Source: an uncultured Eudoraea sp. | GTDB taxonomy: Bacteria > Bacteroidota > Bacteroidia > Flavobacteriales > Flavobacteriaceae | Length of the DNA stretch: 64,000 bases | NCBI RefSeq assembly: GCF_947260015.1 | Contig: NZ_CAMYOM010000034.1 | Coordinates: 1 to 64,000, forward strand | Direction: 5' to 3' | Part shown: positions 1 to 64,000 of the stretch, piece by piece | Layout: each line of letters opens with the position of its first letter | How positions within the stretch are numbered: position 1 is the stretch's first letter | The notes under the pieces: model-generated | The model's input: only the letters and a program-made list of their open reading frames with translations | The model's database searches: none | Told to the model about the DNA's origin: nothing | Made by a program: the position numbers and the translations under genes

Positions 1-281
1 TTATTAATGTAATAAGCGATTACAAGCTTACTCAGCAAATCCATTATCTCATTAATCGAAATAAGAGCGGAATTTTTCATTTGGGCAGTCATGATCTTGT
101 TCATCATGAAGACTTTATTAAGGATATTCTTGAAAGGATTGGGAGCTTTAATCCCATTTTTAAAAGGGTATTCACTACAAATGAAGAGCGTTATCTGGCA
201 GTCTTACCCAAAGACAATATACTTCCAAAAAACCTGCGAATTAGTTGCCAGGAGATAATTGATCACCATGTTATTGGTTAA
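1..281 (+). CDS. RmlD-like NAD(P)-dependent sugar reductase, C-terminal fragment
   Basis: The reading frame is open from base 3 to the stop at 279-281 and continues past the left edge, so only about 92 C-terminal residues are visible. The pattern (a short helix, 'GIFHLGS', then 'LVHHEDF' and a helix) resembles the C-terminal substrate-binding part of extended short-chain dehydrogenases of the dTDP-4-dehydrorhamnose reductase type. The nucleotide-binding N-terminus is outside the window, so the exact substrate cannot be told. An internal TTG at 81 is not a plausible start, because coding sequence of the same character extends upstream of it. Confidence 0.6.
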   Translation, partial: INVISDYKLTQQIHYLINRNKSGIFHLGSHDLVHHEDFIKDILERIGSFNPIFKRVFTTNEERYLAVLPKDNILPKNLRISCQEIIDHHVIG

Positions 282-351
282 TTAGCAAGAAATCTGCCTA
301 TTTTTAAATACCTAGATCATATTTTTCTAACTTTAAGAAAAATAGAATCTT

Positions 352-639
352 ATGGAAAAATTAAGCGAAGAAGAAATAAAAAACAGCTTAAAAGAATTGC
401 CAGGGTGGGAATATAAAGATGCCGCTATTGAACGTTCTTATAAGTTTAAAAATTTTAAAGACGCTTTTTCAATAATGACACGAATTGCCTTTGAATGCGA
501 GGCACAAAATCACCATCCGGATTGGTCAAATGTCTATAGCTCTCTTAATATAAGATTGAATACGCATGACGTTGGTGGTATAACCAACAATGATTTTGAA
601 CTTGCAAAAAGCATTGAAAATATAGTAAATAATAAATAA
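352..639 (+). CDS. phhB: 4a-hydroxytetrahydrobiopterin dehydratase (pterin-4a-carbinolamine dehydratase)
   Basis: The 95-residue product has the usual length of the pterin-4a-carbinolamine dehydratase family. It shows the family signature: 'NHHPDW' near residue 55, an aromatic residue and 'THDVGGIT' about 20 residues later, with a conserved Asp following. The enzyme dehydrates 4a-hydroxytetrahydropterin so that it can be recycled after aromatic amino-acid hydroxylation; in bacteria it usually supports phenylalanine hydroxylase. No hydroxylase gene is in the window. The gene stands alone, with about 70 bp on either side, between the sugar reductase fragment and yebC. Confidence 0.9.
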   Translation: MEKLSEEEIKNSLKELPGWEYKDAAIERSYKFKNFKDAFSIMTRIAFECEAQNHHPDWSNVYSSLNIRLNTHDVGGITNNDFELAKSIENIVNNK

Positions 640-661
640 TTTTCAGCAGTTATATCATCTC

Positions 662-691
662 TTGTCTCAACATTTAAATTTGTTAAATTTG
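662..691 (+). promoter_or_regulatory. Bacteroidota-type promoter of yebC
   Basis: A TTG at 662-664 is followed after 19 bp by TAAATTTG at 684-691, matching the TTG / TAnnTTTG consensus. A second TAAATTTG at 675-682 forms a tandem copy but has no TTG at a fitting distance. The start codon of yebC lies 25 bp downstream. No experimental start site is known. Confidence 0.55.
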
Positions 692-716
692 CTTTCAGTA
701 AATAGTACATTAATTT

Positions 717-1427
717 ATGGGAAGAGCATTTGAATTTAGGAAAGCGCGTAAAATGAAGCGATGGTCAGCTATGTCCAAGGCTTTTACACGCATTGGGAAG
801 GATATAGTTATGGCCGTAAAGGAAGGTGGCCCTGATCCGGATTCCAATTCACGGTTAAGAGCGGTAATTCAGAATGCCAAGGCGGTAAACATGCCTAAGG
901 ACAATGTTGAGAGAGCCATTAAAAGAGCGAGTGATAAAAGTCTTGGTGATTACAAAGAAGTATTGTTTGAAGGATATGCACCCCATGGCATTGCTATACT
1001 GGTTGAAACAGCCACGGATAATAATACCAGGACTGTTGCCAATGTTCGCAGTTATTTCAATAAATGTAACGGCAGCTTAGGTACTTCGGGATCTGTAGAA
1101 TTTATGTTTGACCATACTTGTAATTTCCGTATTTCCGGAGAAGGAATAGACCCCGAAGAACTGGAATTAGAGATGATAGACTTTGGTGCCGAGGAAGTCT
1201 TTGTCGATGACGATGGCATTCTAATCTATGCCCCTTTTGAAAGTTTTGGTTCCATTCAAAAAGAATTGGAAAACAGGGGAATTGAAATCCTATCATCAGG
1301 ATTTGAGAGAATCCCACAGATTACCAAAGAACTTTCCCAAGAAGAAGTGGAAGATGTTGAAAAACTATTGGAGAAAATTGAGGAAGATGATGATGTTCAA
1401 AATGTATATCATACTATGCAGGAGTAA
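717..1427 (+). CDS. yebC: YebC/PmpR-family DNA-binding regulator or translation factor
   Basis: The 236-residue protein matches the YebC/TACO1 family in length and in its start, 'MGRAFEFRKARKMKRWSAMS', followed by the 'GGPDPDSNSRLRA' segment and 'NMPKDNVERAIKRA'. Domains 2 and 3 are acidic alpha/beta modules ending in a poly-acidic C-terminus. Members are described either as transcriptional regulators (PmpR) or as factors that relieve ribosome stalling at proline stretches; the sequence does not decide between these. The ATG at 717 is chosen because it gives the family N-terminus. The gene appears monocistronic, with its own promoter. Confidence 0.93.
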   Translation: MGRAFEFRKARKMKRWSAMSKAFTRIGKDIVMAVKEGGPDPDSNSRLRAVIQNAKAVNMPKDNVERAIKRASDKSLGDYKEVLFEGYAPHGIAILVETATDNNTRTVANVRSYFNKCNGSLGTSGSVEFMFDHTCNFRISGEGIDPEELELEMIDFGAEEVFVDDDGILIYAPFESFGSIQKELENRGIEILSSGFERIPQITKELSQEEVEDVEKLLEKIEEDDDVQNVYHTMQE

Positions 1428-1466
1428 ATTTCCAAATACTTATGTAAGTATATTATTCCAGATATA

Positions 1467-1528
1467 GCTCTTAAGAGCTTCTTACACTTACCCAACTTAT
1501 ATTTTTATGCTTTTAAGAGCAAGTGTAA
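1467..1528 (+). repeat. Interleaved complementary elements downstream of yebC
   Basis: The 299 bp between yebC and the next gene hold no ORF of note. They do contain a perfect 14-bp palindrome (AGCTCTTAAGAGCT, 1466-1479) and two interleaved 8-bp complementary pairs: GCTCTTAA (1467-1474) with TTAAGAGC (1513-1520), and TTACACTT (1482-1489) with AAGTGTAA (1521-1528). The right-hand arms are contiguous. As RNA the two pairings would compete. There is no T-run typical of a terminator. The function is unknown. Confidence 0.4.
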
Positions 1529-1726
1529 AATGCTTATAAAAACTGCATTGGATTAATTGCTTGTCAAATAATTTTGAAGAGATGATGCATATCATTTCAA
1601 TTCATTAGTCCTCTTAATAATTTTACAATCGGTTGAGGTTAAAATTGAAATTGAACCTATGATTCTTTGACCTCATTTTACCTTAAGTGGAATTTAATTT
1701 ATTGATAACCCTTTAAATCTAATATT

Positions 1727-2215
1727 ATGAAAAAACTAAGCAAGATATTTTTATGCGTACCATTATTCATCTTTTTACTGCTTTCCTGTTCATCAGACGA
1801 TACAGACGAATTGGTCAAAGTGGGAGGCCCTTTTGAAATTAGCGAATTAGCAGGCAGTTGGGATGCTACATCGGCCAGTTTTAGTGATGGCAATACACAG
1901 AGTATTGAGCTCATTAACGAAGGAGGAACTGTATCCCTGACTGTCCAGAGCAGTGGCAGGTTTACCTTAACTATTGATCCGGCAGACAGGCCTGCGTATA
2001 CAACAAGTGGAGAAATGTTCTGGGAAGAATTCGAAGGACAATATTATTTCGCTATCGAATGGGCCGATTATCCGGGTGACTGGGATACCTATGGGGCAAC
2101 ACTTAATGCAACCACATTTACTATAAATGGAGGTTTTGATTCAGGAGAATATGATTTTGACAACGACGGTACTTTTGAAACCGCAAGTATAGGGTTTACG
2201 TTCGTAAGAGTTTAA
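1727..2215 (+). CDS. Lipocalin-like lipoprotein of unknown function
   Basis: The 162-residue protein begins with a short lipoprotein signal: a hydrophobic stretch, then 'LLSC' with the lipidated Cys near residue 21, followed by Ser and Asp residues as in surface-exposed Bacteroidota lipoproteins. The mature part has the 'ISELAGSWDATSA' opening and alternating strands seen in small lipocalin-like beta-barrel proteins. I see no catalytic motif. The gene ends 4 bp inside the convergent acyltransferase gene, so the two stop codons overlap. A ligand-binding role is only a guess from the fold-like pattern. Confidence 0.7.
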   Translation: MKKLSKIFLCVPLFIFLLLSCSSDDTDELVKVGGPFEISELAGSWDATSASFSDGNTQSIELINEGGTVSLTVQSSGRFTLTIDPADRPAYTTSGEMFWEEFEGQYYFAIEWADYPGDWDTYGATLNATTFTINGGFDSGEYDFDNDGTFETASIGFTFVRV

Positions 2216-2751
2216 AAACTGTATTCAGGAATTTTCCCAACCACGCCCTTATAGAATTCTTTGTATTTTATAAGGTCGGCTTCCATATTATCTGTGGGGT
2301 ATTGAGGTTCTGATACCTTGACTTGTTTTTTGCCAAAATCGAATGCCACCATTACAATGGGAACTTTGGCCGTCTTAGCAATATAATAAAATCCTGTTTT
2401 CCAGTCAGCTACCTTTTTTCGGGTGCCCTCTGGTGCGAGTGCCAACCTAAATTTTTTGCGTTCATCAAATATTTTGGTAATAGCTGCTACTTTATTTTGA
2501 CTTTTACTCCGGTCTATTGGTGCACCTCCCATCCATCTGAAATACCAACCGAACGGAGGCCTGAACAGACTTTCCTTTCCAATAAAATTAACTTCTTCAT
2601 TAAATACCCTTCTGACCAATAAACCCAGAAAAAAATCTACCCAACTGGTATGGGGAACAACAATTACTACACATTTATCCACATCAGGAAAAGAGCCTAC
2701 AAGACTCCATTTTAATATTTTAAAAAAAATAAACTTCGACAGTCTTTGCAT
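2212..2751 (-). CDS. 1-acyl-sn-glycerol-3-phosphate acyltransferase-like protein
   Basis: This 179-residue protein carries the PlsC-type motifs: 'HTSWVD' (HX4D, catalytic His-Asp) near residue 34 and 'APEGTR' (motif III, phosphate binding) near residue 107. These place it among the lysophospholipid or glycerol-phosphate acyltransferases that acylate lipids at the inner membrane. It is short for PlsC and lacks an obvious N-terminal anchor, so the real substrate (lysophosphatidate, an amino-lipid or another) is open. It lies about 110 bp downstream of kdnB on the same strand and could share its transcript, but the gap is long for an operon here. Confidence 0.8.
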   Translation of the reverse strand: MQRLSKFIFFKILKWSLVGSFPDVDKCVVIVVPHTSWVDFFLGLLVRRVFNEEVNFIGKESLFRPPFGWYFRWMGGAPIDRSKSQNKVAAITKIFDERKKFRLALAPEGTRKKVADWKTGFYYIAKTAKVPIVMVAFDFGKKQVKVSEPQYPTDNMEADLIKYKEFYKGVVGKIPEYSF

Positions 2752-2860
2752 TAAAAGTGCGTGGGATTTTTATGGAAGAAAGAGTTCAGTACCTTCTCCA
2801 TTTATTAGTATCAAATAATCATAAAACAACTATAATCTACTAATTAAATGTTTTCTGAGT

Positions 2861-3988
2861 TTATATTTTCTGATAAATAGATCTCAATTTTTCAGGAGTT
2901 ATATATTTAGCCCAGTCTTTACCTAAGGCATTTTCCCACAGTGGCACCATACCCAATGATACTTTTATCATAGTATTGAATTCATCATCAGTTAAATTTG
3001 CACAAATTCCCTTAGGAAGTTGAATATCATGCTTTTCCATCATTTCATTGAATTTAGTTACTCCTTCAGGATAAAATTCTCCTAAATGCTGAAAAACAAG
3101 ACAATTTCCAATGCCATGCCTGGTGCCCAGTAAGTAAGATAGTCCATAACTCATTGCGTGGGCAACACCTACCTGAGAATAGGCAATACTCATACCGCCG
3201 TGCCATGAAGCCATCATTAACTTATCTCTGGAATCTGAATCTGAAATATCACCTAAGAAAACTTCTTCGCACAACTCCAGCGCTTTTTCACCATAACTTT
3301 GACTAAATGCATTTAGGTAGGTCCCGTTAAGAGATTCTACGCAATGAATAAAACAATCCATCCCGGTATAGAACCATTGTTCTTTGGGTACTCCATGAAG
3401 AAGATCAGGGTCCAGAATAACCTGGTCAAAGGGGGTGAAATCCGAATTAATCCCCAGTTTCTTCTCGGGGCCAAGTAAAACTGTTGTTCTGGAAACCTCA
3501 GCCCCTGTGCCGCTTATAGTAGGTATCCCCACATGATAGACCGCAGGATTATGTACCAAATCCCAACCCTGATATTTTGCCGAAGAACCTTCATTATTTA
3601 ACATGATTGCGACAGCTTTTGCTAAGTCCAACAAAGTGCCTCCGCCAATGCCAACTATTCCTGAAGGTAACTCTGTAAAATCTTCTTTTATCTGACTAAC
3701 CAAATCATCTACCTGTCCAGTTTTTGGTTCTTTGTCCGCAGAAATAAGAATAGTCCTGTCATTGAACTGAACAGGAATTCTTTCCATTAAGTCTGAGTTA
3801 GTGAAAACATCATCTACAAGGTAAATTACAGGGGCTTGAGGACCGTTTCTGTGAGGTTCTATTATCTCCCCTAATTGGTCAAAGCAACCGGGCCCGAATA
3901 CAACGCGTGGTACCATTGGAAAATTTCTGTAAGGCCCTTTTGTGATTTTAGTAGTATTCTTTAATGTCATTTCTTTGTCTTGTTTCAT
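2861..3988 (-). CDS. kdnB: Iron-containing alcohol dehydrogenase, KdnB-like 3-deoxy-manno-octulosonate 8-oxidase
   Basis: The 375-residue protein is a group III Fe-dependent alcohol dehydrogenase. It has a GGGT nucleotide-binding segment and all four metal ligands: Asp and His in 'GMDCFIHCVE', His in 'GVAHAMSYG' and His in 'TRHGIGN'. A close functional relative known from Shewanella, KdnB, oxidises C8 of Kdo, after which an aminotransferase (KdnA) makes 8-amino-Kdo. I assign KdnB because the gene lies 4 bp after a HAD phosphatase gene that itself overlaps kdsB, the CMP-Kdo synthetase gene. No kdnA is in the window. A different alcohol substrate remains possible. An ATG six codons later is an alternative start. 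Confidence 0.7.
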   Translation of the reverse strand: MKQDKEMTLKNTTKITKGPYRNFPMVPRVVFGPGCFDQLGEIIEPHRNGPQAPVIYLVDDVFTNSDLMERIPVQFNDRTILISADKEPKTGQVDDLVSQIKEDFTELPSGIVGIGGGTLLDLAKAVAIMLNNEGSSAKYQGWDLVHNPAVYHVGIPTISGTGAEVSRTTVLLGPEKKLGINSDFTPFDQVILDPDLLHGVPKEQWFYTGMDCFIHCVESLNGTYLNAFSQSYGEKALELCEEVFLGDISDSDSRDKLMMASWHGGMSIAYSQVGVAHAMSYGLSYLLGTRHGIGNCLVFQHLGEFYPEGVTKFNEMMEKHDIQLPKGICANLTDDEFNTMIKVSLGMVPLWENALGKDWAKYITPEKLRSIYQKI

Positions 3989-3992
3989 AATT

Positions 3993-4694
3993 TTAACTAA
4001 TGTATTTAAGAATATCGGATATCGTATTTAATGTGAGGTGATTATTCGTCATTTCCTCCGGATTAACCTGTTCATGAACCCAGGTTGTATGAAATGGTAC
4101 ATGCACTGCCCTGGCACCTATATTCAAAATAGGTATTACGTCTGATTTCAGCGAATTTCCTATCATTAAAAATTCATTAACATTAATCTCCAGATGGTCC
4201 AGTAAATTTTTATAATTCTCCTCTTTCTTGTCACTTAATACCTCAACATGATGAAAATATTTTGTAAGTCCGGATCTTTCTAATTTTCTCTCCTGATCTA
4301 ATAGATCACCCTTTGTAAGAACAATCAACCGATATTTATTGGCCAGTTTTTGCAATACTTCCTCAACACCCTGTAAAAGTTCTACAGGCTTGGCTATCAT
4401 TGACTTTCCAAGATTCAATATTTCAGTTATTGTCTGTGGAGGAATATGATTATTCGATAATTCCATTGCAGATTCTATCATGGAAAGCATAAACCCTTTT
4501 ATCCCATAACCATACAACTCAAGGTTGTTCATTTCCATTTTAAAAAGCTCCTGGTCTACCTTATTCTTAGTTTCATAATTTTCAAGAAGGTCGGCAAACT
4601 TTTCTTCTGCTTCCCTGAAATAGGTTTCATTTACCCAGAGTGTGTCATCGGCATCGAAGCCAACCACTTTTATGTTACCAAAATCTAATTCCAT
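3993..4694 (-). CDS. HAD-superfamily hydrolase in the Kdo gene set
   Basis: The 233-residue protein shows the HAD motifs in order: the nucleophile motif 'DADDTLW' near residue 15, motif II 'LTKGD', a Lys in 'DKKEENY', and the acidic motif IV 'GNSLKSD'. The insert after motif I is helical, as in C1-cap phosphatases, so this is not the compact tetrameric KdsC (Kdo-8-phosphate phosphatase) type. It starts 10 bp inside the end of kdsB and stops 4 bp before kdnB, which suggests a linked role. It might dephosphorylate a Kdo-pathway intermediate, but the substrate is inferred from context only. Confidence 0.75.
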
Positions 4695-5416
4695 ACCTCT
4701 TTAGCTTTCTCTAAATCTTCAGGAGTGTCAATTTCTATTCCATTTACTTCGGTTTCCACCATCTTAATTTTCTTTCCATACTCTAAATATCGTATGGCCT
4801 CAATTTTCTCTGCAGCTTCAAGAGTTAACATAGGCAAACTTCTAAAATCCATAAGTGCCCTTTTTCTGAAAGCATAAACACCTTTATGTTTAAAATAATC
4901 AATTTCCATATCTGTCGTCCTCAGATAAGGGATGGTCGATCTCGAAAAATAAAGTGCGAAATTCCTGTTATCAACAATTACCTTAACAATATTTGGATTA
5001 CTAATTTCATCCGAATCGGTAATTTTTGTCATTAGGGATGTTAAATCAATTTCTTCGTTCAGATCATTTTTAAATACTTCTAACATACTATCCAAACTCT
5101 CCTTGTCTGTAAAAGGTTCATCGCCTTGTATATTAACAATAATATCTACATCCATGCCGATCACGGCTTCCGCTATTCTATCGCTGCCACATTCATGCTC
5201 TTCATTACTCATAATAGCATTACCGCCTTCTCTTACGATAGCATCAAAAATGATTGGGCTGTCTGTTACTACATAAACTTCATCAAATAATTTTGTCTTT
5301 AAGGCAGCCTCATTGGTTCTGACTATGACAGGTTTACCCGCCAGATCCTGCATCAATTTTCCGGGGAATCTGGTAGCTGCGTAACGGGCAGGTATCATGG
5401 CAATTATTTTAGTCAT
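4685..5416 (-). CDS. kdsB: 3-deoxy-manno-octulosonate cytidylyltransferase (CMP-Kdo synthetase)
   Basis: KdsB activates Kdo (or 8-amino-Kdo) with CTP to CMP-Kdo for the inner core of lipopolysaccharide, in the cytoplasm. The 243-residue length is standard. The N-terminus '[13 protein letters not shown]' is the nucleotide-binding signature; 'NIQGDEP' and 'GVYAFRK' are further family motifs, and '[14 protein letters not shown]' is the usual ending. It lies 11 bp after DUF4126 and overlaps the HAD gene by 10 bp, so it is most likely co-transcribed with kdnB. In Shewanella the KdsB partnered with KdnAB prefers the 8-amino sugar. Confidence 0.95.
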
Positions 5417-5427
5417 TGAAATAGTTT

Positions 5428-6000
5428 TTAATCATTTTTAATTCTTGGCCTTAGTTTTCGATATATGTAAAAAATAAAAATTAATATAATTATAACCAGA
5501 ACCATCGCAAGTATTGGAGCAAATATCGATGCTGTTGAAACCACTATAGCTGTTCCGGATTCCACAGCAGCTACCAATGGATTCGCCAAACCGCCTGTAG
5601 TTGTTGTAGAAACAACCCTTCCAGCCGCAGAAGCACCTTTGATGGCCGTTGCAGTTCCTCCCCCGGCTATAATGGCAAGGGACCAGGTAACAACCGGGTC
5701 CAAATTGGCCACTGTAGAAACCATTACAGCAGTGCCTGCAATTGCCGCAAGGGGAATTGCTAAACTATCAAGTAAATTATCTACCCAGGGAATAAAATAG
5801 GCCATTAATTCTACTATTGTAGCAACCCCGAGCACAATTAATGCCGCAAGACTGCCAATCCATACCCAGTGCTGGTTTAATTCCCAAACGCCAAAATAAG
5901 CTGCAAGGCTCAGCGCAAACAAAGGTAAAAACACCCTAAACCCAACTGATGCGGCAAGTCCAATTCCAAGAAATATGCTAATAATTGTTTCAGATGTCAT
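5428..6000 (-). CDS. DUF4126 integral membrane protein
   Basis: The 190-residue hydrophobic protein has about five membrane segments. Gly- and Ala-rich stretches include '[16 protein letters not shown]' near residue 115, a conserved feature of the DUF4126 family, and the protein ends in a short basic tail. The molecular function is not known; the internal glycine-rich loop between helices is compatible with a channel or small transporter, but nothing proves it. It lies 27 bp downstream of the helicase gene and 11 bp upstream of kdsB on the same strand, so it is probably part of the same transcript. Confidence 0.8.
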
Positions 6001-6027
6001 TATAAAAATCCGTTGTACTAATTTAAG

Positions 6028-7467
6028 TCATTCCTGACCAACAAAAAAATCACTCTTGAACCCTATCAGGTATAATTTATCTTTAGCTCTGGTAACCGCA
6101 GTATAGAGCCATCGCAAATATTCACGATCTATTCCATTCGGAAGATAAGGTTGTTCTACAAATACCGTATTCCATTGTCCTCCTTGCGATTTATGGCACG
6201 TAATGGCATATGAAAACTTCACCTGCAAGGCATTAAAGTATTTGTTATTCTTCACTCCCAAAAACCGTTTGTATTTCGATTTTTCATGAGCATAGTCGTT
6301 TTGTACTTCCTGATATAACCTATTTCCTTCTTCATAAGACAAGGAAGGTGTATCAGCTCTTATTGTATCTAATAATAATACAGTCTCAAATGGTCTTTGG
6401 TTGGGATAATCCACCATTTTCACCTTTACCTCGGCAAATTTGAACCCATATAGCTCCTTAATTGAAAAAATCTCGAGTATTTCAATAATATCCCCATTTG
6501 CAATAAAACCGGCCTCAGAATTGGGCTTTAACCAAAAATAATTGTTCTTGACAACCATCATATAATCTCCGGGGGCCAGCTCATTTTCCAGATATAATAT
6601 CCTGTTTCTTATATTTTCGTTATACAAATTTGCTCTTTTATTCGAGCGAACAATCAGCACTGTTTCTTCCTTGCCATTTTCCCTGTATGAATTATCAATA
6701 GCTTCCTGAATGTCATGGCCATCAATTAGTCTTATTATGTCTTTATAGGGGTTAACATCAAATTTAAAATCATCTAAGTAGCCAGATTGTAGTTGCTCGC
6801 GCAAATTGGTGGCATTCAGTAATATCCCTGAGTCCTCTGCCTGTCTTACTACTTCATCTAACTCTAAGGTTGTAACTTCTTTATTATAATTATAAGCCAG
6901 TTTTTCGCTGTCCAAAGCAGGACTGATTTGTAAATGAACCGGCGGTAACTGAGCGGTATCACCAATTAAAATCAATTTACAGTTATGGCCGGAGTATACA
7001 AACATCAACAAGTCGTCTAATAGTGAGCCATTCCCAAATAACTTAGAATCTGATGGTTTGTCCGGGATCATAGAAGCTTCATCCACAATAAAAATTGTAT
7101 CCCTGTGCTTGTTAGGTGCAAGTATAAACTTTATGCCTCCCCCACTTTCTTTTTTTGGAAAGTAGATTTTCCGGTGAATTGTGAAGGCCTGACTTTTTGA
7201 ATAATTACTCATCACCTTGGCAGCCCTTCCGGTAGGTGCCAGCAGAACCGCTTTCATAGCTGTCTTCCATAAACTAGATACTATAACCCCTACTATGGTT
7301 GTTTTACCAGTTCCGGCAAAGCCTTTCAACAAATAGACTTCCTCTTTTTTTTGAGATAACACAAAATGTGCAAGCTGTTGCAATGCCACTTCTTGTTTTG
7401 GTGTGGGTACATGAGGAAAGTTATCCTTAAGAAGTTTATAGAAAGAAGTCGCGGTGAGCAATTTCAT
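6028..7467 (-). CDS. RecD-like superfamily 1 DNA helicase
   Basis: This 479-residue AAA-type helicase has Walker A 'GFAGTGKTT' near residue 49, Walker B with 'IFIVDEASM', motif III 'LIGDTAQLPPV', and C-terminal motifs 'ITCHKSQGGQW' (motif V) and 'YTAVTRAKDKLYLIG' (motif VI). This order is that of the RecD/Pif1-type SF1B helicases, which move 5' to 3' and act in replication or repair. It is shorter than RecD2 (about 730 residues) and lacks the N-terminal helix-hairpin-helix region. The gene is divergent from the pseudopilin-like gene and may head the run to kdnB. Confidence 0.88.
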   Translation of the reverse strand: MKLLTATSFYKLLKDNFPHVPTPKQEVALQQLAHFVLSQKKEEVYLLKGFAGTGKTTIVGVIVSSLWKTAMKAVLLAPTGRAAKVMSNYSKSQAFTIHRKIYFPKKESGGGIKFILAPNKHRDTIFIVDEASMIPDKPSDSKLFGNGSLLDDLLMFVYSGHNCKLILIGDTAQLPPVHLQISPALDSEKLAYNYNKEVTTLELDEVVRQAEDSGILLNATNLREQLQSGYLDDFKFDVNPYKDIIRLIDGHDIQEAIDNSYRENGKEETVLIVRSNKRANLYNENIRNRILYLENELAPGDYMMVVKNNYFWLKPNSEAGFIANGDIIEILEIFSIKELYGFKFAEVKVKMVDYPNQRPFETVLLLDTIRADTPSLSYEEGNRLYQEVQNDYAHEKSKYKRFLGVKNNKYFNALQVKFSYAITCHKSQGGQWNTVFVEQPYLPNGIDREYLRWLYTAVTRAKDKLYLIGFKSDFFVGQE

Positions 7468-7527
7468 AAGCCTTCAAATATAAAGAGGATTTTTGCGACA
7501 AAACCTTTTACGATTAAAAAAAAATTG

Positions 7528-7535
7528 TAGATTTG
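7528..7535 (+). promoter_or_regulatory. TAnnTTTG -7 box upstream of the pseudopilin-like gene
   Basis: TAGATTTG fits the -7 consensus exactly and lies 36 bp before the ATG at 7572. No TTG at 17-23 bp upstream was found, so only half of the promoter is supported. Confidence 0.35.
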
Positions 7536-7571
7536 TGAAGACCACTAAAAGATAATTAATACCAGTTAAAA

Positions 7572-8222
7572 ATGAAAACCATACTTCAGATAGTACTTTG
7601 GATAATTTGCGTAGGCCTTGGATACCTAATTTATAGATCTGTTACAGGACCTATTGAGTTCCAAAAGGTAAAGGAAGAACGTTATTCTAAAGTAATTTCC
7701 AATTTAAAGGATATTAGAAATTCTCAGGAAGCCTACAGGGCGGTTAATGGAAAATTTGCCAACGACTTTAATAGTCTTATCGCATTTGTAGACGGGGGTC
7801 AATATACCATTACTCAGCAAAGAGACTCTTCATATATGGAGTTCGACAAAACATATGGCATCGATCTATTAAGAGAGGTTACCATTATTGACACCCTGGG
7901 GTTTGTTTCCGTAAAGGATTCTTTGTTTAAAGCAGATGATCGCTATAAAAGCATGATGAATGTTCCTTACGCACAAGGAGGCGAAAAATTTGAAATGAAA
8001 GCTGATATTGTTGATAAGGGAGGTTATAAAGCACCGGTTTTTGAAGCCAAAGTTAAAAAAGATGTTATTTTATACGACCAACCTAAAGATCTTATGTCTA
8101 AGGAAAACGCTCAAATAAGTGTTGAAGAAGTAAACGGATCGGAAATTAGAGTAGGTTCGCTTACTGATGTAAGTACCAATGGTAACTGGCCACCTATATA
8201 TGACAAAAAAGGAGATCAATAA
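7572..8222 (+). CDS. Pseudopilin-like single-pass membrane protein of unknown function
   Basis: The 216-residue protein starts with one hydrophobic helix (about residues 4-23) and continues directly into an amphipathic helix ending 'IRNSQEAYRAVNGKFAN'. This layout resembles type IV pilins and GspG-like pseudopilins, in which an N-terminal helix is followed by the motif 'nGkya'. The rest is a beta-rich domain with no catalytic motif. There is no classical prepilin peptidase site (G-F/M-x3-E), so true pilin processing is doubtful. Its end overlaps the start of the DUF3822 gene by 23 bp, which suggests translational coupling. Call by resemblance only. Confidence 0.6.
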   Translation: MKTILQIVLWIICVGLGYLIYRSVTGPIEFQKVKEERYSKVISNLKDIRNSQEAYRAVNGKFANDFNSLIAFVDGGQYTITQQRDSSYMEFDKTYGIDLLREVTIIDTLGFVSVKDSLFKADDRYKSMMNVPYAQGGEKFEMKADIVDKGGYKAPVFEAKVKKDVILYDQPKDLMSKENAQISVEEVNGSEIRVGSLTDVSTNGNWPPIYDKKGDQ

Positions 8223-9021
8223 CAACATTGAAAATTATCATAAATTGTCCATTCAGGTTAGCTTGAATGGACTTTCTTTTTGCATCGTGGACACCATATC
8301 TAACACGATCAAACATTTCAAACGGCTTAACTTTGGTAAGGAGCTAAGCCCTTATGAGGCGCAAAAGGAATTAAAGCAGCTGTTTAGAGAATCACAGCTT
8401 ACAGATTATTCCTTTACTGAGGTCGTAGTCATCCATAGAAATAACCTCTTTAGTCTCGTTCCTAAACCATTATTTGATAAAGCAGAACTTGCCAACTATC
8501 TTAAGTTTAATATCAAAATACTCGCCAATGATTTGGTTGAATATGATGAGATAGATAGCTGTGATATGGTAAATGTTTATTTACCTTTTGTAAATATCAA
8601 CAATTATATTTATGATCTTTTTGGGGAATTTGTATTCATGCACCATGGGACAGTAATGGTACAATCTTTATTAAATTCACAAAGCAATGGAAATGAGCCC
8701 ATTTGTTATGTGCATGTTGCGGATAAGCAAATGGATATTACGGTACTTAATCAAAAACAATTATTATTCTTTAATAGCTTTCAATTTATAACCAAGGAAG
8801 ATTTTATTTATTACCTGCTTTTTACATTAGAACAATTGAAGTTGAACACGGAAACCATAAAACTGAGGCTTTTTGGTTCAGTAGATATGGGAGATGAGCT
8901 TTACAATATTGCCTATGAATATATACAGCATATTTCATTATTTATCCCTCCCAGCGATATTTATTCTACAGAAGAGTTGGAGAAAGAAGTAATAGATTTT
9001 ACTGTACTAAACGCTCTTTAA
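8200..9021 (+). CDS. DUF3822 family protein, possibly ASKHA-fold
   Basis: The roughly 273-residue protein belongs, by its pattern, to DUF3822, a Bacteroidota family. Its opening 'LSIQVSLNGLSFCIVD' looks like the first beta-hairpin of actin/Hsp70-like (ASKHA) folds as in PilM, and 'ICYVHVADKQMDITVLN' near residue 170 looks like the second hairpin. No clear ATP-binding glycine motif is visible. I chose the ATG at 8200; an ATG at 8179 would add seven residues. The gene overlaps the pseudopilin-like gene upstream, and its stop codon shares a base with the rsmD start (TAATG). Confidence 0.7.
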   Translation: MTKKEINNNIENYHKLSIQVSLNGLSFCIVDTISNTIKHFKRLNFGKELSPYEAQKELKQLFRESQLTDYSFTEVVVIHRNNLFSLVPKPLFDKAELANYLKFNIKILANDLVEYDEIDSCDMVNVYLPFVNINNYIYDLFGEFVFMHHGTVMVQSLLNSQSNGNEPICYVHVADKQMDITVLNQKQLLFFNSFQFITKEDFIYYLLFTLEQLKLNTETIKLRLFGSVDMGDELYNIAYEYIQHISLFIPPSDIYSTEELEKEVIDFTVLNAL

Positions 9022-9572
9022 TGCGTATTATCTCCGGTAAACATAAAGGCCGTCGTATCAACGCTCCCAGGGGATTACCAGTACGTCCTACTACCGATAT
9101 GGCTAAAGAAGCTTTATTCAATATCTTAAATAACAACTATTATTTTGAGGATCTGGTAGTACTGGACTTATTTTCCGGAACAGGGAATATAAGTTTTGAA
9201 TTTGCATCCAGAGGCAGTAGTGAGATTGTGGCTGTTGATAAGGACTACAGATGTATTAAGTTTATATCAAAAATGGCTGAAGAACTCGGCTTTAGTATTT
9301 CTGCTATTAAAAGTGATGTATTTAAGTTTATTGAAAAAATAAATCTGAATTTTGATATCATATTTGTTGATCCGCCTTATAGTTTCACCATCGACGATTG
9401 TTCCAGAATTGCTTCAATTGTTTTCCAAAGACAGTTATTAAATGAAAATGGTGTGTTAATAATTGAGCATTCCAAACACACAGATTTATCTGCTCTTGAA
9501 AATTTTAAATATATGAAGAAATACGGAGGGAGTGTTTTTAGTTTTTTAGAACCAAATAAGGCTATGGAATAA
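9021..9572 (+). CDS. rsmD: 16S rRNA (guanine(966)-N(2))-methyltransferase
   Basis: The 183-residue protein begins 'MRIISGKHKGRRI' and continues with 'RPTTDMAKEALFNIL', both hallmarks of RsmD. The SAM-binding loop is 'VLDLFSGTGNISFE', and the catalytic 'DPPY' motif sits near residue 116. It methylates G966 (E. coli numbering) of 16S rRNA in the 30S subunit. Its ATG overlaps the DUF3822 stop by one base, so the three genes from 7572 form one operon. The operon is closed by the hairpin right after the stop codon. Confidence 0.93.
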   Translation: MRIISGKHKGRRINAPRGLPVRPTTDMAKEALFNILNNNYYFEDLVVLDLFSGTGNISFEFASRGSSEIVAVDKDYRCIKFISKMAEELGFSISAIKSDVFKFIEKINLNFDIIFVDPPYSFTIDDCSRIASIVFQRQLLNENGVLIIEHSKHTDLSALENFKYMKKYGGSVFSFLEPNKAME

Positions 9573-9626
9573 AAAAATTCCTCACTCTTAGATCTAAAAC
9601 AGACCCTATAGAGCGAGGAAGTTTTT
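9572..9626. terminator. Bidirectional terminator between rsmD and rnpB
   Basis: An 11-bp stem with one mismatch (TTCCTCACTCT at 9578-9588 and AGAGCGAGGAA at 9610-9620) is flanked by A7 on the left and T5 on the right. It can end rsmD on the plus strand and rnpB on the minus strand. Confidence 0.8.
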
Positions 9627-9943
9627 AAAAAGCAGGTCATAAGCCGGATTCTGTATGGCCTCAAAGAGACCTCCTTATCATTTATCTTGACTTAAGGTTA
9701 CCCATAAGTTCTAACCGCCTACCCTTCAACTTGAACGTGCAGTCCTCAAACGTTGATATACATGACGTTTCACCGCATAGAGTTTACCTGATTTCACTAC
9801 AGCATTACCTGTACTTGCTTTCTGTTGCACTTGTCCTTCTTCCACATAAAGCGGAAGAGACGGGCGTTACCCGCTATGCTGCACTAAGGTGTCCGGACTT
9901 TCCTCACTAACATATACTGTCAGCGCGATAAGGGGACCTGTTT
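9627..9943 (-). ncRNA. rnpB: RNase P RNA (catalytic RNA of ribonuclease P)
   Basis: The minus-strand sequence contains GAGGAAAGTCCGGACACC near its 5' end (complement of 9890-9908) and ends with the universal ACAGAATCCGGCTTATG segment (complement of 9638-9654). Terminal complementarity CAGGTC / GACCTG forms helix P1. These are the conserved parts of bacterial RNase P RNA, which removes 5' leaders from tRNA precursors. The length of about 317 nt is at the compact end for type A. The 5' end is placed just after the TACCTTTG box and the 3' end before the shared terminator; both are accurate to a few bases. Confidence 0.95.
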
Positions 9944-9947
9944 AATA

Positions 9948-9955
9948 CAAAGGTA
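9948..9955 (-). promoter_or_regulatory. -7 box of rnpB
   Basis: On the minus strand TACCTTTG matches TAnnTTTG exactly and lies about 5-8 nt before the expected 5' end of RNase P RNA. A weak TTAG lies about 18 bp upstream in place of TTTG. Confidence 0.6.
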
Positions 9956-10156
9956 CAATATCCTGTTTTAGGCTAAAAAAAATACAGTTTTATTCATACT
10001 TGGAACTTAATTCATATCCTATTGCAAATTCCTACTGGAAAATAATAATGAATATCTTTATATTTTCAAGCTAAGTCAATAGTTCTGTTACCAAACAATT
10101 GTTGATAAAAATTGGGATATATGTTTAAAATAAACGCCAGAATTAGCGGCTATTTA

Positions 10157-10164
10157 TATATTTG
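10157..10164 (+). promoter_or_regulatory. -7 box upstream of dnaX
   Basis: TATATTTG matches TAnnTTTG exactly, 48 bp before the TTG start of dnaX. No matching TTG at -33 is present. The rest of the 269-bp space from rnpB to dnaX (9944-10212) shows no other feature I can support. Confidence 0.4.
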
Positions 10165-10212
10165 TATATAACACAGCAGGCATTTAAATTTTGTCTGCTA
10201 AACCTTATTTAA

Positions 10213-12021
10213 TTGGAACCATTTATTGTATCAGCTCGCAAGTACAGACCCAATACCTTCAAGGATGTTGTGGGTCAGGAAGCCATTACAAATACGCTGC
10301 TGAATGCAATAGATAATAACCATCTGGCTCAGGCACTTTTATTCTGTGGCCCCAGAGGAGTAGGTAAGACTACTTGTGCGCGGATTTTGGCCAAACAGAT
10401 CAACCAGGACGGCACAGAGAAGGAAGATGAAGATTTTGCATTCAATATTTTTGAACTGGATGCGGCATCCAATAATTCTGTTGATGATATCAGGAACTTA
10501 ATAGATCAGGTACGAATACCTCCTCAGGTTGGAAAATACAAGGTTTATATCATAGATGAGGTACATATGCTATCTCAATCTGCCTTCAATGCATTTTTAA
10601 AAACACTTGAAGAACCACCTAAACATGCTATTTTTATTTTAGCTACTACAGAAAAACACAAGATTATACCAACCATATTATCGCGTTGCCAGATATTTGA
10701 CTTTAAACGAATAACCGTTAAGGACGCGGCAGAGTACCTCAAATATATTGCCGGGCAACAAGGTATTGAGGCAGAAGATGACGCGCTTCATATTATTGCT
10801 CAGAAGGCAGATGGCGCAATGAGAGATGCTTTGTCTATTTTTGACCGGGTAGTTAGTTTCTCGGGAAAGAAACTTACCAGAGCGGCTGTAACTGAGAATT
10901 TAAATGTTCTGGATTACGATACATATTTTGCCACTACAGATTTAATTCTGGAGCACAATATTCCTCAATTATTAGTCTTGTACAATCAAACTCTGGCCAG
11001 AGGATTTGAAGGGCATCATTTTATTAACGGTTTGGCTTCACATTTCAGAGACCTTTTGGTTTGCAGATTTGAAGACACCATTGCACTTTTGGAGGTCGGT
11101 GAAAAAGCAAAAAAACAGTATCTGGAACAATCTAAAAAAACTTCTGAATCCTTTTTGCTAAAAGGGATAGCTATAGCAAATGAGTGTGACCTTAACTACA
11201 AAGTCAGTAAAAACCATAGATTATTGGTTGAACTAACTTTAATGAAATTAGCCTCAATAGATTTTAATGGTGAAAAAAAAAATCTTGACCTCAGCGCCTG
11301 GAACGGTGAAATTAAATTAATACCCACTTCGTTTTTTATTGATACGCTACCCGCCAACCAGTCTCCGGAATCTCTGGAATCGGCAAAATTTTTGGACAAA
11401 ACCCAAACAGTCATACCCAAAGACAAGGAAGTCGAAATTGGCGAGCAGGGAGAATCTACTGAAACAGAAGAGTTTGATCCTCAGCCTTTAACGGAAAGTA
11501 TTTCTGAAGATGTGCTGATATCAGAACCTAATAAAAATATTAGGATTAAGGAGCGATCGAAAAGAATTTCAGGTTTATCATTATCCAGTTTAAAGGCGAA
11601 AAAGGAACATCAGCTCAAAAGGATAGAAGTAGTAATTGATGAAGATGAGCTACCTAAAGAAAATTTTGCAATAGAGGAATTATTAAAACATTGGGAAAGT
11701 TATATTCAAAAATTAGACAAAGCAGGTAAAAAGATAATGGCTTCAAATCTAAGTTCCGATCAACCTAAAATAGTTGATGAAACGGAAATATGGATTGAGC
11801 TTCCGAATGGAACAATGAAAAAAGAAATTGAAAGGGAACAATATCTCCTTTTGAAGTTTCTAAGAAAGCAACTCAACAATTATAGCATTGAGTTGAAAAT
11901 AACCGTCAATGACGAAATTGCCAAAAAATTTGCCTATACTCCTGAAGAGAAGTATCAAAAACTAAGGGAAATTAATCCTGCCATTGATCTCCTAAGAAAG
12001 GAGTTCGATTTAGACCTTTGA
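10213..12021 (+). CDS. dnaX: DNA polymerase III gamma/tau subunit (clamp loader ATPase)
   Basis: This 602-residue protein is the AAA+ motor of the clamp loader, which opens and loads the beta clamp at replication forks. It shows the 'ARKYRP..F.DVVGQ' start, Walker A 'GPRGVGKTT' near residue 45, Walker B 'VYIIDEVHML', and sensor motif 'LEEPPKHAIFILATTE'. The four-cysteine zinc site found between Walker A and B in E. coli DnaX is absent and replaced by an acidic loop, as in other flavobacteria. The C-terminal third is charged and variable (tau-like). The start is TTG: no ATG fits, and the family N-terminus begins right there. The end overlaps the TMEM220 gene by 12 bp. Confidence 0.95.
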   Translation: MEPFIVSARKYRPNTFKDVVGQEAITNTLLNAIDNNHLAQALLFCGPRGVGKTTCARILAKQINQDGTEKEDEDFAFNIFELDAASNNSVDDIRNLIDQVRIPPQVGKYKVYIIDEVHMLSQSAFNAFLKTLEEPPKHAIFILATTEKHKIIPTILSRCQIFDFKRITVKDAAEYLKYIAGQQGIEAEDDALHIIAQKADGAMRDALSIFDRVVSFSGKKLTRAAVTENLNVLDYDTYFATTDLILEHNIPQLLVLYNQTLARGFEGHHFINGLASHFRDLLVCRFEDTIALLEVGEKAKKQYLEQSKKTSESFLLKGIAIANECDLNYKVSKNHRLLVELTLMKLASIDFNGEKKNLDLSAWNGEIKLIPTSFFIDTLPANQSPESLESAKFLDKTQTVIPKDKEVEIGEQGESTETEEFDPQPLTESISEDVLISEPNKNIRIKERSKRISGLSLSSLKAKKEHQLKRIEVVIDEDELPKENFAIEELLKHWESYIQKLDKAGKKIMASNLSSDQPKIVDETEIWIELPNGTMKKEIEREQYLLLKFLRKQLNNYSIELKITVNDEIAKKFAYTPEEKYQKLREINPAIDLLRKEFDLDL

Positions 12022-12369
12022 TTTATTTGCCAATCGCAACCTAAGGGCATATATCAGCATTACTATGGCTACAACAAGCAGCCCCAAAGACTCTCTTCCT
12101 CTTTCAATATTCACAATATCTCCATTACCAATAGTTATTCCTTCGAACTTCTCCGGCCATAAAACAACAGTGCCAATAAAATATATTCCGCTTAGAATAA
12201 TTGCTACGGTAGAGTTCAATTTACCCAAATAGAAAAACAAAGATGCCGCAGCAGCAACGCCATAGATAGCATACCACAACAGGGCGTCAGGATCATTGTA
12301 TTGAACATAAGCGGCCCATATAAATAACAATGTAAATACCAAAGAAAGAAGTTTAAACAGATTTTTCAT
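12010..12369 (-). CDS. TMEM220-family small membrane protein
   Basis: The 119-residue protein has four predicted membrane helices and the family signature 'YVQYNDPD' after the first helix, followed by 'WYAIYG'. The family is shared with animal TMEM220 and its function is unknown. It begins 11 bp after eboF and is likely the last gene of the ebo transcript, though it is not a regular ebo member. Its stop lies inside the last codons of dnaX on the other strand. Confidence 0.8.
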   Translation of the reverse strand: MKNLFKLLSLVFTLLFIWAAYVQYNDPDALLWYAIYGVAAAASLFFYLGKLNSTVAIILSGIYFIGTVVLWPEKFEGITIGNGDIVNIERGRESLGLLVVAIVMLIYALRLRLANKSKV

Positions 12370-12380
12370 ATCGTAAGATT

Positions 12381-13754
12381 TTAATCGGTTAAGAGTTTAG
12401 TTATAAGCTGGTAAATCTCTGTGGATTTAAAAAGTTCCTGCTTTAATGATCCTTTATTATTTGTTATAAAAACCGGGTAATCTGATTGATTTTCAGGAAT
12501 TCTGCCATGAGAACCTTTGACCAGATTTGCTTTTAGGGGTATTATATTCATTACAGTTCTAAATCCGAATTTCTTTTTCAAAAGTTTTAATATCACTTTG
12601 GGCATCACAAATTTGTCTTCAGGATCTGTGAACATTTCTACCGGGTCATAACCGGGCTTTTTGTGGATGTCCACCATTCTTGCATAGTCCGGTGCTTTCG
12701 CATCATCCACCCAAAAATAATAGGTAAACCATGAATTTTTATCCGCAATCAGCAGCAAATCGCCACACCTTTCGTGATTTAAATGGGCTTCTTCCAATTC
12801 ATTTTGCGATAACACTCTTTCAACACCATTAATTCCTTTTAATAACTCCTTTACTTCGCTTTTAATTGTTTGATCATTAAGATAAATGTGCGCTATCTGA
12901 TGATCAGCTACCGCAAAAGCTTTACTGGCGCCTGTATCTAAAAGTTCCAGGCCTCGTTCCTCCCTGACACTTATTAATCCCTCAGATCTAAGAATACGGT
13001 TAATGTGAATTGGGTTATTCACATTGGTAATGCCATATTCCGAGAGTAGAACAATATTTGTATTTCCGTTGTCATAATAACTTACCAGTTTTTTCACTAC
13101 CTCATCAATTTCATTCAGATCTTTACTGATTTTGGAAAAATCAATACCATATCTCTGCAAATTATAATCCAAATGAGGCAGATAAACCAGAGTAAGGGTA
13201 GGATCATGCAATTGGTCCGTATTGATGGCGGCATCGGCTATCCATTGACTGGATTTTACGGATGTTTTGGGGCCCCAAAAATTAAATAAAGGGAAAGTGC
13301 CCAGTTCCTGTTGCAATTGGTCTCTTAATTCAGGAGGATGTGAATAGATGTCGGGAATTTTTCTGCCATCAGCAAGATAGTTAGGACGGGGTGTAACACT
13401 GTAATCCACGGTAGAATACATATTATACCACCAGAAAAGATTAGCACAGGTAAAATTACGGTCCAATTCCTTCATCTCATCCCACAACTTGTCACTTTGA
13501 GTCAATTTATTGGATTGCCTCCAGAATTTTACTTCGCATTCATCCTTAAAATACCATCCATTTCCAACAATACCGTGTTCTGATGGCCATTTACCGGTAA
13601 GATAGGTTGTTTGAGAAGTGCAGGTTACCGCTGGTAAAACAGGTTCAATTGAGGCTAACTCGCCCTTCTCCAAAAAGGATTTAATAAAAGGTGTATGTTT
13701 ACCTATGAGCCTGCTGGTAAGACCAACAACATTAAGAACAACCGTTTTATTCAT
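12381..13754 (-). CDS. eboF: EboF-like nucleotide pyrophosphatase/phosphodiesterase
   Basis: This 457-residue alkaline-phosphatase superfamily protein has the type I phosphodiesterase pattern: a hydrophobic first strand 'TVVLNVVGLT', then 'PAVTCTSQTTYLTGKWPSEHG' in which a Thr is the expected nucleophile, then 'LSEYGIT' and 'KKPGYDPVEMF', and late 'KGSHG' for metal binding. The first metal ligand is usually Asp, but here the strand reads Asn, which should be checked. In other bacteria such a gene closes the ebo cluster. The protein has no signal peptide. It probably hydrolyses a phosphodiester or pyrophosphate bond in the unknown Ebo product pathway. Spacing to eboE is 5 bp. Confidence 0.8.
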   Translation of the reverse strand: MNKTVVLNVVGLTSRLIGKHTPFIKSFLEKGELASIEPVLPAVTCTSQTTYLTGKWPSEHGIVGNGWYFKDECEVKFWRQSNKLTQSDKLWDEMKELDRNFTCANLFWWYNMYSTVDYSVTPRPNYLADGRKIPDIYSHPPELRDQLQQELGTFPLFNFWGPKTSVKSSQWIADAAINTDQLHDPTLTLVYLPHLDYNLQRYGIDFSKISKDLNEIDEVVKKLVSYYDNGNTNIVLLSEYGITNVNNPIHINRILRSEGLISVREERGLELLDTGASKAFAVADHQIAHIYLNDQTIKSEVKELLKGINGVERVLSQNELEEAHLNHERCGDLLLIADKNSWFTYYFWVDDAKAPDYARMVDIHKKPGYDPVEMFTDPEDKFVMPKVILKLLKKKFGFRTVMNIIPLKANLVKGSHGRIPENQSDYPVFITNNKGSLKQELFKSTEIYQLITKLLTD

Positions 13755-13759
13755 ACCTT

Positions 13760-14953
13760 TTATAGTTTATCTATTAACCAGCTCATTTCTCTGATTATCG
13801 ATTCTGAAAGTTCTTTTTTAAGAGAATCTGGAAGTACATCCCAGGTATATGTCTCAACTTCCAGGTGTTCTGAAATCACATTTTCCCTGAGAATGGTTAT
13901 CACCTTTAATATATGATCCTGTGTGGAATATAATTCCTCAAAAGATTCAAGAAAAATAGGAACATGAAAATGGGCTCTTAATTCTGAAACATCAGTTTTA
14001 TTTTTAAGAATAATGGGTAAGTCATTATAAGTCTTAACTCCCTCGTTTGTATTTTCAGTAACCTGGTGCAGGTAAGTAGGTTCATCAAATTGCGCCAATG
14101 ATTCCCATATTTTATCTTTATCAGATGTGTCAAATCTAACTTTCAAAGCTGCACTTACCTGTATTTTTCCTATCTTAATTCCGGCTTCCTTTAATTTTTC
14201 GAAAGTAAAAGCGGGCTCTTCATAGGCAAGTGAAAAATGACAAATATCATAACAAAGGGTACAATAGCGCAAAACCAAATCTTTTGCCTTTTCTTCACTC
14301 ACATCGAGAGTTTTTATTAGCTCCTTTTTCGCAATTGGTAAAAGAAAGTTACGGTAGAACATTAAAACATCTTCAGTATTCTCAAGCATCCCATCAGGTT
14401 CCGGTTCTATATCAAGATGAAGATACTTGGATGTTCTTTCTTCAAGTTCATAGAGTTTTAATATAAGCTCCGTCAAATGACCAGCCCCCTTTTCCAGGAC
14501 TATCTTTTTGCTATCAGTGCCCTTATGCCAGTGTTTGTAGCTAATAGGTGAAGTGGAAATGCCACCGGAAATTCCTTCAGGTAAGAGGTAAGCTAACTGT
14601 TCAAATAATCTTATAGTATAATTGACCCTATCCCTTGTTGTCCAATCGGGTTCATGTACTTTATCCTTAACAACTTCATCATGAAAATTTCCATATGGAA
14701 AACCATTCATGGTAAATACATAAAGACCGTTTTTTATTAACCAACTTCTAAATTGTGGAAGATTATTATTCATAGCAAGTTCTTCGCTTGCCTTATTGGA
14801 TAGTCTCAATCCTATACCAAACGGTTGTTCTTTTGATATTTTGTTTTTTATAATAGGCAAGTATTGCGCTAAACTCTCAAAAGTGCCTGCCCAATCCTGT
14901 CCCGGATGAATATTTGTACAATAAGTCAGATGGTATTTATCATCGATCAGCAT
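13760..14953 (-). CDS. eboE: EboE, metabolite traffic protein (sugar isomerase/TIM-barrel type)
   Basis: The 397-residue protein matches the EboE pattern: 'HLTYCTNIHPGQDWAGTF' at the start, then 'GIGLRLSNKA', 'MNGFPYGNFHD' and 'LHLDIEPEPDG', with metal-type Glu and His residues expected of xylose isomerase-like TIM barrels. The enzymatic reaction is not established. In cyanobacteria the ebo genes are needed for moving a scytonemin precursor to the periplasm, and EboE carries the label 'metabolite traffic protein' from that work. It sits 3 bp downstream of eboD and 5 bp upstream of eboF in a tight operon. Confidence 0.85.
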   Translation of the reverse strand: MLIDDKYHLTYCTNIHPGQDWAGTFESLAQYLPIIKNKISKEQPFGIGLRLSNKASEELAMNNNLPQFRSWLIKNGLYVFTMNGFPYGNFHDEVVKDKVHEPDWTTRDRVNYTIRLFEQLAYLLPEGISGGISTSPISYKHWHKGTDSKKIVLEKGAGHLTELILKLYELEERTSKYLHLDIEPEPDGMLENTEDVLMFYRNFLLPIAKKELIKTLDVSEEKAKDLVLRYCTLCYDICHFSLAYEEPAFTFEKLKEAGIKIGKIQVSAALKVRFDTSDKDKIWESLAQFDEPTYLHQVTENTNEGVKTYNDLPIILKNKTDVSELRAHFHVPIFLESFEELYSTQDHILKVITILRENVISEHLEVETYTWDVLPDSLKKELSESIIREMSWLIDKL

Positions 14954-14956
14954 AGT

Positions 14957-16123
14957 TTATGCCACATTAATTTTATATTTATTATTTAGGGAATTTACTG
15001 CATTCTTCATTAATTCCATGTCTATTTCGTGCACATCTATCTTCTGCCCAATACCGTTTATCAATGTTATTGTTAATTCTCCTCCAAGATGCTCGCGAAA
15101 CTCCTGAATCCCTTTTAATAACTCCTGCATTTCCGTGCCCCCTGAAACCGGAATAGACAAATCAAAGCCAATGTCTGCCATGACTTCTAAAATTTCATCC
15201 AAAATTTCCACTGAAATAAAACCTACAAGCTGCGAATATGTTAAATCCAGTGCAATCCCCTTTGCTACAGCTTCACCGTGCCTCAAAGAATAATTACTCA
15301 TCTGTTCTAACTTATGAGCGGACCAATGACCAAAATCTAATGGTCTGGAAGACCCACTTTCAAAAGGGTCGCCTCCTTTAGCAATGTGTTCCATATGCAT
15401 TTCGGCGCACCTGTAAATAGTTTTAAGCATGGCATCCATATCACGTTCTTTCAATTTAATCGCATTTTCTTTAATTGTATTAAAGAAAAATTCATCTTTA
15501 ATAAGTGCAACCTTAATGGCCTCAGCCACACCTGCAATCCAATCGCGTTGTCCAAGGCTTGTCAAAAAATTTCTATCGTTTAAAATAGCATATGGTGGTG
15601 CAAAAGTTCCTATAAAGTTCTTTTTGCTATAAGCATTTATACCATTCTTTACCCCTATTGCAGCATCATTCTGGGAAAGCACCGTTGTTGGAATACGGAT
15701 GAGTTTTACACCCCTGTGTGCAACTGACGCAGCATAACCGGCCACATCTATTACTGCACCACCCCCTATAACAATTACAAAAGAGTGCCTGCATATGGCG
15801 TTATTATTGATAGCACTTATTATTCTATCTACATTATCATAATTGTTTTTAGCTATTTCTCCACCCGGTATTACAAGGCACTCTGTAAATAGTAGTTGAG
15901 AGCTATGCAAAAGACAATAATTTTTAATACTCCCGATTAACTCCGGGTGCTTTTTAAGAACGCCATCGTCTACAACAAAAAGGAGTTTAACCTTTTCATT
16001 TGGTGTATAAGACTTTATGACCTCAGCGAACAGGCTATTGTTGCTTTCAAACACATCGTTTGTAAAGTGCAGACTGTATTTAAAGTTTACAGCAAAAGAC
16101 TGCTCTATGGGTTTTAATTGCAT
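14957..16123 (-). CDS. eboD: EboD, sugar-phosphate cyclase of the dehydroquinate synthase fold
   Basis: The 388-residue protein has the DHQS fold: the NAD-binding 'GGGAVIDVAGY' at 120-130, zinc ligands E201 ('GVAEAIK'), H266 ('RPLDFGH') and H282 ('RHGEAVAKG'). Two segments, 'DAAIGVKNGIN' (153-163) and 'KNFIGTFAPP' (168-177), read like the sedoheptulose-7-phosphate cyclases (EEVS/DDGS type, 'GVKTGIN' and 'KNRLGT') and unlike true AroB. 'RP-D-GH' instead of 'LN-GHT' agrees with this. It therefore may cyclise a C7 sugar phosphate to a cyclitol; the substrate is not proven. Common annotation as 3-dehydroquinate synthase is probably wrong. Confidence 0.83.
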   Translation of the reverse strand: MQLKPIEQSFAVNFKYSLHFTNDVFESNNSLFAEVIKSYTPNEKVKLLFVVDDGVLKKHPELIGSIKNYCLLHSSQLLFTECLVIPGGEIAKNNYDNVDRIISAINNNAICRHSFVIVIGGGAVIDVAGYAASVAHRGVKLIRIPTTVLSQNDAAIGVKNGINAYSKKNFIGTFAPPYAILNDRNFLTSLGQRDWIAGVAEAIKVALIKDEFFFNTIKENAIKLKERDMDAMLKTIYRCAEMHMEHIAKGGDPFESGSSRPLDFGHWSAHKLEQMSNYSLRHGEAVAKGIALDLTYSQLVGFISVEILDEILEVMADIGFDLSIPVSGGTEMQELLKGIQEFREHLGGELTITLINGIGQKIDVHEIDMELMKNAVNSLNNKYKINVA

Positions 16124-16132
16124 GCTTTTAAT

Positions 16133-17035
16133 TTAAGTTACCGCAAATATCTTAGCGAGTATGTATGACAGTGGCAGCAATAGTAAAACAACCAAACCAA
16201 ACTGCCAACTATCAAAGGCAACAGCGAGTGAGGCATCCAAAACAATTATTGAAAGCACACCACTGACCACAGCTCTTTTAATGTTTTCCGGTGAATTTAT
16301 TCTATATGCTCTAATCAATGAACTATAAATCAGAAATATAAATAAACCCAGGAAAGGAAATAAACTAATCCACCGCCTCTGTATATCAGGTGTAATCATC
16401 AAAACGATAAAAACAACCATTGCGTATAATAGTCCTGCCCAAATTATATGCTTTTTGTTTTGCCCAAAAACCTCCCCCCTGCTTATTAACGTAATGGCAA
16501 AAATATATATAAGAGGAATTACGGCATACATCCAGTGGGATATTTCACCAAATACAGACATTCCTAAAATTAAATTTAAAGCTCTGCAAAGCCCCATATT
16601 TAATGGACCCAGAAAATTATATTTTTTGGAGAATGTATCATAAAGTATGATTCCCGCGGCAAGAATTAAAGCTATTATACCACTAAGGTAATTCACAAAA
16701 AAGGATATGAAAATTCCTGACATCAATAGGCCGGTACCATATAATGAAGCTCCTTTAAGCGATACATCTCCTTTTGGAATAGGTCTTTCGGGTCGTTCTA
16801 TCTGGTCAATTTTAAAATCAAATACGTCATTTAGTACAACCCCTCCAGCGTAAAGGAATGTTGAGGAAAACATAAGTAAGATTAAATTCAGATATACCGG
16901 TCCGTTTAAAAATGTGTCTGATATAATTAGCAAAGTAAAACCAGATATACTGGCACCGGCCATTATATCAGCCACGGCAGTAGGCAAGTTTGCAGGCCTG
17001 GAAAGCTTTGCGTAACCCAGGAGTACCAAGTTCAT
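16133..17035 (-). CDS. eboC: EboC, UbiA-family prenyltransferase
   Basis: The 300-residue membrane protein has about eight or nine helices and the UbiA Asp-rich motif 'NDVFDFKIDQIERPERPIPKG' split over residues 85-105 (NDxxDxxxD followed by RPERP), which binds Mg-diphosphate of the prenyl donor. A second weaker region lies near 'YDTFSKKY'. UbiA enzymes join a prenyl chain to an aromatic or polar acceptor in the inner membrane. I start at the ATG at 17035, 1 bp after the eboB stop; a start further upstream at 17086 would overlap eboB by 50 bp and lacks support. The acceptor in the Ebo pathway is unknown. Confidence 0.88.
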   Translation of the reverse strand: MNLVLLGYAKLSRPANLPTAVADIMAGASISGFTLLIISDTFLNGPVYLNLILLMFSSTFLYAGGVVLNDVFDFKIDQIERPERPIPKGDVSLKGASLYGTGLLMSGIFISFFVNYLSGIIALILAAGIILYDTFSKKYNFLGPLNMGLCRALNLILGMSVFGEISHWMYAVIPLIYIFAITLISRGEVFGQNKKHIIWAGLLYAMVVFIVLMITPDIQRRWISLFPFLGLFIFLIYSSLIRAYRINSPENIKRAVVSGVLSIIVLDASLAVAFDSWQFGLVVLLLLPLSYILAKIFAVT

Positions 17036-17036
17036 T

Positions 17037-17945
17037 CTATTTAATTTGATCTGTGTCCACACGAGGTTCCTGACCTCGTAAAACACTATTATCCTTAAAA
17101 AGAATTGATTGATTAATTCCCTGCGGATTTAGCCAGTCTGATTCTTTCATTTTACCATTTTTACCGAATGCATCCAATGCATTTTTATAACAGGTTTTTA
17201 TGACGTCTTTACGATCAATTCCTCGTTTTAACATAAGGGCTGCAGTTTTTGGTACAGCTAATGGGTCACTAACTCCCCAGTCTGCTGAACTATCTACTAT
17301 GATATTTGAGCTGCCATATTTACGCACTACTTCTACCATGCGTTCATTGCCCATTTTTGTTTTGGGATAAATTGTAAAAGCGGCTATAAAACCTTTATCT
17401 AAAACTTCTTTTACTGTTTCCTCATTGTTGTGGTCAATTATAACATTTCCAGGATCCAGTTTATGCTCCATGCACACTTCCATACTCTTAATTGTTCCGG
17501 CCTTTTTATCCCGATGAGGGGTATGAACCTGAACCGTCATATTTAGTTCTTTAGCCAGTTCTAATTGTTCCCGAAAATACTTATCCTCAGCCGGAGTTTG
17601 ATCATCATAACCTATTTCTCCTATAGCCACAACATTTTCCTTGTGAAGATATAAGGGTAAAAGTTCCATAACCTGCTCGGCCAGGGCTTCATTGTTGGCT
17701 TCTTTGGAATTCAATCCAATGGTACAATAATGTTTTATGCCAAACTGACTCGCTCTAAATGGTTCCCATCCAACAAGGCTACTATAATAATCTTGGAATG
17801 ATCCAACTTGGGTTCGCGGCTGACCTAACCAAAAAGAGGGTTCAATAATTGCTACAATTCCTGCTTCCGCCATGGCTTCATAGTCATCGGTTGTCCTTGA
17901 GGTCATATGAATATGAGGGTCAATTATCATCATTTTTTCTTTCAT
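17037..17945 (-). CDS. eboB: EboB, TatD-family metal-dependent hydrolase
   Basis: The 302-residue TIM-barrel protein shows metal-binding 'DPHIHMTSRT' at the start, 'GEIGYD' near residue 120, 'VQVHTPHRD' and 'IIDHNNEET', and 'IVDSSADWG' near the end, as in the TatD/amidohydrolase group. 'HIHMTSRTTDDY' and 'SADWGVSDPLAVP' are conserved in EboB-type proteins rather than in the DNase TatD. It therefore likely acts on a small metabolite, not DNA. Its start overlaps the eboA stop by 4 bp, which signals translational coupling. Confidence 0.88.
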   Translation of the reverse strand: MKEKMMIIDPHIHMTSRTTDDYEAMAEAGIVAIIEPSFWLGQPRTQVGSFQDYYSSLVGWEPFRASQFGIKHYCTIGLNSKEANNEALAEQVMELLPLYLHKENVVAIGEIGYDDQTPAEDKYFREQLELAKELNMTVQVHTPHRDKKAGTIKSMEVCMEHKLDPGNVIIDHNNEETVKEVLDKGFIAAFTIYPKTKMGNERMVEVVRKYGSSNIIVDSSADWGVSDPLAVPKTAALMLKRGIDRKDVIKTCYKNALDAFGKNGKMKESDWLNPQGINQSILFKDNSVLRGQEPRVDTDQIK

Positions 17946-18805
17946 AGTTTATTTTTTAAATTTTCCCAGGTGACAGCTTTACTCGCTATTTTTTGAATCA
18001 AATCCGGATATTTATCCAATAATTTGGTTGCTTCCTGATCGTGGGAGTAATAACAACAAAGGGCAGCCGCCAGATTTTCAATTTTATCTTTACTCTTAAA
18101 CAAATGATCCATATCCTGTAATAAATCACCTTTCAAAAATCCTGCTACAGGTCGCCAGAACATTGGATCTATATCCCTTGAAGCCGCCCAACGCTCATGG
18201 GCATAATCTGAAATAATTCTCGCTAAATCGCCGTTGGCCCGCTTTTCAACATCAACAATATCTCTCAAATTTCGCTGCATAAATGCCGCTTTCAAATACA
18301 TTTGATTCCATTGCTGATCATTAAAATATATGGAGGGATATGGATTGTTTAATGCTATAGCGTCAAAAATTATATCAATATTAGTACGCAATGCCTCAAC
18401 TCCTACCTGATTATAGTCACCGGCATTAGGTAAAAGTATTAAAAACTTCAAAAATGTCTCCAGCTCCCCGGTATCCGCGACCTGAATAAGATTTGCCACC
18501 TTGGTTGAAAAATATGCTTTATCTGATTCAAGTACTCTAATAAGTAAATAAATCCTGGCAATTTGAAGCAAGTCTGCATTCTGTGCGATTAGATAATCTT
18601 TCAATCCCTGATTTATCCCCCGGATTATTGGTTTTTTTGCAAGATCAATTTTTCCGGCAATTAAACTATAGATCAGATACAATTCCTTTGCAGATTTTGA
18701 CTTAATAATTAAATCTGACTTATTCTCTATCCAGGTAAGTGTTTCTTCCGATACACTATCGCCAAGAATTTCAGATAACTGTACGCGAGTATCCAAATGC
18801 TGCAT
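17942..18805 (-). CDS. eboA: EboA, conserved protein that opens the ebo cluster
   Basis: The 287-residue, helix-rich protein has no known catalytic motif. EboA homologues are recognised by cluster position and by segments such as 'NAGDYNQVGVEALRTNI', 'NPYPSIYFND' and 'AAFMQRNLRDI' with 'YAHERWAASRDIDPMFWRPV', all seen here. A repeat-type (ARM/TPR-like) scaffold is plausible but unproven. I chose ATG at 18805 over the TTG at 18814. A TATATTTG box lies 57-64 bp upstream, and eboA is divergent from miaE. The role in the Ebo pathway is unknown. Confidence 0.83.
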   Translation of the reverse strand: MQHLDTRVQLSEILGDSVSEETLTWIENKSDLIIKSKSAKELYLIYSLIAGKIDLAKKPIIRGINQGLKDYLIAQNADLLQIARIYLLIRVLESDKAYFSTKVANLIQVADTGELETFLKFLILLPNAGDYNQVGVEALRTNIDIIFDAIALNNPYPSIYFNDQQWNQMYLKAAFMQRNLRDIVDVEKRANGDLARIISDYAHERWAASRDIDPMFWRPVAGFLKGDLLQDMDHLFKSKDKIENLAAALCCYYSHDQEATKLLDKYPDLIQKIASKAVTWENLKNKL

Positions 18806-18861
18806 ATATTCCAATTACAAAATAAACAAGGAGTTAAACAAAAGAAATATCTTTGACTGCA

Positions 18862-18869
18862 CAAATATA
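18862..18869 (-). promoter_or_regulatory. -7 box upstream of the ebo operon
   Basis: On the minus strand TATATTTG matches the TAnnTTTG box and lies 57 bp before the eboA ATG. The nearest TTG is only 12 bp further upstream, too close for the usual spacing, so the call is partial. Confidence 0.4.
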
Positions 18870-18970
18870 TTAAGATAACAGCAAACCTCCTCTTTTAATA
18901 AACATATATAGTTTAATAAAACACTATAGGTGTTTCACAGGTTCTTTTTAATTTAGCAAAAATTTGAATC

Positions 18971-19552
18971 ATGTTAGGACTAAAATTAGCAACTGATCCC
19001 CGCTGGGTAAACATAGTGGAAAAAAATATAGACGAAATTCTGACAGATCATGCCTATTGTGAACAAAAGGCGGCCAGTACTGCAATTTCACTGATTGTTA
19101 CTTTTCCCGAATATCCGGAGTTGGTACAGGAAATGATAGCGCTTTCAAGGGAGGAAATGGGTCATTTTAAAATGGTACACGATAAGATCCTTAAACGCGG
19201 TAAAACACTGGGAAGGTATCGAAAGGATGAATATGCTATTCAACTTTTGAAATTTTTTCCGAAAGGAGGAAACCGAACAACTCAGCTTGTGCACCGACTC
19301 TTATACGCTGCGTTAATTGAAGCACGAAGTTGTGAACGGTTTAGGTTGCTTTCAGAAGAACTAAATGACAAGGAACTGTCAGATTTTTATCATAAACTTA
19401 TGGTTAGTGAGGCTGGGCATTATACAATGTTTTTGAAATTTGCCAGGAAATATGGACAGAAGGAGGAGGTAGATAAAAAATGGCTGGAACTTTTGGATTA
19501 TGAAGCAGAGATAATGAAGGATTTAGGTAGAAAAGAAACTATACACGGTTAG
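18971..19552 (+). CDS. miaE: tRNA-(ms2io6A)-hydroxylase
   Basis: MiaE hydroxylates the isopentenyl group of ms2i6A at position 37 of tRNAs using a non-heme diiron centre. The 193-residue ferritin-like four-helix protein has the iron ligands in two ExxH-type helices, 'REEMGHF' near residue 60 and 'SEAGHYTMF' near residue 150, plus Glu in 'ARSCERF'. The start 'LGLKLATDPRWV' is the family N-terminus. The partner genes miaA and miaB are not in the window. The gene is divergent from eboA and convergent with ppx. Confidence 0.93.
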   Translation: MLGLKLATDPRWVNIVEKNIDEILTDHAYCEQKAASTAISLIVTFPEYPELVQEMIALSREEMGHFKMVHDKILKRGKTLGRYRKDEYAIQLLKFFPKGGNRTTQLVHRLLYAALIEARSCERFRLLSEELNDKELSDFYHKLMVSEAGHYTMFLKFARKYGQKEEVDKKWLELLDYEAEIMKDLGRKETIHG

Positions 19553-19623
19553 CATAAAATTACTTCAGAGTCAGGAGTCCAGAGGCTTCCTGTCAATATT
19601 TTTAAATATATTAAAATTCGAAA

Positions 19624-20511
19624 TCAAAATTCATCATAATATAAGGTCTTTATAATCCCATCTGAAAGACCAATTTTGGGTACGTGAATTTTTCTTGCCC
19701 CACTCCATTTAGCTGAAGACAAAAATATCCGTGTGGCGGGAATGATTACATCTGCCCTATCCGGATTCAAACCTAACTCGGAGATACGGTCTTCATAGGA
19801 CATACTGTTCAAAAAGTTATATTGAGCATTCAACCAGATATTGGAAATAGGTTCCCCTTCCTTTCGCCCTGACAATTTATGTAATTTATTGATGTTGCCT
19901 CCGGAACCAATTATTGAAATTTTAGACGTCCCTTTTGTAATTTTTCTTATCCATGACTCAATATCATTCCATATATCGTCTTTCACTATATTATTAAGAA
20001 GGCGTACTGTTCCTATCTTAAAAGACCTTGATACTTTAATACTCCCTTTAGTAAATAAAGTGAATTCTGTACTGCCTCCACCTACATCTATATAGAGATA
20101 GGACTGATCCGTTTGAATAAGTTTTTTTAGATCAGTAGATGCAATTATTGCGGCCTCTTCTTTACCATTAATTAATTGAATGGTAATACCCGATTCTTTA
20201 AAGATCTTGGCAATAACTTTATTTCCATTGCGTGCCTCCCTCATAGCCGATGTTGCACATGCCTTATACTTTTCTACTCCAATAACCTCCATTAAAAGGT
20301 TAAAAGATTTCATGGTTTTTATAATTCTTTCAGTATTGAATTCAGATATTGCACCTTTGGTGAAAGAATCTTCTCCTAGACGGACAGGGACCCTGATAAG
20401 TACATTTTTCCTAAATTTTGTTTCCTTATCCCTTTCCTCAATAACATTATGAACCAATAACCTAATAGCATTGGAACCAACGTCTATTGCGGCAAATTTT
20501 CGGATATTCAA
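19624..20511 (-). CDS. ppx: Exopolyphosphatase / guanosine pentaphosphatase (Ppx/GppA family)
   Basis: The 295-residue ASKHA-fold phosphatase has phosphate-1 loop 'AAIDVGSNAIRLL' at the start, 'YIDVGGGSTEFTLF' near residue 140 and 'IIGSGGNINKLHKL' near residue 205. It removes terminal phosphate from polyphosphate or pppGpp in the cytosol. It lacks the C-terminal HD domain of longer Ppx. The start is a TTG at 20511 that overlaps the ppk stop in the sequence TTGA; no ATG lies close enough. This tight link with ppk is strong context for polyphosphate as substrate. Confidence 0.9.
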   Translation of the reverse strand: MNIRKFAAIDVGSNAIRLLVHNVIEERDKETKFRKNVLIRVPVRLGEDSFTKGAISEFNTERIIKTMKSFNLLMEVIGVEKYKACATSAMREARNGNKVIAKIFKESGITIQLINGKEEAAIIASTDLKKLIQTDQSYLYIDVGGGSTEFTLFTKGSIKVSRSFKIGTVRLLNNIVKDDIWNDIESWIRKITKGTSKISIIGSGGNINKLHKLSGRKEGEPISNIWLNAQYNFLNSMSYEDRISELGLNPDRADVIIPATRIFLSSAKWSGARKIHVPKIGLSDGIIKTLYYDEF

Positions 20512-22529
20512 ACTTCTAGTTTTTTAGAATTTATTTTATTAAGGTAGTATTCATAAATAGCGAATTGAGAGCGCAATTTGGGTTGCTCGTTCTTCTTATA
20601 AACATTGTCCTGTTCCCCATTAAAAATTCGGGCTTTAACATTGTCATTCCAGGAGATTTCAAAGGTATCTATTAATTCCTGCTTAATGTCATCGTCATAT
20701 ATTGGACAGCCAACCTCCACCCTATTGTCTAAATTTCTTGTCATCCAATCCGCAGATGAGATAAAGATTTTAGGATCTCCATCATTACCAAAAATAAATA
20801 CCCGCGGATGCTCTAAAAATTTATCAACAATACTTATGGCTTCAATATTTTCACTCATACCCTCAACCCCTGGAATAAGACAACAAACACCTCGTATAAT
20901 TAGCTGTATTTTAACACCAGCCCTACTAGCCTCATATAATTTATCTACCATTTCATAGGAGGTAAAACTGTTCATCTTTATTTTGATGTAGGCATCTCTG
21001 CCTAGTATTGCAGATTGTATTTCATTGTCAATTAATTTTTTAAACAAACTTTTAGTATAATGAGGAGAAACGACCAGATGTTTGTATTTATATATTTTGT
21101 ATGTGGTTTCAAAAAAATCGAAGACAATTTTGACTTCTTTTAAGATAGCCTCATTAGCTGTAAATAAGGTATAATCTGTATATATTTTGGCAGTTGATTC
21201 ATTAAAATTTCCGGTACTAATAAATCCATATCGCTTAATTGAATCGCCCTCTTCCCTTTCAATTACGCAAATTTTACTATGTACTTTCAGACCCGGGACT
21301 CCAAAGACCAGTTTTACGCCTTCTGCCTGTAATTCTTCCGCATAATTGATATTGGCCTGCTCATCAAAACGAGCCCTTAACTCTATCTGCATGGTAACTT
21401 TTTTGCCATTTTTCACGGCATTTATTAAAGATGCCGCTACTTGTGAATTCTTTGCCAAGCGATATACGGTAATCTTAATGCTTTTTACTTTTGGATCCAG
21501 TGCAGCTTCCCTAAGGAATTTTATAATGTATGAAAAGGTATGGTATGGTGCATACATCAGGTAATCCCTTTCGGCAATACGTTCCAATAAGCTTCCTTCC
21601 AGACTTAGCCCTTTAACTGGTAGTGGTGTAATTATCACACTATCTGTATCCTCAATACCCATTTTCCCTTTTAAAAATTCTAAGGTATCAATGGCTAAAC
21701 TCTTATCATAAACAAAACGAACCGGATCACTAATTTTTCTTCCTTGAACGCTTGATGATATTTTTTCTATAAATGTTTTACTTAAGTCATTGTCTATGTC
21801 CAATTCGGCATCTCTTGTAATTTTAATCATATGTGCAGAAATAGCTACATAGTCAAACATAGGAAATATCCGAGCCAGACAATACCGGATAAGGTCATCC
21901 AGTATAATGATGTAATTTTTATCTCCTTCCCTTGGAAGTACAACAAATCGGTCTACGCCTTTTGGAATTTCTATAAGTGCATACCGATTCTCTACTATTC
22001 CTTTGTCTTTTTGGTCTTTTTCGGTTTCTTTAAGAATCATTTTTACAGCCAGGTAAGCTTCGGTATCCTTTAAAAGTGGAAATTGATTAAGATCATTAAG
22101 AACTATAGTCATTAATTGGGGGCTAACCTTTTCTATGAAATAATTTTTAACGAATTCGGCCTGACTATCAGACACCTCCGTTTCGTTAATAAAAAAAATA
22201 CCTTCTGATTCTAATTCACTTTCTATATCATCGTGAATTTCCAGGCTTTTACTTTGCTGATCGATTACAATTTTGGTGATTTCTGCCAACAAATCCTTTG
22301 CTTTTTCACCTCCTAAGGCACTTTTACCTTTCTTGCCTGCCAGGACAATTCTTTTAATAGTAGCGTACCTCACTTTAAAAAATTCATCCAAATTATTTGA
22401 AAAAATACCTAAAAACCGAAGTCGTTCTATCAATGGAACATTTTTATCTGCACTTTCCTGTAATACACGATCATTAAACATCAACCAGCTTATTTCCCTG
22501 TTGATGTATTGATTTTTAGATTTAATCAT
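20508..22529 (-). CDS. ppk1: Polyphosphate kinase 1
   Basis: The 673-residue enzyme makes polyphosphate from ATP and can work in reverse. Its N-terminal domain begins with 'YINREISWLMFNDRVLQE', and 'LRFLGIFSNNLDEFF' follows. The C-terminal phospholipase D-like half has 'GLKVHSKICVIERE' with the His that is phosphorylated, 'YGFISTGNFNESTAKIYTDY' for ATP binding, and 'ISSADWMTRNLDNRVE'. It overlaps sixA upstream by one base (TAATG) and ppx downstream by four bases, giving a coupled operon that both makes and degrades the polymer. Confidence 0.96.
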   Translation of the reverse strand: MIKSKNQYINREISWLMFNDRVLQESADKNVPLIERLRFLGIFSNNLDEFFKVRYATIKRIVLAGKKGKSALGGEKAKDLLAEITKIVIDQQSKSLEIHDDIESELESEGIFFINETEVSDSQAEFVKNYFIEKVSPQLMTIVLNDLNQFPLLKDTEAYLAVKMILKETEKDQKDKGIVENRYALIEIPKGVDRFVVLPREGDKNYIIILDDLIRYCLARIFPMFDYVAISAHMIKITRDAELDIDNDLSKTFIEKISSSVQGRKISDPVRFVYDKSLAIDTLEFLKGKMGIEDTDSVIITPLPVKGLSLEGSLLERIAERDYLMYAPYHTFSYIIKFLREAALDPKVKSIKITVYRLAKNSQVAASLINAVKNGKKVTMQIELRARFDEQANINYAEELQAEGVKLVFGVPGLKVHSKICVIEREEGDSIKRYGFISTGNFNESTAKIYTDYTLFTANEAILKEVKIVFDFFETTYKIYKYKHLVVSPHYTKSLFKKLIDNEIQSAILGRDAYIKIKMNSFTSYEMVDKLYEASRAGVKIQLIIRGVCCLIPGVEGMSENIEAISIVDKFLEHPRVFIFGNDGDPKIFISSADWMTRNLDNRVEVGCPIYDDDIKQELIDTFEISWNDNVKARIFNGEQDNVYKKNEQPKLRSQFAIYEYYLNKINSKKLEV

Positions 22530-23014
22530 TATCTAAGGTGTTTTGGAATAAGGACATGTTCGGTAGTGCCATTTTTAATTGCTTGCCAATTGGAGACATC
22601 AAAGCTGATTTGCACCAAAGCCGAAGTAGGTACATTTTCTATAGCCTTGTTCCCCCATTGATTTACAACATTGGTAAGTGCGTAGTTATGGCCAAAAATC
22701 ATGACTTTATTGAAGTTATCATCCAGTTGTTTTATAAAAGACATTACCGCCTCCCCGGAAAAATCATATAGCTGATCAGAAATTTTTAATTTTTCCAAAG
22801 GATAATTAAAAGTCCTTAAGAATACTATACAGGTATGAAGAGCCCTGTTTGCAGAGCTTGAATATGCCGAATCTATGTCCTTAGCCAGACTTTTGAATTC
22901 AGCACTTACCAGATGGGCGTCATTAATTCCCCTCTCTTGTAAGGGCCTGTCCTGGTCACTTACTCCGTACTCCCAGGATGATTTCCCGTGCCTGACAAAA
23001 ATTACTGTTTTCAT
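22529..23014 (-). CDS. sixA: SixA-type histidine phosphatase
   Basis: The 161-residue protein starts with 'VIFVRHGKSSWE', the RHG motif with the phospho-accepting His, and has the second catalytic His in 'MIFGHNYALT' near residue 107. This is the compact one-domain branch of the histidine phosphatase family that includes SixA, which dephosphorylates phosphohistidine in signalling proteins. The real substrate here is unknown. Location directly before ppk1, sharing a base, suggests a link to phosphohistidine or polyphosphate metabolism, but that is inference. Thirteen bp separate it from pdxH. Confidence 0.85.
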   Translation of the reverse strand: MKTVIFVRHGKSSWEYGVSDQDRPLQERGINDAHLVSAEFKSLAKDIDSAYSSSANRALHTCIVFLRTFNYPLEKLKISDQLYDFSGEAVMSFIKQLDDNFNKVMIFGHNYALTNVVNQWGNKAIENVPTSALVQISFDVSNWQAIKNGTTEHVLIPKHLR

Positions 23015-23027
23015 AATTAATTTAGTT

Positions 23028-23675
23028 TTATGGAGCCAGTCGCTCTATTTTCCAATCAAAATCTGCTTGAAGTGAGTACCGGATTCTATCGTGTAACCTG
23101 TTATCCCTGCCTTGCCAAAATTCCATAGAAACAGGCCTGACAAGATAACCACCCCAATAATCCGGACGTTCAATTTCTTTGCCTTTATATTTTTCTTCCA
23201 ATTTCTTTAATTCATTTTCCAATACTTCTCTCGACTCAATTACACTGCTTTGATCAGATACAATGGATCCTAATTTACTGCCTTCCGGTCTGGACTCAAA
23301 ATAACCATCGGAAAGATTTTGGGCTATTTTCTCCGCCTTTCCTTTAATAATTATCTGCCGTTCCAGATTGGGCCAAAAAAATGACAAACAAACTCTTGGA
23401 TCTGCCTCAATAGCTTTTCCTTTTTCGCTTTGATAATTAGAATAAAAAATGAAACCCTCAAATGTATATTTTTTTAGGAGGACCATTCTGCTCTTTGGAT
23501 ATCCATCCAGTCCCAATGTCGAAACTGACATCGCGTTTGTTTCATCTATGCCGTCAGCAGCTTCAACTTCATAATACCATTTCTGAAAAAGTTCCATGGG
23601 ATTGTCCGAGACAGCTTCCTCAGTTAAGGCACTTTTTTTGTAAGATTTCCGATGATTTCCTAAATCTCTATGCAT
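23028..23675 (-). CDS. pdxH: Pyridoxamine 5'-phosphate oxidase
   Basis: PdxH oxidises pyridoxine or pyridoxamine 5'-phosphate to pyridoxal 5'-phosphate with FMN in the cytosol. The 215-residue length fits. FMN- and substrate-binding motifs are 'SRMVLLKKY', 'FYSNYQSEKGKA', 'CLSFFWPNLERQI' and the C-terminal 'EFWQGRDNRLHDRI', which is diagnostic. I start at ATG 23675 ('MHRDLGNHRKSY'), the usual start of this family, rather than at the TTG five codons upstream. It is the first gene of the pdxH-sixA-ppk1-ppx run. Confidence 0.95.
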   Translation of the reverse strand: MHRDLGNHRKSYKKSALTEEAVSDNPMELFQKWYYEVEAADGIDETNAMSVSTLGLDGYPKSRMVLLKKYTFEGFIFYSNYQSEKGKAIEADPRVCLSFFWPNLERQIIIKGKAEKIAQNLSDGYFESRPEGSKLGSIVSDQSSVIESREVLENELKKLEEKYKGKEIERPDYWGGYLVRPVSMEFWQGRDNRLHDRIRYSLQADFDWKIERLAP

Positions 23676-23826
23676 TTTTTTAAAAGACAAACATTAGTAC
23701 TACAAAGTTGGGGAAAAGATGTATAAAAGTGAAGTGTTATTGAATTTTTATAAAAAAGTGAGAAAGAAATAATCGTCTTTTACTATAAGCAGGAGTGAAA
23801 TTCAGAATTTCTGAAAGTAGTTGTGC

Positions 23827-24732
23827 TTAAATTTCGAAACTCTTACCGTCGTCAGCCAATTCAACATTTTTAAAAACTTCTATAGCCTCCTCTCTGAATG
23901 GTACTATAGATTTATACCTTGTAGAAAAATGTCCCAGAATTAATCTATTTACCTTGGCTTCTTTGGCAACTGTTGCCGCCTGCCTGGCCGTAGAATGCTT
24001 TGTTTTTTTCGCCAAATGTACTTCGGTCTCTAAAAAAGTGGCTTCATGATACAGCAAGTCAACACCCTTAAGAAGGGGTGCCAACTCCATATTGAATGCG
24101 GTATCACTACAATAGGCATATTGTTTTGTCTTAGGGGGATCCAGGCTGAGTTCTGAATTTGCCATAACTGAACCATCATCCATTTTTATATCCTTGCCTT
24201 GTTTTATACTCTGATAATACGCTTTGTCTATTTTATATTTTGCGGTTGCCAATACATTTAATTTACGCTCACCCGGTAGCTCGCTAAATAAAAAACCGTT
24301 GGTATATATTCTATGATCCAAAGGAATTGTCTTCACCCTTAGCTTGGTATTTTCAAAAATAATTTCAGATTTTTTGGAAGTTAGTTCGTGAAAAACAAGC
24401 TTATAATTGGTCCAGGAATTGCCAAGCTTTAGAAGTAAGGTAATGGCCTGTTGAATTCCTTCGGGACCATATATGTGGAGGTCCTTTTCTCTACCCAAAA
24501 GTTTAAACGTGGAAATTAGTCCGGGTAAACCAAAAAAATGATCTCCGTGTAAATGTGAAATAAAAATATGCTCAATCCTTGAGAATTTTATTTTATTCTT
24601 TCGCAACTGTACCTGTGTTCCTTCACCACAGTCTATTAGAAAAAGGTGGTTCCTTATTTCCAATACCTGAGACGTTGGGTTAGTCAATGCTCTAGGAGTA
24701 GCAGAGTAGCAACCCAGGATATGCAGCTTCAT
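23827..24732 (-). CDS. rnz: Ribonuclease Z (tRNA 3' processing endonuclease)
   Basis: The 301-residue metallo-beta-lactamase protein has 'SHLHGDHFFGLPGL' (HxHxDH) near residue 60, 'PTSQVLEI' and 'LIDCGEGTQVQL' at the N-terminus, 'YCSDTAFN' and 'LYHEATFLE' for metal binding, and 'LGHFSTRY' near the end. It removes 3' trailers from tRNA precursors as a dimer. Its start overlaps the DUF3291 stop by 4 bp, so it is the last gene of the pyrR operon. Confidence 0.95.
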   Translation of the reverse strand: MKLHILGCYSATPRALTNPTSQVLEIRNHLFLIDCGEGTQVQLRKNKIKFSRIEHIFISHLHGDHFFGLPGLISTFKLLGREKDLHIYGPEGIQQAITLLLKLGNSWTNYKLVFHELTSKKSEIIFENTKLRVKTIPLDHRIYTNGFLFSELPGERKLNVLATAKYKIDKAYYQSIKQGKDIKMDDGSVMANSELSLDPPKTKQYAYCSDTAFNMELAPLLKGVDLLYHEATFLETEVHLAKKTKHSTARQAATVAKEAKVNRLILGHFSTRYKSIVPFREEAIEVFKNVELADDGKSFEI

Positions 24733-25208
24733 TTTTGTTTCCGGGTTTCCAATTTATATTCTTTGGCTTCCATTGGGGTAAAATTGCTCTTTAAAGTAAA
24801 CGCATACGGACTTTCCCCATATTTGTTGAGATATTCCAGCCTAACTTTAGCTTCTTGAGGAGTCGGATATTCACCATCAGGCACATACCAGCAGGCCATA
24901 TGCATTTCTTTCATAGCAGAGAACCATTCCTTTCTCCTTTTGAAAATATCCTTGTGTTCAGACCTATAGGTAAAATTGAAAAGCGCATTTATGGATTGCC
25001 ATACCGACATATTAACAACAATAAAATTATCTTTAAATACCTTAACAGCCGTTTCGTTATTGTCCTCTATAAATCGCCAGATGAAGCCCTCACTTTTTTC
25101 TGCTAATTCGTTAATTCGATCCAGGTTATTCACAAAATCCGTCATAACAACACTGTCCAGAGGTGCCAACATGCGTGCAATATTAATTTGTGCAAGCTTA
25201 TAATTCAT
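24729..25208 (-). CDS. DUF3291 domain protein (possible monooxygenase-like)
   Basis: The 159-residue protein belongs to DUF3291, as shown by 'LAQINIARMLAPLDS' at the start, 'GFIWRF' near residue 43, 'NMSVWQSINALFNFTYRSEH' near residue 70 and 'MACWYVPDGEYPT' near residue 105. The family is related to dimeric alpha/beta barrel proteins and antibiotic-biosynthesis monooxygenases, but no activity is proven. It lies 3 bp after the STAS-like gene and overlaps rnz by 4 bp. Confidence 0.8.
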   Translation of the reverse strand: MNYKLAQINIARMLAPLDSVVMTDFVNNLDRINELAEKSEGFIWRFIEDNNETAVKVFKDNFIVVNMSVWQSINALFNFTYRSEHKDIFKRRKEWFSAMKEMHMACWYVPDGEYPTPQEAKVRLEYLNKYGESPYAFTLKSNFTPMEAKEYKLETRKQK

Positions 25209-25211
25209 TAT

Positions 25212-25544
25212 TTACAGGTCAAGGTCTCGTTCAATTTCTTCCATTTCAATAATATCTTTTGCCTCCTGGATTGTAGGGACCAGACAAATTTCATGCGGTA
25301 CCTGATCATATTCCACTTTATTCGTGACCAATACAAAAGATTTATTTGCAGCCCGGTGTGTATTTGATAACTGAAGAAACTCCAAAATATCATTTGAAGT
25401 TATTTTAGAGAACGAAAACAAGTTAATAATTAGGTGATCGTTTTTTATATTCTGATAAGATTTGTTAAGGTTCTCTATAAATTGTTTTAAGGAAATATTT
25501 TCCTGGTATACGATAGTTGTATTGCCGGCTTTATCAAAAATCAT
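25212..25544 (-). CDS. STAS-like small protein
   Basis: The 110-residue protein shows the alternation of an anti-sigma factor antagonist (STAS) domain: a start strand, a helix, the hydrophobic strand 'HLIINLFSFSKITSNDILEFLQLS', a helix, the strand 'SFVLVTNKVE' and a final helix with 'IPTIQEAKDII'-like text. A Ser (in 'ITSNDI') stands near the site that SpoIIAA-type proteins phosphorylate. The acidic C-terminus is poorly conserved. It overlaps pyrB by 4 bp (ATGA). A function in signalling is inferred from fold only; proteins in this position are sometimes labelled ribonuclease Z because of the neighbour, which is unlikely to be correct. Confidence 0.55.
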   Translation of the reverse strand: MIFDKAGNTTIVYQENISLKQFIENLNKSYQNIKNDHLIINLFSFSKITSNDILEFLQLSNTHRAANKSFVLVTNKVEYDQVPHEICLVPTIQEAKDIIEMEEIERDLDL

Positions 25545-26473
25545 CTTGTTTTTATTTTTGAAGCTAACAAATAAATCACTGCCATACGAATAGCAACTCC
25601 ATTCTCCACCTGGTTTAGAATTATGGATTGTTTGGAATCAGCCACATCACTGGTTATCTCAACACCGCGGTTTATTGGCCCCGGATGCATAATTACAATT
25701 TCCTTATCCAGGCCATCCAGAATTGCTTTATTTACTCCGTACTGTTGTGTATATTCCCTGGTTGTTGGAAAATAACTTATATCTAAACGCTCGTTTTGAA
25801 TCCGCAACATATTGGCCACATCACACCAATTTAATGCCTTTATAAGATTGGTTTCTACCTCGATCCCTAAAGATTCTATATGTTTTGGAAGCAAGGTACG
25901 GGGACCACAAACTTTCACATTTGCACCTTGTAACTTTAGAGCAAAAATATTTGATAATGCTACTCTCGAATGAAGAATATCGCCTACTATTACTACATTT
26001 TTTCCCGCAACATCGCCCAATTTTTCACGAATAGAATAAGAATCCAAAAGGGCTTGGGTAGGATGTTCATGTGCTCCGTCTCCTGCATTGACAATAGCGG
26101 CATCCACATGTTGCGAAAGAAAAATACCAGCCCCGGGACTGGGATGGCGCATTACCACCATATCTACTTTCATGGAAAGGATATTGTTAACGGTATCAAT
26201 AAGTGTTTCGCCTTTCCTTACCGAAGACTGCGATGCGGAAAAATTAATTACATCGGCGGATAAACGTTTTTCCGCCAGTTCAAAAGACAGCTTGGTTCTT
26301 GTACTGCTTTCGAAGAAAATATTTGCTATGGTAATATCACGAAGTGAAGGAACTTTTTTAATTGATCTGTTAATAACCTCTTTGAAGTGATCAGCGGTTT
26401 CAAAAATGAGTTGAATATCCTCTTCTTTAAGATATTTAATGCCCAATAAGTGTCTAACACTCAATTCGCTCAT
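25541..26473 (-). CDS. pyrB: Aspartate carbamoyltransferase catalytic chain
   Basis: PyrB condenses carbamoyl phosphate with aspartate in de novo pyrimidine synthesis. The 310-residue protein has the carbamoyl phosphate signature 'FFESSTRTKLSFE' near residue 50, 'MRHPSPGAG', 'NAGDGAHEHPTQALLD' near residue 130, and 'MHPGPINRGVEI' for aspartate binding near residue 265. No regulatory chain (PyrI) gene is next to it. Seven bp separate it from pyrR. Confidence 0.96.
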   Translation of the reverse strand: MSELSVRHLLGIKYLKEEDIQLIFETADHFKEVINRSIKKVPSLRDITIANIFFESSTRTKLSFELAEKRLSADVINFSASQSSVRKGETLIDTVNNILSMKVDMVVMRHPSPGAGIFLSQHVDAAIVNAGDGAHEHPTQALLDSYSIREKLGDVAGKNVVIVGDILHSRVALSNIFALKLQGANVKVCGPRTLLPKHIESLGIEVETNLIKALNWCDVANMLRIQNERLDISYFPTTREYTQQYGVNKAILDGLDKEIVIMHPGPINRGVEITSDVADSKQSIILNQVENGVAIRMAVIYLLASKIKTR

Positions 26474-26480
26474 ATGTTCC

Positions 26481-27020
26481 CTATTTACTTACCAAATAAA
26501 TAATATCCTTCCCATCATTTTCCTTCCACATGACCTTTACCTTCTCTTCATTTATTGCGTCTACCTGTCTTCCCCGATAGTTAGGTTGAATTGGTAAATG
26601 CCTGCTAAAACGACGGTCAATAAGGGTTAATAATTCTATTTCCTTAGGTCTTCCGAAAGATTGAATGGCCGTTAATGCAGCACGAATACTTCGACCCGTA
26701 TAAAGTACATCATCTATCAGGACAACCTTTTTACCTTCCACCAAAAAATCAATTTTAGTGCTACTGGCTTCCAGGGTTTTTTCACCTCTTCTAAAATCAT
26801 CCCGATAAAAAGTAATATCAAGGAGTCCCAGATTTATTTGTTTAACTCCGTAATCCTCTTTAAGAATTTTGGAAAGCCGTTGTGCAAGAAAAATTCCACG
26901 TGGTTGTATTCCTATTAATGCGGTCTCTGTAAAATCTAAATGATGTTCTAAAAGTTGACAAGCCAGGCGGTGTAGTATAATGTTAATTTCTTTGGAAGAA
27001 AGCAATACTTTTTGACTCAT
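26481..27020 (-). CDS. pyrR: PyrR, bifunctional pyrimidine operon regulator / uracil phosphoribosyltransferase
   Basis: The 179-residue PRTase has the PRPP loop 'VVLIDDVLYTGRSIRAAL' near residue 100, preceded by 'LIGIQPRGIFLA' and followed by 'LIDRRFSRHLPI', the pattern of PyrR. In Firmicutes PyrR binds mRNA to terminate pyr transcription; in Bacteroidota I see no clear anti-antiterminator upstream, since the leader is only about 20 nt. Its uracil phosphoribosyltransferase activity may be the main role. It is the first gene of the pyrR-pyrB-STAS-DUF3291-rnz run. Confidence 0.9.
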   Translation of the reverse strand: MSQKVLLSSKEINIILHRLACQLLEHHLDFTETALIGIQPRGIFLAQRLSKILKEDYGVKQINLGLLDITFYRDDFRRGEKTLEASSTKIDFLVEGKKVVLIDDVLYTGRSIRAALTAIQSFGRPKEIELLTLIDRRFSRHLPIQPNYRGRQVDAINEEKVKVMWKENDGKDIIYLVSK

Positions 27021-27048
27021 GCGCTAGATAACATACTCTTTTCGACTA

Positions 27049-27056
27049 CAAAAGTA
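27049..27056 (-). promoter_or_regulatory. -7 box of the pyrR operon
   Basis: On the minus strand TACTTTTG is a full match to TAnnTTTG, 29 bp before the pyrR ATG. Only a weak TTT lies about 18 bp upstream for the -33 position. Confidence 0.5.
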
Positions 27057-27138
27057 GGGATTTCTCCTTAATATAAATGATGGATTCAAATATTGTACAG
27101 GTCTTTCTCCTTCAATACTATAGAAATACCCGATAAAT

Positions 27139-27175
27139 AAAAAAGTCCTGACAAATATATCAGGACTTTTTCTTT
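27139..27175. terminator. Terminator downstream of rpsA (bidirectional shape)
   Basis: A perfect 7-bp GC-containing stem, GTCCTGA (27145-27151) and TCAGGAC (27160-27166), is flanked by A6 and T5. It reads as an intrinsic terminator for rpsA on the minus strand. Confidence 0.85.
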
Positions 27176-27204
27176 ACTACTATTGAAGCAGACTTCTTAG
27201 AAAC

Positions 27205-29040
27205 CTATTTTTTCTTATCGGCTTCCATCTTGTCTTTCAACGCTTGTAATTGCACATTGGCATCACCCAAAGTTGGCTTAGCCTCTTCTGCTGAAGCAGC
27301 TGCTTTTTTCTTAGCCACTTTTACATTGCGTTGTTCCTCTTCTCTAAAAATAGCGGTGTGACTTGCGACTACACGTTTGAATTCTTTGTTGAATTCAATA
27401 ATCTTGAATTCAGCATCTTCGCCTTTAGTCAATTTCTTGCCATCCTCTTTTTCCATATGGCGTTGAGGAACAAATGCAGTTATATCTTCATTAAAATCTA
27501 TAACGGCACCTTTATCTACTATTTCAGAAATTGAAGATTTATGAACAGTGCCCAGGGCAAATTCCTTTTCATATTTATCCCATGGATTTTCTGTAGTTTG
27601 TTTATGGCCCAAACTCAATTTACGCCCTTCTACGTCAAGCTCCAATACTTCAACTTCTAAAGTATCTCCAACTGTTACAAATTCTGAAGGGTGCTTTATT
27701 TTCTTGGTCCAGGAAAGATCTGATATATATATTAATCCATCTATACCTTCTTCCAATTCAACGAAAACGCCAAAATTGGTAAAGTTTCTGACAATTCCTT
27801 TATGTCTGGAACCAACAGGATATTTTGTTGTAATGTCAGTCCATGGATCTGGTGTTAATTGCTTAATCCCCAATGACATTTTACGATCTTCTCTGTCAAG
27901 GGTTAAAACGACTGCTTCTAGTTCATCGCCAACCTTAACAAAATCCTGTGCTGATCTCAAATGAGTTGACCAGGACATTTCGGAAACATGAATCAATCCT
28001 TCCACTCCTTCGGCAACTTCTAAAAAGGCACCATAATCCGCAATTACAACTACTTTGCCTTTTACTTTATCACCAATTTTTATTTCATCTCCCAGAGCAT
28101 CCCAAGGATGTTTTTCCAATTGTTTAAGACCTAGTTGGATTCTGGATTTGTTATCATCGAAATCAAGAATAACAACATTGAGTTTCTGATCTAATTCTAC
28201 AATTTCGTTTGGATGATTTATTCTACTCCATGAAAGATCGGTGATATGAACTAAGCCATCAACGCCACCAAGGTCAATAAATACACCATAGGACGTAATG
28301 TTCTTGACTATACCTTCGAGAACCTGGCCTTTTTCGAGCTGACTGATAATCTCTTTCTTCTGTTCTTCAATATCTGCCTCAATCAATGCTTTATGTGAAA
28401 CAACCACGTTCTTGAACTCATGGTTGATCTTAACTACTTTGAATTCCATCGTCTTACCAACATACTGATCGTAATCCCGAATAGGTTTAACATCAATCTG
28501 TGAACCCGGTAAGAATGCTTCAATTCCAAAAACATCCACTATCATTCCTCCCTTTGTTCTGCATTTTACAAAACCGGTTACCACTTCTTCTTTATCATGC
28601 GCAGCATTAACCCTATCCCAGGCCATGATAGTTCTGGCCTTTCTGTGTGATAAAACTAGTTGTCCGCTTTTATCTTCACGGACATCAATAAGAACCTCAA
28701 CTTTATCACCAATCTTAAGATCTGGATTGTATCGGAACTCATTGAGCGAGATAACACCCTCAGACTTAGCATTAATGTCGATAATGGCCTCACGGTCGGT
28801 TAAATGAGTAACCGTGCCCTGTACAACCTCTTCATCGGCTGTATCTACAAAATTTTCTGTAACTAACTTTTCAAATTCTTCAAGCTTGGAATCTTCAACA
28901 CGCTCTATTCCTTCTTCATATTTCTCCCAATTGAAATTCTCCAAAAACTCCTGAGGATCCTGTTTTGGTGTCTCTGCTTTTTGTTCTTCTTTTACTTCAG
29001 TAGTCTCTACTACCTCTGTTATTGCTTTTTCTTCAGCCAT
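27205..29040 (-). CDS. rpsA: 30S ribosomal protein S1
   Basis: The 611-residue protein has six S1 RNA-binding repeats, each with the G-x-V / G-x-x-V-D / G-L-x-x pattern, for example 'VKNITSYGVFIDLGG' and 'VVIADYGAFLEVAE'. The N-terminus is rich in Glu and Thr, and the C-terminus is an Ala/Lys tail, as usual in Bacteroidota. I start at ATG 29040 ('MAEEKAITEV'): the open frame runs further upstream, but the promoter lies inside that extension, so an earlier start is ruled out. S1 binds mRNA to the small subunit and matters more where Shine-Dalgarno signals are weak. Confidence 0.95.
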   Translation of the reverse strand: MAEEKAITEVVETTEVKEEQKAETPKQDPQEFLENFNWEKYEEGIERVEDSKLEEFEKLVTENFVDTADEEVVQGTVTHLTDREAIIDINAKSEGVISLNEFRYNPDLKIGDKVEVLIDVREDKSGQLVLSHRKARTIMAWDRVNAAHDKEEVVTGFVKCRTKGGMIVDVFGIEAFLPGSQIDVKPIRDYDQYVGKTMEFKVVKINHEFKNVVVSHKALIEADIEEQKKEIISQLEKGQVLEGIVKNITSYGVFIDLGGVDGLVHITDLSWSRINHPNEIVELDQKLNVVILDFDDNKSRIQLGLKQLEKHPWDALGDEIKIGDKVKGKVVVIADYGAFLEVAEGVEGLIHVSEMSWSTHLRSAQDFVKVGDELEAVVLTLDREDRKMSLGIKQLTPDPWTDITTKYPVGSRHKGIVRNFTNFGVFVELEEGIDGLIYISDLSWTKKIKHPSEFVTVGDTLEVEVLELDVEGRKLSLGHKQTTENPWDKYEKEFALGTVHKSSISEIVDKGAVIDFNEDITAFVPQRHMEKEDGKKLTKGEDAEFKIIEFNKEFKRVVASHTAIFREEEQRNVKVAKKKAAASAEEAKPTLGDANVQLQALKDKMEADKKK

Positions 29041-29158
29041 GTGCTGATTAAATTTGTATTCCGTAGTACTTTCAGGAGTTAAACAATTCCTACAGAAGCT
29101 GTTATTTGATTTTTTTTTAGTCCTTTCTTTTCTCCTGATTATTTGTAAAAAAGGAGTG

Positions 29159-29189
29159 CAAAAGTACAATTAAAATGTTGTTTTACAAA
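29159..29189 (-). promoter_or_regulatory. Promoter of rpsA
   Basis: On the minus strand TTTG (complement of 29186-29189) is followed after 19 bp by TACTTTTG (complement of 29159-29166). Both elements and the spacing match the Bacteroidota consensus. It predicts a leader of about 110 nt, in which CAGGAG and CTCCTG can pair over a distance of about 55 nt. Confidence 0.75.
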
Positions 29190-29301
29190 GTAGTGTAGGG
29201 GAAGGATTAAAATAAGGGTCGAGATTTACATATTTCCTGGTAAAATCAACAGGTATTTTGTAACTTGTACGTCACAAATAGTAATAATTAAAATAAACAA
29301 A

Positions 29302-29682
29302 ATGAGTGTTAAAGCAAAATATCAGGCAGTCCTTAATTTAGGTGAACAATTAGGTATAAAAGATGGTGATGTAGTTGAAGCAGAAGGCGTTTTAAAGATT
29401 AAAGGAGAAGCGCATACCCAATATGAAAAAGATCTAATTTGGGATAAAATAAAAGAAATTGGCGGTGAACACGCCTCAGATATAAAGGCCAATATTTCTG
29501 TAGGTGATGGCTCTGTATATCATCGTCATGTTGTGAAAAGCGGGGAGTCTCTAAGCAAAATAGCAAAGCACTATTATGGTGACCCAATGAAATACAAACA
29601 GATTTTTAGTGCGAATACAAATATTCTGAAAAACCCGGATATAATTCATCCAGATCAGGTATTGATAATCCCTAACAATTAG
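29302..29682 (+). CDS. LysM-domain protein of the BON-LysM (Kbp/YgaU) type
   Basis: The 126-residue protein has an N-terminal BON-like part ('VVEAEGVLKIKGEA', 'DIKANISVGDG') and one C-terminal LysM domain ('YHRHVVKSGESLSKIAKHYYG' through 'NPDIIHPDQVLIIPN'). This is the architecture of the E. coli potassium-binding protein Kbp (YgaU). There is no signal peptide, so it should be cytoplasmic. A ligand (potassium in E. coli) is inferred from the family. It stands alone between rpsA and cmk, and its transcript ends at the hairpin at 29704-29722. Confidence 0.85.
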   Translation: MSVKAKYQAVLNLGEQLGIKDGDVVEAEGVLKIKGEAHTQYEKDLIWDKIKEIGGEHASDIKANISVGDGSVYHRHVVKSGESLSKIAKHYYGDPMKYKQIFSANTNILKNPDIIHPDQVLIIPNN

Positions 29683-29695
29683 TTATCTAATTTAT

Positions 29696-29729
29696 AAAAA
29701 AAAGAACGCTTTTTAAGCGTTCTTTTTTT
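29696..29729. terminator. Terminator between the LysM gene and cmk
   Basis: A perfect 8-bp stem, GAACGCTT (29704-29711) and AAGCGTTC (29715-29722), has a TTT loop and A8/T7 flanks. It ends the LysM transcript. Its right arm also encodes the last residues and stop of cmk on the other strand. Confidence 0.88.
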
Positions 29730-30417
29730 GTTTTTCAATAACCTGCAGCGCATGATAATGGATTCGTTCAAACTGTTCCTTTAAGCCCATATCGCTATTG
29801 TCAAATTCAATAGCATCCTCAGCCTTCAACAAAGGTGAATTTGCCCTGTTTGAATCTATATAATCACGCTCTCGAACATTTTTAAGCACCTCCTCGAAAG
29901 TTACCTCTTCTCCTTTTGAAATCAATTCCTTATATCGCCTAGACGCTCTTATATCAGGAGAAGCCGTCATAAATATTTTAAATTCTGCATTGGGAAAAAC
30001 GACGGTTCCTATATCCCTGCCATCCATAACTATCCCTTTGTCAATACCCATTTTTCTTTGCATGCTTACCAATTTTTCTCTTACCTCGGGGATTATCGAA
30101 ATTTTGCTAACCTGTTTAGAAACACGCATACTTCTTATTTCCTGCTCCACATTTTTCCCGTTGAGAAACATTTCTGAAAGGTCTAATTCCCTGTTTAATT
30201 GAAATTTTAGATTCGCTTTTGGAAGGAGGTCGATAAGCTTAGCATGGTCAATATTTTCGTTGACAATACAATTATTTTCACAAGCAAATAGCGTAATCGC
30301 CCTGTACATAGCACCTGTATCTACATAATTATAATTTAAAGCGCTGGCCAATTCTTTGGCAATAGTACTTTTTCCTGTTGACGAATAACCGTCAATTGCA
30401 ATAGTAATCTTTCCCAT
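29713..30417 (-). CDS. cmk: Cytidylate kinase
   Basis: Cmk phosphorylates CMP or dCMP. The 234-residue protein has P-loop 'IDGYSSTGKSTIAKELA', 'YVDTGAMYRAIT', 'VMDGRDIGTVVFPNAEFKIF' and the lid segment 'RASRRYKEL' with 'RDYIDSNRANSPL'. It ends in a Lys-rich tail that is encoded within the terminator hairpin. It is about 100 bp downstream of lon and may have its own promoter, though no exact TAnnTTTG box is seen. Confidence 0.95.
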   Translation of the reverse strand: MGKITIAIDGYSSTGKSTIAKELASALNYNYVDTGAMYRAITLFACENNCIVNENIDHAKLIDLLPKANLKFQLNRELDLSEMFLNGKNVEQEIRSMRVSKQVSKISIIPEVREKLVSMQRKMGIDKGIVMDGRDIGTVVFPNAEFKIFMTASPDIRASRRYKELISKGEEVTFEEVLKNVRERDYIDSNRANSPLLKAEDAIEFDNSDMGLKEQFERIHYHALQVIEKQKKNA

Positions 30418-30515
30418 ATGTTAAAAGTAGAGAGAAATGAATAAAAGTCAAACTAAAAAAGACCTCTTAGCTTAATTCCAAACATGAAAGGACAATTTAG
30501 TATTATGAATATTGG

Positions 30516-32966
30516 CTATAACTTCTTGGCGTTTTTTACTTTTTGGTCAGTAATGGCCTCATCTATTACCTCGCTCATATCCGTTACATAATGAAAAGTT
30601 AGACCTTTTAAGTATTCCTCTTTTATTTCAAGGATATCTTTTCTGTTCTCCTCCGATAGTATTATCTCCTTTATCCTGGCTCTTTTAGCTGCAAGTATTT
30701 TTTCTTTTATACCACCTACGGGTAAAACTTTACCTCTTAAGGTTATTTCGCCTGTCATAGCCAGGCTTTTTTTGACCTTTTTCTGAGCAAATAAAGAAAC
30801 TAGTGAGGTAAGCATAGTAATGCCCGCACTTGGACCATCTTTGGGTGTTGCTCCTTCCGGCACGTGAATATGAACATTATACTTTTCAAAAACTTCTGGA
30901 TCTATACCAAAACTATCGGCATTGGATTTTATATACTCCATTGCAATGGTAGCAGATTCCTTCATGACTTTACCTAAGTTCCCTGTTATATTGAGTGTGC
31001 CTTTTCCTTTAGACAAAATAGATTCAATAAAAAGAATATCACCACCAACACTGGTCCAGGCCAATCCGGTAACAACTCCGGCTACGTCATTATTTTCGTA
31101 TTTATCGCGTTCCATCCTGGCCGGACCCAATACCTTTTCAACATCATCATTGCTAATCTTCACATTATATGACTCCTCAATAGCAATAGATTTAGCTGCA
31201 TATCGGACCATTTTTGCTATTCGTTTTTCCAGACCACGAACACCGGATTCGCGGGTATATCCCTCAACAATTTTTTCCAGCTGACGTTTCCCAATTTTTA
31301 AATCTTTCGATGATAGTCCATGTTCTTTAAGTTGTTTTGGCAGCAAATGTCGTTTGGCAATTTCCACTTTTTCTTCAATGGTATACCCGGTTACATTTAT
31401 TATCTCCATTCTATCGCGCAAGGCAGGCTGAATCGTAGATAGATTATTAGCTGTTGCAATAAACATGACTTTAGAAAGATCATATCCAAGTTCAAGAAAA
31501 TTATCATGGAAATCATTGTTTTGCTCAGGATCTAAAACCTCTAACATAGCAGAAGATGGGTCTCCCTGATGACTAGCCCCTAATTTATCTATTTCATCTA
31601 AAATGAAGACCGGGTTTGAAGTCCCTGCTTTTTTAACACTTTGTAATATCCTGCCGGGCATGGCCCCTATATAGGTTTTACGATGACCTCTGATTTCTGC
31701 TTCGTCTCGCAAACCACCTAAAGACATCCGTACATATTCCCTGCCTAATGCTTCGGCCACCGATTTACCCAGGGAAGTCTTTCCAACCCCAGGAGGTCCA
31801 TAAAGACAGAGAATTGGAGATTTCATATCATTTCTCAGTTTAAGAACCGCTAAATATTCAATTATTCTTTGCTTTACATCTTCAAGACCATAATGGTCCC
31901 TGTCTAAAATTTTCTGAGCCCTCTTAAGATCAAATTTATCCTTGGAATACTCATTCCATGGCAAATCCAGAAATAAATCCAAATAATTCCTTTGTATGGA
32001 ATACTCAGCCACTTGTGGGTTCATACGTTTCATTTTGGCCAATTCCTTTTCAAAATGTTCAGCCACTTTCTTATCCCATTTTTTATTCTTGGATTTGGCT
32101 TGCATTTCATCAACTTCCTCATCATAAGAAACACCACCAAGTTCTTCCTGAATAGTTTTCATTTGCTGATGTAAAAAATACTCACGCTGCTGCTGGTCCA
32201 TATCACTTCGTACCCTGGATTGAATATCTTTCTGAAGTTTCAATTTCTGCAGTTCCACATTCATATATTTCAATGTGGCGAGTGCCCTGTCTTGCAGATT
32301 AGGAATCTCTAATAAGTCTTGCTTATCTTTTACATCGAGATTAAGATTGGAAGAAACAAAGTTTATCAGGAAAGAATTACTTTCTATGTTCTTTATCGCA
32401 AAGGAAGCTTCACTTGGGATGTTAGGATTATTTTTGATGATTTTTAATGCCAGTTCCTTTATTGAGTCAATGATAGCCAGAAATTCCTGATTACCAGGTG
32501 AGGGTCTTGCTTCATCTGCTTCTCGAATTGTAGCTGTCATATAAGGATTCTCCGTAAGTACCTCCGCTATTTCAAATCGTTTTTTACCCTGTATAATTAC
32601 TGTTGTATTACCATCAGGCATTTTTAATACCCGTAAAATTCTGGCTACAGTACCTAAAACATTAATATCTTTAATCCCGGGGTTTTCAGTCTCCTCATCT
32701 TTTTGAGAAACAACACCTATGACCTTCGATCCTTTATTAGCATCCTTAATCAAATTTATTGAGGTATCTCTGCCGGCCGTAATTGGTATTACTACACCGG
32801 GAAATAATACGGTATTTCGAAGAGGTAAAATAGGCAAAACCTCTGGTAAGCTTTCATTATTCATTTCCTCTTCATCCTCAGGAGTTAATAATGGTATTAA
32901 TTCAGAATCTTCATCAATTCCTTGTAACGTCATATTGTCAAATTTTGAATAATTGGAATATCCCAT
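30516..32966 (-). CDS. lon: ATP-dependent protease Lon
   Basis: The 816-residue protease has the N-terminal substrate domain ('[14 protein letters not shown]'), an AAA+ module with Walker A '[16 protein letters not shown]' near residue 388 and '[10 protein letters not shown]', and the catalytic Ser-Lys protease domain with '[11 protein letters not shown]' (catalytic Ser near residue 711) and a Lys in '[12 protein letters not shown]'. It degrades misfolded and regulatory proteins. ATG 32966 is used; an ATG 11 codons later is possible. The 217 bp to the ECF gene hold inverted repeats such as CTGTC-N7-GACAG near 32985-33003. Confidence 0.96.
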
Positions 32967-33135
32967 AGCATTTTATTCGGTCATTCTGTCATTTTAGGAC
33001 AGGTTTTCTATTATTATGCTCCACGTATACTTTATAAAACGACACGCCTTTAGTCTGAAAATACCGTGTATACACTCTTTTCTACTTCTTTAGGACAATT
33101 CTTGTGCCAACAAATAGATATTTTTCCAAAAAAAG

Positions 33136-33159
33136 TGTAACATTCCTTAAATTATCAAA
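33136..33159 (+). promoter_or_regulatory. Candidate ECF-type promoter element (TGTAACATTCC)
   Basis: TGTAACATTCC lies at 33136-33146, 37 bp before the TTG start of the first ECF sigma gene. The second ECF gene has TGTAACAATCC at nearly the same distance, and the likeness goes on with AAAT. This suggests a site read by an ECF sigma factor, perhaps by its own product. Confidence 0.5.
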
Positions 33160-33183
33160 TCTTTTATATAAAGCATTTACTTT

Positions 33184-33735
33184 TTGAGCCAAAATAAAGT
33201 ACATACTGAAGCCTTGTTACAATTGTGTCTGGAAGGTAGACAAAGTGCACAAATGGAAATTTATAATCGCTATTACAAAGCCATGTTTAACACGGCATAT
33301 AGGATAGTAAAAGACAGTGCGGAAGCTGAAGATGTTATGCAGGAATCGTTTTTAAATGCTTTTACGAAACTGTATACGTTTAAAGGGGATGTTACTTTCG
33401 GTGCCTGGTTAAAGCGCATAGTTATAAACAAAAGCATCTACCATTACAGAAAACAGCAGAAAAAGAAAGAGGTAGGATTAGATGAAATATTGTACAAGGT
33501 CGAAGATAATGATGGAATTTCTGAGGATCATGGGAGTACAGAACGAATGGCTCAAAAAGTACTCGAAACCATGAAACAATTGAAAGATAATTACAGAATT
33601 TCTTTGACCTTACATCTAATTGAAGGTTATGATTACGAAGAGGTTAGTTCAATTATGGATATAAGTTATGCGAATTGCAGGACTACCATATCAAGAGCGA
33701 AAGAAAGTTTAAGAAAAAAAATGATAAATGCTTAA
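33184..33735 (+). CDS. ECF-family RNA polymerase sigma factor
   Basis: The 183-residue protein has sigma region 2 ('YYKAMFNTAYRIVKDSAEAEDVMQESFLNAF' split over residues 24-55, with 'GAWLKRIVINKSI' following) and region 4 ('LIEGYDYEEVSSIMDISYANCRTTISRAKESL') near residues 140-175. It starts with TTG at 33184; no ATG fits the family N-terminus. It is followed 2 bp later by an anti-sigma gene and then two exported repeat proteins, so it probably controls an envelope-related group including itself. Confidence 0.9.
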   Translation: MSQNKVHTEALLQLCLEGRQSAQMEIYNRYYKAMFNTAYRIVKDSAEAEDVMQESFLNAFTKLYTFKGDVTFGAWLKRIVINKSIYHYRKQQKKKEVGLDEILYKVEDNDGISEDHGSTERMAQKVLETMKQLKDNYRISLTLHLIEGYDYEEVSSIMDISYANCRTTISRAKESLRKKMINA

Positions 33736-33737
33736 TT

Positions 33738-34298
33738 ATGAAAGAAGATCGAATAGAGGAAATGTTTAAAAGCCTGCAAGGCTCTTTTGATACAAAAGAA
33801 CCAGATACAGGTCATGAGCAAAGATTCCTGAAGAAGTTGAGCAATGAAAGTGGTGTAGTAAAACTAATCCCTAAAAAGAATAGTTGGTGGAGACCATTAT
33901 CAATAGCAGCTTCCATAATGTTGCTTTTCGCAGTTGGGGCTTCGCTTTATACTAATCAACCATCCATTGATGAACAGCTGGCTGAAATTTCTCCGGAAGT
34001 TTCGCAAACTCAGTTTTACTTTGCCAGCCTTATTGAAGACCAAATAAAAGAACTGGAGAATGAAAGCACACCTGAAACTAAGAAATTAGTGGATGACGCT
34101 ATGTTGCAATTAAATAAACTGGAAATAAACTATAAGAAACTTGAACAAGATCTTCTTAATGGTGGAAATAGTAAACAAATACTGAGTGCTATGATTACAA
34201 ATTACTCAACCCGTATAGATTTACTTCAAGAGGTTATGGACAAAATAGAAAATATTAAAACTTTTAAAAATTACGATGATGAAAACATTACTATTTAA
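33738..34298 (+). CDS. Membrane-anchored anti-sigma factor (probable)
   Basis: The 186-residue protein has an N-terminal cytoplasmic part of about 50 residues ('KEDRIEEMFKSLQGSFDTKEPDTGHEQRF' split over residues 2-30), one membrane helix around residues 54-72 ('SIAASIMLLFAVGASLY'), and a periplasmic Glu-rich helical part. This layout, directly after an ECF sigma gene, is that of anti-sigma factors, although the zinc-type HXXXCXXC motif is missing. ATG 33738 is chosen since it gives the family-like start 2 bp after the sigma stop. It overlaps the next gene by 23 bp. Confidence 0.8.
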   Translation: MKEDRIEEMFKSLQGSFDTKEPDTGHEQRFLKKLSNESGVVKLIPKKNSWWRPLSIAASIMLLFAVGASLYTNQPSIDEQLAEISPEVSQTQFYFASLIEDQIKELENESTPETKKLVDDAMLQLNKLEINYKKLEQDLLNGGNSKQILSAMITNYSTRIDLLQEVMDKIENIKTFKNYDDENITI

Positions 34299-35370
34299 AT
34301 ATACATTAATTGCACTTCTGGCTCTTCCGGTTATGGCTCTTGCCAATAATGGGGATTTAAAAGGCAAATATACCAAGGAGAAAACCATTAAGAAGGAATA
34401 TGATGTTAATTCAGATGCCTTGCTAAAAATTAGAAATAGTTACGGAAATATTACTTTGAGTTCCTGGAACGAGAATAGAGTAGTAATAGAAGTTCATATT
34501 AAAACCAGCGGTAATAACGAGTCTAAAGTACAGGAAAAGCTTGATGAAATTACAGTAGATTTTGAAGCCAGCAGTGATATGGTTTCCGCAAAAACTATTT
34601 TTAATAAAAATAAAGGAAGCTGGGATTGGAATTGGGGGAAGAGCAACAATGTGAACATGCAAATAAACTATACTATTAAACTTCCTGTAAAAAATAGTGT
34701 CCATCTAAATAATGACTATGGGAATATAATGCTGGACCGGATTGATGGCCATGCGAAAATTAGTTGTGATTACGGAAGGTTAGAAATAGGTGAACTACAC
34801 GGAAGGAATAATGAATTAAAATTCGATTACACATCCAAATCAACTATTGAATATGTAAACAGTGCTAAGATTTCTGCCGATTATTCCGGGTTTACAATAC
34901 AAAAAGCAGGAAATTTATACGTCAGTGCCGATTATACCAATGCTGCAATCGGACAAATGGAAAATTTAGAATACACCAGTGATTATGGCAAATTGGAAGT
35001 AGATGAAGCAAACAATGTACAGGGAAATGGCGACTACATAAACGTTAAGTTGGGTACCATTCACGGGAATGTGGACATTAATGCAGATTACGGTTCTGTG
35101 GGCATAGCTAATATGGCTCAGGATGCTGGAAATGTTTCAATCCGAACAGATTATACGGGCATTAAAATAGGTTATGATCCTATGTATAATTTTAATTTTG
35201 AAATTTCCACCGAATATGCCGGTGTTAGCGGGAAAGATGATTTTGATATCAGTATAAGTAAAGAGAAATCCACCGAGCGTTATTACAAAGGATTTTACGG
35301 TAGTGCAGGTAGCGAAAATATGATCTCCATAACGAGTGATTATGGAAGTATTACTTTCTCTAAAAATTAA
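34276..35370 (+). CDS. Exported adhesin-like beta-repeat protein (DUF4097-type)
   Basis: The 364-residue protein starts with a signal peptide (hydrophobic residues 5-22, cleavage after 'MALA'). The mature part is a run of short strands with recurrent 'DYG' and 'DYT' turns: 'NDYGNI', 'CDYGRL', 'FDYTSK', 'ADYSGF', 'ADYTNA', 'SDYGKL', 'GDYINV', 'ADYGSV', 'TDYTGI', 'SDYGSI'. About every 20 residues such a turn returns, as in a right-handed beta-helix. These proteins often follow ECF/anti-sigma genes in flavobacteria and are thought to be cell-surface or periplasmic. No enzyme motif is visible. The start overlaps the anti-sigma gene. Confidence 0.85.
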   Translation: MMKTLLFKYTLIALLALPVMALANNGDLKGKYTKEKTIKKEYDVNSDALLKIRNSYGNITLSSWNENRVVIEVHIKTSGNNESKVQEKLDEITVDFEASSDMVSAKTIFNKNKGSWDWNWGKSNNVNMQINYTIKLPVKNSVHLNNDYGNIMLDRIDGHAKISCDYGRLEIGELHGRNNELKFDYTSKSTIEYVNSAKISADYSGFTIQKAGNLYVSADYTNAAIGQMENLEYTSDYGKLEVDEANNVQGNGDYINVKLGTIHGNVDINADYGSVGIANMAQDAGNVSIRTDYTGIKIGYDPMYNFNFEISTEYAGVSGKDDFDISISKEKSTERYYKGFYGSAGSENMISITSDYGSITFSKN

Positions 35371-35414
35371 TCAAAACAATCAATATTAAACACTAACAAC
35401 TTAAATATTTTATC

Positions 35415-36137
35415 ATGAAGAAAATAATAACTCTAGGAATAGCTATATGCACGTTTGCCGTCACAAATGCCCAGAAAATAAAAGGAAACGGCAATGTAGT
35501 AACCATTGAACGATCTACTGACGAATACGATGCGATTGCCGTGTCTGGATGGTTTGATGTAATTCTCGTTGATGGACAAGAAGGAAAATTAAGTCTTGAA
35601 GGAGAGGAGAATTTGCTTGAACATATTAAAACTGAGGTGAAGGAGGGTAAATTGGTAATCAAAGTAAAAAAAGGTTATAACCTTCAACCTTCTTCCTGGA
35701 AAAAGGATGGTGGTATTTATGTAACTGTTCCGGTAGAGAGTGTTAGCGAAGTTTCCCTATCAGGCTCAGGTGATATATTTGGTAAAAAAACCATTTCCGC
35801 TTCAGAATTTAGCACAAGAATGTCGGGCTCCGGGGATATAACACTGGATGTAGAGTCTAATACGGTTAGCGCGTCAATGTCTGGTTCCGGAGATATCAAT
35901 TTAAGTGGTACCACTGAAGTATTTGATATTCAAATTTCGGGCTCCGGTGACATAAAGGCTTATGACCTTATAGCCGATACAGTAGATGCAAGTATTTCAG
36001 GATCTGCCGATATTAAAGTAACGGCTAATAAAATGCTGAAAGCAAGGGTATCTGGCTCCGGAGATATTCATTATCGCGGAGATGCAACAAAAATAGATAG
36101 TAAAGTTTCGGGCTCCGGGGATATTACCAAGGGATAG
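35415..36137 (+). CDS. Head-GIN / DUF2807 exported repeat protein
   Basis: The 240-residue protein has a signal peptide ending 'FAVTNAQ' and is a DUF2807 ('head GIN') protein. The mature part holds seven copies of a turn with the core SGSGDI (one is SGSAD), spaced about 18-22 residues, which should form a beta-helix. The function is unknown; a role as surface or periplasmic stress protein is inferred from the operon with the ECF sigma factor and the adhesin-like gene 45 bp upstream. The operon ends with the hairpin at 36167-36188. Confidence 0.88.
   Translation: MKKIITLGIAICTFAVTNAQKIKGNGNVVTIERSTDEYDAIAVSGWFDVILVDGQEGKLSLEGEENLLEHIKTEVKEGKLVIKVKKGYNLQPSSWKKDGGIYVTVPVESVSEVSLSGSGDIFGKKTISASEFSTRMSGSGDITLDVESNTVSASMSGSGDINLSGTTEVFDIQISGSGDIKAYDLIADTVDASISGSADIKVTANKMLKARVSGSGDIHYRGDATKIDSKVSGSGDITKG
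35757..36131 (+). repeat. Seven tandem SGSGDI-coding repeats in the head-GIN gene
   Basis: Sequence of the type TCn-GGn-TCn-GGn-GAn-AT returns at about 35760, 35825, 35880, 35938, 35998, 36051 and 36108. It codes for SGSGDI. Spacing of 54-65 bp fits one beta-helix coil per unit. Confidence 0.85.
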
Positions 36138-36162
36138 AATTACATCAAAAAACGAACAACAA

Positions 36163-37503
36163 TCATACCCTGGCGGAAACGTCAGGGTTTTTATTTACCC
36201 TGGACAGTAAAAACAATCCGCTTAGAAAAAAAAGTCCCAGGAATATGGTTGCATTTCGCATGCTTCCGGTAAACTGAGCAATAAACCCGTACAAAAAAGT
36301 GCCAATTACAATCCCTAGTTTTTCCGCAACATCGTAAAAACTAAAAAAAGAAGCTGTATCGGTTGTTTCAGGGATAAACTTAGAATAGGTAGATCTCGAC
36401 AATGCCTGTATACCGCCCATGACAATTCCCACACAACCTGCAGCAATATAGAAATCTGTTGGAGTAATTAAGAAATACGCATATATACAGATAAATACCC
36501 ATAATACATTAATGACCATAAGCGTTTTTATATTTCCAAATCTTTTTGACGCTCTTGCAGTCATAGTTGCTCCAAATATAGCTACCAACTGAATCACCAG
36601 AATGCTGACAATTAATCCTGTGGTACGTTCACTATCTGAACCCCAGTTAATCTCCTGTTCTCCAAAATAAGTGGCAATCAACATAACTGTCTGAACAGCC
36701 ATACTATATACAAAAAATGCTACCAGATATCGTTTTAGTTTTATCTCATCCCCTAATTGATGCCATACTCCTTTTAATTCCTTAAATCCATTGAAAATAA
36801 TATTTTTACGAACCCCGGTCCGCTTAACCCCTTGAGGCAGGTAATAGAAGCTATATTGACTGAATAAAATCCACCAAATACCCACTGTGACGAATGAATA
36901 TTTCATGGCTTTAATCTCTGCTACTTCAGATGCATCGCTCTCTATCCCAAAAATATCTGGTTTCATTACCATGGCCAGGTTTAATAGAAGTAAAATAACG
37001 CTTCCAATATAACCCATGGAGAATCCTTTGGCACTTATTCTATCCTGTTGTTCCGGGAAGGCAATATCCGGGAGGTAGGAATTATTAATTGCAAAACTTA
37101 CCCAGAAGCCTACAAGACCAAAAAAGTAGCAGACCAGGCCTAAATAAATATTTTCTAATGAAAACCAGTATAGCCCTATACAGGAAATTCCACCGAGATA
37201 ACAAAAAAATTTCATAAAGATTTTCTTATTACCTAAATAATCTGCAATACCTGATATTAGTGGTGTGATTAAAGCAATGAATAAAAAAGCTGCTGATGTA
37301 AGATAACTTATTAATGGAGCTCTGGCAATTTCACCGCCAAAAACCGATACTTTCTCAATATCTGCAACTCTAAACAAGGCTCCATAAAAAATTGGAAAAA
37401 TGGCGGAAGCAATTACCAGGCTATATACAGAATTAGCCCAATCATAAAATGCCCAGGCATTTAATAGTTTCTTACTCCCTTTTATTGCAAAAGTTCTGGC
37501 CAT
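36163..37503 (-). CDS. MFS permease of the UMF1 (Atg22-like) family
   Basis: The 446-residue membrane protein has 11-12 helices and the UMF1 start 'NAWAFYDWANSVYSLVI', then 'GNKKIFMKFFCYLGG' (MFS loop 2-3 area), 'FAINNSYLPDIAFPEQQDRISAKGFSMGYIGS' across residues 137-170, and 'GIVMGGIQALSRSTYSKFIPE'. The family is related to yeast vacuolar amino-acid exporters; the solute in bacteria is unknown. Its last codons lie in the terminator of the head-GIN operon. A hairpin sits 5 to 30 bp before its ATG. Confidence 0.9.
   Translation of the reverse strand: MARTFAIKGSKKLLNAWAFYDWANSVYSLVIASAIFPIFYGALFRVADIEKVSVFGGEIARAPLISYLTSAAFLFIALITPLISGIADYLGNKKIFMKFFCYLGGISCIGLYWFSLENIYLGLVCYFFGLVGFWVSFAINNSYLPDIAFPEQQDRISAKGFSMGYIGSVILLLLNLAMVMKPDIFGIESDASEVAEIKAMKYSFVTVGIWWILFSQYSFYYLPQGVKRTGVRKNIIFNGFKELKGVWHQLGDEIKLKRYLVAFFVYSMAVQTVMLIATYFGEQEINWGSDSERTTGLIVSILVIQLVAIFGATMTARASKRFGNIKTLMVINVLWVFICIYAYFLITPTDFYIAAGCVGIVMGGIQALSRSTYSKFIPETTDTASFFSFYDVAEKLGIVIGTFLYGFIAQFTGSMRNATIFLGLFFLSGLFLLSRVNKNPDVSARV
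36166..36194 (+). terminator. Terminator of the ECF/adhesin operon
   Basis: A 9-bp stem, ACCCTGGCG (36167-36175) and CGTCAGGGT (36180-36188), with one wobble pair and a GAAA loop, is followed by TTTTT. It closes the operon on the plus strand and overlaps the end of the convergent permease gene. Confidence 0.8.
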
Positions 37504-37507
37504 AAAA

Positions 37508-37534
37508 TAAAAAAACTGCTCTATATGAGCAGCT
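37508..37534 (-). terminator. Terminator or attenuator hairpin just before the permease gene
   Basis: On the minus strand CTGCTC-N5-GAGCAG (37516-37532) is followed by T7 and then the permease ATG at 37503. It can end the M48 peptidase transcript. If a promoter for the permease lies further upstream, it would instead act as an attenuator. Confidence 0.65.
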
Positions 37535-37575
37535 TCGAATATACAACTATTAGAGGAATCACTATTTTAAATAGC

Positions 37576-38391
37576 CTATTGAAATGAAGTCACGCCAAAC
37601 TTCTGAGCTTCCTGTTTTGCCAAAGGAGCCCATTGCGTTAAATTGGCAATCCTGGTCTCATTAGAAGGGTGGGTACTTAAAAATTCCGGTGGTGCATTAC
37701 CTCCTGCATTTGCCTTCATTCGTTTCCACAGTTCAGCGGCCTCATCCGGATTATAGCCTGCGATGGCCATAATCTGAAGCCCTATTCTATCTGCTTCTGT
37801 TTCATGACTACGGCTAAAAGGTAGCATAAGACCAACAGAAGAACCAATTCCATATGCCTGGTTAAATACATTTCTTGTTTTATCGTCCTGGATCGCAATA
37901 TTTCCGGCTACTGCTCCGAGTTGCTGCAAGGTGCCTGCACTCATTCTCTGTGCGCCATGATCTGCCAAGGCATGAGCCACCTCATGGCCCATTACAACTG
38001 CAACTCCTGTTTCTCCCTGGCAAATAGGCAGAATACCGGTATAAAACACAATTTTTCCGCCAGGCATGCACCAGGCATTTATAAGTGTGTCTTTTACTAA
38101 ATTATACTCCCAACGGTAATCCTTTAGATAACCGGGATATCCATTTGCCGATAACCATCTTTCAGCGGCAGAAGAAATTTTCTGTCCTACCCTGGTTATC
38201 ATTTTTGCCTCAGATGTATTCTCCAGGACATTATTTTGTCCAATAAAATCATCGTATTGTGAGAAGGCCATTGGAAAAATCTGACTGTTGGGATAAAAGT
38301 TCAATACTTTTTGTCCTGTAAAGGGGTTTACTTTACAGGAGGCAATTCCCAGTAATAATATGGATACCAGTAAAAACTTTTTAGTGCTCAT
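37576..38391 (-). CDS. M48-family metallopeptidase, lipoprotein
   Basis: The 271-residue protein has a lipoprotein signal ('LLLGIASC', lipid Cys at residue 19), then the zinc motif 'MGHEVAHALADHG' (HExxH) near residue 135 and the third ligand Glu in 'HETEADRIG' near residue 195, as in M48 peptidases of the LoiP/BepA type. Such proteins act in outer-membrane protein quality control on the periplasmic side. I start at ATG 38391; the TTG at 38406 adds five residues ahead of the signal. It follows GH31 by 34 bp. A terminator lies downstream. Confidence 0.9.
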   Translation of the reverse strand: MSTKKFLLVSILLLGIASCKVNPFTGQKVLNFYPNSQIFPMAFSQYDDFIGQNNVLENTSEAKMITRVGQKISSAAERWLSANGYPGYLKDYRWEYNLVKDTLINAWCMPGGKIVFYTGILPICQGETGVAVVMGHEVAHALADHGAQRMSAGTLQQLGAVAGNIAIQDDKTRNVFNQAYGIGSSVGLMLPFSRSHETEADRIGLQIMAIAGYNPDEAAELWKRMKANAGGNAPPEFLSTHPSNETRIANLTQWAPLAKQEAQKFGVTSFQ

Positions 38392-38425
38392 TTTATTGAT
38401 TATCAAGTATTAAAATACAAAATAT

Positions 38426-40825
38426 TTATTTCCCTATTATGTGCAATACTGTAAATTCTTTTGTTACATGTATTGTATTAGTACCATTTGGCTTTAATTT
38501 TTTAATCGGAACTATTTCATTATCTATCTCTATCTCTTTAATATTAAATGGTAAATCAATCAGATTAATTTTAAATGAGTTGTATGAAGTAATAAAAGCC
38601 CCATTTTTAAACTGCTGGATTATCAATTCATTTTTCTTACCATTCAATTTAAAATTCCTTAAGCTATAATTTCCTTTGGTGTACTCATAGCCATCCTGTT
38701 CATCCTCATAAACTGACGAATTTTCAATACCATACTTAAAGTATACATCCAGGATCAATTCTTCTATAACTTTTTCACCAACATACTGCTGGACAGGGTA
38801 TTTGGGAATTATTGCTCCTTCTTTTATAAAAATTGGAATCTTATCAATATCCGCGGCAACCCATTTCTCCATTCCTCCTTCTACAACCTCACCAGTCCAA
38901 AAGTTATGCCATTTTCCTTTAGGAATGTACATTCTTCTTCCCATTGCGTTTGGTTCCTGTATTGGACAGACTAATATTTGATCCCCAAATATAAACTCAT
39001 CAGTTCTAAAATGAGTTTGCAAATCTTCCTGATCATAATACACCAAGGGTTTAAGCATGGGTATGTTTTCCTTGGAATATTTCCAAAACATGGTATACAG
39101 ATAAGGAAGAAGTTGGTATCTTAATTCAATAAACTTCCTTACTATATTAGTCACTTCCTTATCAAATGACCAGGGTTCCTGATCCCCGTGGTCTCCACTT
39201 GAATGCACTCGGAAAAAGGGATGAAAGACACCCAATTGTATCCATCTGGCAAAAAGTTCCCCGTTGGGTTGTTCTGCAAATCCTCCTATGTCTGAACCAG
39301 TAAAGGACATACCACTCATACACATTCTTTGTACCTGTACATTGGCAATCCACAAATGTTCCCAGGTAGCAACATTATCACCTGTCCAGGTTGAGCTAAA
39401 ACGCTGGGCGCCTGCATATGCAGCCCTCGTTATAACAAAAGGTCGTTTGGGGTAAACATATTTTTTAACACCTTCATAGGTCGCCCTTACCATTTGAGTG
39501 CCATAAATATTATGAGCCTTTCTATGACTACAACGATGACCATCAAAATCGTGTCTGGTATCTAAAGGGGCTGTTTTTGATGGAACTTCCATTATCGCAG
39601 GTTCATTCATATCATTCCATACGGCATGGACCCCCGTTTCCGCTATTAGTTCTTTATAGAGTCCTGCCCACCATTTTCTAACCTTTGGATTCGTAAAATC
39701 AGGAAAACTACATGCTCCCGGCCAAACTTTACCGCGCATTATAGGGCCATCTCCCCTTTTACAGAAATAATCATTCTCCAAAGCTTCCTGATAAACCCAA
39801 TAGTCTTTATCTACCTTTATTCCCGGATCTATCATGACCACAGTTTTAAAGCCGTCTTTATATAGATCCTGAATCATGGCTTTAGGATCAGGAAATTTTT
39901 TCTTGTCCCAGGTAAAACAACGAAATCCATCCATATAGTCTATATCGAGATAGATAGCATCACAGGGAATTTTAAGGGATCTGAATTTCCTGGCAATTTT
40001 CTTAACATTGCTCTCCGGAAAATAACTCCATTTAGATTGATGAAAGCCCAATGCCCATAGTGGTGGGATTTCCGGTGTTCCGGTTAAATCTGTATATGCT
40101 TTTACTACTTTGGACATTTCAGGGCCATAAAAAAAGTAGTAATTCATTTCTCCACCGTCTGCCCAGAAACTGGTTATATTTCTTCTTTCATGAGCAAAAT
40201 CGAAATGAGTTTCAAATGTATTGTCAAAAAATATCCCGTAGGCAATATTATTGTGAAGTCCAACAAAAAAAGGAATTGCCTTATACAACGGATCCTGATC
40301 TTTAGTATATGCATATGAATCTGTAACCCAATTGCTTACCCTTTTCCCTTTTAGATTGGAGTGTGTGGCCTTATCGCCCATTCCGTAAAAGCTTTCGGCA
40401 GTTTGAGTGATTTTGCTCATCTTTACCGAATTACCCCCAAATTCGTAATTCTCCTCCCAGTGAAAACCAAGTTCATCCTCATTTATAATTTTCCCTTCTA
40501 AATCTGAAATCTGGGTTCGCATGGTTTTCTTATCAACCAGAACGATAATCTTAGAAGTAAAAATTAAATATTCTGTTTTGGTTTCTTTGTATTCAAGCTT
40601 GTTATAACCCCTGCTGGCATCGGGACTTATTGCATATGAAAAATCTGGTTGAAAAACTTCCTCTGTAGCATATCTGAATCGTATAGCGCTATTGCGCAGT
40701 ACCGTTATCTCGAGCACAACACCATTCTCTGAAGTAAAATAAAATTTATCTGAATCGCGCTTAAATTCTACAATACTGTTCGGGTATAAATTGCCTTTGT
40801 ATTCTAATTCTGTATTGGTAATCAT
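38426..40825 (-). CDS. GH31 family alpha-glucosidase
   Basis: The 799-residue protein is a glycoside hydrolase family 31 enzyme. Its catalytic nucleophile is the Asp in 'WNDMNEPAI' near residue 405, the acid/base is Asp in 'TWTGDNVATWEHL' near residue 480, and 'LDIDYMDGFRCFTWD' is the substrate-site signature. The N-terminal galactose-mutarotase-like domain and C-terminal beta-domains are present. No signal peptide is seen, so it acts in the cytoplasm, probably on maltose, maltodextrin or glycogen ends. It lies 100 bp after glgB on the same strand, with an 18-bp palindrome between. Confidence 0.93.
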   Translation of the reverse strand: MITNTELEYKGNLYPNSIVEFKRDSDKFYFTSENGVVLEITVLRNSAIRFRYATEEVFQPDFSYAISPDASRGYNKLEYKETKTEYLIFTSKIIVLVDKKTMRTQISDLEGKIINEDELGFHWEENYEFGGNSVKMSKITQTAESFYGMGDKATHSNLKGKRVSNWVTDSYAYTKDQDPLYKAIPFFVGLHNNIAYGIFFDNTFETHFDFAHERRNITSFWADGGEMNYYFFYGPEMSKVVKAYTDLTGTPEIPPLWALGFHQSKWSYFPESNVKKIARKFRSLKIPCDAIYLDIDYMDGFRCFTWDKKKFPDPKAMIQDLYKDGFKTVVMIDPGIKVDKDYWVYQEALENDYFCKRGDGPIMRGKVWPGACSFPDFTNPKVRKWWAGLYKELIAETGVHAVWNDMNEPAIMEVPSKTAPLDTRHDFDGHRCSHRKAHNIYGTQMVRATYEGVKKYVYPKRPFVITRAAYAGAQRFSSTWTGDNVATWEHLWIANVQVQRMCMSGMSFTGSDIGGFAEQPNGELFARWIQLGVFHPFFRVHSSGDHGDQEPWSFDKEVTNIVRKFIELRYQLLPYLYTMFWKYSKENIPMLKPLVYYDQEDLQTHFRTDEFIFGDQILVCPIQEPNAMGRRMYIPKGKWHNFWTGEVVEGGMEKWVAADIDKIPIFIKEGAIIPKYPVQQYVGEKVIEELILDVYFKYGIENSSVYEDEQDGYEYTKGNYSLRNFKLNGKKNELIIQQFKNGAFITSYNSFKINLIDLPFNIKEIEIDNEIVPIKKLKPNGTNTIHVTKEFTVLHIIGK

Positions 40826-40899
40826 AAAGGGAAATTTTAGAGACCCACAAAAAAAAGACTTTAACTTTTAATAGAAAAACGATATTACAACCAATTATG

Positions 40900-40917
40900 A
40901 ACTATAACGTTATAGTT
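40900..40917. promoter_or_regulatory. 18-bp palindrome between glgB and the GH31 gene
   Basis: AACTATAACGTTATAGTT is a perfect palindrome, with an outer CCAAT/ATTGG pair further out (40891-40895 and about 40928-40932). A symmetric site of this size upstream of an alpha-glucosidase gene looks like an operator of a dimeric regulator. It has no loop and no T-run, so a terminator is less likely. Confidence 0.5.
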
Positions 40918-40925
40918 GGCTATAT

Positions 40926-42821
40926 TTATTGGAAAACAACCATCCCAAGTGGTGGAATTGTAATTTCAACAGAAGTTTTATGACCATGCCATGGGGTTTT
41001 GGAAACTTTTATGCCGGTATTTTTACTTCCGCTTCCACCATATTTTTTGGCATCACTATTAAAAACCTCCTTTAAAGTTCTCTTTTTTGGAATTCCTATT
41101 CGGTATCCTTCTCTTGTGACCGGAGTGAAATTACAGGCTATAATTAGGTCATTTTTAGGATCGTGACCGCGGCGGATATATGTAAGTACAGAATTGTCAT
41201 AATCTCCGTAATCAATCCACTGAAATCCTTCAGGGCTGAATTGTTTTTCATAAAGAGCAGGTGATGAACGATAAAGCTTATTTAGGTCCTTTACCAACTC
41301 CTGAATACCAGAGTGAAAATCATATTTTAACAAATGCCAATCGAGGCTTTGCTGAAAATTCCATTCGGAAGACTGCCCAAACTCTGCCCCCATAAATATG
41401 AGGTTAGTTCCGGGATGGGTAAACATATATCCAAAAAGCAATCTTAAATTAGCGAATCTTTGCCATTCATCTCCCGGCATTTTATATAATAAAGACTGCT
41501 TTCCATATACTACCTCATCATGGGAAAAAGGCAGCATAAAGTTTTCAGTAAAGGCATAGGTCATGCTAAATGTAAGGTCATTTTGGTGGTGCATTCTGTA
41601 AATAGGCTCTTTTTTAAAGTATTCCAGGGTATCATGCATCCAACCCATCATCCACTTCATTCCAAATCCCAGTCCTCCTATACTTACTGGCTTTGAGACC
41701 ATGGAAAAGGAAGTAGATTCCTCGGCGATGGTTTGAATCCCTTTAAAACTGCTATACACCTCCTGATTGAGTTCGCGGATAAACGATATAGCTTCAAGAT
41801 TCTCATTGTTCCCATAAATATTTGGCTCCCACTCGCCTTCTTCACGAGAATAATCTAAATATAACATTGATGCGACCGCGTCTACACGAAGACCATCTGC
41901 GTGATACTGATCCAGCCAAAAGTTGGCATTACTTATAAGAAATGCACGTACTTCGTTTCTGCCATAATTAAATATCAAACTTTTCCAATCCGGATGATAT
42001 CCTCTTCTTCTGTCGGGATTCTCATACAGGCTGGAACCGTCAAAAAATCCTAACCCATGGGCATCTTCAGGAAAATGGGAAGGTACCCAATCCAGGATGA
42101 CTCCAATATCATTTTGATGAAGTTTATCAACCAGGAATTTAAAATCTTCTGGTTTACCAAATCTGGATGTAGGTGCAAAATAGCCCGTAAGCTGATAGCC
42201 CCATGAAGGATCATACGGATATTCCATAATCGGCATGAATTCTACATGCGTAAAATTCATTTCCTTTAAGTATTTGACCAGATCTTCTGCCAGATCTACA
42301 TAAGACATAAATTCATTCTCTTTAGTACGTTTCCAGGATCCAAGATGAACTTCATATACAGAATACGGTTTATCTAAAGCATTTTTGGTCTCACGCGTAT
42401 CCATCCAGTTCTTATCTTTCCATTTATAAGTATTATCCCATACTACAGAGGCTGTATTAGGTGGATGTTGGCAAAATCTTGCAAAAGGGTCTGCTTTCTC
42501 AGTTTTTATATCGTTATTATTTGAATGTATTTTATACTTATACAAAGCACCTTGTTCTACTCCCGGAATAAACCCTTCCCAAATACCACTTTCATCCCAT
42601 CTCACATTAAGCTGATGCTCTCCTTCTACCCAGTAATTAAAATCACCAATTACGGAAACCGATTTGGCCGTAGGGGCCCAAACGGCAAAATATGTCCCCT
42701 TCTTACCCTTATGTTTCACAGGATGTGAACCCAAATGATTGTAAAGCCGGTAATGCTTACCCGCTTTAAAAAGATTGATATCAAAGTCTGATAATAAGCT
42801 ATAGGGAATTACACTGCCCAT
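40926..42821 (-). CDS. glgB: 1,4-alpha-glucan branching enzyme (GH13)
   Basis: GlgB makes alpha-1,6 branches in glycogen. The 631-residue protein has the N-terminal CBM48 domain ('YFAVWAPTAKSVSVIGDFNYW'), 'HVEFMPIMEYPYDPSWGYQ' (GH13 region I), nucleophile Asp in 'DGLRVDAVASML', acid Glu in 'TIAEESTSF' and 'MPFSHDEVVYGK'. The C-terminal all-beta domain is intact. It lies 10 bp after the maltokinase gene in the glgE operon, where it would branch the maltosyl chains that GlgE makes. Confidence 0.95.
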   Translation of the reverse strand: MGSVIPYSLLSDFDINLFKAGKHYRLYNHLGSHPVKHKGKKGTYFAVWAPTAKSVSVIGDFNYWVEGEHQLNVRWDESGIWEGFIPGVEQGALYKYKIHSNNNDIKTEKADPFARFCQHPPNTASVVWDNTYKWKDKNWMDTRETKNALDKPYSVYEVHLGSWKRTKENEFMSYVDLAEDLVKYLKEMNFTHVEFMPIMEYPYDPSWGYQLTGYFAPTSRFGKPEDFKFLVDKLHQNDIGVILDWVPSHFPEDAHGLGFFDGSSLYENPDRRRGYHPDWKSLIFNYGRNEVRAFLISNANFWLDQYHADGLRVDAVASMLYLDYSREEGEWEPNIYGNNENLEAISFIRELNQEVYSSFKGIQTIAEESTSFSMVSKPVSIGGLGFGMKWMMGWMHDTLEYFKKEPIYRMHHQNDLTFSMTYAFTENFMLPFSHDEVVYGKQSLLYKMPGDEWQRFANLRLLFGYMFTHPGTNLIFMGAEFGQSSEWNFQQSLDWHLLKYDFHSGIQELVKDLNKLYRSSPALYEKQFSPEGFQWIDYGDYDNSVLTYIRRGHDPKNDLIIACNFTPVTREGYRIGIPKKRTLKEVFNSDAKKYGGSGSKNTGIKVSKTPWHGHKTSVEITIPPLGMVVFQ

Positions 42822-42831
42822 AATTATGTTG

Positions 42832-44466
42832 TTAGTTAGGTTCGTTAATAATACTCATAATACCCTGCAATGGTATCACGGCCCATCTGGGTCTTGAATT
42901 CATTTCATATCCCAATTCGTAAACTGCCTTTTCAAGCATGCAATACTCTAAAAGAAATATTCGCTCCTGGCGATAACCGATATTTATATTATGTTCCTGT
43001 ATAAGGCTGGCATAGGTCTCCAGAAAGACTCCAATAAAATAACGATACAAAATCTCACCCGCCAGAAAAAGATCTTCCTGTGAATATGCATATTCCTCCA
43101 TATGGTTGAAAATTGTTGCATAAACCGCGTAATGAAATGACCGGAAAAGACCTGCTATATCTTTTAAAGGAGGCTGCTTTACCTTCCTGTCTCTAATTGT
43201 GCTCTCTGGCTCTCCTTCAAAATCAAGCAAATAAAAATCATCATCCTGAACCAAGACTTGTCCCAGGTGATAATCTCCGTGAACGCGAATCCTTTCTCCT
43301 TTGAGTTTGGTCCAGTCAAAGGTTACGAAGCGTTTTCTAATCTCATTTTTCCGCTCCAAAAACTCCTTGGCCAGGTCGAGTGATAAACCTTCCAAACGGT
43401 GAAGGTTATTTTCAACAGTATTTAATCTATTTTGAAATTGGTAGAGCAATCTATTCTTTAACCATACCTCGTAATCTCCATTAAAATGAGTGGGTGTGAA
43501 TGCAGTGTCTTCAAACTCTGACCCTAATGCAATATGCATCTCAGCAGTTCTCCGTGCAAGTACCTGAAGTTTCAGGAAAATATTCAATCCCGCCCAATCA
43601 ATAATTTCAGGTGGAACGTCTCTTATATTTAATCTTTCAAACAATTCCGTTTGAGGTAACTGATGAACGTTTATCCCCTTATTTTCAAGGTTACTAAAAA
43701 TATTATGTAATTCTTTCAACATAAAATCCCATGCGTCCCCCTGATTGGGAACCATTTCCTGCATTAGGGCTATGGTAACGTTCACATTATCTGCGTCCAG
43801 GATACTTATGCTACCCTGATATGCCGGCGTATTTTTGTACCCTTTGCGCTCCGAAAGGAACTGACTCATTTCAAAATCGGGATTTTTATCTGCATATATC
43901 CTTCTGAAGAACTTAATAACAGATTTATCATTGATTATTACAGAAGTATTACTCTGTTCAAGACCCATAAAACGCGATGATTCATAAACAGTATCATGAA
44001 ATTCCAGGCTTTTATGGTACCTCACACGGGTAGTATCATTTGGTTCTGCGTTGACAATACGCTCAAAAACTAACTTCCTGAAAGCTTCAAGATTTATCGC
44101 ATCTATAATAAAACCCTCTTGTCCGTTAATACTTAATGGCAGAATTCTTTCTTTTTCAGCAAAATTCTCGTCTGTAACAAACGCAATGGGTAAAAAATAG
44201 TGCTGGTAAAATGCTTCTTCAAAGTTCACTTCGAGCAATAATCCATAATATACTTCACCCTTCTGCTGTATCCTAAAATATTCCCGAAGCTCAATATACT
44301 TTAGTTTACTCGCTTTACCCCCATACCATCGTTGATTTACCACATAGGCCTCAAGGACATCGGAAAGAAATACTTTAATAAATTTCTTATCATCCAACAA
44401 ATTTTCCCAGGCTACCTTAAATGAGTAGGGAGGCTGTAGAATAGAATCCTGCTTTTTCTTGGACAT
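42832..44466 (-). CDS. mak: Maltokinase (GlgE pathway)
   Basis: The 544-residue protein has the N-terminal cap of maltokinases ('VNQRWYGGKASKLKYIEL') and a kinase-like core with 'HGDYHLGQVLVQDDDFYLLDFEGEP', which holds the catalytic HGDxH and metal-binding D..E residues. It should phosphorylate maltose at C1 with ATP to maltose 1-phosphate, the donor for GlgE. Often this domain is fused to or next to trehalose synthase (TreS); here it stands free, and no treS is in the window. It lies 2 bp after glgE and 10 bp before glgB. Confidence 0.87.
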   Translation of the reverse strand: MSKKKQDSILQPPYSFKVAWENLLDDKKFIKVFLSDVLEAYVVNQRWYGGKASKLKYIELREYFRIQQKGEVYYGLLLEVNFEEAFYQHYFLPIAFVTDENFAEKERILPLSINGQEGFIIDAINLEAFRKLVFERIVNAEPNDTTRVRYHKSLEFHDTVYESSRFMGLEQSNTSVIINDKSVIKFFRRIYADKNPDFEMSQFLSERKGYKNTPAYQGSISILDADNVNVTIALMQEMVPNQGDAWDFMLKELHNIFSNLENKGINVHQLPQTELFERLNIRDVPPEIIDWAGLNIFLKLQVLARRTAEMHIALGSEFEDTAFTPTHFNGDYEVWLKNRLLYQFQNRLNTVENNLHRLEGLSLDLAKEFLERKNEIRKRFVTFDWTKLKGERIRVHGDYHLGQVLVQDDDFYLLDFEGEPESTIRDRKVKQPPLKDIAGLFRSFHYAVYATIFNHMEEYAYSQEDLFLAGEILYRYFIGVFLETYASLIQEHNINIGYRQERIFLLEYCMLEKAVYELGYEMNSRPRWAVIPLQGIMSIINEPN

Positions 44467-44468
44467 TC

Positions 44469-46292
44469 TTAATTTTTAATATGAAACAAATGAAATGGCA
44501 ATGCTGGGTGTAATTCTACAAAATTCCACTCATCATACCAAAGATAACTATTGTCCGTGACAAGATCATGCACGGTAACCCCTTGTTCAATATTAAGGGA
44601 TAAGTCGCCAATGGGAAGTTGCAGCATTCCTCGTTGCGAATAATGCGAGTCAAGATTAATTACAACCAAAACTTCATCCGATTTATCTTCGTTCCATTTA
44701 TAGAATGCCAATAGATGGTGATTCTCAATATTGCAAAACCTGATATTGTTGGTTTGTTGTAATGCTTCATGATTTTTCCTGGCCTGGTTTAAACGAGTAA
44801 TGATTAGGATTAATTTATTTTTAATAGACCAATCCCAAAATTTCACCTCATATTTTTCTGAATTCAGATACTCTTCTTTTCCTGGCATGGCATCAGAAAT
44901 CATATACTCAAAAACTGGCCCGTATATTCCAATATTACCACATAAAGTCGCCGCCAGAGCATAACGGGCAATATGCATGGCCTCATTAGCCCCTTGCAGA
45001 TGATATGGGTTAATATCCGGAGTATTAGGCCAAAAATTTGGACGGTAATATTCCTTCATCTCTGTTTGGGTCAACTCCTGTATATATTCTATGATTTCGT
45101 GCTTGTGAACCCTCCATGTAAAATAAGTGTATGACTGCGAAAATCCCTGCTTGGCCAACTGCTGCATCACCTTAGGTCTGGAAAAGGCTTCCGCTAAAAA
45201 AAGTACATCGGGATGTTTCTTTTTAACCTCAGCAATTAACCAATTCCAAAAATAATATGGTTTGGTATGAGGATTGTCTACCCGAAATATTTGTACTCCC
45301 AGTCCAACCCATTTTAGCGTCACCGACAACAGTTCTGACCAAAGTTCTTTAAATGCCGGAGATTCAAAATGGAAGTTTACTATATCCTGATATTTTTTAG
45401 GTGGATTCTCGGCATACTGGATAGTACCGTCCGGTCTTTTTCTGAACCATTCCGGATTACTGGATATGTACGGGTGATCAGGTGCTGCCTGAAAAGCCAA
45501 ATCCAATGCAATTTCCAAATCCAGTTCTTTAGCTTTTTTCATAAGACTTTTAAAGTCTTCCTCGGTACCCAGTTCCGGATGTATTTCCTTATGTCCTCCA
45601 AGCTTAGAACCTATTGCCCATGGCACCCCAGAATCTCCTTCCTGGGCATTTGTAGTATTGTTTTTTCCTTTTCTGTTAACTTCACCAATTGGGTGTATCG
45701 GGGGTAAATAAAGTACATCGAAGCCCATATCAGCTATTTTAGGCAGTAATCGCTGGCAATCATTAAAAGAGCCATGTTTTCCATTCACAGGGGAAGATGA
45801 CCTTGGAAAAAATTCGTACCAGGTACTGAAATTTGCTTTAAGCCTGTCCACATAAACCTGAAGGTCCTCACTGGTATTAGCCAAAACACGATTTGGATAT
45901 TTAACAAATAACTTATGTAGTTTATCTGAAATAGCCTGTTTAACAACATTTTCATATAAATCTTCATTTTGAAAAGATTCAATTAAATCATCTATATACT
46001 TCTTATCAGCAGAATTTATCTTATTTGACAAGGTTTGCAAATGTTGAACACCGTCTAGAAGTTCACTGTTAACCTGCTGATTATCTTTTAACTTGGCCTC
46101 AATACCATGTTGCCAGTTTTGAGCATGATCTACCCATGCTGAAATTCTGTAAATATAAAAGCCCTGCTTGAGTACTTTAAAGGAAACCCTATGGACATCG
46201 TTGCCAAGGTGTTCCATACGTGCAGTTTTAAATGATTTCTCGGATGAGTGTTTGTATTGTAGTTCTGCCTGGATTATATCATGTCCATCCAC
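44469..46292 (-). CDS. glgE: Alpha-1,4-glucan:maltose-1-phosphate maltosyltransferase, short N-terminus
   Basis: GlgE transfers maltosyl units from maltose 1-phosphate to glucan ends. The 607-residue GH13_3 protein has 'FSTWYEFFPRS', 'GFDVLYLPPIHPIGEVNRKG', nucleophile D339 in 'FRVDNPHTK', acid E368 in 'FLAEAFSRP' and 'FWPNTPDINPYHL'. The 29-residue distance between D339 and E368 equals that in the Streptomyces enzyme (394 and 423), but numbering is 55 lower. The start is GTG, with an in-frame stop four codons upstream, and the usual first beta-strands of domain N ('RV-IE-V-P---G-YP-K') are not found. So the N-terminus is truncated, or a frameshift or deletion removed it. Confidence 0.88.
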   Translation of the reverse strand: MDGHDIIQAELQYKHSSEKSFKTARMEHLGNDVHRVSFKVLKQGFYIYRISAWVDHAQNWQHGIEAKLKDNQQVNSELLDGVQHLQTLSNKINSADKKYIDDLIESFQNEDLYENVVKQAISDKLHKLFVKYPNRVLANTSEDLQVYVDRLKANFSTWYEFFPRSSSPVNGKHGSFNDCQRLLPKIADMGFDVLYLPPIHPIGEVNRKGKNNTTNAQEGDSGVPWAIGSKLGGHKEIHPELGTEEDFKSLMKKAKELDLEIALDLAFQAAPDHPYISSNPEWFRKRPDGTIQYAENPPKKYQDIVNFHFESPAFKELWSELLSVTLKWVGLGVQIFRVDNPHTKPYYFWNWLIAEVKKKHPDVLFLAEAFSRPKVMQQLAKQGFSQSYTYFTWRVHKHEIIEYIQELTQTEMKEYYRPNFWPNTPDINPYHLQGANEAMHIARYALAATLCGNIGIYGPVFEYMISDAMPGKEEYLNSEKYEVKFWDWSIKNKLILIITRLNQARKNHEALQQTNNIRFCNIENHHLLAFYKWNEDKSDEVLVVINLDSHYSQRGMLQLPIGDLSLNIEQGVTVHDLVTDNSYLWYDEWNFVELHPALPFHLFHIKN

Positions 46293-46414
46293 GTTGTTGT
46301 CTTAACATAATAATTAGTTAGTTGGGTTTTTGTTAAAAATAGGAAATTATCTGAAATACATTACCCAATAGCCTCAATTTTTGCCGAATTACAAGATAAT
46401 CCTTTAGTATAATC

Positions 46415-46422
46415 TATTTTTG
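46415..46422 (+). promoter_or_regulatory. -7 box upstream of the collagen-like gene
   Basis: TATTTTTG matches TAnnTTTG, 95 bp before the ATG at 46517. No TTG at the right distance was found. It lies in the 224-bp divergent space between glgE and this gene. Confidence 0.35.
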
Positions 46423-46516
46423 GAACGCTTTTTGTTTCCTGGGTTAAGACAATATGTAAAATTTTAAAGAATTAAAAATACAGACTTGAAATATTAATCA
46501 TTAAACATTTACAATT

Positions 46517-47071
46517 ATGAAAAATATCAAACTACTTTTTGGCGCATTTTTAGCTTTAATTATTCTGTCCTGTGAAGGGCCGATAGGACCTCCTGGACCT
46601 CCTGGTTTTGATGGTTTAAACGGCGCGGACGGGGTTAATATTTTAGGACAGGTCCTTGAGATTGAAGGCACTTTTGATGCCGGAAATGAATATTCTCTAT
46701 TTTATGAATTTCCACAGACAATAGAAGTTTTCGAATCTGATGTTGTATTAGTTTACATTTTATGGGATGTTGCGGAAGATGGTAATGGAGAACCCCTCGA
46801 TATCTGGCGGTTATTGCCTCAAACTCGTATTTTAGCCCAAGGATTGCTTCAATACAATTATGACTTTACATTTCTGGATGTAAGTGTCTTTTTAGAATCA
46901 GATTTTGACCTTGGAACCCTTACCCCCGAATATACAGATAATCAAGTGTTTAGAATAGCCATTGTGCCGGCTGAATTTGCCCAATCCGCTAAAATGGATA
47001 CTTCGAATATTGGGGAAGTTATGAGCAGCTTAAACATAAGGGAAATAGATATTAGCAGAATACAATTGTAG
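46517..47071 (+). CDS. Collagen-like lipoprotein
   Basis: The 184-residue protein has a lipoprotein signal ('LIILSC', Cys near residue 19) followed at once by seven Gly-X-Y triplets (from 'GPIGPPGPPGFDG' to 'GADGVN'), then a domain of about 140 residues with beta-type pattern and acidic surface. Short collagen-like stalks placing a globular domain above the outer membrane are known in Bacteroidota lipoproteins. Function is unknown. It ends at a strong terminator. Confidence 0.8.
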   Translation: MKNIKLLFGAFLALIILSCEGPIGPPGPPGFDGLNGADGVNILGQVLEIEGTFDAGNEYSLFYEFPQTIEVFESDVVLVYILWDVAEDGNGEPLDIWRLLPQTRILAQGLLQYNYDFTFLDVSVFLESDFDLGTLTPEYTDNQVFRIAIVPAEFAQSAKMDTSNIGEVMSSLNIREIDISRIQL

Positions 47072-47096
47072 TAGCATCTATAAATTAAAGAAAAAT

Positions 47097-47127
47097 TATC
47101 CCCGCAATATTAATGCGGGGATTTTTT
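47097..47127 (+). terminator. Terminator after the collagen-like gene
   Basis: The stem ATCCCCGCA...TGCGGGGAT with a 6-nt AT-rich loop (47098-47121) is followed by T6. It is a clear intrinsic terminator. Confidence 0.9.
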
Positions 47128-47204
47128 TATGAAGTTATCCTTAACTTTGAAAGGTTTTGAGTTAAAAACAGTCAAATAAATAGAAAAAGAAAAATTAAAT
47201 TAGT

Positions 47205-47705
47205 ATGAAAAAGTATGTATGCATTATCCTTTTGATTTCCATGGGATGCAAAGGGGTTTCACAGGAAAAAGAAGTAGTTACTGTGGAAGGGGAAGAACAA
47301 ACAGAAGCATTTAAAGTAGTGAAATCTGAACAGGAATGGCGTAAAGAACTTACAGAAATGCAATTTTATATTCTCAGAAAAGCCGGTACTGAAAATGCCG
47401 GATCCAGTGAGTTCTTAAAAAATAAAATGGCAGGGACATATGTCTGCGCAGGATGTGGAACAGCTTTATTTAACAGCGAACATAAATTTGATTCGGGTAC
47501 GGGCTGGCCAAGTTTCGACAGAGAAATTGAGGGGAACGTAGCGTTTGATGTAGACTACAAAATTGGGTATAAAAGAACCGAAGAGCATTGTGCAGTTTGT
47601 GGTGGCCACCTTGGCCATGTATTTGAGGACGGCCCCCGGGAAACCACCGGACTGAGACATTGTATTAACGGAGCAGCCTTACAGTTTGTGCCTGAAGCGC
47701 AATAG
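47205..47705 (+). CDS. msrB: Exported peptide-methionine (R)-S-oxide reductase MsrB
   Basis: MsrB reduces the R isomer of methionine sulfoxide in proteins. The 166-residue protein has the two zinc CxxC pairs 'CAGCGTALF' and 'CAVCGGHLGHVF' and the catalytic Cys in 'RHCINGAAL'. 'GWPSF' is the substrate-loop motif. The N-terminus has a short hydrophobic stretch ending 'SMGC', which may be lipidated, so this copy probably works in the periplasm; the lipobox is not ideal. It is followed 54 bp later by the DinB-like gene. Confidence 0.93.
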   Translation: MKKYVCIILLISMGCKGVSQEKEVVTVEGEEQTEAFKVVKSEQEWRKELTEMQFYILRKAGTENAGSSEFLKNKMAGTYVCAGCGTALFNSEHKFDSGTGWPSFDREIEGNVAFDVDYKIGYKRTEEHCAVCGGHLGHVFEDGPRETTGLRHCINGAALQFVPEAQ

Positions 47706-47759
47706 ACCACAATCTGTTAAATACAACTATTATAGGTTTTCATCCAGGCAAAGTAAAAT

Positions 47760-48224
47760 ATGAAACTACAGACAGATTACATCAATAGTTTATTATTTGA
47801 ATGCAAGCGCTATAAATCCCTTGTTGACAATACTTTTATGCAACTGGAGGCTTCAGAAATTCATTGGAAATATGATAGTTCCGGTAACAGCATTGCGATA
47901 CTGGTAAAGCATTTATCAGGGAATATGCTTAGCAGGTGGACTAACTTTCTTATGGAGGATGGTGAAAAAAAATGGAGACACAGGGACTCGGAATTTGAAG
48001 CGTCATACAAGACAAAAAAGGAAATGCTTGTTGCCTGGGAAAGAGGTTGGAACTGCTTTTTTGATGCCCTTAAACAACTAAATCCGGAGAATTTTGAAAA
48101 TAAAATTAAAATAAGAAACGAACCTCACACGCTTACACAGGCCTTAAACAGGCAATTAGCCCATTATTCCTATCACATTGGTCAAATAGTACTACTTGTT
48201 AAGACTATTAAGGGTGAAAACTGA
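47760..48224 (+). CDS. DinB-like / DUF1572 family protein
   Basis: The 154-residue four-helix protein has the metal-type histidines of the DinB/YfiT superfamily: one in 'LVKHLSGNMLSRW' near residue 48 and a pair in 'LAHYSYHIGQIVLL' near residue 136 (HxxxH). DUF1572 is its closest named family. Enzymes of this superfamily are often thiol-dependent transferases, but no reaction is assigned here. It may be co-transcribed with msrB. Confidence 0.82.
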   Translation: MKLQTDYINSLLFECKRYKSLVDNTFMQLEASEIHWKYDSSGNSIAILVKHLSGNMLSRWTNFLMEDGEKKWRHRDSEFEASYKTKKEMLVAWERGWNCFFDALKQLNPENFENKIKIRNEPHTLTQALNRQLAHYSYHIGQIVLLVKTIKGEN

Positions 48225-48331
48225 GTGTCACTTTCCATTCCTAAAGGCGAATCAAAAGCATTTAACAAAGTAAAATTCAAAGATTAATTTAAGATTCTTA
48301 ACGAAGTTTCTAAGCTTTCAATTTGGTTTTG

Positions 48332-48339
48332 TAACTTTG
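48332..48339 (+). promoter_or_regulatory. -7 box of lpdA
   Basis: TAACTTTG matches TAnnTTTG and lies 35 bp before the ATG. A TTTC 21 bp upstream may serve as a weak -33 element. This spacing and AT-rich context are typical for flavobacterial promoters. Confidence 0.55.
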
Positions 48340-48374
48340 CGACCTCATAAATCTGAATCACAAAAAATACTGGA

Positions 48375-49766
48375 ATGGGCAAATTCGATATTATTGTTTT
48401 AGGGAGTGGACCTGGAGGTTATGTAACCGCAATAAGAGCATCACAACTTGGATTTAAAACTGCTATTATAGAAAAAGAGAATCTGGGTGGTGTATGTTTA
48501 AATTGGGGATGTATCCCTACCAAGGCCTTATTAAAATCGGCCCAGGTATTTGAATATTTACAACATGCCGCAGATTACGGGCTAAAGGTAGATGGAGTAG
48601 ATAAAGACTTTGATGCAGTTGTAAAACGAAGCAGAAATGTGGCTGATGGAATGAGCAAAGGGGTTCAATTTCTTATGAAGAAAAATAAAATTGAAGTTAT
48701 TAATGGTTTTGGAAAATTGGCCCCCGGAAAGAAGGTAGTTGTTACAGATACAGAAGGTAAGGATACAGAGTATAGTGCAGAACATATAATTATTGCCACA
48801 GGAGCCAGAAGCAGGGAACTGCCGGCTTTACCTCAGGATGGGAAAAAAATTATTGGTTACCGCAAGGCTATGACTTTGGAGAAACAACCCAAGAAAATGA
48901 TAGTTGTGGGAAGTGGCGCCATAGGAATTGAATTTGCCTATTTCTATAATGCTATGGGGACCGACGTAACGGTTGTTGAATTTTTACCAAATATTGTTCC
49001 CGTAGAAGACGAAGAGGTTTCGAAACAATTGGAACGCAGTTTCAAGAAAGCTGGAGTCAAAATTAAAACCTCATCTGAAGTTACTCATGTTGACACCTCC
49101 GGAGAAGGAGTTAAAGCTACCGTAAAAACCCTCAAAGGAGAAGAAATTCTTGAAGCCGATATAGTGCTTTCTGCAGTGGGCATTAAATCAAATATTGAAA
49201 ATATTGGCCTGGAAGAAGTAGGTATAGCTACCGATAGAGATAAAATTCTTGTAAATGATTTCTACTTAACCAACATCCCGGGTTATTATGCCATTGGCGA
49301 TGTTACCGCCGGTCAGGCACTTGCACATGTTGCTTCTGCCGAGGGTATACTTTGTGTGGAAAAAATAGCCGGAATGCACGTAGAACCGCTAGATTATGGG
49401 AATATTCCCGGTTGTACCTACTGCATGCCGGAAATTGCGTCTGTTGGCCTCACAGAGAAACAAGCTATAGAAAAAGGCTATGAACTCAAAGTTGGTAAAT
49501 TCCCTTTTTCTGCAAGTGGTAAAGCACAAGCTTCGGGGAATGCCGATGGTTTTGTAAAAGTGATTTTTGATGCAAAATATGGCGAATGGTTAGGTTGCCA
49601 TATGATAGGTGCCGGTGTAACAGATATGATTGCGGAGGCCGTGGTTGCACGGAAATTAGAAACAACTGGTCATGAAATCCTGAAGGCAGTTCACCCACAC
49701 CCTACGATGAGTGAAGCAGTAATGGAAGCTGTCGCAGAGGCCTATGGTGAAGTTATACACCTCTAA
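48375..49766 (+). CDS. lpdA: Dihydrolipoyl dehydrogenase (E3)
   Basis: The 463-residue flavoprotein reoxidises dihydrolipoamide of 2-oxoacid dehydrogenase complexes with NAD. The FAD motif 'VLGSGPGGYVTAIRA' is followed by the redox disulfide in 'GGVCLNWGCIPTKALL', the NAD motif 'VVGSGAIGIEFA', 'YAIGDVTAGQALAHVA', and the C-terminal active-site 'HPHPTMSEAVMEA'. It stands apart from genes for E1 or E2, so it may serve several complexes. It has a promoter-like TAACTTTG box. Confidence 0.97.
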   Translation: MGKFDIIVLGSGPGGYVTAIRASQLGFKTAIIEKENLGGVCLNWGCIPTKALLKSAQVFEYLQHAADYGLKVDGVDKDFDAVVKRSRNVADGMSKGVQFLMKKNKIEVINGFGKLAPGKKVVVTDTEGKDTEYSAEHIIIATGARSRELPALPQDGKKIIGYRKAMTLEKQPKKMIVVGSGAIGIEFAYFYNAMGTDVTVVEFLPNIVPVEDEEVSKQLERSFKKAGVKIKTSSEVTHVDTSGEGVKATVKTLKGEEILEADIVLSAVGIKSNIENIGLEEVGIATDRDKILVNDFYLTNIPGYYAIGDVTAGQALAHVASAEGILCVEKIAGMHVEPLDYGNIPGCTYCMPEIASVGLTEKQAIEKGYELKVGKFPFSASGKAQASGNADGFVKVIFDAKYGEWLGCHMIGAGVTDMIAEAVVARKLETTGHEILKAVHPHPTMSEAVMEAVAEAYGEVIHL

Positions 49767-49789
49767 CAAAGAAAATTCATTAGATTTTG

Positions 49790-50077
49790 ATGCTTAAAAC
49801 ATTTCGAGTTAGCGCGATTCTGGAAGGTATTTCCTATTTGCTTTTATTTAGTTTTAGTATGCCCTTGAAATATTGGGCAAACATCACTGAACCTAATGTT
49901 TATATTGGTTATATACATGGCTTTTTGTTTATAGCTTATATGATTTTTGGTTTAACCTTTGCTATGGAAAGGAAAATAGCTCCTAAAAAAATTGTCATGC
50001 TTGTGTTGGCTTCTCTTCTGCCTTTTGGTACTTTCTACATGGACGAGAAATATCTCAAACCTCTTTCATCACTATAA
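49790..50077 (+). CDS. DUF3817 small membrane protein
   Basis: The 95-residue protein has three membrane helices with the DUF3817 pattern 'FRVSAILEGISYLLLF', 'MPLKYW', 'GYIHGFLFIAYM' and 'LLPFGTFYMDEKYL'. The family is found widely and has no known function. I start at ATG 49790 instead of the TTG one codon before. It follows lpdA by 23 bp and overlaps the end of aroQ by 6 bp on the other strand. Confidence 0.82.
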   Translation: MLKTFRVSAILEGISYLLLFSFSMPLKYWANITEPNVYIGYIHGFLFIAYMIFGLTFAMERKIAPKKIVMLVLASLLPFGTFYMDEKYLKPLSSL

Positions 50078-50485
50078 AAAACTTCGGATTGCAAGTTCAT
50101 AACTTTTCAATCCAAAACCCAAAATAACCCCTTTGGCACCGGAAGAGATATAGGAGACATGTCTGAAGTCCTCACGTTTGTGAGTATTAGAAATATGAAC
50201 TTCAACCACAGGAGTATTAATTGCTTTTACAACATCACCCAAACCCACAGAAGTATGGGTATAAGCAGCTGCGTTAAGTATGATCCCGTCATAGGAAAAA
50301 CCAACTTCCTGTATTTTATCTATGAGTTCTCCTTCTATATTGGATTGATAATATTCCAGCTGTAGTTCACTAAATTTTGACTGAAGTTCTGCAAAGTAGG
50401 AATCAAAGGTTGTACTGCCATAGACTTCAGGTTCTCTTTTTCCCAGAAGGTTAAGGTTTGGGCCGTTTATAATAATAATTTTCAT
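50072..50485 (-). CDS. aroQ: 3-dehydroquinate dehydratase, type II
   Basis: AroQ removes water from 3-dehydroquinate in the shikimate pathway. The 137-residue length and 'IIINGPNLNLLGKREPEVYG' start are diagnostic; catalytic Tyr lies in 'VYGS', 'EGELIDKI' and 'ILNAAAYTHTSVGLGD' follow, and 'VEVHISNTHKREDFRHVSYIS' holds His and Arg of the active site. I use ATG 50485, since the 17 codons upstream are not family sequence. It is divergent from xerD. Confidence 0.95.
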   Translation of the reverse strand: MKIIIINGPNLNLLGKREPEVYGSTTFDSYFAELQSKFSELQLEYYQSNIEGELIDKIQEVGFSYDGIILNAAAYTHTSVGLGDVVKAINTPVVEVHISNTHKREDFRHVSYISSGAKGVILGFGLKSYELAIRSFL

Positions 50486-50691
50486 AAGGCTAAAAGTAAT
50501 AAAATGTATAGTGCAAAAAAAGCACATGAAATACACTTCGTTTTTAATGTTGTTCTAGCTAGTTATTCCGTTGATTTACTCGTATATCAAAACTGGTTAA
50601 ACCCGTTTCTTTAGCAAGCTGTAATTCTTAATCAGCAGGATAAAAAAACTCTAATCATAAAATTAAAAGAAACAAGCAATATCTTTATACT

Positions 50692-51591
50692 ATGAATTGG
50701 AATAAGGCCATAACAGATTTTGAATACTATTTAAAGATAGAAAGAGGTTTAGCGACTAATTCCATTAGCAATTATATAAGGGATGTTGAAAAATTAAAAT
50801 TATTCCTGAAAAATAATGGAATAGATAAAACTCCTATATCCCTGGATCGTGAAACCTTGCAACTCTTTATCTATGAAGTGGCCAAAGAGGTGGGGCCAAG
50901 ATCTCAGGCCCGCATAATTTCCGGATTAAAAAGTTTTTTTAATTATTTAGTTTTTGAAGATTACCGAAGGGATACTCCTTTAGATTTAATAGAATCTCCC
51001 AAAATAGGCCGAAAACTGCCAGATACACTTTCTACAGAGGAAATAAACAGTCTTATTAACGCTATTGATTTATCTAAACCCGAAGGTGAGCGTAACAGAG
51101 CCATGTTGGAAACACTCTATGGATGCGGGCTAAGGGTCTCAGAATTGACCGGACTCAGGATATCCGATCTATTTTTTGAAGAAGATTTTATTAAAGTGAC
51201 CGGAAAGGGAGATAAACAGCGTTTTGTTCCAATAAGTGATGTAAATAAAAAATATATCAACATCTACCACAAACAGGTTCGCAGTCATCAACTAATTCAA
51301 AAGGGATTTGAAGATATTCTATTTCTCAATCGAAGAGGAAAGCAACTTACCCGTGCTATGCTTTTTACTATCATCAAACAACTGGCTATCAAAATTGGTC
51401 TTTCAAAAAGTATTAGCCCGCATACCTTCAGACATTCATTTGCTACACATTTATTGGAAAATGGCGCCGACTTGCGCTCTATCCAGCAAATGTTGGGCCA
51501 CGAAAGTATTACCACTACGGAAGTATATATGCATTTAGACAGAACACATCTGGCTGAAGTGGTTAACAAATTTCATCCAAGACAAAACTAA
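50692..51591 (+). CDS. xerD: Tyrosine recombinase XerD
   Basis: XerD with XerC resolves chromosome dimers at dif. The 299-residue protein has the N-terminal SAM-like domain ('FEYYLKIERGLATNSISNY') and the catalytic residues Arg in 'GLRVSELTGLRISD', His and Arg in 'SPHTFRHSFATHLL', His in 'MLGHESI' and Tyr in 'TEVYMHLD'. The length and lack of nearby repeats or cargo fit a housekeeping Xer rather than an integrase. No dif-like 28-bp site was recognised in the window. Confidence 0.93.
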   Translation: MNWNKAITDFEYYLKIERGLATNSISNYIRDVEKLKLFLKNNGIDKTPISLDRETLQLFIYEVAKEVGPRSQARIISGLKSFFNYLVFEDYRRDTPLDLIESPKIGRKLPDTLSTEEINSLINAIDLSKPEGERNRAMLETLYGCGLRVSELTGLRISDLFFEEDFIKVTGKGDKQRFVPISDVNKKYINIYHKQVRSHQLIQKGFEDILFLNRRGKQLTRAMLFTIIKQLAIKIGLSKSISPHTFRHSFATHLLENGADLRSIQQMLGHESITTTEVYMHLDRTHLAEVVNKFHPRQN

Positions 51592-51692
51592 TTACTATCT
51601 TCTCTTTTCCTTTATAATCAATGGTTTTAAATCTTTAGATGAAGTATTTCATTTGTTCCGGAAAAAATATGTTTACATTTTATGTGAAAGCA

Positions 51693-51716
51693 TGTAACAA
51701 TCCGGAAATAAAACCT
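51693..51716 (+). promoter_or_regulatory. Candidate ECF-type promoter element (TGTAACAATCC)
   Basis: TGTAACAATCC lies at 51693-51703, 44 bp before the GTG start of the second ECF gene. It matches the element before the first ECF gene in 10 of 11 bases, and AAAT follows at the same distance. A TTCCGGAA palindrome (51656-51663) and TCCGGA (51701-51706) also lie here. Confidence 0.5.
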
Positions 51717-51747
51717 ACTAATAGTTAATTTACTACCAACCCGAAGC

Positions 51748-52242
51748 GTGAACAAAGAACTGGAACACAAATTTGTTACAGAACTTGAGAACAATCAAAA
51801 TATTGTTCACAAGGTATGTAGTTTATACACAACAAACAGGGATGCTCATAACGATCTTTTTCAGGAAATAACCATACAGCTATGGAAAGCTTACCCGAAA
51901 TTCAGAGGAGATTCTAAATTCAGTACATGGATGTACAGAGTAGCTTTAAATACAGCTATTACACTGTACAGAAAATCCAAAAAAAGTATAAAAACACAGG
52001 ATTTTGATTCTGTGATGTTTAGAATTAAAACAGACGAATATGATGCCACTGAAGAACAACAACTACAGTTAATGTATAAAGCAGTACGACAGTTGGGAGA
52101 TATTGAAAAAGCATTGGTTTTTCTTTACCTGGAAGACAAAGATTACCGGGAAATTTCTGAGACATTGGGAATTAGTGAGGTGAATGCCAGGGTAAAAATG
52201 AACCGCGTTAAAAATAAACTTAGAACCATACTTAATCCCTAA
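51748..52242 (+). CDS. ECF-family RNA polymerase sigma factor (second)
   Basis: The 164-residue protein has sigma region 2 ('DAHNDLFQEITIQLWKAYPKF', 'FSTWMYRVALNTAITLYRK') and region 4 ('LVFLYLEDKDYREISETLGISEVNARVKMNRVKNKL' across residues 125-160). The start is GTG, as no ATG precedes the conserved region. It lies 4 bp before a four-helix membrane protein gene that may be its regulator. The upstream motif is shared with the first ECF gene of this window. Confidence 0.9.
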   Translation: MNKELEHKFVTELENNQNIVHKVCSLYTTNRDAHNDLFQEITIQLWKAYPKFRGDSKFSTWMYRVALNTAITLYRKSKKSIKTQDFDSVMFRIKTDEYDATEEQQLQLMYKAVRQLGDIEKALVFLYLEDKDYREISETLGISEVNARVKMNRVKNKLRTILNP

Positions 52243-52246
52243 GATT

Positions 52247-52891
52247 ATGATGGATGAATTAGAATTACTAAAGAAGGATTGGCAAAAGAAGGAGGAACAC
52301 CATCCTAAATTGTCATATGACGAAATTTACAGGATGATTAAAAAGAAGTCGTCATCCACTGTAAAATGGATTTTTTACATAAGTATAATCGAATTTGTCT
52401 TTTGGGCGGTGCTCAATTTAATTTCCTATAGTAAGGAATCACTGGAGCTCGAAAAGACATGGCATATCTATGAAATTACATCCACCCTGACAGTGATAAA
52501 TTATATCGTACTAATTTATTTTATTTATAAATTTTATACCAATTACAAACTCATATCCTTAACGGAATCTTCAAAAAAATTAATGAAAACCATCCTGAAT
52601 GTTAAAAGAACAGTCACCCAATATGTATGGTTTAACATAGGAATATTTGTAGCTTATTTAATTGTAAGTCTGTATGGTAATCTTAACTATGGTTTGAATA
52701 GTGAAAAAATTGCAGAAGCCGCTTCTCAGGCAGGAAATGAAACGCTTTTTTGGGTAATGCTTACTGGAATGGTCCTCGTAGCTATTACCATTGTTCTTAT
52801 GTTGATCTGGTTTTTTTATAAATTGCTCTATGGAATACTTCTCAGCAGACTTCGAAAAAACTATACTGAATTAAAGAAGCTGGAAGTTTAA
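52247..52891 (+). CDS. Four-helix membrane protein, possible anti-sigma partner
   Basis: The 214-residue protein begins with about 40 polar residues ('LELLKKDWQKKEEHHPKLSYDEI' split in the first 30) and then has four membrane helices near residues 41-62, 78-98, 122-144 and 165-195. Such genes directly downstream of ECF sigma genes in flavobacteria are candidates for membrane-bound anti-sigma factors, with the N-terminal part binding sigma. No known motif supports this directly. Its stop overlaps the convergent acyltransferase gene by 4 bp. Confidence 0.65.
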   Translation: MMDELELLKKDWQKKEEHHPKLSYDEIYRMIKKKSSSTVKWIFYISIIEFVFWAVLNLISYSKESLELEKTWHIYEITSTLTVINYIVLIYFIYKFYTNYKLISLTESSKKLMKTILNVKRTVTQYVWFNIGIFVAYLIVSLYGNLNYGLNSEKIAEAASQAGNETLFWVMLTGMVLVAITIVLMLIWFFYKLLYGILLSRLRKNYTELKKLEV

Positions 52892-53691
52892 CTTCTCCAT
52901 CTGCGTTCTTTATTCTTTTCTTCATATGCCAATAACTCCTTTTCAGGTATTACCTTGAGAAATGACGGATGTTGTTCAATTGCATATTCCAATTTTTCAA
53001 TGATTGAATCAACCGACTCATTTTCATAATCAATCTCTAATGGTTCTTTAATAACCAATGACTGTAGAATCCCCTTTTTCTTAATAAGTAACCCTTTTTT
53101 ATCAAACGATCTCCTGAAACCATCTATAACCACAGGTACTACCACAGGTTTGTATCTTTTAATAATATGTGCGGTCCCTTTTCGAAGAGGTTTCCATGGA
53201 GTAGTTGTCCCCTGAGGAAAAGTGATGACCCAACCATCATTCAGTGCCATTCCAATATTCGAAATATCACTCATTTTAACTTGTCGGTTCACATCTTTTC
53301 CTTCCGCTCGCCAGGTTCGGTCTATACTTACAGAACCTACATACGCAAACATTTTTGTCAGGAGGCTTTTGCGCATGGTCTCTGCAGCGGCAACATAGTA
53401 GATATTCAATTTTGGGTTCCACAGGTACCCTATATTTTTTATGGAATCATCCCTTCCGTGTAAACTGGCATTAAATACATGGAACATAGCAACCACGTCC
53501 GCAAAATAGGTCTGGTGATTACTCACAAACAAAACATTTTTTTCGGGAAGATTGCGGATTATTTCAGAACCTTCTATTTCAAGCGTATTAAAACCTTTGT
53601 AGCGCTGATGGGTAATAAGTCCTAAACTGCGGATTAACCACTTCTTTAGAAATAAAATGTGTCCAAACGGATTTTCCTTAAATAACGTCAT
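52888..53691 (-). CDS. PlsC-like acyltransferase
   Basis: The 267-residue protein has 'SNHQTYFADVVAMF' (NHxxxxD acyltransferase motif I) near residue 57, 'SIDRTWRAEGKD' and 'ITFPQGTTTPWKPLRKG' (motif III, FPQGT variant) near residue 155, and 'VVPVVIDGFRR' (motif IV). It acylates a glycerol-phosphate or lysolipid at the inner membrane. The start has 'MTLFKENPFGHILFLKKWLIRSLG', an amphipathic anchor-like region. It differs from the acyltransferase at 2212-2751 in length and motifs, so the two probably have different substrates. Confidence 0.82.
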   Translation of the reverse strand: MTLFKENPFGHILFLKKWLIRSLGLITHQRYKGFNTLEIEGSEIIRNLPEKNVLFVSNHQTYFADVVAMFHVFNASLHGRDDSIKNIGYLWNPKLNIYYVAAAETMRKSLLTKMFAYVGSVSIDRTWRAEGKDVNRQVKMSDISNIGMALNDGWVITFPQGTTTPWKPLRKGTAHIIKRYKPVVVPVVIDGFRRSFDKKGLLIKKKGILQSLVIKEPLEIDYENESVDSIIEKLEYAIEQHPSFLKVIPEKELLAYEEKNKERRWRS

Positions 53692-53716
53692 AGTTTACAA
53701 AACTACAAAATATGCC

Positions 53717-54358
53717 TTATAACACCTGTTTGAAAAGTTCTTTGATTTCACTAAGCATCATAGCCGTTGCTCCCCAAACGGTATAACCCTTTAATTTAAA
53801 GGCAGGTACCTCAATATTTTCGGCATAGGAAGTTGTCAAAATCTGAGTGATCATTTTAGAATCATCCATAAAATCAAGCAAAGGCACCTCAACCAATTCT
53901 TCTACTTCATCATCCTGCTTTACAAATGCTTGTCTTTTATTGTATAAACCAATATAAGGCCGTACCTCAAAATTACTTGGCGGTATGTAAATTTCGCTTA
54001 AAGACTTGATTATCCGAACATCCTCGGGCCTTACACCCACTTCTTCATGAGTCTCCCGTAAAGCTGTGGCAAGTAAATCTTTATCCTTTTTTTCCGATTT
54101 CCCACCGGGAAATCCAATCTGATTGGAATGAACCCCGGGATAAGAATTTCGCAAAATGAGCAATAGATTTGTTAACTGCCTTTCATCAGGATAAAATAAA
54201 GCAACAACACCTGCCTTTTTGGGATTTGTGTTCTTCCTTTCTAAGGCCTTTAACTCCTCAATACGAATTTGCGGAGCCATTTTATAGTGCGAAGATGCCC
54301 CCGGAAGGGGTAGATTTTTTATTTTTGCTACCTGTAGTGCAAAATCAATATAGTTCAT
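53717..54358 (-). CDS. Nudix hydrolase, CoA pyrophosphatase type
   Basis: The 213-residue protein has the Nudix box 'GFPGGKSEKKDKDLLATALRETHEEVGV' across residues 97-124 with the REXXEE core, preceded by 'LLLILRNSYPGVHSNQIGFPGG'. The upstream 'NQIGFPGG' and 'LIDF'-like parts resemble CoA pyrophosphatases (NudL/PCD1), which cut CoA to phosphopantetheine and 3',5'-ADP. I start at ATG 54358; the open frame continues 64 codons upstream across the opposite gene without family sequence. Its ATG overlaps the ATG of the cyclophilin gene within CATG. Confidence 0.88.
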   Translation of the reverse strand: MNYIDFALQVAKIKNLPLPGASSHYKMAPQIRIEELKALERKNTNPKKAGVVALFYPDERQLTNLLLILRNSYPGVHSNQIGFPGGKSEKKDKDLLATALRETHEEVGVRPEDVRIIKSLSEIYIPPSNFEVRPYIGLYNKRQAFVKQDDEVEELVEVPLLDFMDDSKMITQILTTSYAENIEVPAFKLKGYTVWGATAMMLSEIKELFKQVL

Positions 54359-55076
54359 GTCGCATATAAAAATTACCTTCCTTGCAATAATACCACTATT
54401 TTTTTTTGGTTCATGCAAGCAATCACCCAGCCCTGACTCTAACTCTAAAGCAGAAAAATCGAAAGCAGTTAAAACAGATTCTGTTATAACCGATTCAATA
54501 ACTGATATTAAAGAAAAGGAAACATTTGTACTCACCGAAGAAAATGCCATAGACTTCTTTTTTGATTACCAAAAAAATCTAAAAACAACAAAAGTAAAGC
54601 TGACTACCAGTTTGGGTAATTTCACAGTACAATTATATGATAATGTACCTTATCACAAGGCAAACTTTATTTACCTGACCAGAAAAGGGTATTTTGACAA
54701 TACCATGTTCCACAGGGTTGTAAAAGATTTTATCATTCAGGGAGGTAATGCAGACAACGTGGAAACCGCCCGAAAGCGCAAAGAAATTGGCAGATACCTT
54801 CTACCCCCTGATACAAGAAAAGGTTATAAGCATCATAGAGGAACAATTTCAATGCCCAGTAGTGAAATAGATAATCCGCATATGCTAGCCTCTCCTTATG
54901 AATTTTTTATTGTTGTGACAAAACCGGGTTCCTACCATTTAGATGGTGATTTTACACCTTTTGGAAAAGTTATTAGTGGTATGGATGTGGTTGATAAAAT
55001 AAACCAGCAACCAGTAGATAGTGGTGACTGGCCCATGCAAAATATCAACATTCTAAAGGCAGAAATTGTTGAGTGA
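54357..55076 (+). CDS. Cyclophilin-type peptidylprolyl isomerase, lipoprotein
   Basis: The 239-residue protein starts with a lipoprotein signal ('LFFFGSC', Cys at residue 20), a Ser/Lys-rich linker, and then a cyclophilin domain: 'KLTTSLGNFTVQLYDNVPYHKANF', 'MFHRVVKDFIIQGGN' with the catalytic Arg, and 'FTPFGKVISGMDVVDKI'. It catalyses proline isomerisation in the periplasm. An insertion 'ARKRKEIGRYLLPPDT' replaces the loop after the FHR motif as in bacterial PpiA-like lipoproteins. It shares CATG with the Nudix start, so both genes start back-to-back. Confidence 0.92.
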   Translation: MSHIKITFLAIIPLFFFGSCKQSPSPDSNSKAEKSKAVKTDSVITDSITDIKEKETFVLTEENAIDFFFDYQKNLKTTKVKLTTSLGNFTVQLYDNVPYHKANFIYLTRKGYFDNTMFHRVVKDFIIQGGNADNVETARKRKEIGRYLLPPDTRKGYKHHRGTISMPSSEIDNPHMLASPYEFFIVVTKPGSYHLDGDFTPFGKVISGMDVVDKINQQPVDSGDWPMQNINILKAEIVE

Positions 55077-55685
55077 TTAATGAGTCTTATATATACCGGG
55101 AAGGGCAATTTTGTATTTTACTGCAACTAAACGAATACCAATAACAATTAGAATAGACGCCAAATAGACGTACTCATCATCTAAAGGTAACTTTCTGAGC
55201 AGGAAGTAGCTGAGACCGCCTAACACGCAAGCCGTAGCATATATCTCTTTGCGAAAAATAACCGGTATTTCATTGCATAATATATCTCTGATAACACCTC
55301 CAAAACTAGCTGTAATTGTACCCAAAATAATACACATAACAGGAAGCAGGTTGGCATTTAGACCCTTTTCTATTCCAACCATTGTATACAATCCAATACC
55401 TAAAGTATCAAAAAGAAATAATGATTTTCTTAAAAATCTAAGTTTTTCTCTAAAAATAATAGCCAGAATAACAGTCCCAATAATCGTAATTATGTATGTA
55501 GATTCAAGCATCCAGGCCACAGGAGTATTGCCTATTAGTAAATCTCTAAGAGTACCACCTCCTATAGCGGTGACGAAGGCAATAATAAATACCCCGAATA
55601 GGTCAAGGCGCTTATCCATAGCTACAAGTACACCAGATATAGCAAAGGCCACAGTGCCCAAAAGATCCATTAGAAAGTAAAACAT
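55077..55685 (-). CDS. TRIC-like cation channel (YadS/UPF0126 family)
   Basis: The 202-residue membrane protein has seven helices in two related halves, each with a Gly-rich reentrant motif: 'AIGGGTLRDLLIGNTPVA' near residue 41 and 'SFGGVIRDILCNEIPV' near residue 127. These are typical of bacterial TRIC homologues, which form trimeric potassium-permeable channels. The substrate here is not shown. It is immediately convergent with the cyclophilin gene. Confidence 0.9.
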   Translation of the reverse strand: MFYFLMDLLGTVAFAISGVLVAMDKRLDLFGVFIIAFVTAIGGGTLRDLLIGNTPVAWMLESTYIITIIGTVILAIIFREKLRFLRKSLFLFDTLGIGLYTMVGIEKGLNANLLPVMCIILGTITASFGGVIRDILCNEIPVIFRKEIYATACVLGGLSYFLLRKLPLDDEYVYLASILIVIGIRLVAVKYKIALPGIYKTH

Positions 55686-56102
55686 AATTCCTTCTTTTTA
55701 GAAAACTCCTATTATAAGTGTTAAAACTATAAAAATAAACTTAGCCAAGACAGTTGGCTATAAAAGAATTGATTTTGTAAATATGACAATAATATTGTAA
55801 GATTACTTAAGCTTAAATCATTGGGCTTTAAGCGCAAAATAATGCCCATCATGTGCATACCACAGTAAGGGATCTTACAAATGATTTTGGGCGAGACTTG
55901 TTGAAAGAACAATATACTGAAAGTCATAAACGGTAAAAATTCTCTGTAATTCTAAAGGAATAAAGAGGATTTACGAAAATATTTCTCATTGGCATCCATA
56001 CTTTCCCAAGTACCATTTAAGTGTAGATTGGAACTAACTATACAGTTTTACTTTTGAGCTGTTCTCACATATTATTAATTTGCTATCTTTAAAGGAAGTT
56101 GC
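55686..56102. other. Intergenic region without genes
   Basis: These 417 bp hold no credible ORF. I see a 7-bp hairpin TAGCCAA-N5-TTGGCTA (55742-55760), a small GTAAG-N4-CTTAC hairpin near 55868, and a good promoter at 56028-56056 for the TPR genes. Nothing else is supported. Confidence 0.6.
56028..56056 (+). promoter_or_regulatory. Promoter of the TPR operon
   Basis: TTG (56028-56030), 18 bp, TACTTTTG (56049-56056) fits the Bacteroidota consensus fully. It lies about 120 bp before the chosen ATG at 56175. Confidence 0.65.
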
Positions 56103-56174
56103 ATGGCGTTTTACAGTGCATCTATTCACTTTCTTCATGTACGTATGCCCCCTATGTATAAAACTTGTATTACA

Positions 56175-57854
56175 ATGAAAACTCAATACACTCTGTGGAT
56201 AAGCTTATTTATTCTTAGTTTTTTTAGCTTCATCAATTGTAAAAATAAGTCGAATCCTGAATTGGCATCTATTAATCTGCTCAGAGGTGAACTCATTTTA
56301 TGTAGTTCAGAACAATTCGGGGAGGTGAGCTTTTCCCTATCCTGTAATTATGATACCCGGGAGACTTTTGATCTGGCAGTATCCTTATTACATTCCTTTG
56401 AATATGAAGAGGCTGAAAAAGCGTTTGTCCAGGTATTGGATGCAGATCCGGAATGTGCCATGGCCTATTGGGGAGTGGCCATGAGCATTGTCCATTCATT
56501 ATGGTATCAGTCTGATAATAGTTACTTAGAAAAAGGATCAAAACTTCTGGATATTGCAAGTAAAATTCCAAAAGGGGAAAGAGAAAAGGATTATTTGGAT
56601 GCTATAAGTATATATTATAAAGATTGGGATACGGTTGATCAAAATACAAGGGCATTATTGTATGAAAAGAAAATGGAAAAGCTTTATAACAAATACACCG
56701 ACGACAATGAAGCGGCCGTTTTTTATGCTTTAGCTTTAAGAGCATCTGCAGATCGTAAGGATAGGAGCTACAAGAATCAAAAAAAATCAGGTAAGATTCT
56801 TGAAAAATTATTTATAGACCAACCCAACCATCCCGGAATAGCCCATTATATCATACATAATTATGATTACCCGGAATTGGCTCATTTAGCTTTAACTACG
56901 GCAAGAAGATATGCGGATATCGCACCGGCCTCTTCACACGCTCAGCATATGCCTTCCCATATCTTTACACGTTTGGGATTATGGGATGAATCTATACAAT
57001 CAAATGTAAGTTCGGCGTCTTCTGCGCGATGTTATGCCGAGGCAAGTGGAATGGATGGTCACTGGTCTAACGAGCTTCATGCCATGGGTTATTTGGTATA
57101 TGCTTATTTACAAAAAGGCGATAATGTAAAAGCAAATGAACAATACCAATACATGAAAACAATTTACGATGTGTACCCTTCAAATATTGCTGCTATTGCG
57201 TATCCCTTTGCTGCTGTACCTGCAAGAATTGCCCTGGAAAACGGACAATGGGATGTCGCGGCTAATCTTGAATTTCATGAATCGGAGGTGAAATGGGATC
57301 AATTTCCATGGCAAAGTTCTTTACTTCATTTTACAAGAGCTATCGGTTCTCTACATCTAAAAAACTTCAGTGCTGCCAGAGAAGAATTGGAAATCCTTAG
57401 CGCATTAAGGCAACAAATAATGGATAGTGGAAATGAGGCTAATGCAAACCAAGTATTAATCCAAATGAAAATAGTACAAGGCTGGTTACATTTTTATAGT
57501 GAACAACAAGATTCGGGTATCACACTATTAAAAGAGGCTGTAGAAATGGAAGATATCATAGGAGTGCATGGTATTACACCTGGTAAATTGATACCGGCCC
57601 GAGAATTTTTGGCAGAAATGTTACTGGCCATGAACAAACCACAAGAAGCTTTGGAAGTGTATGAGAAAAATCTAAGTGTGAATCCTAATCGCTTCAACGG
57701 AACCTATGGGGCAGCGGTGGCAGCAAAACGATTTGGTGATCAGGAAAAAGCATCCAAGTATTTTGAAGATCTTTTAAAACTGGCGGAATCATCCCGAAGC
57801 GATAGACCTGAAGTGGAGGAAGCAGCAACATTTATTCAACAACATATCGGGTAA
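56175..57854 (+). CDS. TPR-repeat lipoprotein of unknown function
   Basis: The 559-residue protein has a lipoprotein signal ('LSFFSFINC', Cys near residue 22). It then has TPR-like helical pairs: 'EAEKAFVQVLDADPECAMAYWGVAM' over residues 83-107, 'SSHAQHMPSHIFTRLGLWDESI', and further repeats up to 'EALEVYEKNLSVNPNRFNGTYGAAVAAKRFG'. The same order is seen in the next gene, so they are paralogues. I take ATG 56175 because it gives the signal peptide, although an open frame begins at 56103. TPR proteins bind partners; no enzyme motif is visible. Confidence 0.82.
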   Translation: MKTQYTLWISLFILSFFSFINCKNKSNPELASINLLRGELILCSSEQFGEVSFSLSCNYDTRETFDLAVSLLHSFEYEEAEKAFVQVLDADPECAMAYWGVAMSIVHSLWYQSDNSYLEKGSKLLDIASKIPKGEREKDYLDAISIYYKDWDTVDQNTRALLYEKKMEKLYNKYTDDNEAAVFYALALRASADRKDRSYKNQKKSGKILEKLFIDQPNHPGIAHYIIHNYDYPELAHLALTTARRYADIAPASSHAQHMPSHIFTRLGLWDESIQSNVSSASSARCYAEASGMDGHWSNELHAMGYLVYAYLQKGDNVKANEQYQYMKTIYDVYPSNIAAIAYPFAAVPARIALENGQWDVAANLEFHESEVKWDQFPWQSSLLHFTRAIGSLHLKNFSAAREELEILSALRQQIMDSGNEANANQVLIQMKIVQGWLHFYSEQQDSGITLLKEAVEMEDIIGVHGITPGKLIPAREFLAEMLLAMNKPQEALEVYEKNLSVNPNRFNGTYGAAVAAKRFGDQEKASKYFEDLLKLAESSRSDRPEVEEAATFIQQHIG

Positions 57855-57907
57855 AATCCCGACAATATGATTACAAAATACAATCAACAACTATTAAGAA
57901 TATTATT

Positions 57908-59638
57908 ATGAAAATAAAATCCGGCCTTATCATTATCGCAATTGGTCTGCTCGCACTAGTATATTTTTTGCCAGGTCAAGAAAGTGGCCAAAACCTGGAC
58001 AATTCACAAAAGGCCTCCTTTTACGCTATCAAATGTACCGTCGCTAAATATTTGTTAAGCGGTGTGGACACTACACAACAGATTTCGCCTTTATTTGAAA
58101 ACCTTGGAAATCTTAGTTTTCCTATTACTACATCCAAAGAAATGGCGCAAACTTTTTTTAATCAGGGTTTAAGACTAACCTATGCCTTTAATCATGCAGA
58201 AGCACACCGCTCCTTTATGGAAGCGTCCAGGCTGGATCCGAATTCGGCTATGACCTACTGGGGACAAGCCTATGCACTGGGGCCTAACATAAATGATCAA
58301 TTGCCTCCGGACGAGCGCAAAGAGAAATATAATGAGGCACTCGCAAAAGCTAAAAAAATGGCTTCTGCGGCAAGTCCGAAAGAACAGGCTTTAATTAATG
58401 CACTTACATCCAGATACAGTACAGACCTTACTACAGATGTGTCAGAATTGAATATGGCATATATGAATGCCATGACCGAAGTAGTAAAGCAATTTCCGGA
58501 AGACTCAAATGTTCAAACTTTATATGCTGCTTCAGTAATGAATACGGTACCCTGGAATTATTGGGATAAAGATGGTAATCCATCGCCAAATATTGCCGAA
58601 GCAAAGGCCGCATTGGAAAAGGCTATGGAAATTAATCCTGATAATCCGGGAGCACATCACTATTATATTCATATGGTAGAATTACCAACACCAGACCTAG
58701 CGGTACCCAGTGCTGATAGATTGGCTTCTCTGATGCCTGCAGCAGGCCATATTGTTCATATGCCCTCTCATATTTATATAAGAGTTGGCCGCTATCTTGA
58801 TGCTGTTAAAATTAATCAGGCCGCTATTTTGGCGGATGAGGATTATATTTCTCAGTGTTATTCCCAGGGACTTTATCCCTTGGGTTATTACCCGCATAAT
58901 ATCCATTTCCTATGGTCTGCCGCAAGTTTATTGGGCGCCAGCGAGATAGCTATTGATGCAGCGAAGAAAACGGCTGAAAAAGTACCCACCGGGGAATTAA
59001 TAACACTTCCTTTTTTACAGGATTTTGCATCTACGCCAATGTTGGCCTATGTTCGTTTTGGAAAATGGAATGAGATATTGACTATACCAGCTCCAAATCC
59101 GGAGATTAAGCATGTAAATCTCATGAGGCATTATGCAAGAGGAATTGCCTTTGTCCGAAAAAATAACGCAAAAGAAGCTCTGGAAGAACTGGATGCTATA
59201 GCAATACTTAAAGGAGATCCGGATCTGGAAAACCTTGTGGCTACAGCCAATAATAACTCCGCTTCCATAGCGCGTTTAGCATATGAGGTAGTTGCCGGAG
59301 AATTGGCATCACTAAATGGCAACCTACCAAAAGCAATTGAACATTTACAAAATGCAGTATCCCTGGAAGATAAATTAGTCTATACCGAGCCTGCTGCATG
59401 GCATGTACCAACACGCCAAAACCTGGGCGCCATTTTACTAAAAGCCAAAAAATACAATGAGGCTGAAATTATTTACAAAGAGGACCTGGAAGTCTTAAGG
59501 CAAAACGGATGGTCGCTTATGGGCTTGTATAAAAGTCTGTTAGCTCAGGGCAAAATGGATGAGGCAACACTAATTAAAGCCGAATATGACAAAGCATGGG
59601 AAAATGCTGATATTGAAATAGATACTTCGGTACTCTGA
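57908..59638 (+). CDS. TPR-repeat protein, paralogue of the preceding gene
   Basis: The 576-residue protein begins with one hydrophobic helix ('GLIIIAIGLLALVYFLPG'), which acts as an anchor or signal. It has TPR-like units such as 'AEAHRSFMEASRLDPNSAMTYWGQAYAL' over residues 97-124, 'AGHIVHMPSHIYIRVGRYLDAV' and 'EAEIIYKEDLEVLRQNGWSLMGLYKSL'. Shared text with the former gene ('HMPSHI', 'AMxYWG', 'HxYIHxxE') supports duplication. It lies 53 bp downstream and 55 bp before the SCO gene. The function is not known. Confidence 0.82.
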   Translation: MKIKSGLIIIAIGLLALVYFLPGQESGQNLDNSQKASFYAIKCTVAKYLLSGVDTTQQISPLFENLGNLSFPITTSKEMAQTFFNQGLRLTYAFNHAEAHRSFMEASRLDPNSAMTYWGQAYALGPNINDQLPPDERKEKYNEALAKAKKMASAASPKEQALINALTSRYSTDLTTDVSELNMAYMNAMTEVVKQFPEDSNVQTLYAASVMNTVPWNYWDKDGNPSPNIAEAKAALEKAMEINPDNPGAHHYYIHMVELPTPDLAVPSADRLASLMPAAGHIVHMPSHIYIRVGRYLDAVKINQAAILADEDYISQCYSQGLYPLGYYPHNIHFLWSAASLLGASEIAIDAAKKTAEKVPTGELITLPFLQDFASTPMLAYVRFGKWNEILTIPAPNPEIKHVNLMRHYARGIAFVRKNNAKEALEELDAIAILKGDPDLENLVATANNNSASIARLAYEVVAGELASLNGNLPKAIEHLQNAVSLEDKLVYTEPAAWHVPTRQNLGAILLKAKKYNEAEIIYKEDLEVLRQNGWSLMGLYKSLLAQGKMDEATLIKAEYDKAWENADIEIDTSVL

Positions 59639-59693
59639 AAACAGCAGAAGTAGAAGTCCATTAGATTAAGTTCATAAAAACGCATCATTGCAG

Positions 59694-60353
59694 ATGGAAT
59701 TTTTTAAAAATCCGCATTTAAGGAAAGGAATAATTATATTTCTAGTACTAACATCCTTGTTGATTTTTTTTTCCTATTTGTTGAAGGAAGAACAACCGGC
59801 AGTTTATAATCCTTCAGATTTAAATCCTGCATTAGTAGACCAGAGTCTTCAAGGTGTGAAAACTGACCATATTGTTGGTCCATTTAGCCTTATCAATCAA
59901 AACGGGGATACAATAACAGAGATGGATTATGAAGGCAAAATCTATGTAGCCGATTTCTTCTTTACACGCTGTCTCACTGTATGTCCTGTAATGACGAATA
60001 ATATGGAGAAATTACAAATTGAATTTTTGAATGATAAGGATGTTAAATTGTTATCGCTTTCCGTTACTCCGGAAATGGACAGTGTGCCGGTTCTATATGA
60101 TTATGCCTCTAAAAATGGTGCTGTTGATGCTAAATGGAATATTACTACAGGCAAAAAAAAGCATATTTATGAACTAGCGCGTAAAAGTTATTTCGCAGTA
60201 GTTGATCAAGGCGATGGAGGTTTACAGGACTTTATCCATACTCCAAATTTTGTACTTGTCGATAAAAAGAAGCAAATAAGAGGTATCTATGACGGTACTA
60301 AAGATGACGAGATAAAACGTTTAATTAAGGACATCAGAATCTTGAAGAATTAA
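59694..60353 (+). CDS. SCO1/SenC family protein
   Basis: The 219-residue protein has an N-terminal membrane anchor (residues 11-29), then a thioredoxin-like domain with 'FFFTRCLTVCPVM' (CxxxC, copper- or thiol-binding) near residue 92 and the third ligand His in 'DFIHTPNFVLVDKKKQIRG' near residue 180. SCO proteins help insert copper into cytochrome oxidase CuA or act as thiol reductases on the periplasmic side. ATG 59694 is used; the TTG two codons earlier is less likely. No oxidase gene is next to it. Confidence 0.9.
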   Translation: MEFFKNPHLRKGIIIFLVLTSLLIFFSYLLKEEQPAVYNPSDLNPALVDQSLQGVKTDHIVGPFSLINQNGDTITEMDYEGKIYVADFFFTRCLTVCPVMTNNMEKLQIEFLNDKDVKLLSLSVTPEMDSVPVLYDYASKNGAVDAKWNITTGKKKHIYELARKSYFAVVDQGDGGLQDFIHTPNFVLVDKKKQIRGIYDGTKDDEIKRLIKDIRILKN

Positions 60354-60440
60354 TGGGCATTTTTGGTAAATTGTAATATGTCCTAGTGAAATCATTAAAA
60401 TTAAGTGCATTACAAGGGTATTAAGCTTAATACAAACAAT

Positions 60441-61493
60441 ATGAAAAAAATATTATATCTATGCCTTATAGGATTAAATGCCTTTATCTTGCTACAATGT
60501 AAGACCGAAAAAAAAGAGATTTCTGTTAAGGAACCAGAAGAAAATAAGGTATCCTCGATATTTGAAGAGGGCGAGATTGAGGCATACGAAGAAAGTCTCT
60601 GGTCCATAGTACCTAAAGCAACCAAAATTGAAGTAATCGCGGAAGGACATGACTGGACTGAAGGGCCACTATGGTTACCCGAACAGGAAATGCTCTTGTA
60701 CTCAGATATACCCAGAAATGCAATCTATAGTTGGAAAGAAGGGGAAGAAGCAAAATTGTATCTTCAACCTTCAGGCTTTATAGGTGAAAAATTTGAAGGG
60801 TCAGAACCCGGGGCTAACGGATTACTGCTAAATAAGGAAGGTGAGTTGGTACTATGCCAGCATGGGGATAGGCAGATTGCAGTAATGCAAAGTTCGGTTT
60901 TGGAACCAACGGCCAATTATAAATCACTCGCAAGCACTTTTGAGGGAAAAAAATTCAATAGCCCTAATGACGGAGTAATCAAAAGTAATGGAGATATTTA
61001 TTTTACTGACCCACCTTATGGCTTGCCTCAAAGAATGGATGATCCTAATAAAGAAATCCCCTTTCAGGGGGTATACAGGGTTGATTCGGATGGAGAAATA
61101 AAGCTCTTAACCCAGGAATTTACAAGACCTAACGGTATTGCATTCTCACCCGATGAGAAGAAACTTTATATAGCGAATTCTGATCCCGAACTTGCAATAT
61201 GGAAAGTATTTGATGTCCTGGAAGATGGTTCTATTAGCAATGGTAAGCTATTTTATGATGTTACAAAGCTAGTCCCCAAAGAAAAAGGCCTGCCAGACGG
61301 CTTAAAAGTGGATAATATGGGAAACATATTTGCAACAGGGCCCGGAGGGGTTTTTATATTCTCACCCGAAGGAAATGTATTGGGTAAAATTAAAACGGGG
61401 CAAGCCACATCAAACTGTGCCTTCAAGGCGGACAAATCTTCATTATATATAACGGCCGATAGTTATGTACTTCGAGTGCGATTAAGTCTATAA
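60441..61493 (+). CDS. SMP-30/gluconolactonase family lipoprotein
   Basis: The 350-residue protein has a lipoprotein signal ('FILLQC', Cys near residue 16) and a six-bladed beta-propeller of the SMP-30 group: 'EGPLWLPEQEMLLYSDIPRNAIYSW' near residues 70-95, 'FNSPNDGVIKSNGDIYFTDPPYGL' with metal-type Asn and Asp, 'RPNGIAFSPDEKKLYIANSD' and 'LPDGLKVDNMGNIFATGPGG'. It would hydrolyse a sugar lactone in the periplasm. I start at ATG 60441 for the signal. It may be co-transcribed with the SCO gene, 87 bp upstream. Confidence 0.9.
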   Translation: MKKILYLCLIGLNAFILLQCKTEKKEISVKEPEENKVSSIFEEGEIEAYEESLWSIVPKATKIEVIAEGHDWTEGPLWLPEQEMLLYSDIPRNAIYSWKEGEEAKLYLQPSGFIGEKFEGSEPGANGLLLNKEGELVLCQHGDRQIAVMQSSVLEPTANYKSLASTFEGKKFNSPNDGVIKSNGDIYFTDPPYGLPQRMDDPNKEIPFQGVYRVDSDGEIKLLTQEFTRPNGIAFSPDEKKLYIANSDPELAIWKVFDVLEDGSISNGKLFYDVTKLVPKEKGLPDGLKVDNMGNIFATGPGGVFIFSPEGNVLGKIKTGQATSNCAFKADKSSLYITADSYVLRVRLSL

Positions 61494-61494
61494 T

Positions 61495-61518
61495 AAGTTA
61501 ATGACTTAACTTCTTTTT
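61495..61518 (+). terminator. Weak terminator after the SMP-30 gene
   Basis: AAGTTAA (61495-61501), loop TGAC, TTAACTT (61506-61512) and then CTTTTT. The stem is perfect but AT-rich, so the call is moderate. Confidence 0.45.
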
Positions 61519-61563
61519 GATTTCTTCAAACCCGGATGGAATAATATAGATTCTTAATTTTTA

Positions 61564-62505
61564 CTATAAATCTCTCATTATTTCTTTGGCTTCATTAAAC
61601 TCCTGCATCATATCTGATAAAATTTTTGCCGCGGGCTTAATATCATGAATTAGTGCAGAAACCTGACCTATTTCCAACTCTCCCTCTTCCAGATCACCTT
61701 CAAACATGCCTCGTTTAGCTCTGGCCCTACCTAGTAAATCTTTTAACTCCTCTACTCCATAACCCTGCTCATAGGCAGCCTGAACATCATTGTAAAATTT
61801 ATTTTTAAGGAGTCTTACCGGAGCAAGTTCCTTAAGTGTCAAGTGGGTATCCCCTTCTCCTGCCTCAACAACTTTCTCCTTAAACAACGGGTGAGAAGAT
61901 GCCTCCTCGCTCGCCACAAATCTGCTTCCTACCTGTACACCGTCTGCCCCTAAAATCATAACAGCAAGCATGGCACTTCCGGTAGCAATTCCTCCCGCGG
62001 AGATAAGAGGAATATCAATTTTTTCGCGGACAGCTGGGATTAGAGTTAGTGTAGTTGTTTCATCCCTTCCATTGTGCCCCCCTGCTTCAAAACCTTCGGC
62101 AACCACCGCATCAACTCCTGCTTCCTGAGCTTTCAAAGCAAACCTGACACTACTTACCACATGCACCACAGTTATACCATTTTCTTTTAAATAATTGGTC
62201 CAAGTCTTGGGATTCCCAGCTGAGGTAAATACAATCTTAACATTCAATTTTACAATAATTTCCATCAGCTTATCGATGTCCGGATAAAGCATAGGTACAT
62301 TAACGCCAAAAGGTTTTTCCGTTGCCTGCTGGCACTTTTGAATATGTTCCCTGAGAACTTCCGGATACATGCTCCCTGCACCTATAAGGCCAAGTCCTCC
62401 CGCATTGGATACTGCTGAGGCAAGCCGCCAGCCGCTCGCCCAAATCATACCCGCCTGGATAATTGGATACTCAATTCCGAAAAGTGTGGTTATTCTATTT
62501 TGCAT
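61564..62505 (-). CDS. Nitronate monooxygenase-like FMN protein
   Basis: The 313-residue TIM-barrel protein has FMN-binding segments 'YPIIQAGMIWASGWRLASAVSNAGGLG', 'VVAEGFEAGGHNGRDE' with the putative catalytic His, 'ISAGGIATGSAMLAVMILGADGVQVGSRF'. This is the pattern of the 2-nitropropane dioxygenase/FabK superfamily. Nitronate monooxygenase detoxifies propionate-3-nitronate, whereas FabK reduces enoyl-ACP; the C-terminal part here favours the former, but this is not decisive. It follows mnmA by 5 bp. Confidence 0.87.
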   Translation of the reverse strand: MQNRITTLFGIEYPIIQAGMIWASGWRLASAVSNAGGLGLIGAGSMYPEVLREHIQKCQQATEKPFGVNVPMLYPDIDKLMEIIVKLNVKIVFTSAGNPKTWTNYLKENGITVVHVVSSVRFALKAQEAGVDAVVAEGFEAGGHNGRDETTTLTLIPAVREKIDIPLISAGGIATGSAMLAVMILGADGVQVGSRFVASEEASSHPLFKEKVVEAGEGDTHLTLKELAPVRLLKNKFYNDVQAAYEQGYGVEELKDLLGRARAKRGMFEGDLEEGELEIGQVSALIHDIKPAAKILSDMMQEFNEAKEIMRDL

Positions 62506-62510
62506 AAAAA

Positions 62511-63701
62511 TTAAGAAATTACTCCGGAACCTATAAGCTCATTTTCAATATACCAGGCTGCGAATTGTCCTTCGGTTATGGCCGATTGCTTTTCTTCGAA
62601 ATCAACATAAAGTCCGGCATCAACCTTGTATAATTTGGCTTTTTGGAGTGGTTGCCTATATCGTATCCTGGCCCGGACATCCATAGAATCATCTACCTTA
62701 AGACTTAGGTCGGGTCTAATCCAATGTAATTCATCATTCTTTATAAATAATGTTCGTCTGAAAAGCCCGGGGTGGGTTTTCCCCTGTCCCGTAAAAATAA
62801 TATTTTCCGATACATCAGTTTCTATGACGAATAAAGGCTCAGGGGTACCTCCTACATCAAGACCTTTTCTCTGTCCTTTGGTAAAGTAATGAGCACCCTG
62901 ATGCTGGCCTACCACTTTGCCATCGGAAATTTCATAAACCGGTTTTTGAGCATAAAAGGCCAATTCCTCAAATTTATTCTTAAATACCGGAACTGTTCGA
63001 AGGTATTGGGGCACATCATTCGGTACTTCCACTATGGGCCCGTTTTTTGGCTTTAACTTTTGCTGTAAAAAATCGGGTAAGCGTACTTTTCCAATAAAGC
63101 AAAGTCCCTGGGAATCTTTTTTATCGGCAGTAATTAAATCATTATCAAAAGCGATCTTCCTTACCTGTGGTTTTGTCAACTCCCCAATTGGGAAAAGTGT
63201 TTTCGACAACTGGTCCTGGGACAGCTGACATAAAAAGTAGGATTGATCTTTGTTATCATCTACCCCTGACAATAGCCTGTAAGTAGCAGACCCATCGGAA
63301 TTCAAAATTTCCCCTTTTCTACAATAGTGTCCTGTAGCTACATAATCTGCACCCAATTGAATAGCAATCTTTAGGAAAACATCAAACTTAATTTCCCGGT
63401 TGCACAATACATCAGGATTGGGGGTTCTTCCTTTTTCGTACTCCCGAAACATATAATCTACAATACGTTCCTTGTATTCTTTGCTCAAATCTACCGTTTG
63501 AAAAGGTATTCCCAACTTTTCAGCAACTATCAATGCATCATTACTATCTTCCAACCATGGACATTCTTTGGAAATGGTCACAGAATCGTCATGCCAGTTT
63601 TTCATAAAAAGGCCGATTACTTCATATCCCTGATCTTGCAACAGATATGCTGCTACACTAGAGTCTACCCCTCCTGAAAGTCCTACAACTACTTTTTTCA
63701 T
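62511..63701 (-). CDS. mnmA: tRNA-specific 2-thiouridylase MnmA
   Basis: MnmA puts sulfur at position 2 of U34 in tRNA-Lys, Glu and Gln. The 396-residue protein has the PP-loop '[15 protein letters not shown]' at the start, catalytic Cys in '[13 protein letters not shown]' near residue 105 and in 'QGLCFIGK' near residue 205, and the C-terminal 'RIRYRQP' barrel. ATG 63701 is used: nine codons upstream in frame are not family sequence and lie within the promoter area. A TATTTTTG box is close upstream. Confidence 0.95.
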
Positions 63702-63717
63702 ACCTACCAAAGAGCAG

Positions 63718-63725
63718 CAAAAATA
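63718..63725 (-). promoter_or_regulatory. -7 box of mnmA
   Basis: On the minus strand TATTTTTG matches TAnnTTTG, 17 bp before the ATG, giving a leader of about 10 nt. Only a weak TTAG lies 22 bp further upstream. Confidence 0.45.
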
Positions 63726-63848
63726 CAAAATTTGATTAGTATTCGGGCTAAGTCGAAAAGACTAAACACTAAAGGATAACACGAAGGCGTTGCTGTAACA
63801 ATTTTAAGTCCAATGTTTATGAATATTTTCAAAATTCAACAAATCATA

Positions 63849-64000
63849 AATATTTAGCAATTACCCCGGAAGGCTCCACCATCATCTTAGCAATGGCAAT
63901 CCTTGCTCTCAGGATATTTCAGATGAAGCAACAACCAACACCCTGGAAAGTGACAATAATACATTTTCATTATCATCTGGTCTAATTACAATTAGCAATG
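63849..64000 (+). pseudogene. Partial, probably degraded repeat-rich surface protein
   Basis: From about 63885 to the right edge one plus frame reads 'LSNGN', 'QDISDEATTNTLESDNNTF' and 'SLSSGLITISN', the style of flavobacterial repeat proteins with 'L-ISNGN-VDIS' units. This frame has no ATG, GTG or TTG after its last stop near 63848. A preceding stretch 'ITPEGSTIIL' that would join it naturally lies in another frame, with the switch near 63885. So this is either a broken gene or the remains of a larger one that continues beyond the window. The 150 bp between mnmA and here show no gene. Confidence 0.4.

Follow-up and report, generated by a model that had tools for sequence, protein, structure and literature searches.

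The window analysed here, a stretch of 64,000 nucleotides, carries two genes for ECF sigma factors on its forward strand: ECF1 (33184..33735, 183 aa, TTG start) and ECF2 (51748..52242, 164 aa, GTG start). Both match the Pfam families Sigma70_r2 and Sigma70_r4_2, in agreement with a preliminary description of this DNA, and contain only sigma regions 2 and 4, which places them among ECF sigma factors as delimited by later classifications, where, according to the available text of PMC8103513, the defining features are limited to the two sigma domains. ECF1 is followed on the forward strand by an anti-sigma candidate (33738..34298), by a 364-aa ORF without a Pfam match (34276..35370) and, downstream of this cluster, by a DUF2807 (head GIN domain) protein (35415..36137; PF10988, 189.3 bits). 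ECF2 is likewise followed by an anti-sigma candidate (52247..52891, forward strand). The Pfam scan gave no family for either candidate; their position suggests the role, and in relatives an ORF of similar start trails ECF1 or ECF2, respectively, on the same strand.

An 11-bp sequence precedes both sigma genes, as TGTAACATTCC at 33136-33146 ahead of ECF1 and as TGTAACAATCC at 51693-51703 ahead of ECF2. Its reported positions on the forward strand proved exact, as did the distances of 37 bp to the TTG at 33184 and 44 bp to the GTG at 51748. Raw counts of the 11-mer are ordinary, with 2 matches in the window at one mismatch or fewer against a shuffle mean of 3.99, and 6 exact genomic copies against 5 for the reversed pattern; showing no enrichment in window or genome, they were dropped as evidence. 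The genome scan that had been proposed is thus informative for position and not for number, in that four of the six copies lie inside coding ORFs, and the only two non-coding copies are those ahead of the two ECF genes.

Conservation of the two promoters

The two sites were compared with the regions upstream of orthologous sigma genes from 120 sampled Flavobacteriaceae genomes, which yielded 87 upstream regions for ECF1 (86 genera) and 102 for ECF2 (about 100 genera). The -35-like TGTAACA of ECF1 (33136..33142) recurs ahead of 85 of the 87 orthologues; for the corresponding box of ECF2 (51693..51699), TGTAAC is found ahead of 95 of 102 orthologues and at 76 of 80 named ECF2 loci. The adjoining 110 bp farther upstream, taken as a control, contain TGTAAC in only 3/87 and 3/102 regions. 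While raw counts at chance level are what a coincidental likeness would produce, conservation ahead of the orthologues rules this out for TGTAACA, and chance is left with a negligible probability as an explanation of the motif. It does account for the longer likeness that had been described. The letters of TGTAACA-N-TCC-N2-AAAT-N-A are indeed present in both sites, but those beyond TGTAACA are not conserved among orthologues: TGTAACANTCC is kept in 7/87 ECF1 and 1/102 ECF2 upstream regions, and at 3 of the 80 named ECF2 loci. The additional CT-N2-TA is 3 bp out of register between the two sites. TCC, AAAT and CT-N2-TA were accordingly discarded as parts of the site.

A second box, about 16 bp after the first, is equally conserved and in the same register, with near-invariant bases that are distinct for each sigma factor. 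For ECF1 it reads ATCTNTA, represented in the window by ATCTTTT (33159..33165), where the ATCT at 33159-33162 is kept and the final base departs from the consensus; for ECF2 the family consensus is CTACTNAT, represented by CTACTAAT at 51715-51722. The two -10-like types are never exchanged: T25C26..T29 is present in 79/87 ECF1 regions and 0/102 ECF2 regions, A25C26..A29 in 93/102 ECF2 regions and 0/87 ECF1 regions, and the 80 named ECF2 loci include 72 with AC..A and none with TC..T. Transcription of ECF1 is predicted to start at 33170..33171, where A35 (95%) and A36 (89% of 85 aligned sequences) are conserved 5-6 bp past the -10 box; the start zone of ECF2 would lie at the same distance, at 51727..51728, although conservation there is weak.

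Reported hallmarks of ECF systems include an AAC in the -35 element, a CGT in the -10 element, a cotranscribed anti-sigma factor and positive autoregulation (PMC8103513, in the text available). AAC is found before both genes and nearly all of their orthologues. CGT is absent from both promoters, having ATCTNTA and CTACTNAT in its place, which weakens only the claim that they are canonical, since the defining features given in that text are the two sigma domains. Of the 22 Sigma70_r2 matches of this genome, 5 of the 20 other than ECF1 and ECF2 are likewise preceded by TGTAAC, a raw share uncorrected for chance; the -35 thus looks like a general one here and not like a private link between the two genes. 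Together, the nearly universal shared -35 and the unexchanged -10 types indicate that each gene has, as judged from sequence, its own ECF-type promoter, with a common -35 and a private -10. The suggestion that the sites look like autoregulated ECF promoters is borne out to this extent, that conserved -35-like and -10-like boxes at fixed spacing lie ahead of each gene.

Genes behind the two motif types

Across the 120 genomes, the full ECF1-type motif has 93 matches against 12 for its reversed form, and the ECF2-type motif 103 against 15. Non-self ECF2-type sites number 71 in the 359 Mb of genomes with an ECF2 match and 0 in the 32.5 Mb of 16 genomes without one (expected 6.4, P=0.002), while non-self ECF1-type sites number 41 in 308 Mb with an ECF1 match and 3 in the 83.7 Mb of 33 genomes lacking one (expected 11.1, P=0.009), with the caveat that the sampled genomes share ancestry. 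Because the genomes lacking ECF2 are mostly small, the loss of its sites may partly reflect genome reduction; the reversed-motif controls show no depletion in genomes without the sigma factor. These distributions bear on whether the promoters, though genuine, might be read by another ECF sigma factor or through a cascade and not by the encoded protein. The 22 Sigma70_r2 matches of the genome and the five further genes with TGTAAC provide candidates for such a reader, but each -10 type is rare or absent where its own sigma factor is missing, even though most of those genomes keep other sigma genes, and we consider this explanation improbable. That each sigma factor reads its own promoter, and so regulates itself, is likely from these comparisons.

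Fifty of the 71 non-self ECF2-type sites lie 30-150 bp ahead of an ORF and outside other ORFs; some of the 71 are coincidences with coding sequence, 8 falling within an ORF of the same strand and 7 facing an ORF on the other. Such sites recur before genes of the cell envelope, encoding SPFH/flotillin, SppA, signal peptidase, ABC and DUF4870 proteins, as well as before genes for DUF4199, LemA and AIM24; the genes concerned include Band_7 and Peptidase_S49 members, SppA being found in one genome only. ECF1-type sites elsewhere precede genes for DUF2807, DUF5694 and beta-lactamase-fold proteins, a list that rests on 26 of 44 non-self sites, and the DUF2807 domain seen downstream of the ECF1 cluster is thus also found behind ECF1-type promoters elsewhere. 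For both types, one member of each gene group was compared with Pfam and the rest were grouped by phmmer.

Few genes lie behind exact motifs in the genome that contains the window: ECF2 itself and one DUF5687 gene for the ECF2 type, and one DUF2807 gene for the ECF1 type, from which the site of ECF1 departs by one mismatch. When one mismatch is allowed, ECF1-type matches rise to 15 against 3 reversed and ECF2-type matches to 4 against 2, with 8 of the 13 extra ECF1-type sites and both extra ECF2-type sites lying in or opposite coding ORFs. The pattern TGTAAC-N15-17-CGT is uninformative in this genome (41 matches against 50 reversed). A relaxed ECF2 pattern gave 21 matches against 8 reversed in five genomes; the one site checked beyond those already known (L386) has no ORF behind it.

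It had also been proposed that two sigma factors with the same site could cross-talk. If both promoters were one site, each sigma factor would read both, and the identical -35, together with the alignment of the two proteins from region 2 to region 4, is consistent with this. However, only the upstream half of the site is identical: the -10 halves are distinct and show no exchange among the 87 ECF1 and 102 ECF2 orthologues, the genes behind the two motif types differ, and 17 genomes that match ECF2 but not ECF1 still contain 12 sites of the ECF2 type (self sites included) and just 2 of the ECF1 type. On these sequence comparisons, cross-talk through a common site is not supported, and we regard it as very improbable.

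The promoters of DUF4870 genes, drawn from the best 30 loci of the 86 genomes with a match, keep the -35 and have either an ECF2-type or a CGTC -10 depending on the genome, even within the window's genus, where the window's genome has CGTCTTAT and a congener CTACCTAT. Among these 30 loci, 18 have AC..A (loosely ECF2-type), 10 have CGTC, 1 has both and 1 neither. CGTCTTA itself has 10 matches in the window's genome at one mismatch or fewer (3 exact), against 6 reversed. Such a mixture of -10 elements behind a constant -35 would illustrate regulon switching, and we tentatively suggest, at somewhat short of even confidence, that ECF promoters of the Flavobacteriaceae form a modular code, in which a near-invariant TGTAACA is combined with exchangeable -10 elements (ATCTNTA, CTACTNAT, CGTCTTAT) and genes switch regulon by a few -10 changes. 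A possible, if rather doubtful, alternative is that ECF2 tolerates a loose -10 and reads CTAC and CGTC alike, so that the swap at DUF4870 involves no change of sigma factor. CTACTTAT and CGTCTTAT differ at positions 24-25 only, agreeing at C23, C26, A29 and T30, as this would require; against it, no T25 is seen in ECF2's own promoter, which has A at that position in 98% and C in 2% of 95 sequences, and it retains AC..A in all 10 of the CGTC-type genomes checked.

Proposed circuits and known systems

We consider it very probable that the two sites form the -35 halves of two ECF-type promoters, each driving its own sigma gene and the adjoining anti-sigma candidate. ECF1 would read AA(C/G)TGTAACA-N16-ATCTNTA and ECF2 TGTAACA-N15-CTACTNAT. 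A presumed stress signal would free the sigma factor from its putative anti-sigma factor, and the freed protein would then transcribe its own operon, in positive feedback, along with a small regulon. Several ECF-type promoters of this genome would share the -35, with the -10 serving as the address that separates the two circuits.

Autoregulated ECF promoters are already known as a kind. As described in the available text of PMC8103513, those of ECF (group IV sigma-70) factors share with the present loci the AAC of the -35, a spacing of about 16 bp and the order promoter, sigma gene, anti-sigma candidate, but differ in their hallmark CGT -10, where ATCTNTA and CTACTNAT are found here. SM6 of Flavobacterium psychrophilum, from the same bacterial family, is likewise an ECF-type motif, with mapped starts, and among its genes are those for Band 7 proteins, an ABC ATPase and a sigma/anti-sigma pair; it differs in having a CGT -10, and TGTAAC does not appear in the main text as available, which does not settle how much each of 7 ECFs contributes and allows that more ECF starts may exist (PMC9723704). 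Sigma-W of Bacillus subtilis has the flotillin operon yuaF-yuaG-yuaI and sppA among its targets in the available text (PMC3498285), which parallels the SPFH/flotillin and SppA genes behind ECF2-type sites, although these sites also mark DUF4870, DUF4199, LemA and AIM24. By this analogy the candidate ECF2-type regulon is sigma-W-like in function, with no membership implied: against the SigW profiles NF007223 and TIGR02948 (cut-offs 209 and 243.1 bits), ECF1 scores 94.9 and 80 bits and ECF2 47.6 and 44.4 bits, all below. SigW-1 and SigH-1 of Bacteroides thetaiotaomicron, of the same phylum, also have ECF promoters, but these show a TGTT motif near the -10 and other targets in the available text (PMC12596196), and the literature search gave no TGTAAC match for them. 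That search found no published description of TGTAAC with these -10 elements, of the regulons or of the -10 swap, though supplements may hold predicted motifs. An earlier study on rewiring ECF specificity reportedly exists.

These findings provide two explicit, testable ECF promoter definitions, together with candidate regulons, for a large and little-studied marine family whose individual ECF regulons were left open by a transcription-start study, as far as its available text goes (PMC9723704). They show how two sigma factors could use one -35 and yet stay separate, and the DUF4870 promoters may offer a natural series on sigma switching through small -10 changes.

Promoter elements upstream of the two sigma genes

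Both ECF1 (33184-33735, plus strand) and ECF2 (51748-52242, plus strand) match ECF sigma factors in Pfam, as originally described; their genome is of the Flavobacteriaceae type (3.42 Mb, 22 Sigma70_r2 matches), and the nearest named relatives of ECF2 are from Eudoraea genomes (87-97% identity). The 11-bp motif reported ahead of both genes lies exactly at 33136-33146 and 51693-51703. Its frequency is unremarkable at up to one mismatch in the window (2 copies versus a shuffle mean of 3.99) and in the whole genome (6 versus 5 for the reversed pattern). Its placement is unusual: four of the six genome copies fall within coding ORFs, and the ECF1 and ECF2 sites are the sole copies outside them.

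Upstream regions were compared in 120 genomes of the family, representing 119 genera, for orthologues of ECF1 (E<=1e-40, n=87) and ECF2 (E<=1e-25, n=104, or 102 with the two weakest, G016 and G080, left out). The 110 bp preceding the match start contain TGTAACA in 85/87 ECF1 cases and TGTCACA in the remaining two; for ECF2, TGTAACA is found in 82/102, TGTAAC in 95/102 and GTAAC in 99/102. The next 110 bp upstream contain TGTAAC in just 3/87 and 3/102 cases, and the reversed word appears in 0/87 and 2/102. The TCC that the preliminary description included in the shared site is retained in just 7/87 and 1/102, and does not belong to it.

When 85 ECF1 and 95 ECF2 sequences were anchored on TGTAAC (T as position 1), a second, -10-like box emerged in a register common to both. 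ECF1 sequences have AA(C/G) ahead of the -35 and ATCTNTA at 24-30 (T25 96%, C26 98%, T29 95%), while ECF2 sequences have CTACTNAT at 23-30 (A25 98%, C26 97%, A29 97%), with A and T swapped at 24, 25, 29 and 30; at position 30 the ECF1 site of the window does not follow the ECF1 consensus. T25C26..T29 is present in 79/87 ECF1 and 0/102 ECF2 regions, A25C26..A29 in 93/102 ECF2 and 0/87 ECF1 regions, and neither in 8/87 and 9/102, respectively. In another set, of 80 named close relatives of ECF2, TGTAAC is present in 76 (CGTAAC in the other four), AC..A in 72 and TC..T in none. Judged by sequence conservation, the two sites are predicted ECF promoters that share a -35, have private -10s and are most likely autoregulated. 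The suggested cross-talk through one site is unlikely for this pair, given that the -10s are private and never exchanged.

The TGTAAC -35 is not private to ECF1 and ECF2 in this genome, occurring in the searched upstream stretch of 5/20 other Sigma70_r2 genes. The -10 register reads CGTCTTAT at G000:C12:77577 and CGTCTTG at G000:C2:17962. An RpoD-like gene (L003, G000:C15:18502) follows an ECF-like promoter, TGTAACA-N15-ACGTATAAG, with CGTATAA at the -10 register, which a second RpoD-like gene (L004) lacks; in L006 and L022, TGTAAC stands ~100-120 bp from the start without a clear second box. Two closely similar sigma genes, L012 and L007 (G000:C1:136754 and 137911), lie ~1.2 kb apart, apparently through tandem duplication.

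Co-occurrence of sites and sigma factors

Sites combining the -35 with either -10 are far more frequent across the 120 genomes than their reversed controls: 93 versus 12 matches for the ECF1 type (49 being the sigma genes' own sites) and 103 versus 15 for the ECF2 type (32 own). The 16 genomes without an ECF2 match hold no ECF2-type site in 32.5 Mb versus 6.4 expected (P=0.002), and the 33 without an ECF1 match, totalling 83.7 Mb, hold 3 ECF1-type sites versus 11.1 expected (P=0.009), expectations being drawn from the non-self rate in the remaining genomes; these P values are optimistic because most of the sigma-less genomes are small and the genomes have common ancestry. The reversed patterns show no such depletion in the sigma-less genomes (2 and 5 matches). 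The 17 genomes with ECF2 and no ECF1 match contain 12 ECF2-type sites, self included, in 11 genomes, and 2 ECF1-type sites.

Genes with a possibly changed -10

The DUF4870 gene, found behind ECF2-type sites in five other genomes, has TGTAAC-N16-CGTCTTAT in the window's genome and CTACCTAT as its -10 in a congener (G104). The best 30 loci from 86 genomes with a match comprise 18 with an ECF2-type -10 (loose rule AC..A), 10 with CGTC, one with both, one with neither and none with an ECF1-type -10; three of the 30 have CGTAAC as -35. Among the 18, the -10 is one base nearer in two and the site ~180-200 bp away in three. The promoter of ECF2 itself retains AC..A in all 10 genomes with a CGTC-type DUF4870, so that ECF2 seems to have kept its specificity in them; the rival explanation is a loose ECF2 that reads both DUF4870 types. 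A signal peptidase gene may present the same contrast, being CGTC type in the window's genome (L488, with GGTAAC) and ECF2 type in G091 (L326), a likeness judged by eye.

Four TGTAAC promoters in the window's genome (L485, L487, L488, L489) carry GTCTT-type -10s ahead of DUF4870 and, by eye, ABC permease-like, signal peptidase-like and DUF2807-like lipoprotein genes, kinds that follow ECF1- or ECF2-type sites in relatives.

Genes downstream and the putative ECF2 response

Of 26 non-self ECF1-type sites read out of 44, 19 are promoter-positioned, one lies in an ORF and five lie opposite an ORF. By Pfam they precede DUF2807 genes (six directly, one as second gene), beta-lactamase-fold proteins (three directly), DUF5694 and a hydrolase (two each). 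The single exact ECF1-type site reported in the window's genome precedes a DUF2807 gene; another DUF2807 gene lies downstream of ECF1 at 35415-36137.

All 71 non-self ECF2-type sites were read: 50 are promoter-positioned, eight in a same-strand ORF, seven opposite an ORF and six fit neither. Their genes, grouped by phmmer with one member per group run against Pfam, include stand-alone Band_7/SPFH proteins (n=5), DUF4870 (n=5), a 446-aa protein without Pfam match (n=4), DUF4199 with glycosyltransferase (n=3), LemA/TPM, AIM24, YtxH, DUF5687, an ABC ATPase followed by another ORF, and an apolipoprotein-like protein (n=2 each), and single cases such as S49 SppA-like and S26 signal peptidase. Exact sites in the window's genome precede ECF2 and a DUF5687 gene. 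A ~89-aa protein in six genomes (L279, without Pfam match, L311, L312, L340, L348, L356) is possibly a new envelope-stress small protein.

In six further cases (L278, L329, L336, L350, L303, L284) the site precedes an ORF without Pfam match and a Band_7/flotillin-like ORF. Four of these sites, in four genomes, fall inside a ketosynthase-like ORF near its end, 270-294 bp upstream of the pair, and could reflect either an internal promoter or coding constraint. L303 has its site 291 bp upstream with no ketosynthase-like frame over it, L284 at 46 bp; at L281 and L289 the coding site is present with no flotillin-like pair within the range searched.

The Bacillus sigma-W regulon counts a flotillin operon and sppA among its targets (PMC3498285). 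A transcription-start map of Flavobacterium psychrophilum describes one ECF motif, which carries a CGT -10 and stands before genes such as those for Band 7 proteins and a sigma/anti-sigma pair; it leaves single ECF regulons open (PMC9723704). We infer that the ECF2 circuit would be an envelope-stress response working like the sigma-W regulon, a likeness of function, as ECF2 falls outside the sigma-W family.
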